Assembly (NCBI GenBank): GCA_001939945.1
Contig: MOEB01000031.1
Location: 1-50,131 of the forward strand
DNA from: Aerophototrophica crusticola
Lineage (GTDB): Bacteria; Pseudomonadota; Alphaproteobacteria; Azospirillales; Azospirillaceae
DNA length: 50,131 nt
Direction: 5' to 3'
In this document: in pieces, positions 1 to 50,131 of the stretch
How positions within the stretch are numbered: the first letter of the stretch is position 1
Layout: every line of letters starts with the position of its first letter
Translations under genes and position numbers: made by a program
Notes under the pieces: generated by a model
Seen by the model: only the letters and a program-made list of their open reading frames with translations
Told to the model about the DNA's origin: nothing
Databases searched by the model: none

Positions 1-132
1 ATCTTCCTGGCCAACATGATCGGCGCCATCATCCTGCTGCCGGCCGTGGCGGCCCTGCTCTACAAGCTGTTCCCGAAGCTGTTCGAGGCGGAAGTCCGGC
101 GCGCCTCAAAACGCACCTTTGCCGCCCACTGA
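1..132 (+). CDS. RND/MMPL-type exporter, C-terminal fragment
   Basis: The frame is open from the first base and ends in TGA at 130-132, giving the last 43 residues of a membrane protein. It shows one hydrophobic helix (FLANMIGAIILLPAVAALLY) followed by a short basic tail. A final helix with the pattern NM-GA--LLPA-AALL is typical of RND-superfamily/MMPL exporters, where it is the last transmembrane segment of the second bundle. The rest of the gene lies outside the window, so substrate and subfamily cannot be judged. The aldolase gene follows 46 bases later on the same strand and may be cotranscribed. Confidence 0.55.
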   Translation: MFLANMIGAIILLPAVAALLYKLFPKLFEAEVRRASKRTFAAH

Positions 133-145
133 AATCTGGAAAGAA

Positions 146-161
146 GTTGCGACGTCGCAAC
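146..161. promoter_or_regulatory. 16-bp perfect palindrome before the aldolase gene
   Basis: GTTGCGACGTCGCAAC is a perfect palindrome between the exporter stop codon and the aldolase ribosome binding site. Exactly the same 16-mer occurs once more in the window, inside motE at 42250-42265. It could be an operator or a fragment of a palindromic repeat family; the sequence does not decide between these. Confidence 0.45.
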
Positions 162-178
162 CCACAGGGGAGGAAACC

Positions 179-949
179 ATGGCTGGAACCGATGTCCGCG
201 GCAGCGTCACGGCCGAGGAGTGGAAGATCCGAACCGACCTCGCCGCCGCCTACCGGCTGGTGGCGCTGTATGGCTGGGACGACCTGGTCTTCACCCACAT
301 CTCCGCCCGTATCCCGGGGCCGGAGCACCATTTCCTGATCAACCCCTATGGCATGCTGTTCGAGGAGATCACGGCCAGCAGCCTCGTGAAGGTCGGGCTG
401 GACGGCAACAAGGTCTCCGACAGCCCCTATCCCGTGAACCCCGCCGGCTTCACCATCCATTCCGCGGTGCATGAGGTGCGGGAGGATGCGGGCTGTGTCA
501 TGCACCTGCACACCCCCGACGGCACGGCGGTGGCCACCCTGTCCGAAGGCTTGCTGCCCCTGAACCAGACGGCCCAGCTCGTCCTGGCGGACCTGGCCTA
601 CCACGATTATGAGGGCGTCGCCCTGGACCACGACGAGCGGCCCCGCCTGCAACGGGACCTGGGCGACAAGGGCACCATGCTGCTGCGCAACCACGGCACC
701 TTGACCGTGGGCCGCACGGTGGCGGAGGCCTTCACCCGCATGTACTTCCTGGAGCGCGCCTGCACCATGCAGGTCCGCACCCTGTCGTCCCGGGCGGGCA
801 GCGGCGGCACCCTCTACCCCACCGAGGACGCGGTGATCGAGAAGAACAAGGCCCTGGGCAAGATGAGCCTGGGCCAGATCGCCGACCTGCTGGTCTGGCC
901 CGCCCTGATCCGCAAGCTTTGCCGGCAGAGCCCGGGGTATGAATCGTAG
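179..949 (+). CDS. Class II aldolase/adducin family protein
   Basis: This 256-residue soluble protein matches the class II aldolase/adducin fold, whose members (fuculose-phosphate aldolase, ribulose-5-phosphate epimerase and relatives) use a Zn ion held by histidines to cleave or epimerise sugar phosphates or similar hydroxy acids. The pattern FTHISARIPG near residue 42, the Zn pair in MHLHTPDG near residue 108 and LRNHGTLTVG near residue 172 are clear. The start at 179 has GGGGAGGAAACC just upstream; an upstream ATG in frame at 119 lies inside the preceding gene and has no such site. The TAG stop at 947-949 belongs to the intergenic repeat that follows. Substrate unknown. Confidence 0.85.
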   Translation: MAGTDVRGSVTAEEWKIRTDLAAAYRLVALYGWDDLVFTHISARIPGPEHHFLINPYGMLFEEITASSLVKVGLDGNKVSDSPYPVNPAGFTIHSAVHEVREDAGCVMHLHTPDGTAVATLSEGLLPLNQTAQLVLADLAYHDYEGVALDHDERPRLQRDLGDKGTMLLRNHGTLTVGRTVAEAFTRMYFLERACTMQVRTLSSRAGSGGTLYPTEDAVIEKNKALGKMSLGQIADLLVWPALIRKLCRQSPGYES

Positions 950-1056
950 GTCGGATTAGCGGCCCGCGGGCCGCGTAATCCGACGGCGTCCGCACCCTCG
1001 CGCCCCATTGTTGGGGCCGTCGGATTACGGCGCCAGGGGCGCCTAATCCGACCTAC
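946..1056. repeat. GTAGGTCGGATTA repeat, copy 1, convergent junction
   Basis: The element starts GTAGGTCGGATTAG and ends CTAATCCGACCTAC. It holds two nested hairpins, each made of GTCGGATTA and TAATCCGAC arms, around a variable centre. It lies between the converging aldolase and hybrid kinase genes, supplies the TAG stop of the first, and encodes the last residues and stop of the second. It looks like a REP-type palindromic element and could act as a bidirectional terminator. Other copies are at 19695-19775 and 23978-24066. Confidence 0.85.
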
Positions 1057-2974
1057 GGTTCACCGCTGCCGCCAGCGCCTCTTGCAGCTGGGTCCAGTCG
1101 ATGGGCTTGGTGACGTAGCCGGTGAAGCCGGCTTCCATGTGGGCCTGGCGCTGTTCAGGCAGGGCGTCGGCGGTCAGGGCCAGGATCGGCAGGGTGGCCA
1201 GGTCGCCGCCCAGGGCACGCAGGGCACGCGTGGCCGCGTCGCCGTCCATGACGGGCATCTGGATGTCCATCAGCACGGCATCATAGTGGCCCAGCTTCGC
1301 CCGCTCTACCGCTTCCGCCCCGTTGACCGCCACCTCCACCGCGTGGCCGGCCCGTTCCAGCATGCGGGTGATCATGGCGCGGTTGACATTGTTGTCCTCC
1401 GCCAGCAGCAGGCGGAGGGGACGGGCCGGGGCCGTGCCCGCGCTGGTACCCCTCCCCGCCGCGGCCATGGCCGGCGGGGCCTGGACGGTGACGGTGAAGA
1501 CCGATCCCTCCCCGGGCCGGCTCGCCACCGCCACCTGCCCGCCCATGGCCTGGACCAGCCGGCGGGTAATGGCAAGGCCCAGCCCCGTGCCGCCATAGCG
1601 GCGGCTGGTGCTGTCGTCGGCCTGCACGAAGGGCTCGAAGATGCGGGCCTGCTGCTCCGGCGTCATGCCGATGCCGCTGTCGGCCACGGCGAACTCCAGC
1701 ACCGGCCCGCCGTCCCCCGCCCGGCTGGCGGCGCGCAGGATGATGGCCCCGTCCCGGGTGAACTTCACCGCGTTGCCCACCAGGTTCACCAGCGCCTGCC
1801 GCACCCGGTGCGGGTCGCCCAGCACCAGGCCGGGGGCCAGGGCGGAAGCCTGGAGCCGCAGCCATGTGCCCGCATCCGCCGCCCGGCCGCGGAACAGCTC
1901 CGCAACCTCCGCCAGCAAGGCCAGCGGGTCGAAGGGGATGCGCTCCAGCCGCAGGCCGCCCGCCTCGATCCGGCTGTAATCCAGCACGTCGTCCAGGATG
2001 GCCAGCAGGCTGCGGGCGGAGCTGTGCATGGTCCGCACCAGGGCCGCCATCTCCGGCGCCCCGGCCAGTTCCGGCTCCAGCAGGTCCAGCCCGCCCAGCA
2101 CGGCGGTCATCGGCGTGCGCAGCTCGTGGCTCATCACCGCCAGAAGGTGGGACTTGGCCCGGCTGGCGGCGTCGGCAGCCTCCGCCGCGCGCAGCGCCTC
2201 CCGCTCGGCCCGCACCTCCTTGGTCACGTCGCGGGCCACGCCCCGGTAGCCCAGGAAGTTCCCCGCCTCATCGAACACCGGCAGCCCGCTGGTGGAGACG
2301 GTGTGCTCCGCCCCGTCCCGGTCCACCAGCCCGTAACGGAAGTCGCGGAAGGGTTGCCGCGTGTCCAGGGCGGCGTTCAGCGCGGCGAGCTGGGCCTCCG
2401 ACACGTGGCCGAACTCCTCCCGCCGCCGGCCCAATACCAAGCCGGGGTCCACGCCCAGGTTGCGGATGCCCTCCGACACCCAGGTCAGCCGGTGGTCGAT
2501 CCCCGTTTCCCAGAACCAGTCGTTGGCCAGGCCGGCCAGGTCGCGGAAGCGGACCTCGCTGCGGCGCAGGGCGGCCTCCGCCTCCTTCTCCCGGTCGGCG
2601 TCCACCAGGATGCCGTTCAGCACCACCGTGCCGTCCGGCTCCCGAACCGGCCGGGCCAGGGCCCGCCACCAGCGGGCGGTGCCGTCGGGCAGCAGGAAGC
2701 GGCCTTCGAAATCCCAGTCCCTGAGGTGGCGCACCGCCTCGTGCAGGCTGCCCAGCCAGCGCGGATAGTCCTCCGGGTGGACGGGCAGCAGGGTCCAGTC
2801 CGCCACCAGCGCCGCCGGGTCCACCCCATACAGGTCGCGCACCCGTTCGCTGACATAGCGATAGCCGCCCTGGCCGTCCGGCCGCTCCACCCATTGGAAG
2901 ATCACGGCCGGCAGGCTGGCGGCCAGCCCCTCCGGCCCGCCGCGCAGCACCGGCACCAGGGCGGCGTCGCTCAT
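1043..2974 (-). CDS. Hybrid sensor histidine kinase, PAS-PAS-HisKA-HATPase-REC
   Basis: This 643-residue cytosolic hybrid kinase has no transmembrane segment. Two PAS-like sensor domains (about 20-130 and 140-255) precede a HisKA domain with phosphoacceptor H283 in MSHELRTP. The ATPase domain shows the N box around N401 (GNAVKFT), G1 at D432 (DSGIGM) and G2 (GGTGLGLAI). A C-terminal receiver follows with acceptor D570 ([11 protein letters not shown]) and K623 (TKP). The ATG overlaps the TGA of the pentapeptide gene (ATGA), making this the last gene of the chemosensory operon. Its receiver could exchange phosphate with the HPt domain encoded two genes upstream (inference). The final residues RRSD and the TAG stop are encoded by the intergenic repeat. 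Confidence 0.9.
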
Positions 2975-4245
2975 GGCGTGGCTCCCACCGTGCCCGGCAG
3001 CCAGGCCGACGCCGCCGGGTCCAGCAACGCCCCCTCCAGCCCCGCGCCCGCCAGCGCCACCCCGGACAGGCGCGCGGCGCGCAGGTCGGCCCGCCGCAGG
3101 TCGGCGCCACGCAGGTCCGCCTTCTCCAGCACCGCCCCTTGCAACAGGCACTCCACCAGCGTGGTGGGCAGGGTCCGGCCCTGGGGCAGGGTGAGGGGGC
3201 CGGCCTTCGCCCCGGAAAGGTTGGCCCCGGCCAGGTTCGACCGTTCCAGCCAGGTGCCGCGCAGGTCGGCACCGGACAGGTCCGCCCGGGCCAGCTTCGC
3301 CCCGCCCAGCCGGGCCGCCTGCATCTGGGCCCTGGCCAGGTTGGCGCCTTCCAGGTTGGCGCCCGTGCCCAGGGCCATGGTCAGCACTTGGCCGGACAGG
3401 TCCGCCCCTGTCAGGTCCAGGGCGGACAGGTCCAGCCGCCGGCCCTTCTTGCCCAAGCTCTCCAGCCATTCCGCATGCTGCCACAGCAGGCTGTCCAGGG
3501 TGGCGGCGTCCGGCTTCACGGGGGCGAGGGGGGCTTGGCTGCGCGGGCGCCCGGCAAGGCGGCTGGCATCCGCGTCGGTGCGGATGGCGCCATTCAGGGC
3601 CAGCGGGTCCACCCGGGCGCCGGTCAGGTCGGCGCCGCGCAAGTCGGTGCCCGCCAAGTCCGCCCCTTCCAGGTCGGCGTCCACGAACTTGGCACCCCGC
3701 ATGTCGGCCTGCCCCAGCCGGGCATCCACCAGCCGGGCGCGGCTGAAATCCGCGTTGGCGGCGATGCTGCCGGACAGCCGGGCCCGGGTCAGGTTCGCCT
3801 CCACCAGCGAGGTGGCGCTCATGTCCGCCGGCCCCGCCTCGAACCCCACCATCTTGAAGCCCTGCTTGCCCGCGCTGGCCATGCTGCCATCCCGCAGGTC
3901 GCAGTCCAGCAGCTGTGCCCCGTCCAGGTTGGTGCCCTTCAGGTTGGCGCCGCGCAAATCGGCCCGCTTCAGCCGGGCGCGGCGCATGTCGGCCCCGCGC
4001 AGGTCGGCGCCGAACAGGTCGGCATGGTCCAGCACCGCGTCGCGCAGGTCGCAGCCCTGCAGGTCCGCGCCCGGCAGGCTGGCCCCGGTCAGGTCACGGC
4101 CCGCCAGGCTCAACCCCGACACGTCAAAGAATTGCAGGTTCAGCCGCGCCCCGCCCGGCCGCCCGGCGACAAAGCGGGTGTGCCGGTCCACCATCTGGTC
4201 CAACTGGTCCTGGGACAGGCGCGGGCGGCGCGGGGCCGTGGTCAT
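2971..4245 (-). CDS. Pentapeptide-repeat protein
   Basis: This 424-residue protein is built almost entirely of A(D/N)Lxx pentapeptides, for example [18 protein letters not shown] and [10 protein letters not shown], in two long blocks (about 45-225 and 265-415) split by a 30-40 residue non-repeat linker. Such repeats form a right-handed quadrilateral beta helix. Known members mimic DNA against gyrase or act as scaffolds; nothing here indicates gyrase binding. No signal peptide or membrane helix is seen. Both ends overlap neighbours by ATGA, so it is translationally coupled between the GAF-HPt protein and the hybrid kinase. A scaffold role in that signalling complex is a reasonable guess. The DNA looks repetitive on both strands only because of the pentapeptides. 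Confidence 0.85.
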
Positions 4246-5486
4246 GGCGCGAGGCCCCGGGCCCGGGCAAAGGCGTCCAGGGCGGCTTGGCTCGCCGCCC
4301 AGCAGCCTTCCATGCGGCCCGCCAGGGTCGCCACCTGGGCGGTGTCCCGGGCCTTGGCCGCCTGCTCCAGGGCGCGGGCCGTCTCCGACAGGCGGGTCAG
4401 GCCGAAGGAGCCGGTGACGCTCACCACCTCATGCGCCCGGCGCCAGATGCCCTCCAGGTTGCCCTGGCGACGGGCCGCCTCCAGCCCGGCCAGGGCGTCG
4501 GTGGTATTCTGGACCATGGAGCACAACAGGTCCCGCAGGGTGGGGCCGCCCACCGCGTCCAGCAGCTCCGCCAGCGCATCCTCGGCCAGCAGGGGGGCTT
4601 CGGGCTCCACCACCACGGGCGGCGGCGGCGGTGGGGCTGTGAGCGGGGCCGGGCCGGGTGCGGCGGCGCGCAGGGGGAAGCGGGGAAGGGGGGCCGGCTT
4701 CGCTTCCTCCAGCAGCCGGTCCACGGCCTTGGACAGCTCCGCCGCGGTGGCCTCGAAGGCGTCTACATAGTCCCGCTGTTCCGCCGTCAGCGGGGTGGAC
4801 TGCATCAGCTTCACGGTGCCGTTCAACCCGTTCACCGGCAGCCGGATGCCGCGGGCCAGGCCCTGGTCCAGGGCGGCGAGGCCCTTGGCTGCCGCCTCCG
4901 CCGCCTGGCGGGAACGGTCGGCCAGGGCCAGGGCGGTGCGCAGGTCGTCCTCTACCCGCTGTCGCTCCGCCAGCTCGGCCTGGGCGGATTCCGCCGCATG
5001 GCGCAGTTCCAGGGCGTCGATGGCGACGGCGGCAAGGTCGCGCAGGATGGCTTCCTCGTCGGGCGTGAACTCCCGCCGCGGCACGTCGCTGATGGCGCAG
5101 AGGGTACCCAGCCGGTGGCCGGATGCCACCACCAGCGGCGCGCCGGCATAGAAGCGGATGTGCGGCGCCCCGGTGACCAGCGGGTTTCCCTGGAACCGCG
5201 GGTCCTCCCGCGCGTCCAGCACCACCAGGGGTCGGTCATCCAGGATGGCGTGGGCGCAGAAGGCGGTGTCGCGCGACGTCTCGCAGGCCGCCAGCCCTAC
5301 CCTGGACTTGAACCACTGCCGGTCCCGATCCACCAGGGACACGAGACAGATGGGGACGCCCAGCAGGCGGGCGGCCAGCCGGGTGATGCGGTCGAACCGC
5401 TCCTCCGGCCCCGTGTCCAGCACGGCATAGCGGCGCAGGGCCTCCAGCCGCTCCGCCTCGTCAGGGGGATGGGGGGCGGGGATCAT
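4242..5486 (-). CDS. GAF / degenerate HisKA / HPt signalling protein
   Basis: The 414-residue protein has an N-terminal GAF domain (about 20-160, with LCAISDVPR), then a helical segment (about 165-263) that resembles the dimerising HisKA hairpin of hybrid kinases. There the usual SHE(I/L)RTP box reads ARGIRLP, so the phosphoacceptor histidine is replaced by R212; no ATPase domain follows. After a proline-rich linker (264-300) comes an HPt domain with the phosphotransfer motif RRAHEVVSVTGSFGL, putative H352. It cannot autophosphorylate as a kinase but should accept phosphate on the HPt domain. The start at 5486 is chosen because the GAF domain begins right after it; a longer frame upstream overlaps cheD in another frame. 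Confidence 0.8.
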   Translation of the reverse strand: MIPAPHPPDEAERLEALRRYAVLDTGPEERFDRITRLAARLLGVPICLVSLVDRDRQWFKSRVGLAACETSRDTAFCAHAILDDRPLVVLDAREDPRFQGNPLVTGAPHIRFYAGAPLVVASGHRLGTLCAISDVPRREFTPDEEAILRDLAAVAIDALELRHAAESAQAELAERQRVEDDLRTALALADRSRQAAEAAAKGLAALDQGLARGIRLPVNGLNGTVKLMQSTPLTAEQRDYVDAFEATAAELSKAVDRLLEEAKPAPLPRFPLRAAAPGPAPLTAPPPPPPVVVEPEAPLLAEDALAELLDAVGGPTLRDLLCSMVQNTTDALAGLEAARRQGNLEGIWRRAHEVVSVTGSFGLTRLSETARALEQAAKARDTAQVATLAGRMEGCWAASQAALDAFARARGLAP

Positions 5487-5598
5487 CGCGGCGCTCCCGC
5501 AAGCAAACAGGCCGGCGACTGCCGGCCCGCGGGCTCGTGCCCGCGTAAGCCAAGCCCGCGGATGCGGGCGCCCGGCGGCCAAGCGGAAAAGGTTTCCA

Positions 5599-6216
5599 TC
5601 AGAACAGCTCCACCTCGCCCTCCACCGGCTGCTCGCGCAGGCGGCGCTGGTGCTCGCGCTCGCGGCGGGCGACCTCGAGGGCCGTCGCCATGCCGATCGT
5701 CCGGACGAAGCCCTCGCCCGTGACCGGTATGTAGCGCACCGCCCGGGCATTTGTCCCGCCCACATCCCAGGCCAGGGTCGGGATGCCCTCGTCCGCCAGA
5801 TAGGCCATGACGAACTCCACGTTCCGCAGCCCGATGCCCGACGACCATTCCCCGAAGCTGGCCCCGCCGAACACCTTGGCCACCAGGTCGCGGCGCTGGG
5901 CGCCACGGGACAGCAGCCCGTTGACCAGCCGTTCCATGGAGACGCTGCCATAGCGCGCCGACGGGCTCAGCTTGTCGCCCGGCGCCTCCGGCAGCAGGAA
6001 ATGGTTCATGCCGCCGATCCGCCGCACGGGGTCGTGCAGGCAGGCGGCGACGCAGGACCCGAGCGTGGTGGCCAGCACCCGGTCCGGTTCCGTCACCACG
6101 GCGAACTCCCCCGCGATGATGTGGGTGACGTGTTCCGCCCCGCTGCCGCCGGGGGCCTTGGGTCGGGGCCCGCGGGCGGAGTCGGCCGGTTGGACGGCGG
6201 GGTCCCTCCTGCTCAT
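5599..6216 (-). CDS. cheD: Chemoreceptor glutamine deamidase CheD
   Basis: CheD hydrolyses specific receptor glutamines to glutamates and, in some bacteria, is held by the CheY-P phosphatase CheC. The 205-residue product has the family core with catalytic C55 in TLGSCVAACLHD and H72 in GGMNHFLLP, 17 residues apart as in characterised CheD proteins. About 28 N-terminal residues before the core are low complexity. No cheC is present in this operon. The protein ends GEVELF, nearly the same tail as the soluble MCP-like protein in the same operon (GDIELF), which hints at a shared docking peptide. The ATG overlaps the upstream PP2C gene's TGA. Confidence 0.92.
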   Translation of the reverse strand: MSRRDPAVQPADSARGPRPKAPGGSGAEHVTHIIAGEFAVVTEPDRVLATTLGSCVAACLHDPVRRIGGMNHFLLPEAPGDKLSPSARYGSVSMERLVNGLLSRGAQRRDLVAKVFGGASFGEWSSGIGLRNVEFVMAYLADEGIPTLAWDVGGTNARAVRYIPVTGEGFVRTIGMATALEVARREREHQRRLREQPVEGEVELF

Positions 6217-7361
6217 GGCCGCGTCACCGACACGGCGCTGAGGTCGTCGGCGAAGCGCACCTTCTCCCGCAGGGCGGCCACCATGCGGTCCAGCCGCAGG
6301 CCGTGGCCGCCCCGGGCCGCCCCGGCCGCCGCCGCCAGCCCGTCCTCCTCCAGCATGCCGTCCGGGCCTTCCGCCTCGGTGAAGCCGTCGCTGGCCAGCA
6401 GCAGGGTGGCCCCGGGCGGGAAGGGGACGGTGCGGTTCTCATACCGGGCCTTGCCCAGGATACCGGCGGGCAGGCCGCCCGCCTCCAGGAAGCAGAAGGT
6501 CCCCTCCGCATCCAGCATCAGGGGCCGCGGCGCCCCGGCGGAGGCATAGGTCATGGTCCCCGCGGCGGCGTCCAGCACGGCCACCAGGATGGTGGCGAAG
6601 GACCCGGTGGGCAGCAGCCGCTTCAAGGTTGCGTTCACCTCTTCCAGGTGGGCGGCGGGGTCCAGCCCCTCGGCCGGCTGGCGGCGCAGCTCCCCTTGCA
6701 GGCGCAGGGCATGGATGGCGGCGGTGATGCCGTGGCCGCTGAAATCCACGATCCAGACCACCAGCCGCCCGCGCCCGTCGGCCCGCAAATCCCAGAAATC
6801 GCCCCCCAGTTCCTGGCTGGGCTCGAAGAAGCTCTGCACCATCAGGCCCGTGGCCCCCTCGGCCAGCAGCACCTCCGTCGTGCCGGGCAGCACCCGCTCG
6901 TGCACCCGGCGGGCCAGGGCCAGCTCCATGGCCCGGCGGGTGCGGTAATCGGTCAGCTCCCGCAGCCGCATGCGCCGGGCCAGGTGGACATGCACCCGGG
7001 CCAGCAGCTCCTGCGGGTGGATGGGCTTGACGATGAAGTCCGTGGCACCGGCGGCGAAGGCGCGGCGGCGGTCGTCGCTGCGGTTCAGGGCCGTCTGCAC
7101 GATCACCGGCAGGTCGCGATGGCCCTCGGCCCGCAGCCGCTGGCAGACCTCGAAGCCCTCCATGCCCGGCATGACCAGGTCCAGCAGCACCAGGTCCGGC
7201 GCCACCCGGGCCACCTGTTCCAGCGCCTCCAGCCCGTCGGCGGCCAGGGTGATGTGGCGGTATCCCGCCTGGCGCAGATAGGTGGACAGCAGCAGGCGGT
7301 TGGTCTCCTGGTCGTCCACCACCAGGATGCGGGCTTCCGGGTTCGACGTGCGCGCGATCAT
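6213..7361 (-). CDS. Response regulator with active-type PP2C (SpoIIE/RsbU) domain
   Basis: This 382-residue protein has an N-terminal receiver (acceptor D61 in LLDLVMPGMEG, K112 in VKP), a short helical linker with a basic repeat (about 125-155) and a SpoIIE/RsbU-type PP2C serine phosphatase domain. The metal-site motifs are intact: GGDFWD at 186-191, VDFSGHG at 205-211, ASDG at 323-326 and ADD at 371-373. RsbU-like enzymes dephosphorylate STAS anti-anti-sigma proteins, here most plausibly the one at 8904-9209. The start at 7361 overlaps the upstream TGA (ATGA). A longer frame upstream overlaps the preceding gene and is not needed. Confidence 0.9.
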   Translation of the reverse strand: MIARTSNPEARILVVDDQETNRLLLSTYLRQAGYRHITLAADGLEALEQVARVAPDLVLLDLVMPGMEGFEVCQRLRAEGHRDLPVIVQTALNRSDDRRRAFAAGATDFIVKPIHPQELLARVHVHLARRMRLRELTDYRTRRAMELALARRVHERVLPGTTEVLLAEGATGLMVQSFFEPSQELGGDFWDLRADGRGRLVVWIVDFSGHGITAAIHALRLQGELRRQPAEGLDPAAHLEEVNATLKRLLPTGSFATILVAVLDAAAGTMTYASAGAPRPLMLDAEGTFCFLEAGGLPAGILGKARYENRTVPFPPGATLLLASDGFTEAEGPDGMLEEDGLAAAAGAARGGHGLRLDRMVAALREKVRFADDLSAVSVTRP

Positions 7362-8410
7362 GCGGCCTCCCGCAGGACCAGGGCGGCGGCCCCGTTGCGC
7401 CCGGCGTCGCGGGCCCGGCCGACGATGGCGTGGGCGGCACCATCCGGGTCGGCGGCCAGCAGAAGCTCCACCGTGTCCAGCCCGCCGGCGGCCTCCAGCG
7501 TGTTGGCGCTGGCCAGGACCGCCGTGCCATAGCCCGGCTCCAGCATGCCCGGCGGCAGGGGGCGCAACCGCCCGCCCTCGCCCAGGCGGAACAGGCGGGC
7601 GCCGCCGCTGGCGGCCCACTCCACGCCCCCAGGGCCGATGCGCACGCAGCAGAAGCCCGACCAGGGCAGGCTTTCCCCCGGCTCGGCCACCGTGTCGGTC
7701 ACCAGCCCCACCAGCTCGGCACAGCCCACCCCCGGGTCCATCAGCCGGTCCACGGCGGCCCGGACGTTGAAGGCGTTCACCGCGGCCACGGCGCCGGTGG
7801 AGCCCACATCCACCAGATGCAGCATCCTGTCACCGCCGGGCAGGACGGCCAGCCCCCACAGGTCGCCGCCGAACCCGTCGCCCACGGAAGCCACGGCGAT
7901 CCCGGCGGCCCCCGGCGCGAACAGGGCGGCCACCTCCGCCGGGTCGGGCAGCAGCCCGCGATAGATGGGGCGGGCCATGGCGAACTCCCGCTCCATGCCC
8001 GACCGGTATTCCTGCAGCTCCCGCAGGATGAAGCGGTGGTCCAGGTGCACGCGGGTCCGGGCCAGGATCTCCCGCGGGTCGGTGGGCTTGGACACCACGT
8101 CCGTGGCCCCGGCCATGAAGGCGGCGGTGCGGTCGGCGGGATCGGTCAGGGCCGACTGCACCAGGATGGGCACGTCCTCGAAATCGGGGCGCTGGCGCAG
8201 GCTGCGGCAGACCTCGAACCCGTCCATTCCCGGCATCACCAGGTCCAGCACCACCAGATCCGGCAGCCGCCCCGCCGCCGCGTCCAGCGCGGCGGGGCCG
8301 TCGGCGGCCAGCACCAGTTCCGTGAAGCCGGCAGCGCGATAGATGGCGGCCAGCATGTCGCGGCTGGCGGCGGCATCGTCCACGATCAGGATGCGGCCCC
8401 GCTGGCTCAC
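7358..8410 (-). CDS. Response regulator with degenerate PP2C (pseudophosphatase) domain
   Basis: This 350-residue protein is a tandem paralogue of the next gene: receiver (acceptor D56 in VLDLVMPGMDG, K108 in SKP) and a C-terminal PP2C-like region. The receiver looks functional but the phosphatase motifs are eroded: GGDLWG keeps D183 but has G186 for the second Asp, VDVGSTG replaces the DxxGHG motif, ASAN replaces the ASDG metal site, and the final DD is RN. It probably lacks phosphatase activity and may compete for or regulate the active copy. The GTG start at 8410 overlaps the upstream TGA (GTGA), matching the coupling style of the operon; another GTG at 8428 is possible. Confidence 0.85.
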   Translation of the reverse strand: MSQRGRILIVDDAAASRDMLAAIYRAAGFTELVLAADGPAALDAAAGRLPDLVVLDLVMPGMDGFEVCRSLRQRPDFEDVPILVQSALTDPADRTAAFMAGATDVVSKPTDPREILARTRVHLDHRFILRELQEYRSGMEREFAMARPIYRGLLPDPAEVAALFAPGAAGIAVASVGDGFGGDLWGLAVLPGGDRMLHLVDVGSTGAVAAVNAFNVRAAVDRLMDPGVGCAELVGLVTDTVAEPGESLPWSGFCCVRIGPGGVEWAASGGARLFRLGEGGRLRPLPPGMLEPGYGTAVLASANTLEAAGGLDTVELLLAADPDGAAHAIVGRARDAGRNGAAALVLREAA

Positions 8411-8907
8411 AGGTCGAACTCCATGCACAGGCGGCGGCCGCCGTCCCGCACCTCGCAGCGGCTGGCGAAGCGGGACACCAGGCCCAATCCCCGGCCGAAG
8501 GGCTGGTCCGGGCGCGGCTCCACCGCGTCATAGCCCGCCCCCTCGTCCACCACCTCCAGCCGCAGCACCTTGCCCGCCAATCGGGCATCCACCGTGACCC
8601 GGCGCCCGGCCAGGGCCGGGTCGGCCAAGCGGCCGGCCAGGGCCTCGGCATAGCGCTGCATCGCCGCCGCCGTGCCCACCTCCATGCTGGACAGGCCCAG
8701 ATTGCCATGGATCACGGCGTTGGCCACCGCCTCCTGCAAGGCGGTCTCCACCGCGTCCCGATCCGCCCCGGGGGCCAGGTCGGCAAGCATCCGCGCCACG
8801 GCCGCGGCCAAAGGCCGGCCATGGGCCAGGGCCGTGGTGACCGACAGGGACAAGGCCATGTCCCCGCCCGCAGGCCCCACCTCGGCAGCGCCCCCGCCGT
8901 CGCTCAT
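8407..8907 (-). CDS. RsbW/SpoIIAB-like ATP-binding serine kinase (anti-sigma type)
   Basis: The 166-residue product is a single GHKL-type ATPase domain: N box LQEAVANAVIHGNL with E59 and N63, G1 box VVDEGAGYD with D121, and G2 box GRGLGLV near 138-144. There is no HisKA domain. Such stand-alone domains phosphorylate a STAS partner or bind a target protein (classically a sigma factor) in partner switching. It directly follows a STAS gene with an ATGA overlap, so the two products are obvious partners. No sigma factor gene is in the window, so the final target is unknown. An internal ATG at codon 17 is an alternative start. Confidence 0.88.
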   Translation of the reverse strand: MSDGGGAAEVGPAGGDMALSLSVTTALAHGRPLAAAVARMLADLAPGADRDAVETALQEAVANAVIHGNLGLSSMEVGTAAAMQRYAEALAGRLADPALAGRRVTVDARLAGKVLRLEVVDEGAGYDAVEPRPDQPFGRGLGLVSRFASRCEVRDGGRRLCMEFDL

Positions 8908-9209
8908 GGGCGCAGGTCCAGCACCTTGCCCAGGTCGGCGACGGTCAGCACCCGCAGAACCTGGCCGGTGGCGCCCCGCACGTCCAGGGTCTTGTCCTTC
9001 TGCTCCACCTCTTCCTTGACGATCAGCAGCATGCCGATGCCGGAGCTGTCCACGAACTCCAACCCGTCCAGGCGCAGGGTGACGTGCCTCGCCGGGGCGG
9101 CGCCCAGGTCACGCATCAGCAGGCGCATCTTCTCATAGTCGTTGAAGGTCAGGCGGCCGGAAAGCGCCGCCTCCGTCAAGCCCGGGCCTTGGGTGATCCT
9201 GTAATCCAT
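8904..9209 (-). CDS. STAS-domain anti-anti-sigma type protein (RsbV-like)
   Basis: The 101-residue protein is one STAS domain. FVDSSGIGMLL around residues 52-62 holds the conserved serine pair (S55/S56) that is phosphorylated by the partner kinase in SpoIIAA/RsbV. The start at 9209 has a strong GAGGAGGA site. It sits directly between the soluble MCP-like gene and the RsbW-like kinase gene. Expected cycle: kinase phosphorylates the serine and releases; the PP2C protein removes the phosphate and restores binding. The role assignment is by family and neighbourhood. Confidence 0.9.
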   Translation of the reverse strand: MDYRITQGPGLTEAALSGRLTFNDYEKMRLLMRDLGAAPARHVTLRLDGLEFVDSSGIGMLLIVKEEVEQKDKTLDVRGATGQVLRVLTVADLGKVLDLRP

Positions 9210-9220
9210 GGCGGTCCTCC

Positions 9221-10378
9221 TCAGAACAGCTCGATGTCGCCGCCGGCGTCATCGGCGGTGGCGGTGGGGTCCAGGGCGCCGATCTCGTCCAGGGCGCTGC
9301 CCTCCAGCAGGCGGCGGGCGAAGTTCTCCCGCACGGCGGTCAGCTTCACCTGGCTGAACAGCCGGTCGGGCCAGCCCTCCGGCAGGGCGGGGGCCAGGGC
9401 GGGGCGGGCCTGCCGGGTGCGGCCGGACAAATCCTCCAGCCCGGCGCGCAGCACGGCCATGCTGTCCAGCACGGCCTCCAGCCGCTGCTTGGACAGGTCC
9501 TGGAACTGCATGCCGGTGACCACGGAACTGATGGTCTCCGCCGTGCGGCCGGACAGGGCGGCCGTCTCCGCCAGCACGTCCTGGAAGCGTTGGTTCTGGT
9601 CCATCAGCCCGGCCAGGGTCTTGTCGATCCGCTCCTTGGCCAGCAGCTGGGGCGACAGGTCCGTGGTGGCGATCTGGCGCAGCACCTCGTGGCCCTTGCG
9701 CACGCCGGACGCCACGGCCCCGACACGGGCGCGGATGCGTTCCGCCAGGGAAGCGGTGGTCTTGGACAAGAGCCGCACCTCCTCCGCCACCACCTTGAAG
9801 GTGGCGCCGTGGACGCCGGCGCGGGCGGCCTCGATATGGGCGTTCAGGGCCAGGAAGTTGGTCTGGCGGTTGATCTCGTCGATTTCCCCGACCGCGCCCT
9901 CCACCTCCTCCACCTGCCGGACCACGTCATCCAGCACGTAGACCATGCTCATCCCCTGCTTGGACAGCTGGATGATGTTGTTCACCATGTCCACCAGCAG
10001 GGCGCTCATGCCCGCGACCACGTCACCGACCTGGGCCGTCTCCCCGTCCAGCTCCACTTGGCCGGCCAAGTGGACGATCTCCTCGATCCGGGCCGACTGG
10101 TCGCGGGCGGCGGTTGACAGTTGGCGGAAGCTGGCCGCCAGGTCGACGACCTTGCCCTCCACCATGTCGTTGACGCGGCGCACTTCCTGGTCCCAGGCGG
10201 ACAGGCTGCGTCCCTGCACCTCCGCCAAGCCCAGCCAGCTTGCCAGCAGGGCGTCTCGCGGATCCTCCCCGGGCGCAGGCGCCGGGGCGGTGGTGGGCAG
10301 GGCCACGATGGTGGCACCGGGCCCCTGGTCCGGCGGGGCGGCTTGGGTGTCCTGGCGGCGGGTGAACAGGCGGTGCAT
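9221..10378 (-). CDS. Soluble MCP-like signalling protein
   Basis: This 385-residue protein has no transmembrane helix and is almost all alpha-helical. The chemoreceptor hairpin tip is recognisable but modified: NRQTNFLALNAHIEAARAGV is followed by ATFKVVAEEVR where classical receptors have [12 protein letters not shown]. The N-terminal 40 residues are low complexity. The C-terminus is DDAGGDIELF, like the GEVELF tail of CheD from the same operon. It follows cheB by 14 bases. It may join the receptor array through CheW/CheA or act as an adaptor between the array and the partner-switch genes that follow. A coiled-coil phosphatase-like adaptor is an alternative. No sensor domain is evident. Confidence 0.8.
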   Translation of the reverse strand: MHRLFTRRQDTQAAPPDQGPGATIVALPTTAPAPAPGEDPRDALLASWLGLAEVQGRSLSAWDQEVRRVNDMVEGKVVDLAASFRQLSTAARDQSARIEEIVHLAGQVELDGETAQVGDVVAGMSALLVDMVNNIIQLSKQGMSMVYVLDDVVRQVEEVEGAVGEIDEINRQTNFLALNAHIEAARAGVHGATFKVVAEEVRLLSKTTASLAERIRARVGAVASGVRKGHEVLRQIATTDLSPQLLAKERIDKTLAGLMDQNQRFQDVLAETAALSGRTAETISSVVTGMQFQDLSKQRLEAVLDSMAVLRAGLEDLSGRTRQARPALAPALPEGWPDRLFSQVKLTAVRENFARRLLEGSALDEIGALDPTATADDAGGDIELF

Positions 10379-10392
10379 GGGTCCTCCGGAAC

Positions 10393-11460
10393 TCAAGGGC
10401 CGTCCGCCGCGGCGGCCAGGATCGCGCCCGCGATGCGGGACAGGTCCAACTCGGCCACCACGGCGCCGGCCAGCATGGCCGCCCGCGGCATGCCATAGAC
10501 GACGCAACTCGCCTCGCATTCCCCGATGGTGTGGGCGCCGGCGGCCCGCATGTCGGCCAGTCCCTGGGCCCCGTCGCGGCCCATGCCGGACAGGATGACA
10601 CCCACGGCCTTGGCCCCCGCCACGGTGGCGGCGGATTGGAACAGCACGTCCACCGATGGCTTGTGCCCCGACACCGGCGGCTCGTCCGCCAGCCGGCACA
10701 CCAGGCCCGACCCGCCGCGGGCCAGCCGCAGGTGCCGGTCGCCCGGGGCGATGACGGCCCGGCCGGGCAGCAGGGGCATCCCTTCCTCCGCCACCACCAC
10801 CTCCAGCGCCGAAAGCTTGTTCAGCCGGTCGGCGAAGCTCTTCACGTAGCCCGGGCCGATGTGCTGGACGATGGCCACGGGCGGGCTGTCCGGCGGCAGG
10901 GCCAGAAGGATCTCCCGGATGCGCTCCACCCCGCCGGTGCTGGCGCCGATGGCCACCAGGGGGCGCTTCCAGGCCCGGCGGGGGGCCGACGGCGCGGCCT
11001 TTGGCACCGGCGCGCATTTCGGGCCGGGGGGAGGGAGTCTCCCCGGCCGCACCCGGGTGCCGGCGGCGGCCCGCACCTTGTCCGCCAGCTCCGCCGCGAA
11101 GGCCGCGAACTCCGCCGCGTCACGGGCCATGGGCTTGGCGATGCAGTCCACGGCGCCGATCTCCAATGCCCTGATGGTGGCCGACGTCCCCTCCCCGGTG
11201 AGGGTGGAGACCATGACCACCGGCGTGGGCCTGAGGGACATGATCTTCTCCAGGAAGGAAAGGCCGTCCATGCGCGGCATCTCCACGTCCAGGGTGACCA
11301 CGTCCGGGTCCAGGGCCTTGATCTTCTCCCGCGCCTCATAGGGGTCGGCGGCGCTGCCCAGCACGCGGATGCCCTGGCTCTCCAGCGCGGCGCCGATCAT
11401 CTGCCGCATCAGGGCGCTGTCATCCACCACCAGGGCGGTCACGGGCTTGTCCTGGCTCAC
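10393..11460 (-). CDS. cheB: Chemotaxis response regulator protein-glutamate methylesterase CheB
   Basis: CheB demethylates receptor glutamates when phosphorylated by CheA. The 355-residue product has a receiver with acceptor D58 (TLDVEMPRMDG) and K109 (AKP), a 50-residue proline-rich linker and the methylesterase domain with catalytic S174 in IGASTGG, H200 in IVQHIGPGY and D296 in GMGRDG. The GTG start at 11460 overlaps the cheR stop (GTGA), the operon's usual coupling. A longer upstream frame runs through cheR and is not used. Confidence 0.95.
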   Translation of the reverse strand: MSQDKPVTALVVDDSALMRQMIGAALESQGIRVLGSAADPYEAREKIKALDPDVVTLDVEMPRMDGLSFLEKIMSLRPTPVVMVSTLTGEGTSATIRALEIGAVDCIAKPMARDAAEFAAFAAELADKVRAAAGTRVRPGRLPPPGPKCAPVPKAAPSAPRRAWKRPLVAIGASTGGVERIREILLALPPDSPPVAIVQHIGPGYVKSFADRLNKLSALEVVVAEEGMPLLPGRAVIAPGDRHLRLARGGSGLVCRLADEPPVSGHKPSVDVLFQSAATVAGAKAVGVILSGMGRDGAQGLADMRAAGAHTIGECEASCVVYGMPRAAMLAGAVVAELDLSRIAGAILAAAADGP

Positions 11461-12299
11461 CGCACCCTCCGGTACAGGGTGGTGCCGGCGGCCTCGAACC
11501 GGTCGCTGACGCCGTGCAGGCTTTCCGAATGGCCGACATAGAGCAGCCCGCCCAGGGGCAGCAGGTCGGCGAAGCGGTGCACCACGCCCGCCCGCCCCTC
11601 CCGGTCGAAATAGATCATGACGTTCCGGCAGAAGATGGCGTCGAACGGCCCGCGCATGGGCCAGGAGTCCTGCAGGTTCAGCGGCTTGAAGGTGATGATC
11701 TGGCGCAGGGGCTCGGCCATGGACAGGGTGTCCGGTTCCGGCCCCGGTACCGTGTGCCTGGCGCGCATGGCGGCGGGCACGGCGTCGGCCGGATAGACGC
11801 CGCGCCGCGCCTTGGCCAGCACGTCCGTGTCGATGTCGGTGGCCAGGATGGCCGCGTCCCAGCGGGACAGGTCGCGCAGGCTGTCCCGCACCACCATGGC
11901 GATGGAATAGGGTTCCTCCCCCGTGGAGCAACCGGCTGACCAGAGGCGCAGCCGTGGCTTGGGCGATCCCGCCTGGGCCTCCGCCAAGGCGGGCAGCACG
12001 GTCTTGGACAGATGGTCCAGGTGCGCCGGCTCGCGGAAGAACTTGGTCAGGTTGGTGGTCAGCAGGTTGACCAGCCGGCCCCGCTCCTCTTCCCCTTCCG
12101 GCCCTTCCAGCCGCCGGACATAGGCGTCGAAGTCGGGCAGGCGCAGCTCCCGCAGGCGGCGGGACAGCCGGGCATAGACCATCTCCGCCTTGCCCTGGGC
12201 AAGGCTGATGCCGGCCAGCTCATGCAGCAGGCCGGCGATCACCTGGAAGTGGCGCCGCTCGAAGCGGAACTCCCGGTCCTGGCTGGGGGCGGTGCCCAT
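11457..12299 (-). CDS. cheR: Chemotaxis protein methyltransferase CheR
   Basis: CheR transfers methyl groups from S-adenosylmethionine to receptor glutamates. The N-terminal helical domain (FERRHFQVIAGLLHELAG) and the SAM-binding motif LWSAGCSTGEEPYSIAM are clear, with FCRNVMIYFD near the C-terminal third. The start is uncertain: ATG at 12299 (280 residues, used here) lies 7 bases after the receptor stop, while ATG at 12329 (290 residues) overlaps the receptor gene through its C-terminal pentapeptide codons. Neither has a strong ribosome site. The adjacent receptor ends DWKKF, a likely CheR tether. Confidence 0.95.
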   Translation of the reverse strand: MGTAPSQDREFRFERRHFQVIAGLLHELAGISLAQGKAEMVYARLSRRLRELRLPDFDAYVRRLEGPEGEEERGRLVNLLTTNLTKFFREPAHLDHLSKTVLPALAEAQAGSPKPRLRLWSAGCSTGEEPYSIAMVVRDSLRDLSRWDAAILATDIDTDVLAKARRGVYPADAVPAAMRARHTVPGPEPDTLSMAEPLRQIITFKPLNLQDSWPMRGPFDAIFCRNVMIYFDREGRAGVVHRFADLLPLGGLLYVGHSESLHGVSDRFEAAGTTLYRRVR

Positions 12300-12306
12300 G
12301 GCAGGC

Positions 12307-15030
12307 TCAGAACTTCTTCCAGTCGTCATCGTCCGCCACCGCCAGGGCCGGCGCCTTGGCGCGGAAGCCGCCGGCCAGCGACGCGGTGGCCGCCCCGGTA
12401 CCGGGCCGCTTCACCGGGGAAGCCGGTTTGGCCGGGCCCCGCGCCGGGGCCTTGGCGGCGGTGGCGCGGTGGCCGTAGCCCTGGGACCGGGCCGCCGGCC
12501 GCTCCGCCAGGGACAGGCCGGCGTCGCGCACCTGGAAGAAGCTGACCAGGCCGATCAGTTCCTGCGCCTGGTCCTCCAGCGACTGGGCGGCGGCGGCGCT
12601 CTCCTCCACCAGGGCGGCGTTGCGCTGGGTCATCTCGTCCATGGCGGAGACGGCGCTGTTCACCTCCTCCACCCCGTTGGACTGCTCCGCCGTGGCCCGG
12701 GCGATGTCGGCCACCAGGTCGGCCACCCGGGTCACGTCCGCGGCGATGCTGGTCAGGGCGTCGCCCGCCGCGGCCACCAGCCCCACCCCGTCCTTCACCT
12801 CGGCGTTGCTGCCGACGATGAGGTCCTTGATCTCCTTGGATGCCTGGGCGGAGCGCTGGGCCAAGGTCCGCACCTCCTGGGCCACCACGGCGAAGCCGCG
12901 GCCCGCCTCCCCGGCCCGGGCGGCCTCCACGGCAGCGTTCAGGGCCAGCAGGTTGGTCTGGAAGGCGATCTCCTCGATCACGCCGATGATGTCGGTGATC
13001 TTCTGGCTGGAGCCCTCGATCCGCTTGATGGCGGTGACTGCCTGGACCGAGACCTCGCCGCCCTTCTTGGCGGCACCGCGGGCCTGCTCGGCCACCGTGC
13101 CCACCTGGCGGGCGCTGTCGGCGTTGTTACGCACGGTGGCCGCCAGCTCCTCCATGCTTGCCGCCGTCTCCTCCAGGGATGACGCCTGCTGCTCCGTGCG
13201 CTCCGACAGGTCCTGGCTGCCCGCCGCCACCTCCCGCGCCGCCTCGGCGATGCCGGCGGCGGTGCGGCTGATCTGGCCCACCGTCTCCTCCAGCTTGTCG
13301 GCGGTGGCGTTGGCATCGTCGCGCAGGCGCTGGAACACGCCGTCGTAGCTGGTGTCGATACGGCGGGACAGGTCGCCATGGGCCAGGGCCGACAGCATGC
13401 CCGCCAGTTCCTCCGCCACGTTCGCGACGGTGCCCGACACCTTGTTCACCCCTTCCGCCACCATGCGGAAGAAGCCATCCTTGCCGTCCAGGGCGATACG
13501 GCGGCTGAAGTCACCGCGGGCGGCACCCGCCACCACGTCGGCGATCTCCTGCTCCGTGGCCAGCTCGGCGGTCAGGTCCTTCCACTCGATCACCGTGCCC
13601 ATGCGCTCCCCGCGCGGGCCGATGACGGGGGTGGCCATGATCTCGAAGGTGCGACGCCCCACCTTGGCCTTGGATTTGTGGGTGGTGGTCAGCACGGCCA
13701 GCATGCTCTGCTGGTGGGCCGGGTTGCGGTGGAAGATGTCGATGGACCGGCCCAACAGGGTCGCGCTGTCGAAATTGGGCATCACGTGCCGGATGTCTTC
13801 CTGGGCCAGGGCGAACATGCGCTGGGCGGCCCGGTTGACATAGACGATGATGTTGTTCTCGTCCGACATCATGATGTTGGCCTCGACCGCGTCCAGGCCG
13901 TTCCGGGTACGGACGCCGATCACCGCGGTCTCCTTGAAGGCGGCCACGGCGCGGGCCATCTCGCCCACCTCATCCTTCTGCCCGGTGAAGCTGACCTGGG
14001 CGTCCAGCCGGTTGTCCAGCAGGGCCCGCATGGTGTCGCGGATGCCGTTGATCGGCCCCACGATGCCGTTGGCGATGACACGGGCGGACAGGGCGCCCAG
14101 GACCGTCGCCAGCAGGCACAGGCCCGCGGTGATGGCCAACGCCCAGTTGGTGGCGGTGGCTGTGTCCGCCTCGGCCTTCAGCACCATGGCCTGGAACTCG
14201 TTCACCTCACGGGCGATGACCTCGGTCATGTCCTCGCCCAGGGTGGGCAGCTTGCCGTTCAGCAAGTCCTCGGCCTCCGCCGTGGCGGCGGCGGCCAGCT
14301 TAAAGGTACGGCCATAGTCCGCCAGCAGGGCGTCGACCGTGGCGGCGGCCTGCCGGGCCGCCGGGGTGGTGACCTGTCCCTGGATGCCCCGGATGTCGGA
14401 CTGCATCTCCGCGAACAGCCGGTCGAAGTCGTTGGAGGTGGTGGAGTCGCTGACCGACAGGGCGCGGTAGGTCACCAACCGCAGGTCGCTCCACTGCCCG
14501 GCCACCTCGGCCACCATGATGCCCACGGGACCGGTGGACTGGGTGCCCAGGGAGGTGCGCAGGATGTCGAAGGCCTGGCCCAGCCGGGGGGCCAGGGGCT
14601 CCAGCTGCTCGGCCACGATCTTGTCCATCCGGGCGCGGGCGACCAGCAGCGCGTCCACGTGGCCCAGCCACTGGGCGGACTTGGTCTCCAGCTCCTTGAT
14701 GTCGTCCAGATGGTCCTGTGGCCAGGTGAGGCGGGCCTCACCCACGGTCTTGCGCAGCTGCTCCTTTGCCACGGCCAACCGGTCGGCATGGGCCTGGAAG
14801 CCGGTGTAGCCATAGTCGCGGACCCGCAGCCGGGCGCGGACCAGGGCTATCTCGACCCGGGTGGCGGCGCTGGCGGCGCTGGTGGCGCCATGCACCGTCT
14901 TCATGTCGTCCTGGACGGAGTACTGGCTCCACATCCCCTCGGCCCCGACCAGGACCAGCAAGCCGATCAGCAGGCCGAAGGCGATCCAGAGCCGGCGCGG
15001 GATGGGCATGTCGGACAGCGTCTTCATCAT
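12307..15030 (-). CDS. Methyl-accepting chemotaxis protein, HBM-type sensor, HAMP, PAS
   Basis: This 907-residue chemoreceptor has TM1 at about 14-32, a long helical periplasmic region (about 35-290) of the helical-bimodular kind, TM2 at about 295-318, HAMP (about 318-370), a PAS domain (about 375-490, with [15 protein letters not shown]), a second HAMP-like helix pair (490-590), and the signalling hairpin with its tip around 685-725 ([35 protein letters not shown]). After a 75-residue Ala/Pro-rich linker it ends DWKKF, which fits the W-x-x-F pentapeptide that recruits CheR and CheB. The start has GAGGGGGG upstream. Ligand unknown; the PAS domain could sense redox or bind a cofactor. Confidence 0.93.
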
Positions 15031-15051
15031 CGTTTCCCCCCTCGGCCTGCC

Positions 15052-15591
15052 TCAGGCCCCGGCCGTGCCGGCCATGGTGTCTTGCATCTCGTCCAGGGCC
15101 TGGGTCTCGGCGGCGAACAGCCGGCCCAGGTCCAGCACCGTGACCATGCGGTTGCCGCTGGCTACCAGGCCCAGGATGGCGGCCCGGTCCACCAGCCCGC
15201 CGTCGCCATTGGGCGCGGGCAGGATGTCGCCGTCGGCCACGTCCAGGATGTCGCTGATGGCGTCGGTCAGGATGCCCTGCAGCCGCTCCCCGATGGTCAG
15301 CACGATGACCACGTGGCGGCGCGTCGCCTCCGTCTGCGGGCCGCCGAAGCGGGCGCGGAGGTCGAAGATGGGCACGATGACGCCGCGCAGGTTGATCACG
15401 CCGCGCACATGGGGCGGCAGGTTGGGCAGCCGCGTCTCGGGCGTCCAGCCCCGGATCTCCTTCACCGCCAGGATGGGGATGCCGAACTCCTCCGTCCCCA
15501 GGGTGAAGGTCACAAGTTGGCGTGACGGCTGGCTGCCGGGGGCCGCGGGCGGGGCCGCGGCGTCGCGGGTGGCGGGCAGGGGCTTATGCAT
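15052..15591 (-). CDS. cheW: Chemotaxis adaptor protein CheW
   Basis: CheW couples receptors to the kinase CheA. The 179-residue product has the CheW fold with FGIPILAVKEI, LPNLPPHVRGVINLRG and VPIFDLRARFG, preceded by about 25 low-complexity residues. The ATG at 15591 overlaps the cheA TAA stop by 8 bases, so translation is coupled. It is somewhat longer than E. coli CheW because of a short C-terminal tail (ALDEMQDTMAGTAGA). Confidence 0.95.
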   Translation of the reverse strand: MHKPLPATRDAAAPPAAPGSQPSRQLVTFTLGTEEFGIPILAVKEIRGWTPETRLPNLPPHVRGVINLRGVIVPIFDLRARFGGPQTEATRRHVVIVLTIGERLQGILTDAISDILDVADGDILPAPNGDGGLVDRAAILGLVASGNRMVTVLDLGRLFAAETQALDEMQDTMAGTAGA

Positions 15592-17674
15592 GGGCGAACT
15601 CCTCCGCGGCGGCGGTGCGGGCAAGGCCGCGGCCCATGGCCTGCAACCCCGCCACGTCCAGGATCAGGGCGACGCGGCCGTCGCCCAGGATGGTGGCCGC
15701 GGCGATGCCGTCCAGCCGGCGGTAATGGGCGTCCAGGCTCTTCACCACCACCTGCTGCTGGCCCAGCAGCTCATCCACCACCAGGCCGAAGCGGCCGCCT
15801 TCCTCCGTTTCCAGCAGCACCACCAGGGCGCGGGTGGGGTCGGGCTGGGCACCCTGGATGCCCAGCAGCCGGGCCAGGGGGGCAAGCTGCACATATTCCC
15901 CCCGCGCCATCATCACCGTGCCCTGTCCGGGCACGCGGTGCAGGTCGCCGGGGCGGGGGCGCAGGGTTTCCACGATGTTGGTCAGGGGTAGCACGAACCG
16001 CTCCCCGCCCGTGCGGATCACCATCCCGTCCATCACCGCCAGGGTCAGGGGCAGGGACAGGACGAAGCGGGTGCCCTCGCCGGGCGTATTGTGCACGGTG
16101 ATGCGCCCGCCCAGTTGGGTGATGTTCCGGCGGACCACGTCCATGCCGACGCCGCGGCCGGAGACGTTGGAGATGGCCTCCGCCGTGCTGAAGCCGGGCA
16201 GGAAGATGAGCTGGTCCACCTCCTCCTCCGACAGCTGTGCGTCGGCGGGGACCAGGCCCTTGTCCACGGCCTTGCGCAGCACCCGGCCGCGGTCGATGCC
16301 GCGGCCGTCGTCCGACACCTCGATGACGATGCGGCCCGACCGGTGCTGGGCGGACAGGGTGACCGTGCCGGCCCGCGCCTTGCCCGCCGCCTCCCGGGCG
16401 TCCGGCGCCTCGATCCCATGGTCCATGCTGTTGCGGATCATGTGGGTCAGGGGGTCGGCCAGGTTCTCGACCACCGTCTTGTCCACCTCCGTCTCCTCGC
16501 CGCGCATGACGAGGCCGACCTCCTTGCCCAGGGTGGTGGACAGCTCCCGCACCAGCCGGGGCATGCGGGCGAAGACGGACCGCACGGGCTGGGCCCGCAC
16601 GGCCATGACGCTTTCCTGCAATTCGCGGGTGTGGCGGGCCAGCTCCTCCAGCCCCTCCAGCAGGCGGGGGGCCTGGCCCGGCGGAAGGCTGGCGGCCTGC
16701 TCCGCCACCATGGCCTGGGTGATGACCATTTCCCCCACCAGGTTCACCAGCCGGTCCAGCTTGTCCAGGTCCACCCGGATCGACTGGCCGGCCAGGGCGC
16801 CGCGGCCCCCATTCTCCCCCGCCGCTGGGCGCGGGGGCGCCGGCTCGGCGGGCAGGCCGGGGGACAGGGGTTCCGCCATCGCGCCGCCTGGGCCCACCAG
16901 GGCCACCTCCCGGCCGATGTCCGGGGGCGGGCCGGCCGCGGGCTCCGGCTCGGCCTCCGTCTCCACGGCCACGTGCAGGTCGCAATCCTCGGCCACGAAG
17001 TCGAAGATCTCCCGCACGTCCGCCTCGGGCTGGCCCGTCTCCAGCCGCAGGGTCCAGGACAGGTGGATGCTTTCCGGGTCCAGATGGTCCAGGGTGGGGA
17101 CCGCGTCGTGGTCGCACTCCACCTCCAGCGGGCCGAAATGGGCGAGCGCGCGGAACAGGTACAGGGGCTCGTTGCCCCGGGACAGCATGTGCGGGTGCGG
17201 GGCGAAGCGGATCTGGAAGCGTTGCGGCCCGTCCGCCGCGGCTGTTGGCGTCGTCTCCACCGCGGCCCCGTCCGCCTCCGCCGGGCCCAGGACGGCGCGC
17301 AGGTCGGCGGCCACCCGGGCGGCCAGGATGCCATCGCCCTCCCGGCCCTCCCGCGCGTCGGCCAGCAGGGCGCCCAGAACGTCGTTGGCGCGGATCAGCA
17401 GGTCCACCAGCGCCCCGGTGGGCGCAAGCCTGCCGGCCCGCACCTCGTCCAGCACCGTCTCGAACTCATGGGCGAAGGCCACCAGGGCCGACAGGCCGAA
17501 GGTGCCGCCGCCGCCCTTGATGGAATGCACCCCGCGGAAGACGGCGTTCACCGTCTCCGCGTCGGCCCCGCCGCGGGCAAGGTCCAGCAGGCCCGCCTCG
17601 ACGATGGCCAGCATCTCGGCGCATTCATCGAAATAGGTCTGGCGGAACTGTTCCAGGTCGGTGAAGCCGGCCAT
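15584..17674 (-). CDS. cheA: Chemotaxis histidine kinase CheA
   Basis: CheA autophosphorylates on an HPt histidine and passes phosphate to CheY and CheB. Order in the 696-residue protein: HPt P1 with H50 in VHSIKGGGGTFGL; a linker and P2-like region (about 150-240); P3 dimerisation helices (LDKLDRLVNLVGEMV onward, near 305); the P4 ATPase domain with MIRNSMDHGIE, SDDGRGID and GRGVGMDVV; and the CheW-like P5 domain from about 560. All kinase motifs are intact. P2 contains an unusual segment (PQRFQIRFAPHPHML) also found in other non-E. coli type CheA proteins. It starts 11 bases after cheY. Confidence 0.96.
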   Translation of the reverse strand: MAGFTDLEQFRQTYFDECAEMLAIVEAGLLDLARGGADAETVNAVFRGVHSIKGGGGTFGLSALVAFAHEFETVLDEVRAGRLAPTGALVDLLIRANDVLGALLADAREGREGDGILAARVAADLRAVLGPAEADGAAVETTPTAAADGPQRFQIRFAPHPHMLSRGNEPLYLFRALAHFGPLEVECDHDAVPTLDHLDPESIHLSWTLRLETGQPEADVREIFDFVAEDCDLHVAVETEAEPEPAAGPPPDIGREVALVGPGGAMAEPLSPGLPAEPAPPRPAAGENGGRGALAGQSIRVDLDKLDRLVNLVGEMVITQAMVAEQAASLPPGQAPRLLEGLEELARHTRELQESVMAVRAQPVRSVFARMPRLVRELSTTLGKEVGLVMRGEETEVDKTVVENLADPLTHMIRNSMDHGIEAPDAREAAGKARAGTVTLSAQHRSGRIVIEVSDDGRGIDRGRVLRKAVDKGLVPADAQLSEEEVDQLIFLPGFSTAEAISNVSGRGVGMDVVRRNITQLGGRITVHNTPGEGTRFVLSLPLTLAVMDGMVIRTGGERFVLPLTNIVETLRPRPGDLHRVPGQGTVMMARGEYVQLAPLARLLGIQGAQPDPTRALVVLLETEEGGRFGLVVDELLGQQQVVVKSLDAHYRRLDGIAAATILGDGRVALILDVAGLQAMGRGLARTAAAEEFAHA

Positions 17675-17685
17675 GGCTGCGGCCT

Positions 17686-18051
17686 TTACGGGCAGACGGT
17701 GCGGACGACCTGGACCAGCTTTTCCGGGTTGAAGGGCTTCACCAGCCAGCCCGTGGCCCCGGCGGCCTTGCCTTCCTGCTTCTTGGCGCCATCCGCCTCG
17801 GTGGTCAGCATCAGGATGGGCGTGGACTTGTAGCTGGGCAGGGCGCGCAGGCCCCGGATCAGCGCCAGCCCATCCATCACGGGCATGTTCAGGTCGGTGA
17901 TGACCAGGTCGAAGCGGCGGCCCGCGGCAAGGTCCATGGCCTTCTTGCCGTCCTCCGCCTCTGCCACCTCATAGCCGGCCCCCTTCAGGGTGAAGGCCAC
18001 CATGTCCCGCATGGTCCGCGAATCATCGACCGTCAGCACACTCTTCGTCAC
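17686..18051 (-). CDS. cheY: CheY-type single-domain response regulator
   Basis: The 121-residue receiver protein begins TKSVLTVDDSRTMRDMV and has acceptor Asp in VITDLNMPVMDG and the conserved lysine in LVKPFNPEKL. This is the normal alphaproteobacterial CheY size. The GTG start at 18051 overlaps the TGA of the STAS gene (GTGA); a second GTG at 18063 would add four residues. Because the operon also carries receiver-PP2C proteins, this CheY may compete with them for CheA phosphate; whether it binds FliM is not testable from sequence. Confidence 0.95.
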   Translation of the reverse strand: MTKSVLTVDDSRTMRDMVAFTLKGAGYEVAEAEDGKKAMDLAAGRRFDLVITDLNMPVMDGLALIRGLRALPSYKSTPILMLTTEADGAKKQEGKAAGATGWLVKPFNPEKLVQVVRTVCP

Positions 18052-18317
18052 CGCGCGCTCCACCGTTCAAGCCATCCGGCCAAGCCAAGGTCCCGGCAGG
18101 CTTCCCGCAACTCCGGCGAGGGGGCCTGCACCTGGAAGGCCACCCCGTCGCGCTCCGCCTGCCGGCTTGCCGCCACCAGGACCTGGAGCGCCGCCGTGCC
18201 TGCCCGGACCACGCCGTGCCCGTTCACCGTCACCGGCCCGCCGGCCGCGAAGGCGGCCAGCAGCACCGCCCGCAGGTCGGGCGCCGTTTCAGGGGAAAGT
18301 TGCTCAGGCAGGAACAT
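18048..18317 (-). CDS. STAS-domain protein at the head of the che operon
   Basis: This small STAS protein (89 residues from ATG 18317) resembles the lipid/chemotaxis-associated STAS type: LPEQLSPETAPDLRAVLLAA, then VRAGTAALQVLVAA where canonical anti-anti-sigma factors have DSSG. The usual phosphoserine is thus absent, although a threonine lies nearby, unlike the second STAS protein at 8904-9209. Start choice is uncertain: ATG 18344 would add nine residues including a rare AGA codon; 18317 has AGAG five bases upstream. It is the first gene of the 16-gene operon and overlaps cheY. Confidence 0.75.
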   Translation of the reverse strand: MFLPEQLSPETAPDLRAVLLAAFAAGGPVTVNGHGVVRAGTAALQVLVAASRQAERDGVAFQVQAPSPELREACRDLGLAGWLERWSAR

Positions 18318-18419
18318 TTCGGCTCTAACGAAATGGCTAATCATTCCACCATATACGTCATAAGCCATAAGGCGTAGCAAAACTTCCGGTCGGAAAGCCT
18401 GACCGTTTGGATAGGGCCG

Positions 18420-18435
18420 GCAGGAATGTTCCTGC
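18420..18435. promoter_or_regulatory. 16-bp palindrome upstream of the che operon
   Basis: GCAGGAATGTTCCTGC has perfect 7-base arms around TG and lies about 100 bases before the STAS start codon, in the only sizeable gap (18318-18520) ahead of the operon. A related half, GGCAGGAACATTTC, overlaps the start codon region at 18308-18321. The placement fits an operator near the operon promoter. I could not identify a convincing sigma-28 or sigma-54 promoter here. Confidence 0.35.
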
Positions 18436-18520
18436 GTAGGCGACGGGAATACCGGCAGGTGAAAGCGTCTGTGTAGACTAGCCCTCGCAGATATGCTGCG
18501 CTGAAAGATTGTCGAGCGGC

Positions 18521-19219
18521 CTATGTTTCTCCCGTTTCGATTTTCTCCGATGACGGTAGGGCCCAGCGGACAAGGGCGGCTTCTCCCTCCGCGGTCAGGG
18601 CGTAAATCCCCCGGCTGACCCGCGCGAACCAACCATAGACATTGTTCGCCAGGATCTTCGGCGCGTCCGGGCAGTCGGCCTTCAGTGCCTGGGGCGCTTT
18701 CGGTCCGTCCGCCAGGGCGCGGGCGCAGGCCAGTGCCTGTTGGCGGTAGGCGGTCAGGATGGGAATACGGCTGCTGCCCCCACCGGTGGGGTCGCCCTGG
18801 CGCTTGCGGTGCTCAGCCAACAGTTTCGCCCGGCGCTTCGGGTCGCGGCGGGGCAGGGCGTCGGCCGGGTCGGCCAGCACCTCCACGATGTCCACCGGAC
18901 CCACGGCCAGCAGGCCCAGGCCGAGCTGGCGGCACAGGCGGCGTACCCGCGGGTCTTTCTCCCGCCCCCGGCGGCCCCGTGTGGCGGGGACGGCCAGCCA
19001 GACCTGGTCGCCGGCCGCCAGCCGGTCCGCCCCCTGCAGCAGCAGGTCCAGGTTGAAGCCCAGCTTCAGCTCCCCGATCAGCAGCAGGGGCGGTTCCCCC
19101 TCCCGCACCGCCACCAGGTCGCAGCCGCCCACTTCCCCCTTCACGGTGAAGCCCTGGGCCTCCAGGAACCGCTTCACCGGTCCGTAAAGGTCGCTTTCCC
19201 GCGTGAACCCCGCCGCCAT
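18521..19219 (-). CDS. DUF2161 family PD-(D/E)XK nuclease-like protein
   Basis: The 232-residue soluble protein matches the DUF2161 family. Its N-terminal half (ESDLYGPVKRFLEAQGF, VGGCDLVAV, LIGELKLGFNLDLLLQG) has the D...ExK arrangement of restriction-like nucleases, with D near residue 37 and E-L-K near residue 53. The C-terminal 70 residues (LADGPKAPQALKADCP ... GIYALTAEGEAALVRW) look like a winged-helix domain. The start at 19219 is preceded by a G-rich stretch and places the conserved domain at the N-terminus; longer frames upstream are low complexity. Biological role unknown; DNA repair or degradation is possible. Confidence 0.75.
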   Translation of the reverse strand: MAAGFTRESDLYGPVKRFLEAQGFTVKGEVGGCDLVAVREGEPPLLLIGELKLGFNLDLLLQGADRLAAGDQVWLAVPATRGRRGREKDPRVRRLCRQLGLGLLAVGPVDIVEVLADPADALPRRDPKRRAKLLAEHRKRQGDPTGGGSSRIPILTAYRQQALACARALADGPKAPQALKADCPDAPKILANNVYGWFARVSRGIYALTAEGEAALVRWALPSSEKIETGET

Positions 19220-19454
19220 GCCTGCCCCCCTGTGCTTGCCCGTCCTAGCGCGGGGCAGGGGGGCACCGCCAGGGTAAAGCGGGGGCGGAATGGGTATCGG
19301 GCTCGCCGGAAGGGCTGACACCCCTCCATCGTTGCGTGAAAGCAACGGACGCGTCGCCCGGTTTGGAAAGGGTCCCTTAACGATCCGGGCGCGAAACTAT
19401 CATCATTCCGCAGGCGGAGGATGACGCCGCGGTGGCCCAGGTGGGAGACCGACA

Positions 19455-19688
19455 ATGTTGGACACCGGCTGCATCACCCCGACCCAGGATACCTCCGTCA
19501 CCGCCCTGACCAAGGCCCGGGCGCTGGCCCGCTGCATCGAGCTGGTGCGGCGCCAGGCGATGGAAGTGGCCTTCGACCAGGACCGCGCCGGCGACCTGGA
19601 CGCCCTCGGCGCCCTGATCGGCGACCTGCGCCGCCAACAGGAACGCTGGCTCGCTGCCGCGGGGATGGAGCTGCGCGAGGCGGCTTGA
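19455..19688 (+). CDS. Small hypothetical helical protein
   Basis: This 77-residue product is not recognised. It is hydrophilic and probably helical (ARALARCIELVRRQAMEVAF ... DALGALIGDLRRQQERWLAAAG). The start has GGGAG eight bases upstream, codon use resembles neighbouring genes, and it ends just before repeat copy 2. Size and pattern recall small flagellar export chaperones of the FlgN/FliT sort, but this is only a resemblance of helices and not a family match. Confidence 0.6.
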   Translation: MLDTGCITPTQDTSVTALTKARALARCIELVRRQAMEVAFDQDRAGDLDALGALIGDLRRQQERWLAAAGMELREAA

Positions 19689-19694
19689 CCCCCC

Positions 19695-19775
19695 GTAGGT
19701 CGGATTAGGGGCGGAGCCCCGTAATCCGACAGCAAGGCCGGCGCTGTCGGATTACGCTCCGCTAATCCGACCTAC
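19695..19775. repeat. GTAGGTCGGATTA repeat, copy 2, convergent junction
   Basis: This 81-bp copy begins GTAGGTCGGATTAGG and ends CTAATCCGACCTAC, with inner GTAATCCGAC and GTCGGATTAC arms. It fills the gap between the small hypothetical gene and the converging pgm gene. The centre differs from the other two copies while the ends are conserved. Confidence 0.85.
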
Positions 19776-19781
19776 ACCCCC

Positions 19782-21407
<1,626 letters not shown>

Positions 21408-21502
21408 TCACCAAGGGCTGGGTTGGGCTGGCGCGGAGAATACAGGCCAACGCCGCCGTCCCGCCACGGTTCCGTATGACGCGGAGGGGGATGGCCTTCC
21501 GG

Positions 21503-21823
21503 TCACCCAGGCGTGCGGAGGGTGTCGGTAGGGGTAGCGCCGTGCAGCACCCGGATCACCCGCAGCACCCCGGCGCGGGTTAGGCGGTAGTAGATGATAT
21601 AGCGGTCGAATCCCTTCACGGGCCAAGCCCGGGTGCCCCGCATCCCCGACAGCAGCGCCAACCGGGGTGAGCCCATGTTTGGGAACTGGGCGAGCATGGC
21701 GGAGGATTGCAGGAACGCCTCGATGAACCTGTCGGCCGCCACCGGGTTGGTCTCAGCCATCCAGCGATAGATGTCGAGGATGTCCCGTTCAGCCCGCGGG
21801 GACCGGGTGACCCGAGCGCTCAA
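21503..21823 (-). CDS. ParE/RelE-family toxin
   Basis: The 106-residue protein has the ParE-like pattern: SPRAERDILDIYRWMAE at the N-terminus, FPNMGSPR in the middle and the core strand WPVKGFDRYIIYYRL followed by VLRVIRVLHG. ParE toxins of this kind poison gyrase; RelE relatives cut mRNA, and the two cannot be told apart here with certainty. The start is TTG at 21823, overlapping the antitoxin's TGA (TTGA), so the toxin is translated by coupling to the antitoxin. Confidence 0.85.
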   Translation of the reverse strand: MSARVTRSPRAERDILDIYRWMAETNPVAADRFIEAFLQSSAMLAQFPNMGSPRLALLSGMRGTRAWPVKGFDRYIIYYRLTRAGVLRVIRVLHGATPTDTLRTPG

Positions 21824-22083
21824 GCCCGGCGCCTCAAGATCTCTGCCCGGATCGCGGCGGCCTTGGCCCGGATGTCGTCCGGGTCAAGCTCCACATCCTC
21901 CGACTCGTCCTCCGCCTCCATCAGGGCGGCCTCCAACTCGGGGCTCATCGGCTCACCGCCCTCGTCCTGGGCGATGTCATGGCGCACTAGGTCGGCCACA
22001 TAGGCGTCCAGCGATTCGTAGCCGAAGGCGGCGGCGCGCTCCGTGGCCTTGGCCTTCAGGTCGGGGGGAAGGTCGAGCGGCAT
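21820..22083 (-). CDS. ParD-like antitoxin
   Basis: The 87-residue acidic protein sits directly upstream of the ParE-like toxin. The N-terminal part (PPDLKAKATERAAAFGYESLDAYVADLV) fits a ribbon-helix-helix DNA-binding domain. The acidic C-terminal half (EAALMEAEDESEDVELDPDD, then AAIRAEILRRR) is the likely toxin-neutralising tail. The ATG at 22083 has GGGAGGA upstream; the longer frame reaches into the divergent reductase gene. Autoregulation of the pair is expected from the family. Confidence 0.82.
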   Translation of the reverse strand: MPLDLPPDLKAKATERAAAFGYESLDAYVADLVRHDIAQDEGGEPMSPELEAALMEAEDESEDVELDPDDIRAKAAAIRAEILRRRA

Positions 22084-22213
22084 GGGGTCCTCCCTCAATC
22101 CCCGCCAATATAGCCCCATGGCCGGGTCGCGACAACGCAGGCCCGTTCGGGATGGATTCCCGCCCGCCGGGTTGGCTAAGGTCCCGGCTTCCCGGAACGC
22201 GAAGGCCCTTGCC

Positions 22214-23335
22214 ATGTCCGACAGCGCCCTGTTCAGCCCCATCACCCTGGCCGGGCTGGCCCTGCCCAACCGCATCGTCGTCTCCCCCATGTGCCAGTAC
22301 AGCGCGGAAGGTGGGCGGGCCACCGACTGGCACCTGATGCATTACGGCATGCTGGCCAACTCCGGCGCCGGGCTGGTGATCCTGGAGGCGACGGGGGTGG
22401 AGCCGGAAGGCCGCATCTCCGGCGACGACCTCGGCCTGTGGGACGACGGGACGGAGGCGGCGCTGGCCCGGGTGGTGGCCGCCTGCAAGCGCTGGGGCCA
22501 GGCCAAGCTGGGCATCCAGATCGCCCATGCCGGCCGCAAGGCCTCCGTCGCCGCGCCCTGGAAGGGCGGCAAGTCCCTGGCGGCGGGGGAGAGGGCCTGG
22601 CAGACCGTCGGCCCCATGGCGGAACCCTTCGCCGAGGGCTGGCACGTGCCCCAGGCCATGGGGCCGGGGGAGATGGCGCGGGTACGCGACGCCTTCGCCA
22701 ACTGTGCCGCTCGCAGCGCCCGGCTGGGCCTCGACGTCGCGGAACTGCACGCCGCCCACGGCTACCTGCTGCACCAGTTCCTGTCGCCCCTCACCAACCG
22801 GCGCCAGGATGCCTACGGCGGCTCCCTGGAGAACCGCATGCGCTTCCCCCTGGAGGTGTGGGACGCGGTGCGCAAGGCCTGGCCCACGGACCGGCCCCTG
22901 GGTGCGCGCATCACCGGGTCCGACTGGGTGGAGGGCGGCATCACGCCGGAGGAGGCGGTGGCCTTCGGCCTTGCCCTGAAACAGCGCGGCTGCGACTTCC
23001 TGGATGTCACCTCGGGCGGCGTGGTCCCCGGGGCGAGGATCAAGCTGGGACCGGGCTACCAGGTGCCCTTCGCCACGGCGGTCAGGAACGGCACCGGCCT
23101 GCCCACCATGGCCGTGGGCCTGATCGTGCGGGCGGAGCAGGCGGAGAAGATCGTGGCCGACGGCGCGGCCGACATGGTCGCCATCGCCCGCGCCGTGCTG
23201 GACGACCCCCGCTGGGGCTGGAAGGCGGCGCGGGAGCTGGGGGCGGACGTGGCCTATCCCCCGCAATATGAGCGCGCGGCCCCGCCCCTCTGGCCCGGCT
23301 ACGCCTACCGGTACGACAGCGCGTCGATGGATTGA
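22214..23335 (+). CDS. NADH:flavin oxidoreductase, Old Yellow Enzyme family (YqjM-like)
   Basis: The 373-residue protein is a FMN-dependent ene-reductase of the thermophilic-like OYE class, which reduces activated C=C bonds with NAD(P)H. Evidence: PNRIVVSPMCQYSAEGG with the redox-tuning C27, IQIAHAGRKAS with the substrate-binding histidine region, the signature HAAHGYLLHQFLSPLTN followed by YGGSLENR, and the C-terminal FMN phosphate site MVAIARAVLDDP. It is divergent from the toxin-antitoxin pair. Natural substrate unknown. Confidence 0.93.
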   Translation: MSDSALFSPITLAGLALPNRIVVSPMCQYSAEGGRATDWHLMHYGMLANSGAGLVILEATGVEPEGRISGDDLGLWDDGTEAALARVVAACKRWGQAKLGIQIAHAGRKASVAAPWKGGKSLAAGERAWQTVGPMAEPFAEGWHVPQAMGPGEMARVRDAFANCAARSARLGLDVAELHAAHGYLLHQFLSPLTNRRQDAYGGSLENRMRFPLEVWDAVRKAWPTDRPLGARITGSDWVEGGITPEEAVAFGLALKQRGCDFLDVTSGGVVPGARIKLGPGYQVPFATAVRNGTGLPTMAVGLIVRAEQAEKIVADGAADMVAIARAVLDDPRWGWKAARELGADVAYPPQYERAAPPLWPGYAYRYDSASMD

Positions 23336-23411
23336 GACCCATAGCACCATGGTGCCATGGCGCATGCTGGGGCTTAGGGGGCACCCTGCCGTCCCAACGC
23401 AGGAGGACGGC

Positions 23412-23981
23412 ATGCGCATCGCGATGGCTGTGACGGTGGCCCTGGGGTTGGCCCTGCCCGCCCCGGCCCTGGCCGACCTGGAAGGCCGCGACAAGCAGAG
23501 CACGGAGGCCGTGGGCAACCTGGAGGCCTACGCCGTCTACAAGATGGGCCAGTACGACCTGGCGCGGGAGCGGTGGGAGGCCCTGGCCGCCAAGGGCAAC
23601 ACCACCGCCATGATCAACCTGTCCAACATGCACGCCCAGGGCCAGGGCGTGCCCCGCGACCTGGCCGTGGCCCGCACCTGGACCCGGAAAGCGGCGGAAC
23701 GGGGCGACCCGCGGGCCCAGTTGGAACTCGGCCTCGCCCATGAGACCGGCAGCGGGGTGGAGCGCGACATGGACCAGGCCGCCGTTTGGCTGGGCAAGGC
23801 CGCCGACCGCGGCAATACCGACGCCCAGTTCGCCCTGGGCGTCCTGCTCGCCACCGGCAAGGGCAAGGGGGCGGCCGCCGCCACGGCCGAGGAAAGGGGC
23901 CGCGCCAAGGACCTGCTGGCCAAGGCCGCCGCCGCCGGGCACCCGGACGCGGCGGCGATGCTGGCGGCGGTGGGATCGTAG
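23412..23981 (+). CDS. Sel1-repeat periplasmic protein
   Basis: The 189-residue protein begins with a signal peptide (MRIAMAVTVALGLALPAPALA, cut before DLEG). Sel1-like helical repeats follow: YKMGQYDLARERWEALAAKG, then MINLSNMHAQGQGVPRDL, LELGLAHETGSGVERDM and FALGVLLATGKGKG. Such proteins are protein-protein scaffolds in the periplasm. A strong AGGAGG lies seven bases before the ATG. The final residues GS and the TAG stop abut repeat copy 3, which contributes the TAG. Confidence 0.85.
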   Translation: MRIAMAVTVALGLALPAPALADLEGRDKQSTEAVGNLEAYAVYKMGQYDLARERWEALAAKGNTTAMINLSNMHAQGQGVPRDLAVARTWTRKAAERGDPRAQLELGLAHETGSGVERDMDQAAVWLGKAADRGNTDAQFALGVLLATGKGKGAAAATAEERGRAKDLLAKAAAAGHPDAAAMLAAVGS

Positions 23982-24066
23982 GTCGGATTAGCGGCGACAG
24001 CCGCGTAATCCGACGGCGGGTGGCAGCGGATGACGTCGGATTACGGCTTCGCCTAATCCGACCTAC
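23978..24066. repeat. GTAGGTCGGATTA repeat, copy 3, convergent junction
   Basis: This 89-bp copy begins GTAGGTCGGATTAGC and ends CTAATCCGACCTAC, with the same internal GTAATCCGAC / GTCGGATTAC arms. It lies between the Sel1-repeat gene (whose TAG stop it contains) and the converging 531-residue unknown gene. Confidence 0.85.
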
Positions 24067-24072
24067 GGGTCC

Positions 24073-25668
24073 TTACCCCGACACGATCCCATGCAGCGAC
24101 GCCTTGTCGGCGAAGGCGCGCAAGGAGGCGTCCTGCCAGTGGCGGGTGCGCTTCAGTTCCGCCCCCACCAGGGCGGCCACCGTCTGCAGCAGCTTGCGCT
24201 CCGGGGGGGAAAGCGTCCCTTCCTCCTCCAGCCGCTGGGTGCACACCTTGACCAGCCCCTTGTCCAGCAGGCTGGGCCAGGCGGACACGTCGGCGCCCAG
24301 GGCCTGGGCCAGCTCCAATAGGCGGGTGGCATGGTCCAGGCAGGCGGTGGCCGTGGCGTGCCCCTCCTCGGCGAAGCAGTCCTTGAAGGCGGCGTTCAGC
24401 TCCTCCAGCAGCAGGGTGCGGAAGTTGCTGAAGCCTGTGCCCCAGTGCAGCGACTTGGACAGGCAGGCCCGCCAGCGGGTGCAATAGCCCAGCACCCAGG
24501 CCAGGGACTCCTGGTCCGGCGTGGGGCGGAACTTGGCCCGCACGGCCGCGGCCACCCGGTCGGACACGGCCGGGTACAGTTCCTGCTCCACCCGGCGCAC
24601 CATCTTTTCCAACGCCTCGCGGGCCTGGGACCCGGCGCGGGGGTCGCGCATCAGGTCCAGTTCCTCGAAGCTGTCCAGGATGGTCTCGAAATGCGCCAGC
24701 TCCTGGTCCAGGGCGGCCCGGCGGCGCAGGGGGAACAACAGCGGCCCCTTGGCCGTGCGGTCGGTGCCGGCCCCGGCGGACAGGTCGTCGGCGATGGACA
24801 GGGCCACCCATTTCAGGTGCCGCACCAGGTTCCCGGCCAGTCGCCCCTGCAAGGTCGCGGGCGCCTCCACAAGGAAGCTGGCAAAGCCACGGTAGTCCCG
24901 CGCCTGGTCCAGCACGGGCAGGGCGGGCAGGTGGGCCCACTTGCCCGCAGCCCCGCCCAGGGCCGCCACCCTGTCATCCTCCGCGAAGCCGCCGCCGGCC
25001 TCCGCCAGCAGGGGTGGCCGGCCGGCACGGGCCAGCAGCTCCTGCGCCAGGCTGTGCAGGTTGCCCTGCTGCGCCAGGATGGCCTGGGCCAGGGCCACGC
25101 CCTCCGCCGTTAGCGGGCGGAGCTTCTGGGCGATGCCCACCCGTCGCGCCTCCTCAGCCCGCCAGGCATTGGCGGTGTCGAGCAGGGTCTTCAGCACGGG
25201 CGGCTTGGCCAGGGCGTCGGCCAGCCATGCCGATGCCGCCGCCCGCAGCGACTCGGTGGCGGGGCGCAGCTCCGGCCGGGCCAGGGCCTCGTCGATGGGA
25301 TAGTCGCGGGCCACTTCCTCCACCAGCGGCTCGATCCGCCGCGCCTCCGCGGCCAGGGCCGTGCGCCGCCCGGCGGCCCACAGCCCGCCGATGTCGATGG
25401 GGTGCAGGGGGCCGCCCACGCCCAGCTCCTCCCGCAGCAGGCCCAGATCCTGCGCCAGGAAATGCTGGAAGAAGCGGGTGAACAGGCGCCGTGCGTGCTG
25501 GGTGCGGCGGCGGTTGATGCGGGTGACCAGGGCCTGGCGGACTAGCACGTTGTTCTGGCCGTGGTTGGGGTTCCGGGCCACCTCGTCATACATCTGCAAG
25601 GCCGCTTCGGGCGTCAGCCGAGAAACCAGGTCGCGGACCGTGCCTTCCAGGTCGCGCTCGTCCCCCAT
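24073..25668 (-). CDS. Hypothetical 531-residue protein
   Basis: I do not recognise this protein. It is 531 residues, soluble, without signal peptide or membrane helix, and largely alpha-helical with many Leu/Ala/Arg heptad-like stretches. Features visible are an N-terminal region rich in basic helices (RINRRRTQHARRLFTRFFQH), a central RHLKWVALSIADDL, a MVRRVEQELYPAVSDRV helix near 365, and LGYCTRWRACLSKSLHWGTG with two Cys near 410. A GGAGGA site precedes the ATG. It stands alone, converging on the Sel1-repeat gene across repeat copy 3. Codon use is like its neighbours, so it is a real gene of unknown role. Confidence 0.8.
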   Translation of the reverse strand: MGDERDLEGTVRDLVSRLTPEAALQMYDEVARNPNHGQNNVLVRQALVTRINRRRTQHARRLFTRFFQHFLAQDLGLLREELGVGGPLHPIDIGGLWAAGRRTALAAEARRIEPLVEEVARDYPIDEALARPELRPATESLRAAASAWLADALAKPPVLKTLLDTANAWRAEEARRVGIAQKLRPLTAEGVALAQAILAQQGNLHSLAQELLARAGRPPLLAEAGGGFAEDDRVAALGGAAGKWAHLPALPVLDQARDYRGFASFLVEAPATLQGRLAGNLVRHLKWVALSIADDLSAGAGTDRTAKGPLLFPLRRRAALDQELAHFETILDSFEELDLMRDPRAGSQAREALEKMVRRVEQELYPAVSDRVAAAVRAKFRPTPDQESLAWVLGYCTRWRACLSKSLHWGTGFSNFRTLLLEELNAAFKDCFAEEGHATATACLDHATRLLELAQALGADVSAWPSLLDKGLVKVCTQRLEEEGTLSPPERKLLQTVAALVGAELKRTRHWQDASLRAFADKASLHGIVSG

Positions 25669-25826
25669 CCCATCCTCCGAAGTGCCGGCAACGCCGGCGG
25701 CTGCCCGTCACCACTTCCCCAGCGATAGATTAAACTACCACGAAAGAAGAGGTAACCAGGAAGCATCTTCGAGATTAAGGGATCGTTACTCTGCCGGATC
25801 ACTGTGGCCGCCGCACCACCCGCCGG

Positions 25827-26942
25827 TCATTCCGCCGCCAGGGCCGCCCCGCGCTTCGCCTCTGCCGCGCGGCGGTTGCGGCGCTTCATCCACCACAGGC
25901 TGGTGCCGGTGATGGCGAACAGCACGGGCAGCAGGCCCGACAACCCCACCAGCACGCGCCACACCAGCCCCAGCCCCTCGCCCTCGTGCAGGGGCCGCAT
26001 CCAGGCCAGCAGCTTGGCACCGGACGGGTAGGCGGCCGGGTCGCGCCGCTCCAGCACCCCGCCGGTATAGGGGTCCAGGGTGATGGTCATGGCGGGGGCG
26101 CCGGGGTTTCCCCGGTCATGCACCACGCCCACCCGCAAGGGGTCGTCGGGCTTGCGCGGCAGGCCCAGGGAGCGCAAGTGGCCGCCGCCGGCCGCCTCCA
26201 GCCCGATCCGCACCGCTTCATCCACCGGCAGGGGGGTGCGGCCATCGGCGGGGCCGGCCTTCACGCCCGGGCCGCCAAGCTTCACGTCGCCCAAGGGCAG
26301 CACCGTGCCCACCCCATCGCCGATGGTTTGGGGGAAGGCCAGGTAGACGCCGCTGAAGCTCACCACCATGAACACCGCCAAGCCCCAGAAGCCGAAGGCG
26401 CCGTGCAGGTCCCGGTGGAAACGGATGCCCTTGGCCCGCCATTTCACGGACAGGGCCGCCTTCCACTGGCCGGGACGCGGCCACCACAGCACCAAGCCCG
26501 TCACGCCCAGCACCAGCATCACCACGCCCAGCCACCCCACAAGCTGCCGCCCCTCGCGCCCCTGCACCAGCAGGTTCCCGTGCAGCCGGTGCATGGTCAG
26601 CAGGAAGGGCCCCGCCGGGTCCTCCATCACCGCCAGGGTCACCGGGTCCAGCCGTACCGACCAGAAGCCGCCACCCTGCCGGGCGAATCGGACGGTGGCG
26701 GCCTCACCGGGGTGGGCCGGGTGCATGTAGATGGCGGGGGTCGCCCCCTCGGGTGCCACCGCCTTGGCCGCGGCCAGGATCTCCCCCGCCGGCCGGGGGT
26801 CGCCCGCGCTGGCGGCCGGGCCGGTGAGGCCGCGGATTTCCGGCTCCAGCAACAAGACCGTGCCGGTGACCCCGATCAGCAGCAGGGGCAGGCCCAGTAT
26901 AAGCCCGGACCAGAGGTGCAGGGTGAACAGGAACTTGCGCAT
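25827..26942 (-). CDS. PepSY-associated transmembrane protein (iron/siderophore-linked type)
   Basis: The 371-residue inner-membrane protein has four helices: residues about 8-32 (LHLWSGLILGLPLLLIGVTG), 135-156, 183-205 and 335-358. PepSY-like periplasmic regions lie between them (SVRLDPVTLAV, MTITLDPYTGGVLERRDP). Membrane histidines (LHLWSG, MHRLHGNLL, RFHRDLHGAFG, LHEG) could bind haem. Relatives often accompany TonB-dependent receptors and reduce ferric siderophores. A Fur-box-like palindrome lies about 33 bases upstream, consistent with iron control. The start at 26942 is the ATG before the first helix; the longer frame has no coding character. Confidence 0.85.
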   Translation of the reverse strand: MRKFLFTLHLWSGLILGLPLLLIGVTGTVLLLEPEIRGLTGPAASAGDPRPAGEILAAAKAVAPEGATPAIYMHPAHPGEAATVRFARQGGGFWSVRLDPVTLAVMEDPAGPFLLTMHRLHGNLLVQGREGRQLVGWLGVVMLVLGVTGLVLWWPRPGQWKAALSVKWRAKGIRFHRDLHGAFGFWGLAVFMVVSFSGVYLAFPQTIGDGVGTVLPLGDVKLGGPGVKAGPADGRTPLPVDEAVRIGLEAAGGGHLRSLGLPRKPDDPLRVGVVHDRGNPGAPAMTITLDPYTGGVLERRDPAAYPSGAKLLAWMRPLHEGEGLGLVWRVLVGLSGLLPVLFAITGTSLWWMKRRNRRAAEAKRGAALAAE

Positions 26943-27278
26943 GGACTCCACCCCGATCCGGGCACTGTGACGGATGAGAACGACTCTCAATGCGCCCCTC
27001 ATAAATCTGAATGCCCCTACTGGCAAGGATGGAATGAGAATGAATCGCATGGCGGCGCCGGCACCCACCCCTTTCGCGGGCGCGAAAAAACGCCGCAGGT
27101 TCATGCGATTCCTCTTTATCAGGGGGAATGGATGTGCCGCAGAACTGTTCGACTTTGGTATGGATTGGACAGCTTTGTGCGTTGCGGTACAGTTTGTCGC
27201 AATGCAATTACAGAAAATCCAACGCATCGTATCGGACAGGCGGGTTTCGGGGTAACCCGACAGGGGAAAGGGGACGGC
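26943..27278. other. Divergent intergenic region with iron-box-like sites
   Basis: This 336-bp stretch separates the divergent PepSY gene and a small hypothetical gene and is clearly less GC-rich than its surroundings. It holds the Fur-like palindrome at 26975-26989, a second partial match TGAGAATGAATCGCA at 27035-27049, and an imperfect TTGCG...CGCAA dyad at 27182-27202. An open frame of 93 codons on the plus strand starts inside the Fur-like site and looks non-coding. No RNA gene was recognised. Confidence 0.5.
26975..26989 (-). promoter_or_regulatory. Fur-box-like palindrome
   Basis: TGAGAACGACTCTCA has perfect TGAGA/TCTCA arms and differs at two positions from TGAGAATGATTCTCA, a typical Fur-binding dyad. 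It sits 33 bases before the start of the PepSY membrane protein gene, where a repressor would block transcription. Alphaproteobacteria may use Fur, Irr or RirA for iron control, and which one binds cannot be told. Confidence 0.5.
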
Positions 27279-27467
27279 ATGACCTACTATGACGTGGATC
27301 GGCTGCGCGCCACCGCCATGGGCCATGAGGTGCTGCAGAGCCTCGCCACCACCAACCTGCGGGAGGCGGAGGCCGTGATGCGCGCCTGGTCGGAATCCCT
27401 GGGGGACGGGGAAGCGATCCGTCTGGTGGACGGCCGCACGGGCCAGCTCATCCAGGCCGTGGGTTGA
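27279..27467 (+). CDS. Small hypothetical protein
   Basis: A 62-residue hydrophilic protein with no recognised domain (begins TYYDVDRLRATAMGHEVLQS). AGGGGAAAGGGGA precedes the ATG at 27279 with normal spacing, and codon use (GC-rich third positions) agrees with neighbouring genes. It lies 54 bases before the DUF1289 gene on the same strand. A longer frame upstream runs through the PepSY gene in antisense and is not coding. Confidence 0.6.
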   Translation: MTYYDVDRLRATAMGHEVLQSLATTNLREAEAVMRAWSESLGDGEAIRLVDGRTGQLIQAVG

Positions 27468-27521
27468 CGCCCGGCCGGCACTCCCCCATCTCCCGCGCTC
27501 CGTCGCCTGGAGCCGGGACCC

Positions 27522-27788
27522 ATGGACTCCCCCGAGGGCAAGAGCCCTTGCACCAAACACTGCAAGTATGACGATGCCGGCCTCTGCCGCGGCTGCTTCC
27601 GCACCAAGGCGGAGGTGAAAGGCTGGAAACGCCTCGGCCTCGCCGAGCGCGCCGCCATCAACACCCGCGTCCTGCCCCTGATCCGGGCCCTTGGCAAACC
27701 CGACAAGCGCCGCCGCAAGCTGGACAAGCGAATCGCCAGGCTGGAACGCCGGCTCGCCAAGCTGAAGCGCAAGCGGGATGGTGTGTAA
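27522..27788 (+). CDS. DUF1289 family small cysteine protein
   Basis: The 88-residue protein has the DUF1289 signature: CTKHC at residues 10-14 and CRGC at 22-25, followed by FRTKAEVKGWKRL. The four cysteines (C10, C14, C22, C25) could bind a metal or Fe-S cluster, which is suggested for the family but not established. The C-terminus is strongly basic (RRRKLDKRIARLERRLAKLK), a possible nucleic-acid-binding helix. It converges on the gene at 27819-28079 with a hairpin between them. Confidence 0.85.
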   Translation: MDSPEGKSPCTKHCKYDDAGLCRGCFRTKAEVKGWKRLGLAERAAINTRVLPLIRALGKPDKRRRKLDKRIARLERRLAKLKRKRDGV

Positions 27789-27814
27789 TTTCCCTCTCCC
27801 TGGGGAGAGGGAAA
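27789..27814. terminator. Bidirectional hairpin between convergent genes
   Basis: TTTCCCTCTCC and GGAGAGGGAAA form perfect 11-base arms around a four-base loop. It starts one base after the DUF1289 stop and ends four bases before the stop of the converging gene. The flanking T and A runs are short, so it is a plausible but not classic intrinsic terminator. Its core belongs to the CCCTCTCC repeat family seen between the flagellar genes. Confidence 0.6.
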
Positions 27815-27818
27815 CGCC

Positions 27819-28079
27819 TCACCCATTCGTCGGCGGGTTCCCGCGCACGTCGGCGTGGACCGGGCCGCCGTCCACCTGGGCCTCGTCATTGGCCGGCAGG
27901 CCGGGGTCGGCTTCCTGGAGCGTTTCCATCTCCGCGTCCGACACCACGTCGCCGTCCAGCCGCTTGGCCTGTTCCAGCATGCCCCGGCCCTCCACCTGCT
28001 GTCCCTTGTCGGGGGACTGCCGCTTGGCCTGGGCCTCCGCGGCCATCTCGCGGGCCTGGTCCTGGTTGTCCTCCGCCAT
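27819..28079 (-). CDS. Small acidic hypothetical protein
   Basis: An 86-residue, highly hydrophilic, probably disordered protein (MAEDNQDQAREMAAEAQAKR ... ANDEAQVDGGPVHADVRG). No domain recognised; composition recalls stress-related hydrophilic proteins, but that is only a composition match. GGACGGGG lies upstream of the ATG. It follows the flagellar regulator gene on the same strand after 74 bases and may be cotranscribed. Confidence 0.55.
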   Translation of the reverse strand: MAEDNQDQAREMAAEAQAKRQSPDKGQQVEGRGMLEQAKRLDGDVVSDAEMETLQEADPGLPANDEAQVDGGPVHADVRGNPPTNG

Positions 28080-28153
28080 CGTCCCCGTCCTGTCCTGTCA
28101 ACCACGCCCCGGTCAACAGGGCAGGGCGGGGAAGGGTCCGGCGGTCTCCCGTG

Positions 28154-28933
28154 TCACGCCACCGCCGCCAGGCCGGCCGTCGCGCCGCGCTTGAACCCGG
28201 CCACGGTGGCCGCGGCGGGCAGGGGGGCGTCGCGGTCGTCGGCGTCGTTGGCTTCCGGCGCCTCGAACTTGTAGCCGCGGCCATAGACAGTCTCGATGTA
28301 CTTGTCGCCACCGGTGGCCTCGGCGATCTTCTTGCGCAGCTTGCAGATATAGACGTCGATCACCTTGTCCAGCGGGTCGGACCCGGACAGGGCATAGACG
28401 CTTTCATAAATCTTCTCCTTCGACACCACGCGGCCCACATTCAGGGCCAGCATGCTGAAGATGGCGTGCTCCCGGTGTGACAGGCGCAGGCGCTGGCCGT
28501 CCACGCAGGGGTCGCGCCCGTCCAGGTAGACGGTCAGGCGGCCCACCTTCAGTTCGGGCGAGCTGTGGCCGTGGGTCCGGCGGCGCACGGCGTGCAGGCG
28601 CGCCTCCACCTCCTGCGGGTTCACGGGCTTCACCACCACGTCATCGGCCCCGGCGCGCAGGTGCTGGATGGTCGTGTTGGCGCAGCGGTGGTCCAGCAGG
28701 CTGACCAGGATGGCCTGCCCCACCTCCCGCCGCAGCCGGGCCAGGAACTGCTCCGCCCCCGTGGTACCCCCCACCAGGATGGCGTCGTACTCGGCCAACT
28801 CCTGCTCACCGGATTCCATCAGCACCTCGGCCTGCGCCTCCGCCATCTCCTCGCAACGGATGCCGGCCTTGGCCACGGCCCGAGCGATCGCCCCCGCGAT
28901 AATCCGGTCATTCTCGACCAACAGCACACGCAT
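28154..28933 (-). CDS. FtcR/Rem-like winged-helix regulator with pseudo-receiver
   Basis: The 259-residue protein has an OmpR/CtrA-type architecture: N-terminal receiver-like domain (1-118) and C-terminal winged helix (about 128-223, with LSHREHAIFSML, VIDVYICKLRKKI and YIETVYGRGYKF). In the receiver the phosphoacceptor position reads ILVGGTTG, so the Asp is G55; the acidic pocket is EN rather than ED(D), while K102 (VKP) is kept. The pattern GADDVVVKPV and the DGRDP motif before the winged helix match my recollection of the rhizobial/Brucella flagellar regulators Rem/FtcR, which also lack the acceptor. It is divergent from flgI, supporting control of flagellar genes. AGGAGA precedes the ATG. 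Confidence 0.82.
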   Translation of the reverse strand: MRVLLVENDRIIAGAIARAVAKAGIRCEEMAEAQAEVLMESGEQELAEYDAILVGGTTGAEQFLARLRREVGQAILVSLLDHRCANTTIQHLRAGADDVVVKPVNPQEVEARLHAVRRRTHGHSSPELKVGRLTVYLDGRDPCVDGQRLRLSHREHAIFSMLALNVGRVVSKEKIYESVYALSGSDPLDKVIDVYICKLRKKIAEATGGDKYIETVYGRGYKFEAPEANDADDRDAPLPAAATVAGFKRGATAGLAAVA

Positions 28934-28953
28934 GCCCCGTCTCCTTTGTGTGC

Positions 28954-28972
28954 CGTTGCCATTGTGGCAACG
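28954..28972. promoter_or_regulatory. Palindromic operator candidate before the FtcR-like gene
   Basis: CGTTGCCA-TTG-TGGCAACG has perfect 8-base arms and starts 20 bases upstream of the regulator's ATG, within the divergent regulator/flgI gap. Position between start codon and the AT-rich upstream DNA fits an autoregulatory or repressor site. No known flagellar operator consensus was matched with confidence. Confidence 0.45.
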
Positions 28973-29144
28973 TTTGGGAATTAGATAAAAATCTGCGTAA
29001 ATTCTCGCCGTTATTTGCAAAACTCAAATCAAACGCAAGCAACGGCTACCCCAATCGACAAGTACAGCTAATATCGATTTAGTCAAGTGCGATGTATCAA
29101 TGCATTAACCCGATCGCGCTTTCGGCCCCTTCCGTCCCCGATTT

Positions 29145-29181
29145 GAAAACCCGCTTTAACCCGCCGGGGCTAGGCTGCCGG
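29145..29181 (+). promoter_or_regulatory. Conserved flagellar promoter block before flgI
   Basis: The block starts GAAAACCCGCTTTAA and continues to CTAGGCT and CCGG, ending 25 bases before the flgI ATG. The same 37 positions recur before motA (31495-31531) with only four differences. The core CTTTAA, then 10 bases, then CTAGGCT does not fit sigma-28 or sigma-54 spacing, so it may combine a sigma-70-like -10 (TAGGCT) with an activator site, possibly for the adjacent FtcR-like regulator (inference). A further TTAACCCG lies upstream at 29105-29112. Confidence 0.6.
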
Positions 29182-29206
29182 TCGCCGAGGGCCCGGGAGG
29201 AATGGC

Positions 29207-30340
29207 ATGCGGATGAACCGTTTGATGTTGGGCGCTTGCGGCGGCCTGGGCGCGGCCCTGCTGCTCATCGCCCCGCTCGCCTTCCCCGCCGCCGCCCAGA
29301 CGCGGATCAAGGACCTGGTCAGCGTGGAGGGGGTGCGCGGCAACCAGCTGCTGGGCTATGGCCTGGTGGTGGGGCTGGACGGCACCGGCGACCGGCTCCA
29401 GAACTCCCCCTTCACCCAGCAGAGCCTGGAGGGCATGCTGGAACGGCTGGGGGTCAACATCACCGGCCTGAACGTCAAGACCCGCAACCTGGCCGCCGTG
29501 ATGGTGACGGCGGAGCTGCCGCCCTTCCCGCGGCAGGGGGCGCGGCTGGATGTCTCCATCTCCACCCTGGGCGACGCCAAGAGCCTGGCCGGCGGCAACC
29601 TGATCGCCACCCCCCTGATGGGCGCGGACGGCAAGGTCTATGCCGTGGCGCAGGGCTCCGTCGCCATCGGCGGCTACGTGGCGTCGGGGGAGGCCACCAG
29701 CGTCACCAAGGGCATCCCCACCGCCGGCCGGATCCCCAACGGCGCCATCATCGAGCGGGAGGTGGAGTTCAGCCTGGATGAGCTGCAATCCGTCCGCCTC
29801 GCCCTGCGCAACCCGGACTTCGTCACGGCCAACCGCATCGCCGCGGCCGTGAACCAGACCCTGGGCGTCACCGCTGCCCGCGCCACCGACCCGACGACGG
29901 TGGAACTGGCCGTGCCCCCCGCCTACCGCGGCAACGTGGCCGGCCTGGTGACGCGGATCGAGACGGTGACCGTCCGCCCCGACCAGGTCGCCCGCGTGGT
30001 GGTGGATGAGCGCACGGGCACCATCGTCATGGGCGACGCGGTGCGGATCAGCACCGTGGCCGTCGCCCAGGGGAACCTGACCGTGCGGGTGGAGGAAACG
30101 CCCCAGGTCAGCCAGCCCAACGCCTTCGCCACCCAGGGCCAGACCGTCGTCGTCCCCCGCACCCAGGTGACGGTGGACGAGGCGCGCGGCAACCGCCTCG
30201 CCATCATCGAGGGCAGCGTCTCCCTGCGGGAACTGGTGGACGGGTTGAACCGCCTGGGCGCCGCCCCGCGGGACATCATCGTCATCCTGCAGGCCATCAA
30301 GGCCGCGGGCGCCCTGCATGCCGAGCTGGAGGTCATGTGA
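29207..30340 (+). CDS. flgI: Flagellar P-ring protein FlgI
   Basis: FlgI forms the periplasmic P ring around the flagellar rod. The 377-residue protein has a signal peptide (to about residue 30, PLAFPAAAQ) and the family start TRIKDLVSVEGVRGNQLLGY, GLVVGLDGTGD and NVKTRNLAAVMVTAELPPF. The end (LGAAPRDIIVILQAIKAAGA) is also typical. GGGAGGAATGGC precedes the ATG; a second ATG two codons later is possible. The stop is directly followed by the flgJ start. Confidence 0.97.
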   Translation: MRMNRLMLGACGGLGAALLLIAPLAFPAAAQTRIKDLVSVEGVRGNQLLGYGLVVGLDGTGDRLQNSPFTQQSLEGMLERLGVNITGLNVKTRNLAAVMVTAELPPFPRQGARLDVSISTLGDAKSLAGGNLIATPLMGADGKVYAVAQGSVAIGGYVASGEATSVTKGIPTAGRIPNGAIIEREVEFSLDELQSVRLALRNPDFVTANRIAAAVNQTLGVTAARATDPTTVELAVPPAYRGNVAGLVTRIETVTVRPDQVARVVVDERTGTIVMGDAVRISTVAVAQGNLTVRVEETPQVSQPNAFATQGQTVVVPRTQVTVDEARGNRLAIIEGSVSLRELVDGLNRLGAAPRDIIVILQAIKAAGALHAELEVM

Positions 30341-30637
30341 ATGGAGGGTTTGTCACCCCCGGTCCTCCCGGCCGCCCTGCTGTCCGACCCGACCGGCGCC
30401 GCCAAGGCCACCGCCGCCGCGGGCAAGGACTTCGAGGCGATGATGCTGGGCCAGATGCTGCAAGGCATGTTCGCCGGCGTCTCCACCGACGGCCCCTTCG
30501 GCGGCGGCTATGCGGAGGAGACCTTCCGCGGCCTGCTGCTGGACGCGGTGGCCAAGGAGGTCGCCAAGGGCCCGGGCCTGGGCATCGCCGGGCCCGTGCA
30601 GTCGGTCATGGATGCCTATGCCAAGGGGAAGGAATGA
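30341..30637 (+). CDS. flgJ: Rod-binding protein, FlgJ N-terminal domain only
   Basis: The 98-residue protein corresponds to the rod-binding half of FlgJ: KDFEAMMLGQMLQGMFAGVS, then YAEETFRGLLLDAVAKEVAKG and GIAGPVQSVMDAY. The peptidoglycan hydrolase domain found in gammaproteobacterial FlgJ is absent, as usual in alphaproteobacteria, where a separate lysin opens the wall. It starts on the base after the flgI stop and overlaps the next gene by four bases. Confidence 0.88.
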   Translation: MEGLSPPVLPAALLSDPTGAAKATAAAGKDFEAMMLGQMLQGMFAGVSTDGPFGGGYAEETFRGLLLDAVAKEVAKGPGLGIAGPVQSVMDAYAKGKE

Positions 30638-31134
30638 TGCCCGTCGCCGTGGAGACCCTGGACCCCGAGCTGCGCCTGCGCCTGAAGGCCGCCTTCGACA
30701 CCATGGCCGACCTGCTGGAGGAAGAGACCGCCCTGGTCCCCCGCGCGGAGGCGGAGCAGATGGCCCTCTACCGCGACGCCAAACAGCAGCTGTTCGAGCA
30801 GCTGGGCATCCTGCTGCGGGAAGCCCACCGGGCCCCGCCCCTGCCCGCCCTGCCGCCCGTCGAGGCTGCCGCCGACACCCCGCCCGATTCCGGCGAGGAA
30901 ACGGAGCCCGACCCCGCCGACCCGGCCCTGGTCCGCCAATCCGCCGCCCGGCTGCGACAGGCGGTGGAGGCCAACACCCGCACCCTTCAGGCGGCGCAGG
31001 AGGCGGTAACGTCGCTCACCCGCCACCTGGCCCGCGCCGCCGACAAGGCCCGCACCGACGGCGTCTACGGCCGCGCCGGCCTCGCCACCCCCCGCGGCAC
31101 CCCCGGCTTCGCCCGGGTGGAGCATGAGCTGTGA
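30634..31134 (+). CDS. FlgN-like flagellar chaperone candidate
   Basis: This 166-residue helical protein follows flgJ with an ATGATGA overlap. N-terminal helices (LRLKAAFDTMADLLEEETAL) and the C-terminal VEANTRTLQAAQEAVTSLTR, then TDGVYGRAG, fit the general pattern of FlgN-type export chaperones for hook-associated proteins (FlgK/FlgL are encoded 5-7 kb downstream). A Pro/Glu-rich segment (about 68-105) separates the two halves. The family match is moderate. The second ATG, three bases on, is an equally possible start. Confidence 0.65.
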   Translation: MMPVAVETLDPELRLRLKAAFDTMADLLEEETALVPRAEAEQMALYRDAKQQLFEQLGILLREAHRAPPLPALPPVEAAADTPPDSGEETEPDPADPALVRQSAARLRQAVEANTRTLQAAQEAVTSLTRHLARAADKARTDGVYGRAGLATPRGTPGFARVEHEL

Positions 31135-31560
31135 CCTGGCAAAGGGTTGAACCACGAAGACACGAAGGGCACGAAGGCTGACGTCGGGGCGGCGTCAGGG
31201 GATTTGGGAACGCAGAGGACACAGAGGGCCGCAGAGGACGGAGAGTGGCCCTTCCCAGCTCGCGGTCCTTTAGCGTGTAATATTTCCCAGAGCGGGGAAT
31301 TGCAGAACGGTTTCATCGCACCAACCCTCCGTGTCCTCTGCGGCTATCTGCGTCCTCTGCGTTCCATGTCCCGCGTCAGGCCGAGGACAGGGCTTTCCAG
31401 GTGGGTGCCAAGGCTCTGGTGGGTCCACGCAGATGTCCGCGGGCAAGCGCGCTGAACCCACCCCACGACCAAGGCAAAGCCGATGTTTCCATCCGAAAAC
31501 CCGCTTTAATCCGCCGCTGCTAGGCTTCCGGGAAAGACACCCTGGTCCCGGAGAACCTGG
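31135..31560. repeat. Repeat-filled gap before motA, with 37-39 bp inverted repeat
   Basis: This 426-bp gap begins with CACGAAGACACGAAGGGCAC at 31153-31172. A large imperfect inverted repeat follows: arms 31207-31243 (GGAACGCAGAGGACACAGAG onward) and 31327-31365 (ending CGTCCTCTGCGTTCC), with an 83-base loop. Such ACGCAGAGGAC and CACGAAGACACGAAG strings are recurrent intergenic sequences in many bacteria, as I recall. The motA promoter block lies at the end (31495-31531). No gene is seen. Confidence 0.75.
31495..31531 (+). promoter_or_regulatory. Conserved flagellar promoter block before motA
   Basis: The block has GAAAACCCGCTTTAA, ten intervening bases, CTAGGCT and CCGG, matching the flgI copy at all but four of 37 positions, and ends 29 bases before the motA ATG. 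The upstream DNA is unrelated, so conservation is limited to the promoter itself. Confidence 0.6.
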
Positions 31561-32445
31561 ATGAACCTCCTTCTCGGCACGTTCCTCGTCATCGTCTCGG
31601 TGCTGGGCGGGTTCGCCGCGCTGGGCGGGAACCTGTGGGTGCTCTGGCAGCCCTACGAGGCCCTGATCATCATCGGCGGGGCCCTGGGTGCCTTCGTCAT
31701 CGCCAACCCCCGCCAGGTGATCGCCGACAGCGGCCGCACCCTGCGCGACCTGACCCGCGGCACCAAGCACCTGCGGGCGGATTACCTGGAGCTGCTGGCC
31801 CTGCTCTACACCCTGGTGCGGGCCATCCGCACCCGCGGCATGCTGGCCCTTGAGAAGGACATCGAGGACCCGGCGAACAGCCCCCTGTTCCAGCAGTTCC
31901 CCAGCGTGGTCAACCACCCCCGCGCCCTGCGCTTCATCACCGACTACCTGCGCCTGATGTCCCTGGGCACCGACCGGCAGGTGGAGATGGAGGCCCTGAT
32001 GGACGAGGAGCTGCACACCCTGCAGAAGGAGATGCAGCGCGTCTCCAAGGCGCTCCAGGTGGTGGCGGAAGGGCTGCCGGCCCTGGGCATCGTCGCCGCC
32101 GTGCTGGGCATGATCAAGACCATGGGCGCCATCTCCGCCCCGCCTGACGTGTTGGGCCAGATGATCGGCGGGGCCATGGTGGGCACCTTCCTGGGCGTGC
32201 TGCTGTCCTACGGCTTCGTCGGTCCCCTGGCCGGCGCCGCCCACCGCATGCGGGATGAGGAGCTGCGCTACTTCCACTGCATCAAGGCGGCCCTGGTGGC
32301 GCACCTGCATGGCTCCGCCCCCGCCGTCTGCGTGGAGCATGCCCGCAAGGTGCTCTATGCCGAAGTGCAGCCCGGCTTCCATGAGGTGGAGGAGGTGACC
32401 ACTGCCGCCACCAGCCGCCTGGGCGACCGGCAGAAGGCGGCCTGA
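31561..32445 (+). CDS. motA: Flagellar motor stator protein MotA
   Basis: MotA forms, with MotB, the ion-conducting stator. The 294-residue protein has four membrane helices (about 1-22, 30-50, 165-190, 200-222), and a cytoplasmic loop with R and E in RTRGMLALEKDIEDP, the charged residues that interact with FliG. GLPALGIVAAVLGMIKTMG and the following helix GGAMVGTFLGVLLSYGFVGP hold the conserved prolines. Preceded by GGAG. motB follows after three bases. Confidence 0.96.
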   Translation: MNLLLGTFLVIVSVLGGFAALGGNLWVLWQPYEALIIIGGALGAFVIANPRQVIADSGRTLRDLTRGTKHLRADYLELLALLYTLVRAIRTRGMLALEKDIEDPANSPLFQQFPSVVNHPRALRFITDYLRLMSLGTDRQVEMEALMDEELHTLQKEMQRVSKALQVVAEGLPALGIVAAVLGMIKTMGAISAPPDVLGQMIGGAMVGTFLGVLLSYGFVGPLAGAAHRMRDEELRYFHCIKAALVAHLHGSAPAVCVEHARKVLYAEVQPGFHEVEEVTTAATSRLGDRQKAA

Positions 32446-32448
32446 GCC

Positions 32449-33462
32449 ATGGCCCGCCCAAAGCTGGACAAGCCCCGCACCAGGATCCGCCGGGTCGCCG
32501 TGGAGGAGGACGCCGTCCACGGCGTCGGCACCTGGAAGATCGCCTATGCGGACTTCGTCACCGCCATGATGGCCTTCTTCCTGCTGCTCTGGCTGGTCAA
32601 CGTGACCACGCCGGAACAGCGCGACGGCATCGCCGACTATTTCAACCCCATCAATGTCAGCACCAGCAATTCCGGCGCCGACGGGCAGTTGGCCGGCAAG
32701 TCCATGGCCACCGACGGCGCGCTCACCAGCAGCGCCGCCTCGGCTTATGAGAGCATCCCCTCCGCCCGCGTGCCCACCCTGTCCCCGCCGGGGCCGGACG
32801 TGGTGGCAAAGGACGCGGCAAAGACCCCCTCCGACGCCAAGCCCGCCCTGGCCCAAGGCCCCTCCACCGGCGACAAGGGCGACCTGTCGCTGGGGGAGGT
32901 GAAATCGGGCGACGTCGCGGCCTCCCAGGCCATGGACCCGGCGCTGGCGGAGCGGCTGGCCCAGGTGGCGGCGGAGGAACGTTCCTTCGACCGGGTGGAG
33001 GAGATCGTCCGCCTCGCCCTGTCCGGCGAAGGGCTGGCCGACCTGGGGGACAACCTGTTGTTCGAGCGCACGGCCGAGGGCCTGCGCATCCAGCTCACCG
33101 ACCGCCCCCACTTCAGCATGTTCGAGGTGGGCTCCGTGGAGGTGAACCCGCGGGCCGCCGGGCTGCTGCGCATCGTCGCCCAGGCCCTGGCCGGCGTCCC
33201 CAACCGGGTGGCCGTCGCCGGCCACACCGATGGCCGCGGCTTCGCCGGCACCGCCCGCTACACCAACTGGGAACTCTCCTCCGACCGCGCCAACGCCGCC
33301 CGCCGCGTCCTGCTGTCCGGCGGCATCCCCGTCGCCCGCCTCGCCCGCGTCGAGGGCCTGGCCGACACCCTGCACCTGTACCCGGAGACGCCGGAGGACC
33401 CCAGGAATCGCCGGATCAGCATCACCGTGCTGCGGCGGGTGGCCCTGCCGGGGGGTGGGTGA
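32449..33462 (+). CDS. motB: Flagellar motor protein MotB
   Basis: MotB anchors the stator to peptidoglycan and carries the ion-binding aspartate. The 337-residue protein has a single N-terminal helix with D35 (YADFVTAMMAFFLLLWLV), a plug region after it (PEQRDGIADYFNP), a long low-complexity linker (about 65-190) and an OmpA-like peptidoglycan-binding domain (GHTDGRG, LSSDRANAARRVLL, RRISITVLR). The linker is longer than in E. coli, as in other alphaproteobacterial MotB. Confidence 0.95.
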   Translation: MARPKLDKPRTRIRRVAVEEDAVHGVGTWKIAYADFVTAMMAFFLLLWLVNVTTPEQRDGIADYFNPINVSTSNSGADGQLAGKSMATDGALTSSAASAYESIPSARVPTLSPPGPDVVAKDAAKTPSDAKPALAQGPSTGDKGDLSLGEVKSGDVAASQAMDPALAERLAQVAAEERSFDRVEEIVRLALSGEGLADLGDNLLFERTAEGLRIQLTDRPHFSMFEVGSVEVNPRAAGLLRIVAQALAGVPNRVAVAGHTDGRGFAGTARYTNWELSSDRANAARRVLLSGGIPVARLARVEGLADTLHLYPETPEDPRNRRISITVLRRVALPGGG

Positions 33463-33885
33463 GGGGGGGCGATAGTCCACTCACTTTCCTGCAAAACCAT
33501 CTGCTTCCGTGTTGACAACGCCGTCACCTCAGACGCTGAACAGCTTCGTCCCGTCCCCTCTCCCAGGGGGAGAGGGACAGGGTGAGGGGTGGTGCGACCA
33601 GGACAGCAGGACCCTGGACGCAGGTTCCCCTTTCCGGAGAGGGCCCAACCCCTCTCCCTGTCCCTCCCCCTCTGGGGGAGGGGACGCTGGGGCGGCGTTC
33701 GGCTTTCACTTTGTCCGATCAGGCTTGGGATCAGGATCGTTGGTTGGTCATCCTCGACAACCCGTTGAATTCACACAATCCCACCTTTCACCCCCCTTTA
33801 AACCCACCCCGCTACCGTCTCCCCAAGCGTTTCCATATGGATACCCGCACAGGTCGGGGTCCGCCAGGATGGGAGAGGTCCGGAC
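33463..33885. repeat. Gap before flgE with CCCTCTCC inverted repeats
   Basis: The 423-bp gap has two inverted CCCTCTCC-type units at about 33553-33590 (CCCCTCTCCCAGGGGGAGAG, then GGTGAGGGG) and about 33637-33685 (AACCCCTCTCCC, CTCCCCCTCTGGGGGAG). They face each other and could fold into one large structure. Downstream DNA (33700-33795) is less GC-rich and leads into a promoter-like CTTTAA/CTACCGT site. No gene is seen. Confidence 0.7.
33796..33818 (+). promoter_or_regulatory. Weak relative of the flgI/motA promoter block before flgE
   Basis: CTTTAA, ten bases, CTACCGT repeats the core spacing of the flgI and motA blocks but not the flanks. It lies 67 bases before the flgE ATG, in otherwise plain DNA. 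Support is weak on its own and rests on the match in spacing. Confidence 0.35.
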
Positions 33886-35187
33886 ATGAGCATCTTCAGC
33901 GCCCTGAACTCCGGTGTCAGCGGCTTGGCGGCGCAGAGCGCCAAGTTCGGGGCCATCTCCGACAACATCTCCAACTCCTCCACCATCGGCTACAAGCGGA
34001 CGGGGGTGCAGTTCTCCACCCTGGTCACGGCCAACGCCACCCCCGGCACCTATTCCGCCGGCGGCGTGATGGCGGACCTGAAGACCCAGGTGTCCCGCCA
34101 GGGCATCGTGCAGACCAGCGCGTCGGCCACCGACCTGGCCATCTCGGGCCGCGGTTTCTTCGTCGTCTCCGCCCAACCCGACGGGCCGGGGGAGGGGGCC
34201 AGCAACAAGCGGCTGACCCGCGCCGGCTCCTTCGCCGTGGATGAGAACGGTAACCTGAAGAACACCGCCGGCCTGTTCCTGCAGGGCTGGCGCCTGGACG
34301 AGCAGGGCAGGGTCCCCGGCGGCGACCCGTCCCGCACCAGCTTCGGCACGCTGGAGACGGTGAACCTGTCCAGCATCACCGGCCTGGTGAAGCCCACCAG
34401 CCGCATCGACTTCGCCGCCAACCTGCCGGCCAGCCGCACCGGCCAGACCCCGGCGGCACCCAGCTTCTCCACGTCGGTGGACTATTTCACGCGGCTGGGC
34501 TTCACCAGCCGGGTGACGCTGGAATGGCAGCCCTCCAGCGTGCCGAACCAGTGGACCCTCAGCCTGGATGACGTGAACGGCAACCAGCTCGGCGCCTTCC
34601 AGCTCGACTTCCATGACGGCACCGCCGGCCCGGCCGGCACGCTGAACGCCATCACGCCCGTGGGCGCCACGCCGCCCGGCTCGGTGGACAACGCCAACGG
34701 CACCATCAGCGTCACCGTGGACAACCAGCCCATCACCCTCAGCCTGGGCCGCAGCGGCGCCACCGGCGGGCTGACCCAGTGGGGTGACGAGTACGTGCCC
34801 ACCAAGATCAACAAGGACGGCGCCAGCTACGCCCCGCTGGAGCGGGTGGAGATCGGCGACGACGGGGTCATGACCGCCGTCTACCGCAACGGCCTGCGTC
34901 AGGCGGTCTACAAGATGCCCCTGGCCGACGTGACCAACGCCGACGGCCTGCGCCGCATGGACGGCAACGCCTACCAGGTGAGCCGCGAGTCCGGCGACTT
35001 CTACCTGTGGGACGCCGGCACCGGCACCGCCGGCACCATCAGCGGCGGCGCGCTGGAGGCCAGCAACGTGGACATCGCCGAGGAGCTGACCAGCATCATC
35101 GAGACCCAGCGCGCCTATTCCAGCAACGCCAAGATTATCCAGACCGCCGACCAGATGCTGGACGAGGTCAGCCGGCTGATGCGGTAA
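33886..35187 (+). CDS. flgE: Flagellar hook protein FlgE
   Basis: FlgE polymerises into the flagellar hook. The 433-residue protein has the rod/hook-family N-terminus (FSALNSGVSGLAAQS, ISDNISNSSTIGYK), ATDLAISGRGFFVV, and the C-terminal motif NVDIAEELTSIIETQRAYSS, SNAKIIQTADQMLDEV. These end helices pack in the filament core; the middle forms surface domains. GGGAGAGG lies upstream. It is separated from motB and flgK by repeat-rich gaps, so it is probably its own transcription unit. Confidence 0.96.
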   Translation: MSIFSALNSGVSGLAAQSAKFGAISDNISNSSTIGYKRTGVQFSTLVTANATPGTYSAGGVMADLKTQVSRQGIVQTSASATDLAISGRGFFVVSAQPDGPGEGASNKRLTRAGSFAVDENGNLKNTAGLFLQGWRLDEQGRVPGGDPSRTSFGTLETVNLSSITGLVKPTSRIDFAANLPASRTGQTPAAPSFSTSVDYFTRLGFTSRVTLEWQPSSVPNQWTLSLDDVNGNQLGAFQLDFHDGTAGPAGTLNAITPVGATPPGSVDNANGTISVTVDNQPITLSLGRSGATGGLTQWGDEYVPTKINKDGASYAPLERVEIGDDGVMTAVYRNGLRQAVYKMPLADVTNADGLRRMDGNAYQVSRESGDFYLWDAGTGTAGTISGGALEASNVDIAEELTSIIETQRAYSSNAKIIQTADQMLDEVSRLMR

Positions 35188-35215
35188 GCGGTTCGCGGCG
35201 TATCGCCGTAGGGCC

Positions 35216-35352
35216 CCCTCACCCCAACCCTCTCCCCGGTGGGGAGAGGGGGCCGGTTGCGGCCAGTGATGACGTCAGCCTCCGCCTCATCCCAAGCAGC
35301 CGGAGCAGCACTATTCCCCCTCTCCCCACCGGGGAGAGGGTCGGGGTGAGGG
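35216..35352. repeat. Facing CCCTCACCCC...CTCTCCCC repeat pair, flgE-flgK gap
   Basis: The left unit (CCCCTCACCCCAACCCTCTC, 35216-35235, then CCCGGTGGGGAGAGGG) and the right unit (about 35317-35352, CCCTCTCCCCACCGGGGAGA, then GGGTCGGGGTGAGGGG) are inverted copies, each containing its own hairpin. They flank about 60 bases of unrelated DNA between flgE and flgK. Confidence 0.8.
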
Positions 35353-35407
35353 GGAAACCCCGCCGGAAACCAGGCACCCCACACCGCCCCCAACCAGGGA
35401 CACAGCG

Positions 35408-36895
35408 ATGACCATCGGGCTCGCCCTCCAGACCGCCCTGACGGGGCTCCAGGCTAACCAGAAGTCCACGGCCGTCCTGTCGCGCAACATCGCCAACGCC
35501 ACCACGCCGGGCTACACGCGCAAGGAGGCCACCCTGGTCTCCCTCACCGTGGCGGGGGAGGGACGCGGGGTGGCGGTGCGGGACATCCGCCGCAGCGCCG
35601 ACCTGGCCCTGGCGCGGGAGACTCGCACCCAGGCCTCCGCCCATGCCGCCCTGACCGCGCGGGCGGAGCTGCTGGCCACCTACACCCAATCCGTCGGCCA
35701 GCCGGAAGAGCAGCGCAGCCTGTCCTCGGCCGTCGCCGGGCTGGAGCGGTCCCTCGTCGCGCTGGAGGAATTGCCGGAAAGCCCGACGTCCCAGCGGGCC
35801 GTGGTGGACGCGGCCACCACCCTGGCCACCCGCCTGAACGGCACAGACAAGTCCATCGCGCAGATCCGCCAGCAGGCGGACAAGGACATCGGCGCGGCGG
35901 TGGATGAGGTGAACCTGGCCCTGAAGCAGCTGGAATCCCTGAACCGCCAGGTGGCCATCCGCACCGGCAGCGGTCAGGACAGCTCGGAGCTGGAGGACCA
36001 GCGGGACCGCCTGCTGGACCAGATGGCGGAGCGGATCGGCATCCATTACTTCACCCGCGACGCGGGCGAGCTGGTGGTGATGACCTCCGGCGGCGTCACC
36101 TTGCTGGACGGGCGGGCGCGGGAACTGTCCTTCAGCCACACGGCCATCATCGGCTCCGGCGCGTCCTACCCGGGCGGCCTGTCCGGCATCACGGTGGAAG
36201 GGGTGGACATCGCCCCCGGCGGCGGCTTCCCCAACCCGCTGAAGGGCGGCAAGATCGAGGGGCTGTTCGCCATCCGCGACCAAGTAATGCCCCAGTTCCA
36301 ACGCCAGGCGGACGAGGTCGCCAGCACCCTGGCCACCATGTTCCAGCAGGCGGATGCCAGCATTCCCGGCACCGGCCTGAACGACACCGGCCTGTTCACG
36401 GACGAGGGCAACCGCCACTACCGCACCCCGCCCTTCGACCCGGCCTCCCCCGGCCCGGCGGGCCTCGCCGGCCGCATCCGGGTGAACGACCTGGTCCGGG
36501 TGGACGCGGGCGGCGACCCGTCGCGCATCCGCACCGGCCTGCACGGCACCGCGGGCGGCAACGTGGGCGACACCACCCAGGTCCGCGCCTTCATCGACGC
36601 CTTCCGCCGGCAGGGCAGCTTCGACCCCGCCGCCGGGCTGATGCCCAACGGCACCCTGCAATCCTTCACCGACGCCGCCATCGGCCAGCAGCACAGCCTG
36701 CGCGCCCTGGCGGAGACGGACGTCAAGGCCCGCTCCGTCCAGCTGGAGACGGTGCGCGCCGCCCGCGAGGGCAAGGAAGGCGTCAACATCGACGAGGAAC
36801 TCCAGCAACTGATGGTGCTGGAACGCGGCTATGCCGCCAACGCCCAGATCATGCAGGCCGCGGCCCGCATGCTGGACAAGCTGCTGGAGATCTGA
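35408..36895 (+). CDS. flgK: Flagellar hook-associated protein FlgK (HAP1)
   Basis: FlgK joins hook to filament. The 495-residue protein starts GLALQTALTGLQANQKS and has the family box LSRNIANATTPGYTRKEATL. Middle helices include AVDEVNLALKQLESLNRQVA and DSSELEDQRDRLLDQMAE, and the C-terminal motif is GVNIDEELQQLMVLERGYAA, NAQIMQAAARMLDKLL. flgL follows after three bases, so the two are cotranscribed and probably coupled. Confidence 0.95.
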   Translation: MTIGLALQTALTGLQANQKSTAVLSRNIANATTPGYTRKEATLVSLTVAGEGRGVAVRDIRRSADLALARETRTQASAHAALTARAELLATYTQSVGQPEEQRSLSSAVAGLERSLVALEELPESPTSQRAVVDAATTLATRLNGTDKSIAQIRQQADKDIGAAVDEVNLALKQLESLNRQVAIRTGSGQDSSELEDQRDRLLDQMAERIGIHYFTRDAGELVVMTSGGVTLLDGRARELSFSHTAIIGSGASYPGGLSGITVEGVDIAPGGGFPNPLKGGKIEGLFAIRDQVMPQFQRQADEVASTLATMFQQADASIPGTGLNDTGLFTDEGNRHYRTPPFDPASPGPAGLAGRIRVNDLVRVDAGGDPSRIRTGLHGTAGGNVGDTTQVRAFIDAFRRQGSFDPAAGLMPNGTLQSFTDAAIGQQHSLRALAETDVKARSVQLETVRAAREGKEGVNIDEELQQLMVLERGYAANAQIMQAAARMLDKLLEI

Positions 36896-36898
36896 GCC

Positions 36899-37975
36899 AT
36901 GGCCATCACCGCCCTGTCCACCCTGTCCCTCGCCCGGCAGACCCGCACCTCCATCGCCACCATGCAGGCGGAGATGCAGGTGTTGCAGCAGGAGGTCTCC
37001 ACCGGCCGCAAGCACGACGTGGCCGGCCAGGTGGGCAGCCGCACGGCGGGCCTGCTGGACCTGCGCAACGTCCGCCAGGACCTTGCCGCCTACAAGGACG
37101 CGCTGCAAAGCCAGGCCTCCCGCCTGACCACCATGCAGGACGCGCTGGGCCATGTGCGCACCGCCGCCACCAAGGTGCGCGACCTCGCCCTCGGCGTCTC
37201 CGGCTCCGGCACCGGTGCCGCCGCCGCGACCATCGACGAGGCGGCGCGGGACGCGCTGAAGACCGTCACCTCCATGCTGAACGCCAGCCAGTCCGGCCGC
37301 TTCCTGTTCGCCGGCACCCGCTTCGACCAGCGCCCGGTGCAGCCGGCGGACGAGGTCTCCCCCTCCGGCCTGTCGCCCAACCAGGCGGTGGCCCAGGTGC
37401 TGGCCGCCTTCGGCCCGGTGACGAATGCCGCCGACGTGGATGCCCTGATCGACGGGCCCAACGGCCTGGCGTCCCTGTTCAACGACGGCTACGACCCCAA
37501 CGGCGACGGCGTGCCGGACGCCGGCAACTTCACCGGCACCTTCTTCCAGGGCTCCACCCAGCGGGTGGTCAGCCGGGCCGAGGCGGACGTGCCCATCACC
37601 TATGCCGTCACTGCCGGCGACCAGCCGGTGCGGGACCTGCTGATGGGCCTGCACCTGATGTCCGCCCTGCCCAACGACAGCGTCCCCACCGACGCCTACA
37701 AGCGGGTGGCGGAGCGCGGTTGGCAGATGGTCACCTCCGCCATGGACCGGCTGGTGGAGACCCAGGGCATCCTGGGGCTGGAGGAGGAGACGGTGGCCCG
37801 CACCGGCGACCGGCTGGAGATCCAGTCCACCCTGATCTCCACCCAGATCGTCAGGCTGGAGGAAGCCGATCCCTACCAGACCAGCCTGCGCCTGAACACG
37901 CTGCAGACCCAGCTTGAGGCCACGTTCGCCATCACGGCGAAGGTGGGGCGGCTGAGCTTGGTGGATTACATGTGA
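36899..37975 (+). CDS. flgL: Flagellar hook-associated protein FlgL (HAP3)
   Basis: FlgL caps the hook-filament junction next to FlgK. The 358-residue protein shows flagellin-like ends: N-terminal helix STLSLARQTRTSIATMQAEM with VSTGRKHDVAGQVG, and C-terminal TLISTQIVRLEEADPYQTSL then LNTLQTQLEATFAITAKVGR. The middle has a calcium-loop-like DPNGDGVPD near residue 198, of unknown relevance. It ends at a convergent junction full of CCCTCTCC repeats. Confidence 0.93.
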   Translation: MAITALSTLSLARQTRTSIATMQAEMQVLQQEVSTGRKHDVAGQVGSRTAGLLDLRNVRQDLAAYKDALQSQASRLTTMQDALGHVRTAATKVRDLALGVSGSGTGAAAATIDEAARDALKTVTSMLNASQSGRFLFAGTRFDQRPVQPADEVSPSGLSPNQAVAQVLAAFGPVTNAADVDALIDGPNGLASLFNDGYDPNGDGVPDAGNFTGTFFQGSTQRVVSRAEADVPITYAVTAGDQPVRDLLMGLHLMSALPNDSVPTDAYKRVAERGWQMVTSAMDRLVETQGILGLEEETVARTGDRLEIQSTLISTQIVRLEEADPYQTSLRLNTLQTQLEATFAITAKVGRLSLVDYM

Positions 37976-37980
37976 CCCTT

Positions 37981-38126
37981 CCCTCTCCCTGGGGAGAGGG
38001 TGGCTCGCGCAGCGAGCCGGGTGAGGGAGGTGGGCGTAGGGACAAACGCAAACCCCGCCGCCTCGATGAACCCGTCCCCCTCATCCGGCGCTATCGCGCC
38101 ACCTTCTCCCCAGGGAGAAGGGGAAT
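37981..38126. repeat. CCCTCTCC repeat pair at the flgL / lipoprotein junction
   Basis: CCCTCTCCCTGGGGAGAGGG opens the element at 37981, followed by TGGCTCGCGCAGCGAGCC, a second hairpin, and GGGTGAGGG. An inverted partner (CACCTTCTCCCCAGGGAGAA) sits at 38100-38119. It ends just before the stop codon of the converging lipoprotein gene and could terminate both transcripts. Confidence 0.75.
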
Positions 38127-38130
38127 TGCC

Positions 38131-39441
38131 CTACAACCCCGCCACCTGCCCGCAGGCGTACGGCTTGAACTCCACCCGCCGGTCCAGGGCGTCGGAGGCG
38201 TCGTCGCGGCCGGTGCCGATCACCGTCTCGGCGGAACCCACGCCGGCCACGGTCAGCTTGGGTTCCAGCGCGTCCGCCCGGGCCACCAGCCGGCCCTTCA
38301 CCGCGGCGGCGCGGGCCAGGGACAGGCGCTCGTTCAGGGCGGCGGGGCCGCTGGCGCTGCTGTGGCCGACCACCTGCACGCAGCGCCCGCTCTCCCCCAC
38401 CCCGCGGGCGATCTGGCGCAGCCACATGGGGTACGGGCCGCTGACCTGCCTGTCCGGCCACCAGGCGGTGGAGCCCGGCTTGAACAGCATCTTCAGGGCC
38501 AGCCGGTCGTGCCCCAGCCCGAAATCCACCAGCCCGCCGAAGGCCGCCTCCGCCTCCGCCTTGCGGCCCAGGCGCCAGTTGGCCAGGTACAGCCCATTGT
38601 GGACGCGGAGCTGGTCGCCCGCCGGGGTGCGGCGCGCGTCCTGGAACAGGGCCAACGCCTCCGTGAAGCGGCCCGCCTCATAGGCCTCGGTGGCGTCGCC
38701 CAGCAGGGCGGCGGTGACGATCCCGTCCACATAGCCCTTGGGCACCGGTGCCCCCACGGGGGACTGGCAGCCCTTCAGGTAGTCCACCACGGCCCCGTCC
38801 AGCAGCCAGCCCGGGCTGTCCCGGTAGAAGGCGGTGGGCGTCATGTCGATGCCCTCCGGCACGGTCCGCGCCATGCCGTGGGCCACCACGGTGCCAGAGG
38901 TCAGGTCCACGATGGACAGCCAGATCTTGTAGGTGGCGGGCTGCCAGCCCGCGGGCGCCGGCTGCCCGGTGGGCACCTCCTTTCCGTCCGCCCCCAGCCC
39001 CTTCACCGCCCCCACCAGCACCAGGGGCGACTTAGCCAGGGTCCGGGTGGTCAGGGGTTGCAGCTCATAGTCACGGTGGCGTTCGCGGATGATGGCGGAC
39101 AGCCGCTCCTCCAGCGACCGGGTGGTGGCGCTCTCCGCCCCCGTGGCCCCGTCCACCAGCGGGTCGATCACCAGCAGCCGGGGGGATGTGGCGGGTGGCA
39201 GCTTGGCGCTGGCGAACAGCTGGTCCGCTGCATAGGCCACCGCCTCCGCATAGGGCAGCACCGGCAGCTCCGGGGCCTTGGCGGTGACGGCGGCGGTGGG
39301 TGGGGGCGGGGCCAGGGCCACCTCCGGCGCCTCCCTCTCCCCGCCCAGCCAGGCGCATCCGGCCAACAGGCCGACGCCCAGCAGGGCGAGGCACTTGCGC
39401 CTAACCCCCGCAGCCCTGGCGTAGATAGTCCCGATCCGCAT
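38131..39441 (-). CDS. OmpA-family lipoprotein with TPR-like middle region
   Basis: The 436-residue protein has a lipoprotein signal (KCLALLGVGLLAGC, lipid-attached C29). Its N-terminal domain (AVAYAADQLFASA, LLVIDPLVDG, LEERLSAIIRERHRDY) resembles the FlgO/LpoB-CsgG type fold in outline. A TPR-like stretch (about 255-320, AYEAGRFTEALALFQDAR) and a C-terminal OmpA-like domain (VVGHSSASGPAALNERLSLA, RRVEFKPYACG) follow. It is probably anchored to the outer membrane and bound to peptidoglycan. The ATG at 39441 overlaps the upstream gene by 41 bases; GTG at 39444 is an alternative. Link to flagella is only by position. Confidence 0.75.
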   Translation of the reverse strand: MRIGTIYARAAGVRRKCLALLGVGLLAGCAWLGGEREAPEVALAPPPPTAAVTAKAPELPVLPYAEAVAYAADQLFASAKLPPATSPRLLVIDPLVDGATGAESATTRSLEERLSAIIRERHRDYELQPLTTRTLAKSPLVLVGAVKGLGADGKEVPTGQPAPAGWQPATYKIWLSIVDLTSGTVVAHGMARTVPEGIDMTPTAFYRDSPGWLLDGAVVDYLKGCQSPVGAPVPKGYVDGIVTAALLGDATEAYEAGRFTEALALFQDARRTPAGDQLRVHNGLYLANWRLGRKAEAEAAFGGLVDFGLGHDRLALKMLFKPGSTAWWPDRQVSGPYPMWLRQIARGVGESGRCVQVVGHSSASGPAALNERLSLARAAAVKGRLVARADALEPKLTVAGVGSAETVIGTGRDDASDALDRRVEFKPYACGQVAGL

Positions 39442-40273
39442 CACTGATCCGATCCCCCACCTGTGCCCTCAGCAGGACGGCCCGGCAGCGCGGGTCGCCC
39501 GCCACCGCCGGCCCGGCCGTCGCCACCCGCCCTACCCGCCCCGGGGCGGATGCCAGGATGACCGGCCGGGTCTCCGGCAGGTCCGGCAACGGCACCACCG
39601 CCAGTGTGGGTAACGCCGCCGATACGGGTTCCGGTTCCGCCAGGACGTCCGCCGCCCTCGTCATGACCGGTTCGTCCGGGCCCCCGGTTCCGGATGCGGA
39701 CGCCATGGGGGTGACGCCATCGCCCATCGCCACCTCCTCCGACAGGGGTGCCAGGCCCCACAGCCCCGCGCCGGCCAGGGCCAGCAGGACCACCGCCGCC
39801 GCCAAACCGCGCAGCGACCGCCGTGGCTGGGGCAGGGGCGCCCGGCAGGCGGCCAGCGCCTCCGCCAGCCATTCGCCCCGGGGCGGCTCCCCCGGGGGCA
39901 GGCTGTCCACCAGGGCCGGCAAGGCCAGTACCTCCGCCAGGGACAGGTGGCGGTAGGCCAGGGGCGGCAGGCAGCCATGGCGGTTGGCGAAGCCGCTGGC
40001 CCTCAGCCGCTCGGCCAGCACATTCACCGGGTCCGACAGGCGGTCCGGCACCGCGCCCACGTCCAGCAGCAGCACGCCGCGGCCGGGATGGGCCAGCAGG
40101 AAGCCGGCCAGGGCGCCGCCGGACCCCAGCCGCCAACCCTGCTCCGCCAGCTCCCCCGCTGCCAGCCGCACGGCGGCATTCGCCTGCCCGGGGGCTGGGG
40201 CCGCGGTGGGGTGGCGGTTCTCCGCGGGCGATCCCGCCGCGGGCCGGGTGGCTGTGGTGGGATACGCCAGCAT
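39401..40273 (-). CDS. Hypothetical single-helix membrane protein
   Basis: The 290-residue protein is not firmly recognised. Residues 35-130 (ELAEQGWRLG, AGFLLAHPGRGVLLLDVG, PVNVLAERLRASGF) faintly resemble NERD-type nuclease-like domains (HPxRGLLLLEVK), but the expected catalytic residues are not evident. A membrane helix follows at about 154-174 (RGLAAAVVLLALAGAGLWGL), then a low-complexity periplasmic part ending in CRAVLLRAQVGDRIS and DRDYLRQGCGG with two Cys. GGAGGAG precedes the ATG. It overlaps and probably works with the OmpA-family lipoprotein gene downstream. Confidence 0.65.
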   Translation of the reverse strand: MLAYPTTATRPAAGSPAENRHPTAAPAPGQANAAVRLAAGELAEQGWRLGSGGALAGFLLAHPGRGVLLLDVGAVPDRLSDPVNVLAERLRASGFANRHGCLPPLAYRHLSLAEVLALPALVDSLPPGEPPRGEWLAEALAACRAPLPQPRRSLRGLAAAVVLLALAGAGLWGLAPLSEEVAMGDGVTPMASASGTGGPDEPVMTRAADVLAEPEPVSAALPTLAVVPLPDLPETRPVILASAPGRVGRVATAGPAVAGDPRCRAVLLRAQVGDRISDADRDYLRQGCGG

Positions 40274-40382
40274 GGCTCCTCCGTCCGTCTCGCAGCCGCA
40301 ACAGCGTGGGGCGGAGGGTGACACGGGGGCATCCGATGGCAAGCGGGCAGCCGGGGTCCCGGACGGGGTAAGGCCCTTGGGT

Positions 40383-41288
40383 TCAGGCGCCCTGCATCGC
40401 CGCTTGGCGCTCGGCCCGCGCCGCCAGGGACGGGTGTTCGAAGCCGCCGGCCTCCAGGATCCCCTTCAGGAAGATCAGGTCGTCCCGCACGGTCTGGGTG
40501 GGGTCGCGGCCGAACAGGGTGGCCACGGCCCGGCCCAGGCTGCCCAGGGGCGGCTGGTACTCCATCTCCACGCAGACCCGGGTCGCCCCGTCGCCCACGG
40601 GCTCGAACCGGACGGTGCCGGCATTCTCCACGTCCGCCCCGGGCAGGGACCGCCAGGCGATCAGCCGCCCCGGCTCGTCCCGCACCACCACGGACTCCCA
40701 CTCCACCGACGTGCCCATGGGCCCGCTGACCCGCCAATAGGACCGGTCCTCCCCGGTGGGCTCCACGGCTTGCACGTGGGCCATGAAGCGGGACAGGTTC
40801 CGGAAGTCGCGCCAGTAGGCGTACAGCTCCTGCGGCTGCCGCCGGATGACGATGCGCTCCACGGTACGGTAGCGCCCGTCGAAGGCGGGCTGCGCGTCCC
40901 CCTCCCGGTGGTCAAGCTGCCGGGCGCAGAGCAGGTCCATGGCCGTGACCCCCAGCACCGCCGCCAGCGCCAGGGTGACCCGGTCGTTGCGGGCGCGGGG
41001 GCTGGCATAGGCCGATGCCAGCAGGGCGATGTCCATGGCATCGCCCCCCGCCCTTGCCTTCACCCAGCCGGTGGGGTCGCGGGACAGCAGGATGCCCAGG
41101 CCGCTCGCCACCTCCCGCAGGCCCACGGCCAGCAGGGCCTGGCGGATGTCGTCATCGTCGGGCAGGCCGGCCAGGTCCGCCACCCGCCGCGGCGCGCCCA
41201 GCATGGCGGCGCCCAAGCCCAGCCCGACCCAGGCCAGCCCCGTGGCCAGCCCGGTCCCGTCACCCACCCGTTCCTCCAGCCTGCCCAT
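40383..41288 (-). CDS. SRPBCC (polyketide cyclase-like) family protein with membrane N-terminus
   Basis: The 301-residue protein has an N-terminal membrane region (about 12-35 GLATGLAWVGLGLGAAMLG, and 90-110) and a C-terminal START/SRPBCC domain from about 142 (VERIVIRRQPQELYAYWRDF, FMAHVQAVEPTGE, VRFEPVGDGATRVCVEMEYQ). Such domains bind hydrophobic ligands in a helix-grip pocket. GGGAGGA lies upstream of the ATG at 41288. It is followed by 109 bases before the membrane protein gene at 40273. Ligand and role unknown. Confidence 0.8.
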   Translation of the reverse strand: MGRLEERVGDGTGLATGLAWVGLGLGAAMLGAPRRVADLAGLPDDDDIRQALLAVGLREVASGLGILLSRDPTGWVKARAGGDAMDIALLASAYASPRARNDRVTLALAAVLGVTAMDLLCARQLDHREGDAQPAFDGRYRTVERIVIRRQPQELYAYWRDFRNLSRFMAHVQAVEPTGEDRSYWRVSGPMGTSVEWESVVVRDEPGRLIAWRSLPGADVENAGTVRFEPVGDGATRVCVEMEYQPPLGSLGRAVATLFGRDPTQTVRDDLIFLKGILEAGGFEHPSLAARAERQAAMQGA

Positions 41289-41413
41289 GCCGATCCTCCC
41301 GTTCTGCACGCCTACCCTGAAACAGGGAAACGGGCGAAAGGTGCGGCCGGCCGGCTTGAACATTCCCCGCCGCCCGGCGTTGGTCGGACAAAGCAAGCAA
41401 AGGAGAGAGCCCC

Positions 41414-41728
41414 ATGCGGTGGTTGTGTCTTGCCCTGGCCGTCCCGCTGGCGGCCTGCGGCAGCCTCGGCGGCGGGAAGGAGGCGCCGTCCTCCCCCACC
41501 CGCGCCCAGCTCGACCAGACCGTGGTCGGCCGCCCGATCCAGGAGGTGATGGCCCGTGCCACCCGGGGCGCCCTGCGCACCGCCCTGGGGCCGGAGGGGA
41601 CGGAGACGGTGAGCTGGACCCAGGCCGCCCGCGACAAGGCGACCGGCGAGACGGTCACCTGCGCGGAAACGGTCGTGGTCCGCGGCGGCGCCGTCACCGA
41701 TTACAAGCGGGACGGCAACGGGTGCTGA
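41414..41728 (+). CDS. Small hypothetical lipoprotein
   Basis: The 104-residue protein starts with a lipoprotein signal (MRWLCLALAVPLAACGS; lipid-attached C15). The mature part (VVGRPIQEVMARATRGALRT, SWTQAARDKATGETVTC, VVVRGGAVTDYKRDGNGC) recalls small outer-membrane lipoproteins of the SmpA/OmlA-like kind, but no family is assigned. AGGAGAG lies eight bases before the ATG. It converges on motE with only three bases between stop codons. Confidence 0.7.
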   Translation: MRWLCLALAVPLAACGSLGGGKEAPSSPTRAQLDQTVVGRPIQEVMARATRGALRTALGPEGTETVSWTQAARDKATGETVTCAETVVVRGGAVTDYKRDGNGC

Positions 41729-41731
41729 CCC

Positions 41732-42379
41732 TCACCGCCGCTCCGCCGACTGTTCCGGAGGGCGGTCGGCGGGCAGGACCCGGCGCAGGGCCAGGGTGCG
41801 GGTCAGGCCGTTGACCTTGGCGGGGTCCATCTCCGCCAGGATGGGGGCGGAGCGGCGTTCCTGCATGCGGTCGAGCAGGTCCACCAGGATGGCGGGCTCC
41901 GTCTCGTTCAGCAGCCGGGCGGCGTCCTTGGGCTTCATGGCCTCATAGATGGCCACCAGCCGGGCAAGGTCCGCGTTGGCCAGGGACGTGCGCCGGTCCA
42001 GCAGGGCCGCCACCTCCACCCGCGCCGCCTCCAGCTTGGCGAGCTGGGCCTGGGCGCGCTTCTCCACCGCCTCCAGCAACTGCCGCCGGGTGGCCAGCTC
42101 CAGCTTCTCCGCCTCGAGCGCCTTGCGCTCTGCGGCCAGCATCTCCGCCAGGGCGGGCTCGCACAGGGGGGCGGGGGTGGCCGCTGGTTTGGCGGCCAAC
42201 AGGTCGGTGAAGCCCGGTTCCGTGACTTTCGAATTCGAAAGTTCCTGGAGTTGCGACGTCGCAACCTGCGGCTGGGCGGGGGCGGCACCCTCCCGCTGGG
42301 CCATGACGCTTCCGGCATAGAGCGGGGCTGCCAGGGCGCAGGCGATGATGGCCAGGGGAAGCAGGCGGGGGCGGGTCAT
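41732..42379 (-). CDS. motE: MotE-like flagellar motility protein
   Basis: The 215-residue protein has an N-terminal signal/anchor (LLPLAIIACALAAPLYAGSV), a coiled coil (about 78-128, AERKALEAEKLELATRRQLL onward) and a C-terminal MgtE-N-like domain (MKPKDAARLLNETEPAILVD, LAEMDPAKVNGLTR). This is the MotE architecture, a periplasmic chaperone of MotC/motor proteins in rhizobia. It is the last gene of fliL-fliM-DUF6468-motE. Residues 39-52 are encoded by two adjacent perfect palindromes, a notable insert in the linker. Confidence 0.82.
   Translation of the reverse strand: MTRPRLLPLAIIACALAAPLYAGSVMAQREGAAPAQPQVATSQLQELSNSKVTEPGFTDLLAAKPAATPAPLCEPALAEMLAAERKALEAEKLELATRRQLLEAVEKRAQAQLAKLEAARVEVAALLDRRTSLANADLARLVAIYEAMKPKDAARLLNETEPAILVDLLDRMQERRSAPILAEMDPAKVNGLTRTLALRRVLPADRPPEQSAERR
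42225..42265. repeat. Twin palindrome element inside motE
   Basis: Two perfect palindromes lie side by side: ACTTTCGAATTCGAAAGT (42225-42242, AT-rich) and GTTGCGACGTCGCAAC (42250-42265), seven bases apart. Together they encode VATSQLQELSNSKV in frame, in the flexible linker of MotE. The second palindrome is identical to 146-161. The base composition differs from the rest of the gene, which suggests an inserted element. Confidence 0.6.
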
Positions 42380-42394
42380 GCGGCGTGGCTCTTG

Positions 42395-42877
42395 TCAGAG
42401 GGACCGGATGGTGTCGCGGAACAGGCGCAGGGCGGCGCGCTCCCCCGTCGGCCCGGGGTCCCGGGATTTCCAGCGGGGCTCGGCACGGGGGTCGTCCGGC
42501 GCCGTGGCGGGCTCCTCCTCCGCCAGGCGGGCCACGGGGGGCTTGGGCGGCGCGGGCTGGTACACCGTGTCGGACAGGCGGCGGATGGCGGCGATGGTCA
42601 CGTCCATCTCCCGCTTCAGGGCCTCCGCCTCCTCCAGCGTCCTGCCCAGGTCGCCGGCCATGGACTCGGCCGATGAGCGCAGGGTGGCGATGGACCGCTC
42701 CGCCCCGTCCACCGCGTCGGAGCAGGCGCGCAGCAGCCCGTGCAGCTCCGACTGGGCGCCACGCAGGGCGGCCAGCCGCTCGTTCAGCCGGGCCAGGTAG
42801 ACCAGCGTGCCCAGGAACAGCCCGGCCAGCACCAACCCGAAGGCGGGGCCGGCCAAGTCAGCGCTGAAGGAGGCCAT
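42395..42877 (-). CDS. DUF6468-type flagellar cluster protein
   Basis: The 160-residue protein has one N-terminal membrane helix (about 8-30, LAGPAFGLVLAGLFLGTLVY) and a long coiled coil (about 30-100, LNERLAALRGAQSELHGLLR to KREMDVTIAAIRRL), then a Pro/Glu-rich tail ending RAALRLFRDTIRSL. This arrangement and its place between fliM and motE match the DUF6468 family of alphaproteobacterial flagellar clusters; molecular role not known to me. It overlaps the fliM end by 20 bases. Confidence 0.75.
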   Translation of the reverse strand: MASFSADLAGPAFGLVLAGLFLGTLVYLARLNERLAALRGAQSELHGLLRACSDAVDGAERSIATLRSSAESMAGDLGRTLEEAEALKREMDVTIAAIRRLSDTVYQPAPPKPPVARLAEEEPATAPDDPRAEPRWKSRDPGPTGERAALRLFRDTIRSL

Positions 42878-43925
42878 GGATCACCTCGTCCTGGCCGCCC
42901 AGGTCCGTGTCGATGCGGATGGCGACGCGGCCGTTGCGCTGGCCCAAATCGCCGCTGAACATGGGCACGTGCCCACAGGTCAGGGTGGCCTTGGCGCCCG
43001 GCTTGATCTCCAGCGCCAGTTGAGTGCCCGGCTGCCACTCCAGGATCTCCGCCAAGTCCACCGGCACGGTGGCGAGCACGGCGGACAGGTCCACCGACGT
43101 GCGCCGCAGCTCCGTCTTCAGGTGGGTTTCCCACATGCTGTCGCGGCCGAACTTCTCCCCCATGAACATCTGCAGCAGCAGGTCGCGCACCGGCTCCAGC
43201 GTCGCGTAGGGGATCAGCAGGGCCACGTGTCCCGTGCGCCCGTCCAACTGCACCTGGAAACGGACCGAGATGGCGGCGTTGTTGGCCCTTGTGATGACGG
43301 CGAACTGGGGGTTGGTCTCCACCCGCTCCGGCACGAAGCTGACGCCTGACAGGGGGGAGAAGGCGGAGCCGAGGTCGCGCAGGAACAGCTTGATCACCCG
43401 CTCCGCCAATGCCCGCTCGATCACCGTGTAGGGGCGGCCGTCGATGGGCGCCGGCTCGCTGCGCCGGCCGCCCAGCAGGATGTCCACGATGGAATAGATC
43501 AGCTCGCTGTCCACCGTGACCAGCAGGTTGCTGTCCCATTCCTCCGCTTTAACCACGGCGATCAGGCTGGGCAGGGGGATGCCCGACAGGAAGTCGCCGA
43601 AGCGGACGGACGCGATGGCCGCGACGCTGACCTCCACGTTGCCGCTGGTCAGGTTGCGGAAGCTGGTGTTCAGCAGCCGCACCAGCCGGTCGAACACCAC
43701 GTCCAGCATGGGCAGCCGGTCGTAGTTGACGAAGCTGGAATTGACGATCTGGTCGATGACGCTGCGCTTGGCCTGCACCGCGCCGTCATCCACGTCCAGC
43801 AGCCGGTCGATCTCCGTCTGGCTCAGGGTCTTGGCGGCCTCCGCCTGCAACATGGCGTCCCAGGCGGCGAAGTCGGCGTCGGCCTGGGAAAGGGTGGGGT
43901 CCGCGGTCTCGATGGGTTCGGTCAT
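42858..43925 (-). CDS. fliM: Flagellar motor switch protein FliM
   Basis: FliM forms the middle of the C ring and binds CheY-P. The 355-residue protein carries the CheY-binding motif LSQTEIDRLL at residues 34-43. A second LSQADAD lies at 12-18, so the N-terminus looks like a duplicated and decayed motif. The CheC-like middle domain (MLDVVFDRLVRLLNTSFRNL, EEWDSNLLVTVDSELIYSIV, DILLGG) and C-terminal SpoA domain (VPVDLAEILEWQPGTQLALE) are complete. AGGAG precedes the ATG. Confidence 0.96.
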   Translation of the reverse strand: MTEPIETADPTLSQADADFAAWDAMLQAEAAKTLSQTEIDRLLDVDDGAVQAKRSVIDQIVNSSFVNYDRLPMLDVVFDRLVRLLNTSFRNLTSGNVEVSVAAIASVRFGDFLSGIPLPSLIAVVKAEEWDSNLLVTVDSELIYSIVDILLGGRRSEPAPIDGRPYTVIERALAERVIKLFLRDLGSAFSPLSGVSFVPERVETNPQFAVITRANNAAISVRFQVQLDGRTGHVALLIPYATLEPVRDLLLQMFMGEKFGRDSMWETHLKTELRRTSVDLSAVLATVPVDLAEILEWQPGTQLALEIKPGAKATLTCGHVPMFSGDLGQRNGRVAIRIDTDLGGQDEVIHGLLQR

Positions 43926-43935
43926 CGACACGCTC

Positions 43936-44415
43936 CTATTGCAGGACAAGGGTACGGACGAGCACGGCATCCACCGGCACCGGGTCGGCCAGCAGGCGGG
44001 CGCGGCGCAGCAGCTCCGCCCGGAAGCGGTCCATGGCTTCCCGCCCGTCAAGGTCGTGCTGGTCCAGGGTGCGCAGGTAATCCTGCATCCCGTCCATCAG
44101 CACCGGCTCCAGCGCCGCCAGCCTCGCCTGCTGTTCCGGCACGGTGCGCAGGGTCAGGCCCAGCTTCATCAGCTTGACGGCGGAGGTGGGGCGCAGGTTG
44201 ACCAGCAGGTCCGGCAGGGGGTGGAAGCCCGTGGCCCCGGCGGCCACGGCCGGTTCCGGCGGCGGTGCCAGGCTGCCCGTGCCGAAGCCCGCCGCCAGCC
44301 CCACCAGCAAGGCGGCCGCCACGGCGGCGGCCCCCAAATAGAGCGGCCGGCGGTCCTTCTTCGTGTCAGGTGCCGGCAGGGCCTTGGTCAGCCGGTCGAA
44401 CGTGCTTTCCGACAT
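43936..44415 (-). CDS. fliL: Flagellar basal body-associated protein FliL
   Basis: FliL is a single-pass membrane protein around the stator. The 159-residue product has a short cytoplasmic N-terminus, one helix (about 25-46, YLGAAAVAAALLVGLAAGFG) and a periplasmic domain (FHPLPDLLVNLRP, VKLMKLGLTLRT, LEPVLMDGMQDYLRTL, REAMDRFRAELLRRARLL). The start at 44415 is the ATG before the helix; the longer frame enters the fliF/fliL promoter region. fliM follows after 10 bases. Confidence 0.92.
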   Translation of the reverse strand: MSESTFDRLTKALPAPDTKKDRRPLYLGAAAVAAALLVGLAAGFGTGSLAPPPEPAVAAGATGFHPLPDLLVNLRPTSAVKLMKLGLTLRTVPEQQARLAALEPVLMDGMQDYLRTLDQHDLDGREAMDRFRAELLRRARLLADPVPVDAVLVRTLVLQ

Positions 44416-44594
44416 GGGTCCCGTCCCGCGCAAGTCATGGCCGGAAATTGCCAAGTATTTTCGAGAATTCCTGCCGAACCATCCCTTGCCGTTTTTTACG
44501 CCGGCTAAAACCCGGCCCGATAAGGTGCGCTTCGACACGGCGGACCTTAGCCGTGGCCGGTTTCCAGAAACGTTAAAGATCGGCGGGGCAAAGG

Positions 44595-46265
44595 GTGCAG
44601 AACCTCCTCCAGAACCTGCGGGCCCTCGGGCGGCAAAGGCTGATGCTCCTCGGCGCCGTGGCGGTGGCCGTGTTGGCGGCCATGGGCCTGCTGGCCTACG
44701 GCGTGTCGCGGCCGGAGATGGGCACGCTCTATGCGGGCCTGGACGATGCCGAGGCCGGGCGCATCCTGACCCAGCTCCAGACCATGAAGGTGCCCGCCCA
44801 GGTGGGCCCGGACGGGGCGAGCATCCAGGTGCCCGCCGACCAGGTGGCCCGCACCCGCATGCTGCTGGCCCAGCAGGGCCTGCCCAGCGCCGGCGGGGCG
44901 GGGTACGAGCTGTTTGACAGCCAGGGCGCCCTCGGCCTCACCTCCTTCATGCAGCGGCTGAACCGGCTGCGGGCGGCGGAGGGGGAGCTGGCACGCACCA
45001 TCCAGACCCTGTCCGGCGTCAAGTCCGCCCGGGTGCACCTGTCGGTGCCGGACCCGGAAACCCCGGCCGGCCGCCAGGCGGCGACCACCGCCAGCGTGGT
45101 GGTGCGCACGGTCAGCGGCGGGCTGGACCGGGCCGGCGCCCTGTCCATCCGCCACCTGGTGGCCTCCGCCGTGCCGGGCCTGCGGCCGGGCATGGTGACC
45201 GTCATGGACGGCAACGGCGTGCTGCTGGCCGCGGACGGGGAGGAAGGCGGCCTCGCCGCCCTGAAAGCGGAGGAGATGCGCGCCGCCACGGAGCAGCGCC
45301 TGGCCCGCGCGGTGGAGGAGATGCTGGCCCCCCGCTTCGGCGTCGGCAATGTCCGCGTCCGGGTGGCGGCGGAGATCGACTTGGGCCGGGAGACGCTGCG
45401 GGAGCAGACCTTCGACCCCAACAGCCGGGTCGAGCGCTCCACCCAGACGGTGGAGGAGCGGGAAGACAGCACCGACCGCGACACGGAACGCCCCACCACG
45501 GTGGAGCAGAACCTGCCCCTGGAGGACGTCAACGCCGCCGCCGCCACTGCCCGCAGCCAACGCGACCGGGCGGAGGAGACGACCAACTACGAGCTGTCCA
45601 GCAAGCTGCGGGAGCGGGTGCAGGACGCGGGCGAGATCAAGCGGCTGGCCGTGGCCGTGGTGGTCAACGGCAGCTATGTCACCGGCCCGGACGGGCAGCA
45701 GGCCTACCAGCCCCGCAGCGAGGCGGAGCTGCGCCAGGTGGCCAACCTGGTCCGCACCGGCATCGGCTTCAGCGAGTCCCGGGGCGACCAGGTGACGGTG
45801 GAGAACCTTCAGTTCATCGCCGCGGCGGAGGAAGGCTCCACCGCGCCGGTCCTGGCGGCGGAGGGTGGCGTATTGCCGTCCTGGCTTCCCTGGGCGGTGG
45901 GCGCGGTGGCGGCCAGCATCCTGGCCGGGGTGCTGCTGCGGCCCCTGTTGCAGCGGCCCGCCCCGGCGGAGGCGCCGGCGGTGGCGGCGGCCACCGGCAC
46001 GCCCATCCCGCAGATCGGCGCCGACGGGTCCGCCGCCCCCGCCCAGATCGCCCATGGCGGCGGGGGGGAGCAGGCCCCGGCCCTGCCCGGTGCCGTGGCC
46101 GAGCCCAGCCTGGAGCAGGCCATGGAAGAGCTGATCGACCTGCGCTCCGTGGAGGGCGGGGTCAGCGCCGCGGCCCTGAAGAAGCTGGCGAGCATCGTCG
46201 ACCTGCACCCGGAGGAGAGCATCACCGTGCTGCGCGGCTGGATCTATGAGGGGGGTAACGGCTGA
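44595..46265 (+). CDS. fliF: Flagellar MS-ring protein FliF
   Basis: FliF forms the MS ring and houses the export gate. The 556-residue protein has TM1 (about 15-36), ring-building motifs (RPEMGTLYAGLDDAEAGRIL, QVPADQVARTRMLLAQQGLP), LARTIQTLSGVKSARVHLSV, the beta-collar region with DPNSRVERSTQTVEEREDST, TM2 (about 430-450, WLPWAVGAVAASILAGVLLR) and the FliG-binding tail (IVDLHPEESITVLRGWIY). The start is GTG at 44595 with GGGGCAAAGG upstream. It is divergent from fliL and overlaps fliH by one base. Confidence 0.96.
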   Translation: MQNLLQNLRALGRQRLMLLGAVAVAVLAAMGLLAYGVSRPEMGTLYAGLDDAEAGRILTQLQTMKVPAQVGPDGASIQVPADQVARTRMLLAQQGLPSAGGAGYELFDSQGALGLTSFMQRLNRLRAAEGELARTIQTLSGVKSARVHLSVPDPETPAGRQAATTASVVVRTVSGGLDRAGALSIRHLVASAVPGLRPGMVTVMDGNGVLLAADGEEGGLAALKAEEMRAATEQRLARAVEEMLAPRFGVGNVRVRVAAEIDLGRETLREQTFDPNSRVERSTQTVEEREDSTDRDTERPTTVEQNLPLEDVNAAAATARSQRDRAEETTNYELSSKLRERVQDAGEIKRLAVAVVVNGSYVTGPDGQQAYQPRSEAELRQVANLVRTGIGFSESRGDQVTVENLQFIAAAEEGSTAPVLAAEGGVLPSWLPWAVGAVAASILAGVLLRPLLQRPAPAEAPAVAAATGTPIPQIGADGSAAPAQIAHGGGGEQAPALPGAVAEPSLEQAMEELIDLRSVEGGVSAAALKKLASIVDLHPEESITVLRGWIYEGGNG

Positions 46266-46933
46266 TGGCCCGCCCGTTCCTGTTCGACACCCACTTCCCG
46301 CCCGACGCGCCGCGCGACTTCGGCGACCCGCAGCCCGAGCCCGCCACCTTCACCGGCGGCGGCTTCACCGAGGCCGACCTGGAGGCGGTGCGCGACCGCG
46401 CCTTCCGCCAGGGGCTGGAGGTGGGGGAGCGCGACGGGTTCGAGCGCGGCCAGCAGCTGGCCCGCCAGTCCGTGGAGGCCCAGCAGGCCCAGGCCCTGGC
46501 GGCGGTGGAGCAGGCGCTCGGCGCCGCCCTGTCCGCCGTCACCGGCTTCAGCCAGCGCATGGAGCGGGACGCGGTGAAGGTGGTCACCACCCTGGTCACC
46601 CGCCTGGCCCCGCCCCTGCAGGACGCGGTGGCGGACGCGGAGCTGGACCAGCTTGTCATCGACAGCCTGCACGCCGCCGTGGGCCAGCCCCGGCTGGAAC
46701 TGCGGGTGGCGCCCGGCGCCGCCGACCGGCTGCGGCCCCAGGTCGAGGCGCTGGCCGCCAGGGCCGGCTACCGCGGCGTGGTGGAGGTGCTGCCCGAACC
46801 GGGCTTCCCCCTGGGCACCGCCAAGGCGGACTGGGGCACCGGCGGGGCCGAGCGCGACCCGCGGCTGGTGGAGCGCCAGCTTGCCGATGCCGTCGCCATC
46901 GCCGTCAGCCGCCTGACCACCCGCGGCCGCTAA
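46265..46933 (+). CDS. fliH: FliH-like flagellar export regulator
   Basis: The 222-residue protein follows fliF with a TGATG overlap. It has a disordered N-terminus, a glycine/alanine coiled coil (FTEADLEAVRDRAFRQGLEV, GERDGFERGQQLA) and a C-terminal part similar to V-type ATPase E subunits and FliH (LDQLVIDSLHAAVGQPRLEL, RLRPQVEALA). FliH binds FliI and the C ring and delivers export substrates. Unlike the common fliF-fliG-fliH order, fliG is three genes downstream here. Assignment rests on position and coiled-coil pattern. Confidence 0.82.
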   Translation: MARPFLFDTHFPPDAPRDFGDPQPEPATFTGGGFTEADLEAVRDRAFRQGLEVGERDGFERGQQLARQSVEAQQAQALAAVEQALGAALSAVTGFSQRMERDAVKVVTTLVTRLAPPLQDAVADAELDQLVIDSLHAAVGQPRLELRVAPGAADRLRPQVEALAARAGYRGVVEVLPEPGFPLGTAKADWGTGGAERDPRLVERQLADAVAIAVSRLTTRGR

Positions 46934-46960
46934 CACACCCATCCAGAAGGATCGAGAGAC

Positions 46961-47299
46961 ATGGCCACCACCCAGGCGACCTTCCCCCAGGCCCCCCGCG
47001 GCGACGCGACCGACACGCTGGAGGCGCCCGAGCGCACCCAGGACCGGGAGGAGCTGCGCGCCATCTTCACCGTCCCCGTCAACGTCCAGGTCGTGCTGGG
47101 CCGCACCACCATGCCGGTCAGCCAGCTTCTGAAGCTGGGCCGCGGTGCGGTGGTGGAGCTGAACCGCAAGGTGGGGGAGGCGGTGGACGTCTACGTCAAC
47201 GACCGCCTGATCGCCCGCGGCGAGGTGGTGATCGTGGACGACGGCAACCTGGGCGTGACCATGACGGAGATCGTCAAGGGCGAGCTGGGCTTGCAGTGA
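46961..47299 (+). CDS. fliN: Flagellar motor switch protein FliN
   Basis: The 112-residue product has a low-complexity N-terminus and a complete SpoA domain (FTVPVNVQVVLGRTTMPVSQ, LLKLGRGAVVELNRKVGEAV, VYVNDRLIARGEVVIVDDGN, LGVTMTEIV). FliN forms the base of the C ring and binds FliH. GGATCGAGAG lies upstream of the ATG. About 260 bases of repeat-rich DNA separate it from fliP. Confidence 0.95.
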   Translation: MATTQATFPQAPRGDATDTLEAPERTQDREELRAIFTVPVNVQVVLGRTTMPVSQLLKLGRGAVVELNRKVGEAVDVYVNDRLIARGEVVIVDDGNLGVTMTEIVKGELGLQ

Positions 47300-47380
47300 G
47301 TAGCGCCCCGGAACGGAGCATGTCGGCATGGCGGCGCTAGAACGGCGATGCGGTCCAGAAGGGCCAGAGCTTTCCCAAGC

Positions 47381-47433
47381 CTCCGCGCGTGGGTGCCATC
47401 AACCCCAATGCTCTGCGCGGGGGTGCCATCAAC
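47381..47433. repeat. Tandem 23-bp direct repeat after fliN
   Basis: CTCCGCGCGTGGGTGCCATC (then AAC) at 47381-47403 recurs with two changes at 47411-47433, giving a period of 30. It directly abuts the left arm of the large inverted repeat that runs into fliP. No function is evident. Confidence 0.6.
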
Positions 47434-47577
47434 ATTCACGGACACGCACAATACACGCACGAACATTCACAAAAACAAGGGAACAAGAAAAGGCTGGCTG
47501 CGCCGCAGGCATCAATCCCGCTCTTCTTTCCTTTTTCGTGGGTGTTCGTGCGTGGCTGGTGCGTGTTCGTGAATGTT
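47431..47577. repeat. Large imperfect inverted repeat across the fliP 5' end
   Basis: The left arm (47431-47493, beginning AACATTCACGGACACGCACA) and right arm (about 47522-47577, ending GCGTGTTCGTGAATGTT) pair over about 55-60 bases with mismatches, leaving a loop of about 30 bases. Its CACGAACACGCACGAA-like composition differs from coding DNA nearby. The right arm covers every possible fliP start codon ahead of the signal peptide. Confidence 0.75.
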
Positions 47578-48407
47578 CATGGCCCCACGCCCGGGGATCA
47601 GCCGCCGTCATCCTCGCCGCCCTCGCCCTTTTCCTGTTTCCCGCCGCCGCCCTCGCCCAATCCATGACCCTGGACCTGGGCGCGAACCAGGGGGGCAGTT
47701 TTTCCGGCCGGGTCATCCAGGTGATGGCGCTGGTGACGGTGTTGTCCATCGCGCCGGGGCTGTTGGTGATGGTCACCAGCTTCACCCGGATCGTGGTGGT
47801 GCTGTCGCTGCTGCGCTCGGCGTTGGGCTTGCAGCAGACGCCGCCCAACATGGTGCTGGTGGGGTTGGGGCTGCTGCTGACGGCCTATGTCATGGGCCCC
47901 ACCCTGGACAAGGCCTGGAACGACGGGGTCCGGCCCCTGGTGGACCAGCAGATCACGGAGGAGCAGGCGCTGGAGCGGATCGTGGAGCCGTTCCGCGACT
48001 TCATGAAGGCCCATGTTCGACCCAAGGACCTGGCGGTGTTCGAGGGCTTCAAGAACGCCGTGGGCAACCCGCCCGCCCCCTCCAGCGTCCCCTTGCTGGA
48101 CCCGGTTGCCCCGGCCATCGCCGCCCCCGCGCCGGCCCCGGGCGCCAAGGCGGAGCCGGATTTGCGCACCCTGGTGGCGGCCTTCGTCATCTCCGAGCTG
48201 CGGCGGGCGTTCGAGATCGGGTTCCTGCTGTTCCTGCCCTTCCTGGTGATCGACATGATCGTGGCGGCGGTGCTGATGGCCATGGGCATGATGATGCTGC
48301 CCCCCGTCGTCATCTCCCTGCCGTTCAAGATCATCTTCTTCGTGCTGGTGGACGGCTGGCTGCTGGTGGCCCAGGCCCTGGTGCGCAGCTATGGGGGGGT
48401 GGGATGA
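47559..48407 (+). CDS. fliP: Flagellar export gate protein FliP
   Basis: FliP pentamers form the core of the flagellar export gate. The protein has a signal-like segment (VILAALALFLFPAAALAQ), the FliP signature TSFTRIVVVLSLLRSALGLQ with QTPPN, and the C-terminal helices IGFLLFLPFLVIDMIVAAVL and MMMLPPVVISLPFKIIFFVL. An insert PAIAAPAPAPGAKAEP lies in the periplasmic loop. The start is uncertain: GTG at 47559 (282 residues, used here) lies inside the inverted repeat and lacks a ribosome site; GTG 47538 is an alternative, and ATG 47664 would lose the signal peptide. Confidence 0.9.
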   Translation: MRVRECSWPHARGSAAVILAALALFLFPAAALAQSMTLDLGANQGGSFSGRVIQVMALVTVLSIAPGLLVMVTSFTRIVVVLSLLRSALGLQQTPPNMVLVGLGLLLTAYVMGPTLDKAWNDGVRPLVDQQITEEQALERIVEPFRDFMKAHVRPKDLAVFEGFKNAVGNPPAPSSVPLLDPVAPAIAAPAPAPGAKAEPDLRTLVAAFVISELRRAFEIGFLLFLPFLVIDMIVAAVLMAMGMMMLPPVVISLPFKIIFFVLVDGWLLVAQALVRSYGGVG

Positions 48408-48691
48408 GCCCCCCGGATTTGAAGGCCCGCGCCGCCGCCCTGAAATACGCCCTCGGCTCCGACGCCTTGCCCACGGTGGTGGCCAGCGGCAAGGGCGCGG
48501 TGGCGGAGCGGATCGTCCAACTCGCCTTCGCCCACGGGGTGCCGGTGCGGGAAGACCCTGACCTCGCCCATTTGCTGGCCGCCATCGACAGCGGCCACGA
48601 CATCCCGCCCGACGCCGTGATGGCCGTGGCGGAAGTGCTGTCCCACCTCTACCGCCTCAACCGCCTCGTGGCGGAAGCCCCCAAGCCGTAA
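48404..48691 (+). CDS. Stand-alone FlhB C-terminal domain homologue (FhlB-like)
   Basis: The 95-residue protein matches the cytoplasmic domain of FlhB after its cleavage site: AAALKYALGSDALPTVVASG, KGAVAERIVQLAFAHGVPVR, EDPDLAHLLAAIDSGHDIPP, AVMAVAEVLSHLYRLN. The membrane part and the NPTH autocleavage motif are missing. Such short homologues can replace the cleaved FlhB piece in substrate switching in some bacteria. The ATG overlaps the fliP TGA (ATGA), and fliG follows after 12 bases. Confidence 0.85.
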   Translation: MSPPDLKARAAALKYALGSDALPTVVASGKGAVAERIVQLAFAHGVPVREDPDLAHLLAAIDSGHDIPPDAVMAVAEVLSHLYRLNRLVAEAPKP

Positions 48692-48703
48692 GGAAGCCGC
48701 GCC

Positions 48704-49723
48704 ATGCTCAAGGTTCGTACCGACGCCAAGTCCCTGAACGGGCTGGAGAAGGCCGCCGTGATCCTGCTGGCCCTGGGCGAGGAGCGGGGGGCCCGGCTGC
48801 TGGAGCGGCTGGAGGATGACGAGATCAGGGACGTGTCCTACGCCATGGCCAGCGTCGGCACCGTGTCCGGCAAGGTGGTGGAGCGGCTGATCCGCGACTT
48901 CACCGAGCGCTTCGCCGGGACGGGGGAGATCGCCGGCAGCTTCGACACGGCGGAGCGGTTCCTGTCCCGCTTCCTGCCCGGCGAAAAGGTGGCCGACATC
49001 CTGGCCGACATGCGCGGCCCCGCCGGCCGCACCATGTGGGAGAAGATGTCCAACGTCAGCGAGACGGTGCTGGCCACCTACCTGCGGAACGAGCACCCGC
49101 AGACCATCGCCGTGGTGCTGACCAAGATCAGGCCCGAGCACGCGGCCAAGGTGCTGGCCCTGCTGCCCCAGTCGCTGGTGCAGATGGTGGTCGGCCGCAT
49201 CATCAAGATGGAGGCGGTGCCGCGGGACGTGCTGGAGGACGTGGAGAAGACCCTGCGCAGCGAGTTCATGGCCAACTATGTCCGCACCCACGGCCATGAC
49301 AGCCACGCCATCATGGCGGAGATCCTGAACCGCACCGACCGGTCCCTGTTCGACAGCATCATGGAGCCGCTGGAGAAGAAGCTGCCCGAGTCTGCCCAGC
49401 GCATCAAGCAGCTCATGTTCACCTTCGAGGATTTGGCGCGGCTGGAGCCCACCTCCATCCAGCTCCTCATCCGCAACTGCGACGGGGAGCAGTTGGCCTT
49501 CGCCCTCAAGGGGCTGGAGGAGCCGATGCAGGACCTGTTCCTGCAGAACATGTCGGAGCGGGCCAGCAACCTGCTGCGGGAGGAGATGGAGATGCTGGGC
49601 GCCGTGCGCAGTCGCGACGTGGAGGACGCCCGCAACGCCATCCTGCGCACCGCCAAGCAGCTGGCAGAGGAAGGCACCATCAGCATCGACCGGCAGGGCG
49701 AGATGGCCCGGCTGGTCTACTGA
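48704..49723 (+). CDS. fliG: Flagellar motor switch protein FliG
   Basis: FliG is the rotor protein that meets MotA. The 339-residue protein has the N-terminal FliF-binding domain (NGLEKAAVILLALGEERGAR), the middle domain with EHPQTIAVVLTKIRPEHAAK and the torque helix in the C-terminal domain (FEDLARLEPTSIQLLIRNCD, LAFALKGLEEPMQDLFLQNM, SERASNLLREEMEMLG). The C-terminal charged residues for torque are conserved. It lies after the FhlB-like gene, not directly after fliF. Confidence 0.96.
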   Translation: MLKVRTDAKSLNGLEKAAVILLALGEERGARLLERLEDDEIRDVSYAMASVGTVSGKVVERLIRDFTERFAGTGEIAGSFDTAERFLSRFLPGEKVADILADMRGPAGRTMWEKMSNVSETVLATYLRNEHPQTIAVVLTKIRPEHAAKVLALLPQSLVQMVVGRIIKMEAVPRDVLEDVEKTLRSEFMANYVRTHGHDSHAIMAEILNRTDRSLFDSIMEPLEKKLPESAQRIKQLMFTFEDLARLEPTSIQLLIRNCDGEQLAFALKGLEEPMQDLFLQNMSERASNLLREEMEMLGAVRSRDVEDARNAILRTAKQLAEEGTISIDRQGEMARLVY

Positions 49724-49740
49724 CCCGGGCGGGCTGACCG

Positions 49741-50131
49741 GTGGCGGCGGACCCGCTGGCGGGGGTCGGAGCGGTATCCGGCGTCGGCGGGCCGGCCCTG
49801 CCGACGCTCCCCCAAGCCGTAAGGACGGCGCCGTTCCAGGCGGTGGTGCTGGCGGCACCGGCGATGGAGGCGGGGACTGCCCTGACCGGCCGGGTCGGGG
49901 CCATGCTGCCGGACGGGACCCTGCCGCTGACGACGGCCAACGGCCAGGCCCTGCTGCGGCCGGTGCCGGGGGCCTGGCCGGCGGACCTGCCGCCGGGGAC
50001 GGAGGTCAGCCTGACCCCGGGCGCCAACGGTCGGGCCACCGCGGTGGTGCTGCGCCTGCCGGACCTGGACCGCCCCCTGGCCGCCCCGCCGGCCCGGACC
50101 ACGGGCGGGGCGGAGGCGGCGCTGCGCGGGA
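49741..50131 (+). CDS. FliK-like hook-length control protein, N-terminal part
   Basis: The frame is open from GTG 49741, 17 bases after the fliG stop, to the window end (130 codons). An in-frame TGA at 49735 excludes earlier starts. The sequence is Ala/Pro/Gly-rich with a small beta-rich block (GTALTGRVGAMLPDGTLPLT, QALLRPVPG, PPGTEVSLTPGANGRATAVV), as in the N-terminal region of some FliK proteins. Family assignment is tentative because the diagnostic C-terminal domain lies outside the window. The ribosome site is weak; ATG 49864 is an alternative start. Confidence 0.55.
   Translation, partial: MAADPLAGVGAVSGVGGPALPTLPQAVRTAPFQAVVLAAPAMEAGTALTGRVGAMLPDGTLPLTTANGQALLRPVPGAWPADLPPGTEVSLTPGANGRATAVVLRLPDLDRPLAAPPARTTGGAEAALRG

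Follow-up and report, generated by a model that had tools for sequence, protein, structure and literature searches.

Partner switches of the phosphorylation kind usually control gene expression. The F7 class of chemosensory clusters provides the closest described relatives of the locus reported here. Stage 1 F7 clusters of gammaproteobacteria are considered ancestral and display the same gene order, and Ortega et al. (2020, PMC7184735) describe the function of these early-stage systems as unclear. The same paper treats the alphaproteobacterial systems as a clade of their own, while the gene orders it lists are those of gamma- and betaproteobacteria; its section on these clusters makes no mention of RsbW as a gene of its own, of paired dead and active phosphatases or of a CheZ-like MCP. 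In Shewanella oneidensis, the F7 cluster Che1 shares one locus with the partner switch CrsR-CrsA, which was suggested to control RpoS (PMC9855816). HsbR, the CrsR homologue of P. aeruginosa, is a receiver-PP2C-kinase protein that hybrid kinases reach by way of HptB (PMC6482189). Among alphaproteobacteria, the RbaV, RbaW and RbaY proteins of Rhodobacter capsulatus comprise a STAS protein, an RsbW and a receiver-PP2C with no known sigma target, and are described with neither a link to chemotaxis nor a second, dead receiver-PP2C (PMC3999984). Meanwhile, the che4 cluster of A. brasilense belongs to class F7 (PMC6759762), and its CheA4 and CheY4 are needed for chemotaxis (PMC6759762, PMC8561660, PMC8100600). 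Its receptor Tlp4a has the architecture HAMP-PAS-HAMP-MCP (PMC6759762), and one of its proteins is CheS (PMC8561660). CheS binds CheA (PMC12654446), and acceleration of CheY dephosphorylation is the other mark of a CheS protein. The account in PMC8561660 counts nine operon proteins, with no mention of switch genes following them.

We analysed a window of 50,131 nucleotides from Aerophototrophica crusticola, by which we mean the whole stretch of DNA examined. Between positions 1043 and 18317, it carries 16 consecutive minus-strand ORFs, all of them open, as a previous sequence-only reading had claimed, and the gene labels given there were backed by domain searches, apart from four corrections. 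That most junctions are ATGA or GTGA overlaps is an overstatement: genes overlap at 10 of 15 junctions, although by exactly 4 bp at only six of them. The first 13 genes are spaced by -23 to +21 bp, and a gap of 112 bp separates cheD from the last three. This 16-gene operon is real, and its core is not a product of chance, since it is conserved over many genera.

The operon starts with a STAS-only protein of 89 aa, STAS1 (18048..18317, all coordinates on the minus strand; Pfam STAS_2 51 bits, longer start used). It is followed by cheY (17686..18063; Response_reg 102 bits), cheA (15584..17674; HPt, dimerisation, HATPase and CheW domains in Pfam), cheW (15052..15591; CheW 122 bits), a membrane chemoreceptor (12307..15030; HAMP-PAS-HAMP-MCP in Pfam, C-terminus DDDWKKF), cheR (11457..12329; CheR 200 bits) and cheB (10393..11460; CheB_methylest 198 bits plus receiver). 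The cheD gene (5599..6216; CheD 83 bits), flanked by cheR and cheB in those relatives that were read, is displaced in the window. Both this order, STAS-cheY-cheA-cheW-mcp-cheR-(cheD)-cheB, and the Tlp4a-like receptor identify the operon core, at the level of sequence, as an orthologue of the Azospirillum che4 cluster, with which it also shares a CheS-like protein. The class assignment comes from A. brasilense (PMC6759762), to which the window CheA, of che4/F7 type, is linked by pairwise similarity to che4-type CheA. Identity to family CheA sequences is 54-59% where most of the length aligned, and CheY is 63-73% identical to its Azospirillaceae counterparts. STAS1 had been taken for a component of the switch, but is better read as CheS-like and as standing outside it: this protein comes first in the che cluster and, unlike the second STAS protein described below, does not carry a conserved Ser where the phospho-site aligns by eye, the residue being T in the window and either T or A in relatives. 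The combination of che and partner-switch genes, previously presented as a fusion, is not new in kind, since Stage 1 F7 order (PMC7184735) and Shewanella Che1 with CrsR-CrsA (PMC9855816) had already been described; from the former, the window differs in its moved cheD and single cheW.

After cheB come a soluble MCP-like protein, hereafter sMCP (9221..10378; MCPsignal 78.5 bits), an RsbV-like putative antagonist, STAS2 (8904..9209; STAS_2 50 bits), an RsbW-like Ser kinase/anti-sigma-type HATPase in short form (8407..8907; HATPase_c_2 53 bits) and two receiver-PP2C genes (7358..8428 and 6213..7361). Had the partner-switch genes not been kept beside cheA in relatives, the proposed system would have been in doubt. 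They are kept: in 36 of the 42 named loci from alphaproteobacteria, which were found through their soluble MCP, cheA is accompanied by STAS2, an RsbW-like gene and a receiver-PP2C gene. Among 20 further class-wide loci, 13 join cheA to STAS2 and receiver-PP2C, and 14 have the latter two. The sMCP itself was found at E<=1e-45 in 21 of 337 alphaproteobacterial genomes. Azospirillum, A. brasilense included, and Skermanella display the order STAS1-cheY-A-W-mcp-R-D-B-sMCP-STAS2-RsbW-psPP2C-PP2C, psPP2C being the first receiver-PP2C gene. The four switch genes thus ordered follow the che4 operon at loci L079, L081, L082 and L100, and we recognised no description of them in the searched, mostly openly accessible, literature. 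At the A. brasilense locus L082, sMCP and STAS2 lie about 113 bp apart, so the switch may have a transcript of its own there. At two of the class-wide loci (L153 and L155, the latter with a kinase match below the Pfam cut-off), kinase, receiver and PP2C form a single protein, a naturally occurring fusion that links the modules. The pairing of che genes with a partner switch is old and has been retained across many related bacteria. The switch also occurs apart from che genes: stand-alone sets without che genes in view occur at L055, L056 and L057 (L056 without RsbW), and at L048 a switch is present with no che match in the 7.5 kb upstream.

The two receiver-PP2C genes, previously read as two active phosphatases, proved to be unlike. 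The second product (6213..7361) is a recognisable phosphatase of SpoIIE/RsbU type with intact ligands (SpoIIE 135 bits), while the first (7358..8428) matches the receiver model only (87 bits). In the first copy the third acidic metal ligand is missing, T replaces H, and a gap stands at the aligned D4. The same division runs through 18 tandem pairs, in which ligand D3 is lost in 18/18 first copies and kept in 18/18 second copies, which also keep all other metal ligands, and in which the receiver Asp and Lys are intact in all 36 receivers. Receiver identity is similar in the dead and active copies (0.68 versus 0.72), whereas identity of the PP2C part is 0.42 in dead copies versus 0.59 in active ones; the dead copies also form their own clade (FastTree, midpoint rooted). 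From these residue losses, we predict that the first copy is a catalytically dead, RssB-like pseudophosphatase. RssB consists of a receiver and an inactive PP2C and serves as an adaptor for RpoS (PMC7226468, PMC12143880). The window protein has the same architecture, its PP2C fold being inferred from the alignment, but it is encoded next to its active counterpart and near a STAS protein in a genome where no RpoS was found, and its adaptor role, which in an RssB-type protein would mean delivering a sigma factor to ClpXP, is putative. The best NCBIfam match of the active copy was RssB_Pseudo, at 119 bits far under the cut-off of 700.

STAS2 and the RsbW-like protein keep the residues expected in a partner switch of the RsbVW/SpoIIAA-AB kind. 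The STAS2 phospho-site is DSSG, and its Ser is conserved in relatives, including 16/16 class-wide loci with STAS2. The window RsbW-like protein keeps its N- and G-box residues, and its A. brasilense counterpart has Foldseek matches to RsbW and SpoIIAB. RsbW differs in form between loci: relatives carry an extra N-terminal domain with a receiver-like pattern that is absent from the window protein. In relatives, a missing gene between STAS2 and RsbW was considered and rejected, as the extra stretch encodes this domain. By tblastn, RsbW was undetected in 8 of 20 class-wide loci, and it was not found on the same strand in the Hwanghaeella or Kiloniella clusters.

The target of the switch could be a sigma factor. 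In this reading, which we hold to be possible but short of probable, the module would work as a switch for general stress, acting on a sigma factor of the ECF or RpoH type and taking its sensory input from the che genes. Sigma factors are the classical partners of RsbW-like proteins, CrsR-CrsA acts on RpoS (PMC9855816), and the genome has two RpoH-like factors, which together with a 665-aa frame presumed to be RpoD make up its three region-3 sigma factors. However, the conserved neighbours of the cluster were not seen to include a sigma gene, and Rhodobacter RbaW bound neither RpoD, RpoHI nor two ECF factors in two-hybrid assays whose limits the authors noted (PMC3999984). The region-3 hits, which do not cover ECF factors, include no SigB/F/G-, FliA- or RpoS-type factor, and no FlgM was found in the genome. 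The module may function as partner switches do, but on a different kind of target. These same absences favour a further reading, to which we give tentative weight only, that RsbW or STAS2 has its binding partner within the array or the motor and that the output is array tuning instead of gene expression. CheS provides a precedent for a STAS protein binding CheA (PMC12654446), and the switch is tightly linked with adaptation genes. Against array tuning, the sigma search was confined to region-3 factors, and the F7-linked switch of Shewanella acts on RpoS (PMC9855816). CrsR carries its own anti-sigma domain in the same protein, whereas the window has one gene each for the kinase, the active PP2C and the dead PP2C.

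The sMCP looks like an array-docked, CheZ-like phosphatase, judging from its motif, its C-terminus and a Methylophilus protein. Its MCP hairpin is followed by a CheZ-like segment with MQFQDxxxQ and by the C-terminus GGDIELF. CheZ and CheT share the DxxxQ motif, preceded by FQ in CheZ (PMC7750401, PMC12654446), as it is here. D293, Q297 and ELF are invariant in 24 sequences, and FQDxxxQ occurs in 17/20 class-wide loci. An [IV]ELF ending is common to sMCP and CheD (GEVELF). The sMCP also resembles a 180-aa CheZ-like protein adjoining cheY in Methylophilus; this protein was retrieved by a pattern from the sMCP motif region, so the central match is partly selected, while its DIDLF end and its adjacency to cheY are not. 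For a second Methylophilus protein, CheZ ranks fourth (E 0.02). In contrast to CheZ and CheT, the motif is here part of an MCP-like protein with no match to the CheZ Pfam model; a search of the genome with that model at E<=0.1 found nothing on this contig, and the 50 listed Foldseek matches of the predicted sMCP structure (pTM 0.37) include no CheZ. An identification as CheZ by model or fold was thus rejected.

Based on gene content, conservation and the pattern of residue losses and retentions, we consider it reasonably probable that this F7-class operon, the orthologue of che4, carries an ancestral partner-switching module driven by CheA, the likely, putative kinase of the receiver-PP2C proteins. 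The array of Tlp4a-like receptor, CheW and CheA would sense, and CheA would phosphorylate CheY for the motor, CheB for adaptation and, in the active receiver-PP2C, the receiver domain. This receiver would then switch the PP2C on, phosphorylated STAS2 would be dephosphorylated, and unphosphorylated STAS2 would bind the RsbW-like kinase, which would release its own target; with no signal, the kinase would phosphorylate STAS2 and hold the target. The pseudophosphatase would provide a second, non-catalytic receiver output, most likely as an RssB-like adaptor or competitor that, once phosphorylated, binds phosphorylated STAS2 or the target. The sMCP would dock in the array, where its DxxxQ segment and CheY-binding-like C-terminus may help to dephosphorylate CheY or other receivers, and STAS1 would act on CheA as CheS. 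A more specific version, which we advance as speculative and rather doubtful, is that the Azospirillaceae F7 array drives two receiver-PP2Cs that divide a single ancestral role, the active one resetting the STAS switch and the RssB-like dead copy serving that same target as an adaptor dependent on phosphorylation, while the sMCP-CheZ hybrid, with its receiver-docking C-terminus shared with CheD, shuts off receivers at the array. Through these parts, one array would set flagellar motor, receptor adaptation and a longer-lived switch together, the target being other than a classical sigma factor.

The last three genes encode a GAF-degenerate DHp-like-HPt protein (4242..5486; Pfam), a pentapeptide-repeat protein (2971..4245; Pentapeptide 203 bits) and a PAS-PAS hybrid histidine kinase with receiver (1043..2974; Pfam). 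In the first of these, the HPt matches Pfam, and a HisKA-like stretch scores 26.7 bits against a cut-off of 26.9 and, by eye, lacks His. The GAF-HPt and pentapeptide genes, previously counted as parts of the system, are local add-ons: among the matches listed from 82 family genomes, none reaches the HPt, all stopping by about residue 266, and a conserved phosphorelay through this protein was accordingly rejected. In this genome, the receiver-PP2C proteins may receive further input from the hybrid kinase and the HPt protein. That the kinase, by way of the GAF-HPt protein, drives the switch in place of CheA, as in HptB-HsbR-HsbA (PMC6482189), with the che genes as mere neighbours, seems to us unlikely. 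Overlaps of 4 bp couple the three genes to each other, stand-alone switch sets exist, and hybrid-kinase-type matches lie near the cluster on the plus strand at 13/42 named and 5/20 class-wide loci, so a non-CheA input may exist. However, these matches are of general type and variable position, the 112-bp gap sets the three genes apart from cheD, and no GAF-HPt match was found in other clusters, whereas the switch genes stay with cheA.

What is new here is the dead/active PP2C pair, the CheZ-like sMCP with an ending shared with CheD, the CheS-like STAS1 and a setting in which no SigB-, FliA- or RpoS-type factor was found among region-3 hits and no FlgM was found. The kept pair offers a natural test of how pseudophosphatases arise. 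The alphaproteobacterial version is present in the genetically tractable A. brasilense, where existing mutants of che4 proteins affect more than chemotaxis (PMC8561660, PMC8100600). Should the adjoining switch be under CheA4 control, these wider effects would have a concrete mechanism, and the target of an alphaproteobacterial RsbW could be sought through it.

Within the genus of the window, the cluster is present in 1/11 genomes. Orthologues of sMCP (best E 1.2e-11) and of che4-type CheA were not found in the 10 other genomes, two of which are 92-93% complete drafts. This presence may reflect loss or an old transfer. A simple recent transfer from Azospirillum was rejected because, in both clades of the midpoint-rooted FastTree tree of receiver-PP2C proteins, the copies from the window fall outside those of the other Azospirillaceae. 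The pentapeptide-repeat protein has a relative in the Hwanghaeella cluster (L111).

The operon comprises 16 open genes on the minus strand of the window, running from 18317 down to 1043. According to Pfam, genes 1 to 8 encode a STAS protein (STAS1), CheY, CheA, CheW, a HAMP-PAS-HAMP receptor, CheR, CheB, and a soluble MCP-like protein (sMCP). Genes 9 to 13 encode a second STAS protein (STAS2), an RsbW-like HATPase_c_2 protein, a receiver protein, a receiver-SpoIIE protein, and CheD, while genes 14 to 16 encode a GAF-HPt protein, a pentapeptide-repeat protein, and a hybrid kinase with two PAS domains. Genes overlap at 10 of the 15 junctions (by 4 bp at six), and spacing among the first 13 genes ranges from -23 to +21 bp. 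These are separated from the last three by a 112-bp gap, in which a consensus scan revealed no terminator-like site. The source genome amounts to 6.06 Mb in 328 contigs. The operon is flanked upstream by a gene for a DUF2161 putative PD-(D/E)XK phosphodiesterase (18521-19345), and a plus-strand class II aldolase gene (119-949) is convergent to its end.

The receptor architecture is that of Tlp4a from the che4 operon of Azospirillum brasilense, an F7 system (PMC6759762). Mutants of A. brasilense CheA4 and CheY4 are described as chemotaxis null (PMC8561660, PMC8100600). The gammaproteobacterial stage 1 F7 cluster is ordered STAS, cheY, cheA, two cheW-like genes, aer2-like, cheR, cheD, cheB, mcpA-like, STAS, and serine phosphatase, and its function is called unclear by the authors (PMC7184735). 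Shewanella Che1 carries CrsR-CrsA, tied to RpoS (PMC9855816). Given this published order and the Shewanella example, an F7 cluster with a partner switch is an already known kind. In the literature searched, we found no description of the alphaproteobacterial form, which combines a split kinase with a dead/live pair of phosphatases and a CheZ-like MCP.

The association between cheA and the switch genes recurs in the family, which includes Azospirillum and Skermanella. Among 20 regions picked from the matches of an 82-genome family search, 14 held both together, in the order STAS1-cheY-A-W-mcp-R-D-B-sMCP-STAS2-RsbW-PP2C-PP2C, some with ends cut and two (L049, L050) without an mcp match. One region (L039) displayed che genes from mcp onward, without cheA, and another (L053) was cut at cheD. 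The remaining four displayed the switch with no che genes in view: a receiver-PP2C pair with none in the 7.5 kb upstream (L048) and three stand-alone switch sets (L055, L056, L057). An sMCP-based scan of named genomes yielded 53 loci, 42 alphaproteobacterial and 11 from Methylophilaceae. CheA, STAS2, RsbW, and PP2C were all matched on the plus strand in 36 of the 42, many of them close kin, including four A. brasilense loci (L079, L081, L082, L100). Of the six short of the full set, three were short contigs (L098, L106, L116), one had no cheA found within 21 kb (L102), and those of Hwanghaeella (L111) and Kiloniella (L115) had no plus-strand RsbW. A second STAS, RsbW, and receiver-PP2C set lies downstream of the che4-linked one in A. 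brasilense, on the opposite strand and convergent with it (L082:16625-18969). It occupies the equivalent place in L041-L043, L076, L077, L079-L081, L083, and L100 (A. brasilense and close kin), and the three copies inspected for PP2C ligands, which are nearly identical, retain them.

Across 337 evenly drawn alphaproteobacterial genomes, sMCP was detected at E<=1e-45 in 21 genomes and in 18 of 252 genera, counts that include the window and one Azospirillum. In the 20 regions covering the other listed matches, tblastn detected cheA in 17 and STAS2 together with receiver-PP2C in 14. These three genes co-occurred in 13 regions, and 12 gave an RsbW-like match when both strands were considered. Neither STAS2 nor PP2C was found by tblastn in L140, L147, L150, and L154, and STAS2 was the only switch gene in L149. 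L151 displayed STAS2 and RsbW with no che genes in view, and L142 starts at the end of a contig. Kinase, receiver, and PP2C form a single protein in L153 and L155, the kinase match of L155 being below the Pfam cut-off.

The two receiver-PP2C proteins differ in their metal ligands (D1-D4). In all 18 tandem pairs compared (the window and L038-L054), the first copy (7358-8428 in the window) has lost D3, while the second (6213-7361) keeps D1-D4, as do all 14 receiver-PP2C proteins adjoining STAS2 outside the family. Both the Lys and the Asp that accepts the phosphoryl group are retained in 36/36 receivers. In a midpoint-rooted FastTree phylogeny, the 18 dead copies form one clade (support 0.964) and the 18 live copies another (0.917), the window copy being basal in each. 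Mean identity is 0.68 (dead) versus 0.72 (live) for the receiver, and 0.42 versus 0.59 for the PP2C part. Judging from these clades and identities, the duplication and ligand loss look old, and the dead copy's receiver seems still constrained. The closest precedent for the dead copy is RssB, a receiver with a PP2C fold lacking active-site residues that acts as an adaptor delivering RpoS to ClpXP (PMC7226468). In Pseudomonas aeruginosa RssB, the phosphatase domain is active and the adaptor role requires the STAS partner RssC (PMC12143880).

The phosphorylation site of STAS2 is DSSG in the window, and Ser is present in all 16 class-wide loci having this gene. At the corresponding position (aligned by eye), STAS1 carries T or A and is therefore no antagonist switched through Ser. 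Its position before cheY and the existence of a che4 protein named CheS point to CheS, whose Sinorhizobium counterpart binds CheA and affects CheY phosphorylation (PMC12654446). RsbW has a longer N-terminus in other Azospirillaceae (protein length 242 aa in A. brasilense L082:11586-12311 versus 166 aa in the window). The A. brasilense model was confident (pLDDT 88), with an N-terminal domain of alternating strands and helices. Its top Foldseek match was Leptospira LvrC, titled response regulator, at a TM of only 0.47, followed by RsbW and SpoIIAB matching the kinase part. By eye, the site where a receiver would have its Asp shows no conserved one, and we therefore read this domain as a pseudo-receiver; the window RsbW lacks the domain.

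The sMCP contains an MCP hairpin, with no further domain by Pfam. Across 24 sequences, neither the final ELF nor the D and Q within MQFQDxxxQ vary; in the class-wide loci, FQDxxxQ occurs in 17/20 and an [IV][DE][LM]F end in 20/20. CheD has [IVA][DE]LF at or close to its end in 16/18, and among the 187 window ORFs of at least 100 aa only sMCP and CheD end in this way. A 180-aa Methylophilus protein adjoining cheY has CheZ as its best Pfam match (E 0.005, below cut-off), resembles the C-terminal half of sMCP (E 9e-8 in a single comparison; hhalign 96%), and has DIDLF as its last residues. Endings of CheZ-like proteins in the window's genome include IDALFD, IDSLFD, and IDNLFD. These ends probably resemble the CheY-binding peptides of FliM and CheZ. 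Several CheZ-family proteins with FQD[LI][TS]GQ lie on contigs C1, C109, C212, and C259 of this genome, and, of six distinct proteins inspected, five have an [IV]DxLF-type tail. The sMCP structure model was modest in quality, its best matches were MCPs, and CheZ was absent among the 50 listed; hence it is from sequence that we infer a CheZ-like role. An ordinary CheZ is also encoded in the genome, so sMCP need not be the sole phosphatase.

Regarding possible targets of the switch, a search limited to sigma factors with region 3 identified three in the window's genome: a 665-aa frame, presumed to be RpoD, and two RpoH-like proteins. FlgM had no match there. In two-hybrid tests on the Rhodobacter capsulatus proteins, RbaW bound RbaV and none of four sigma factors (PMC3999984). 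Among the last three genes, GAF-HPt had no full-length match in the 82 family genomes. Hybrid-kinase matches, of a general type, occurred near the cluster on the plus strand in 13/42 named and 5/20 class-wide loci, and mean that CheA is not the sole candidate input. The pentapeptide protein has a relative of 33% identity in the Hwanghaeella F7 cluster, adjoining a second CheD; the two lie downstream of STAS2 (L111:12650-14522), and this CheD ends in GDIELFD.
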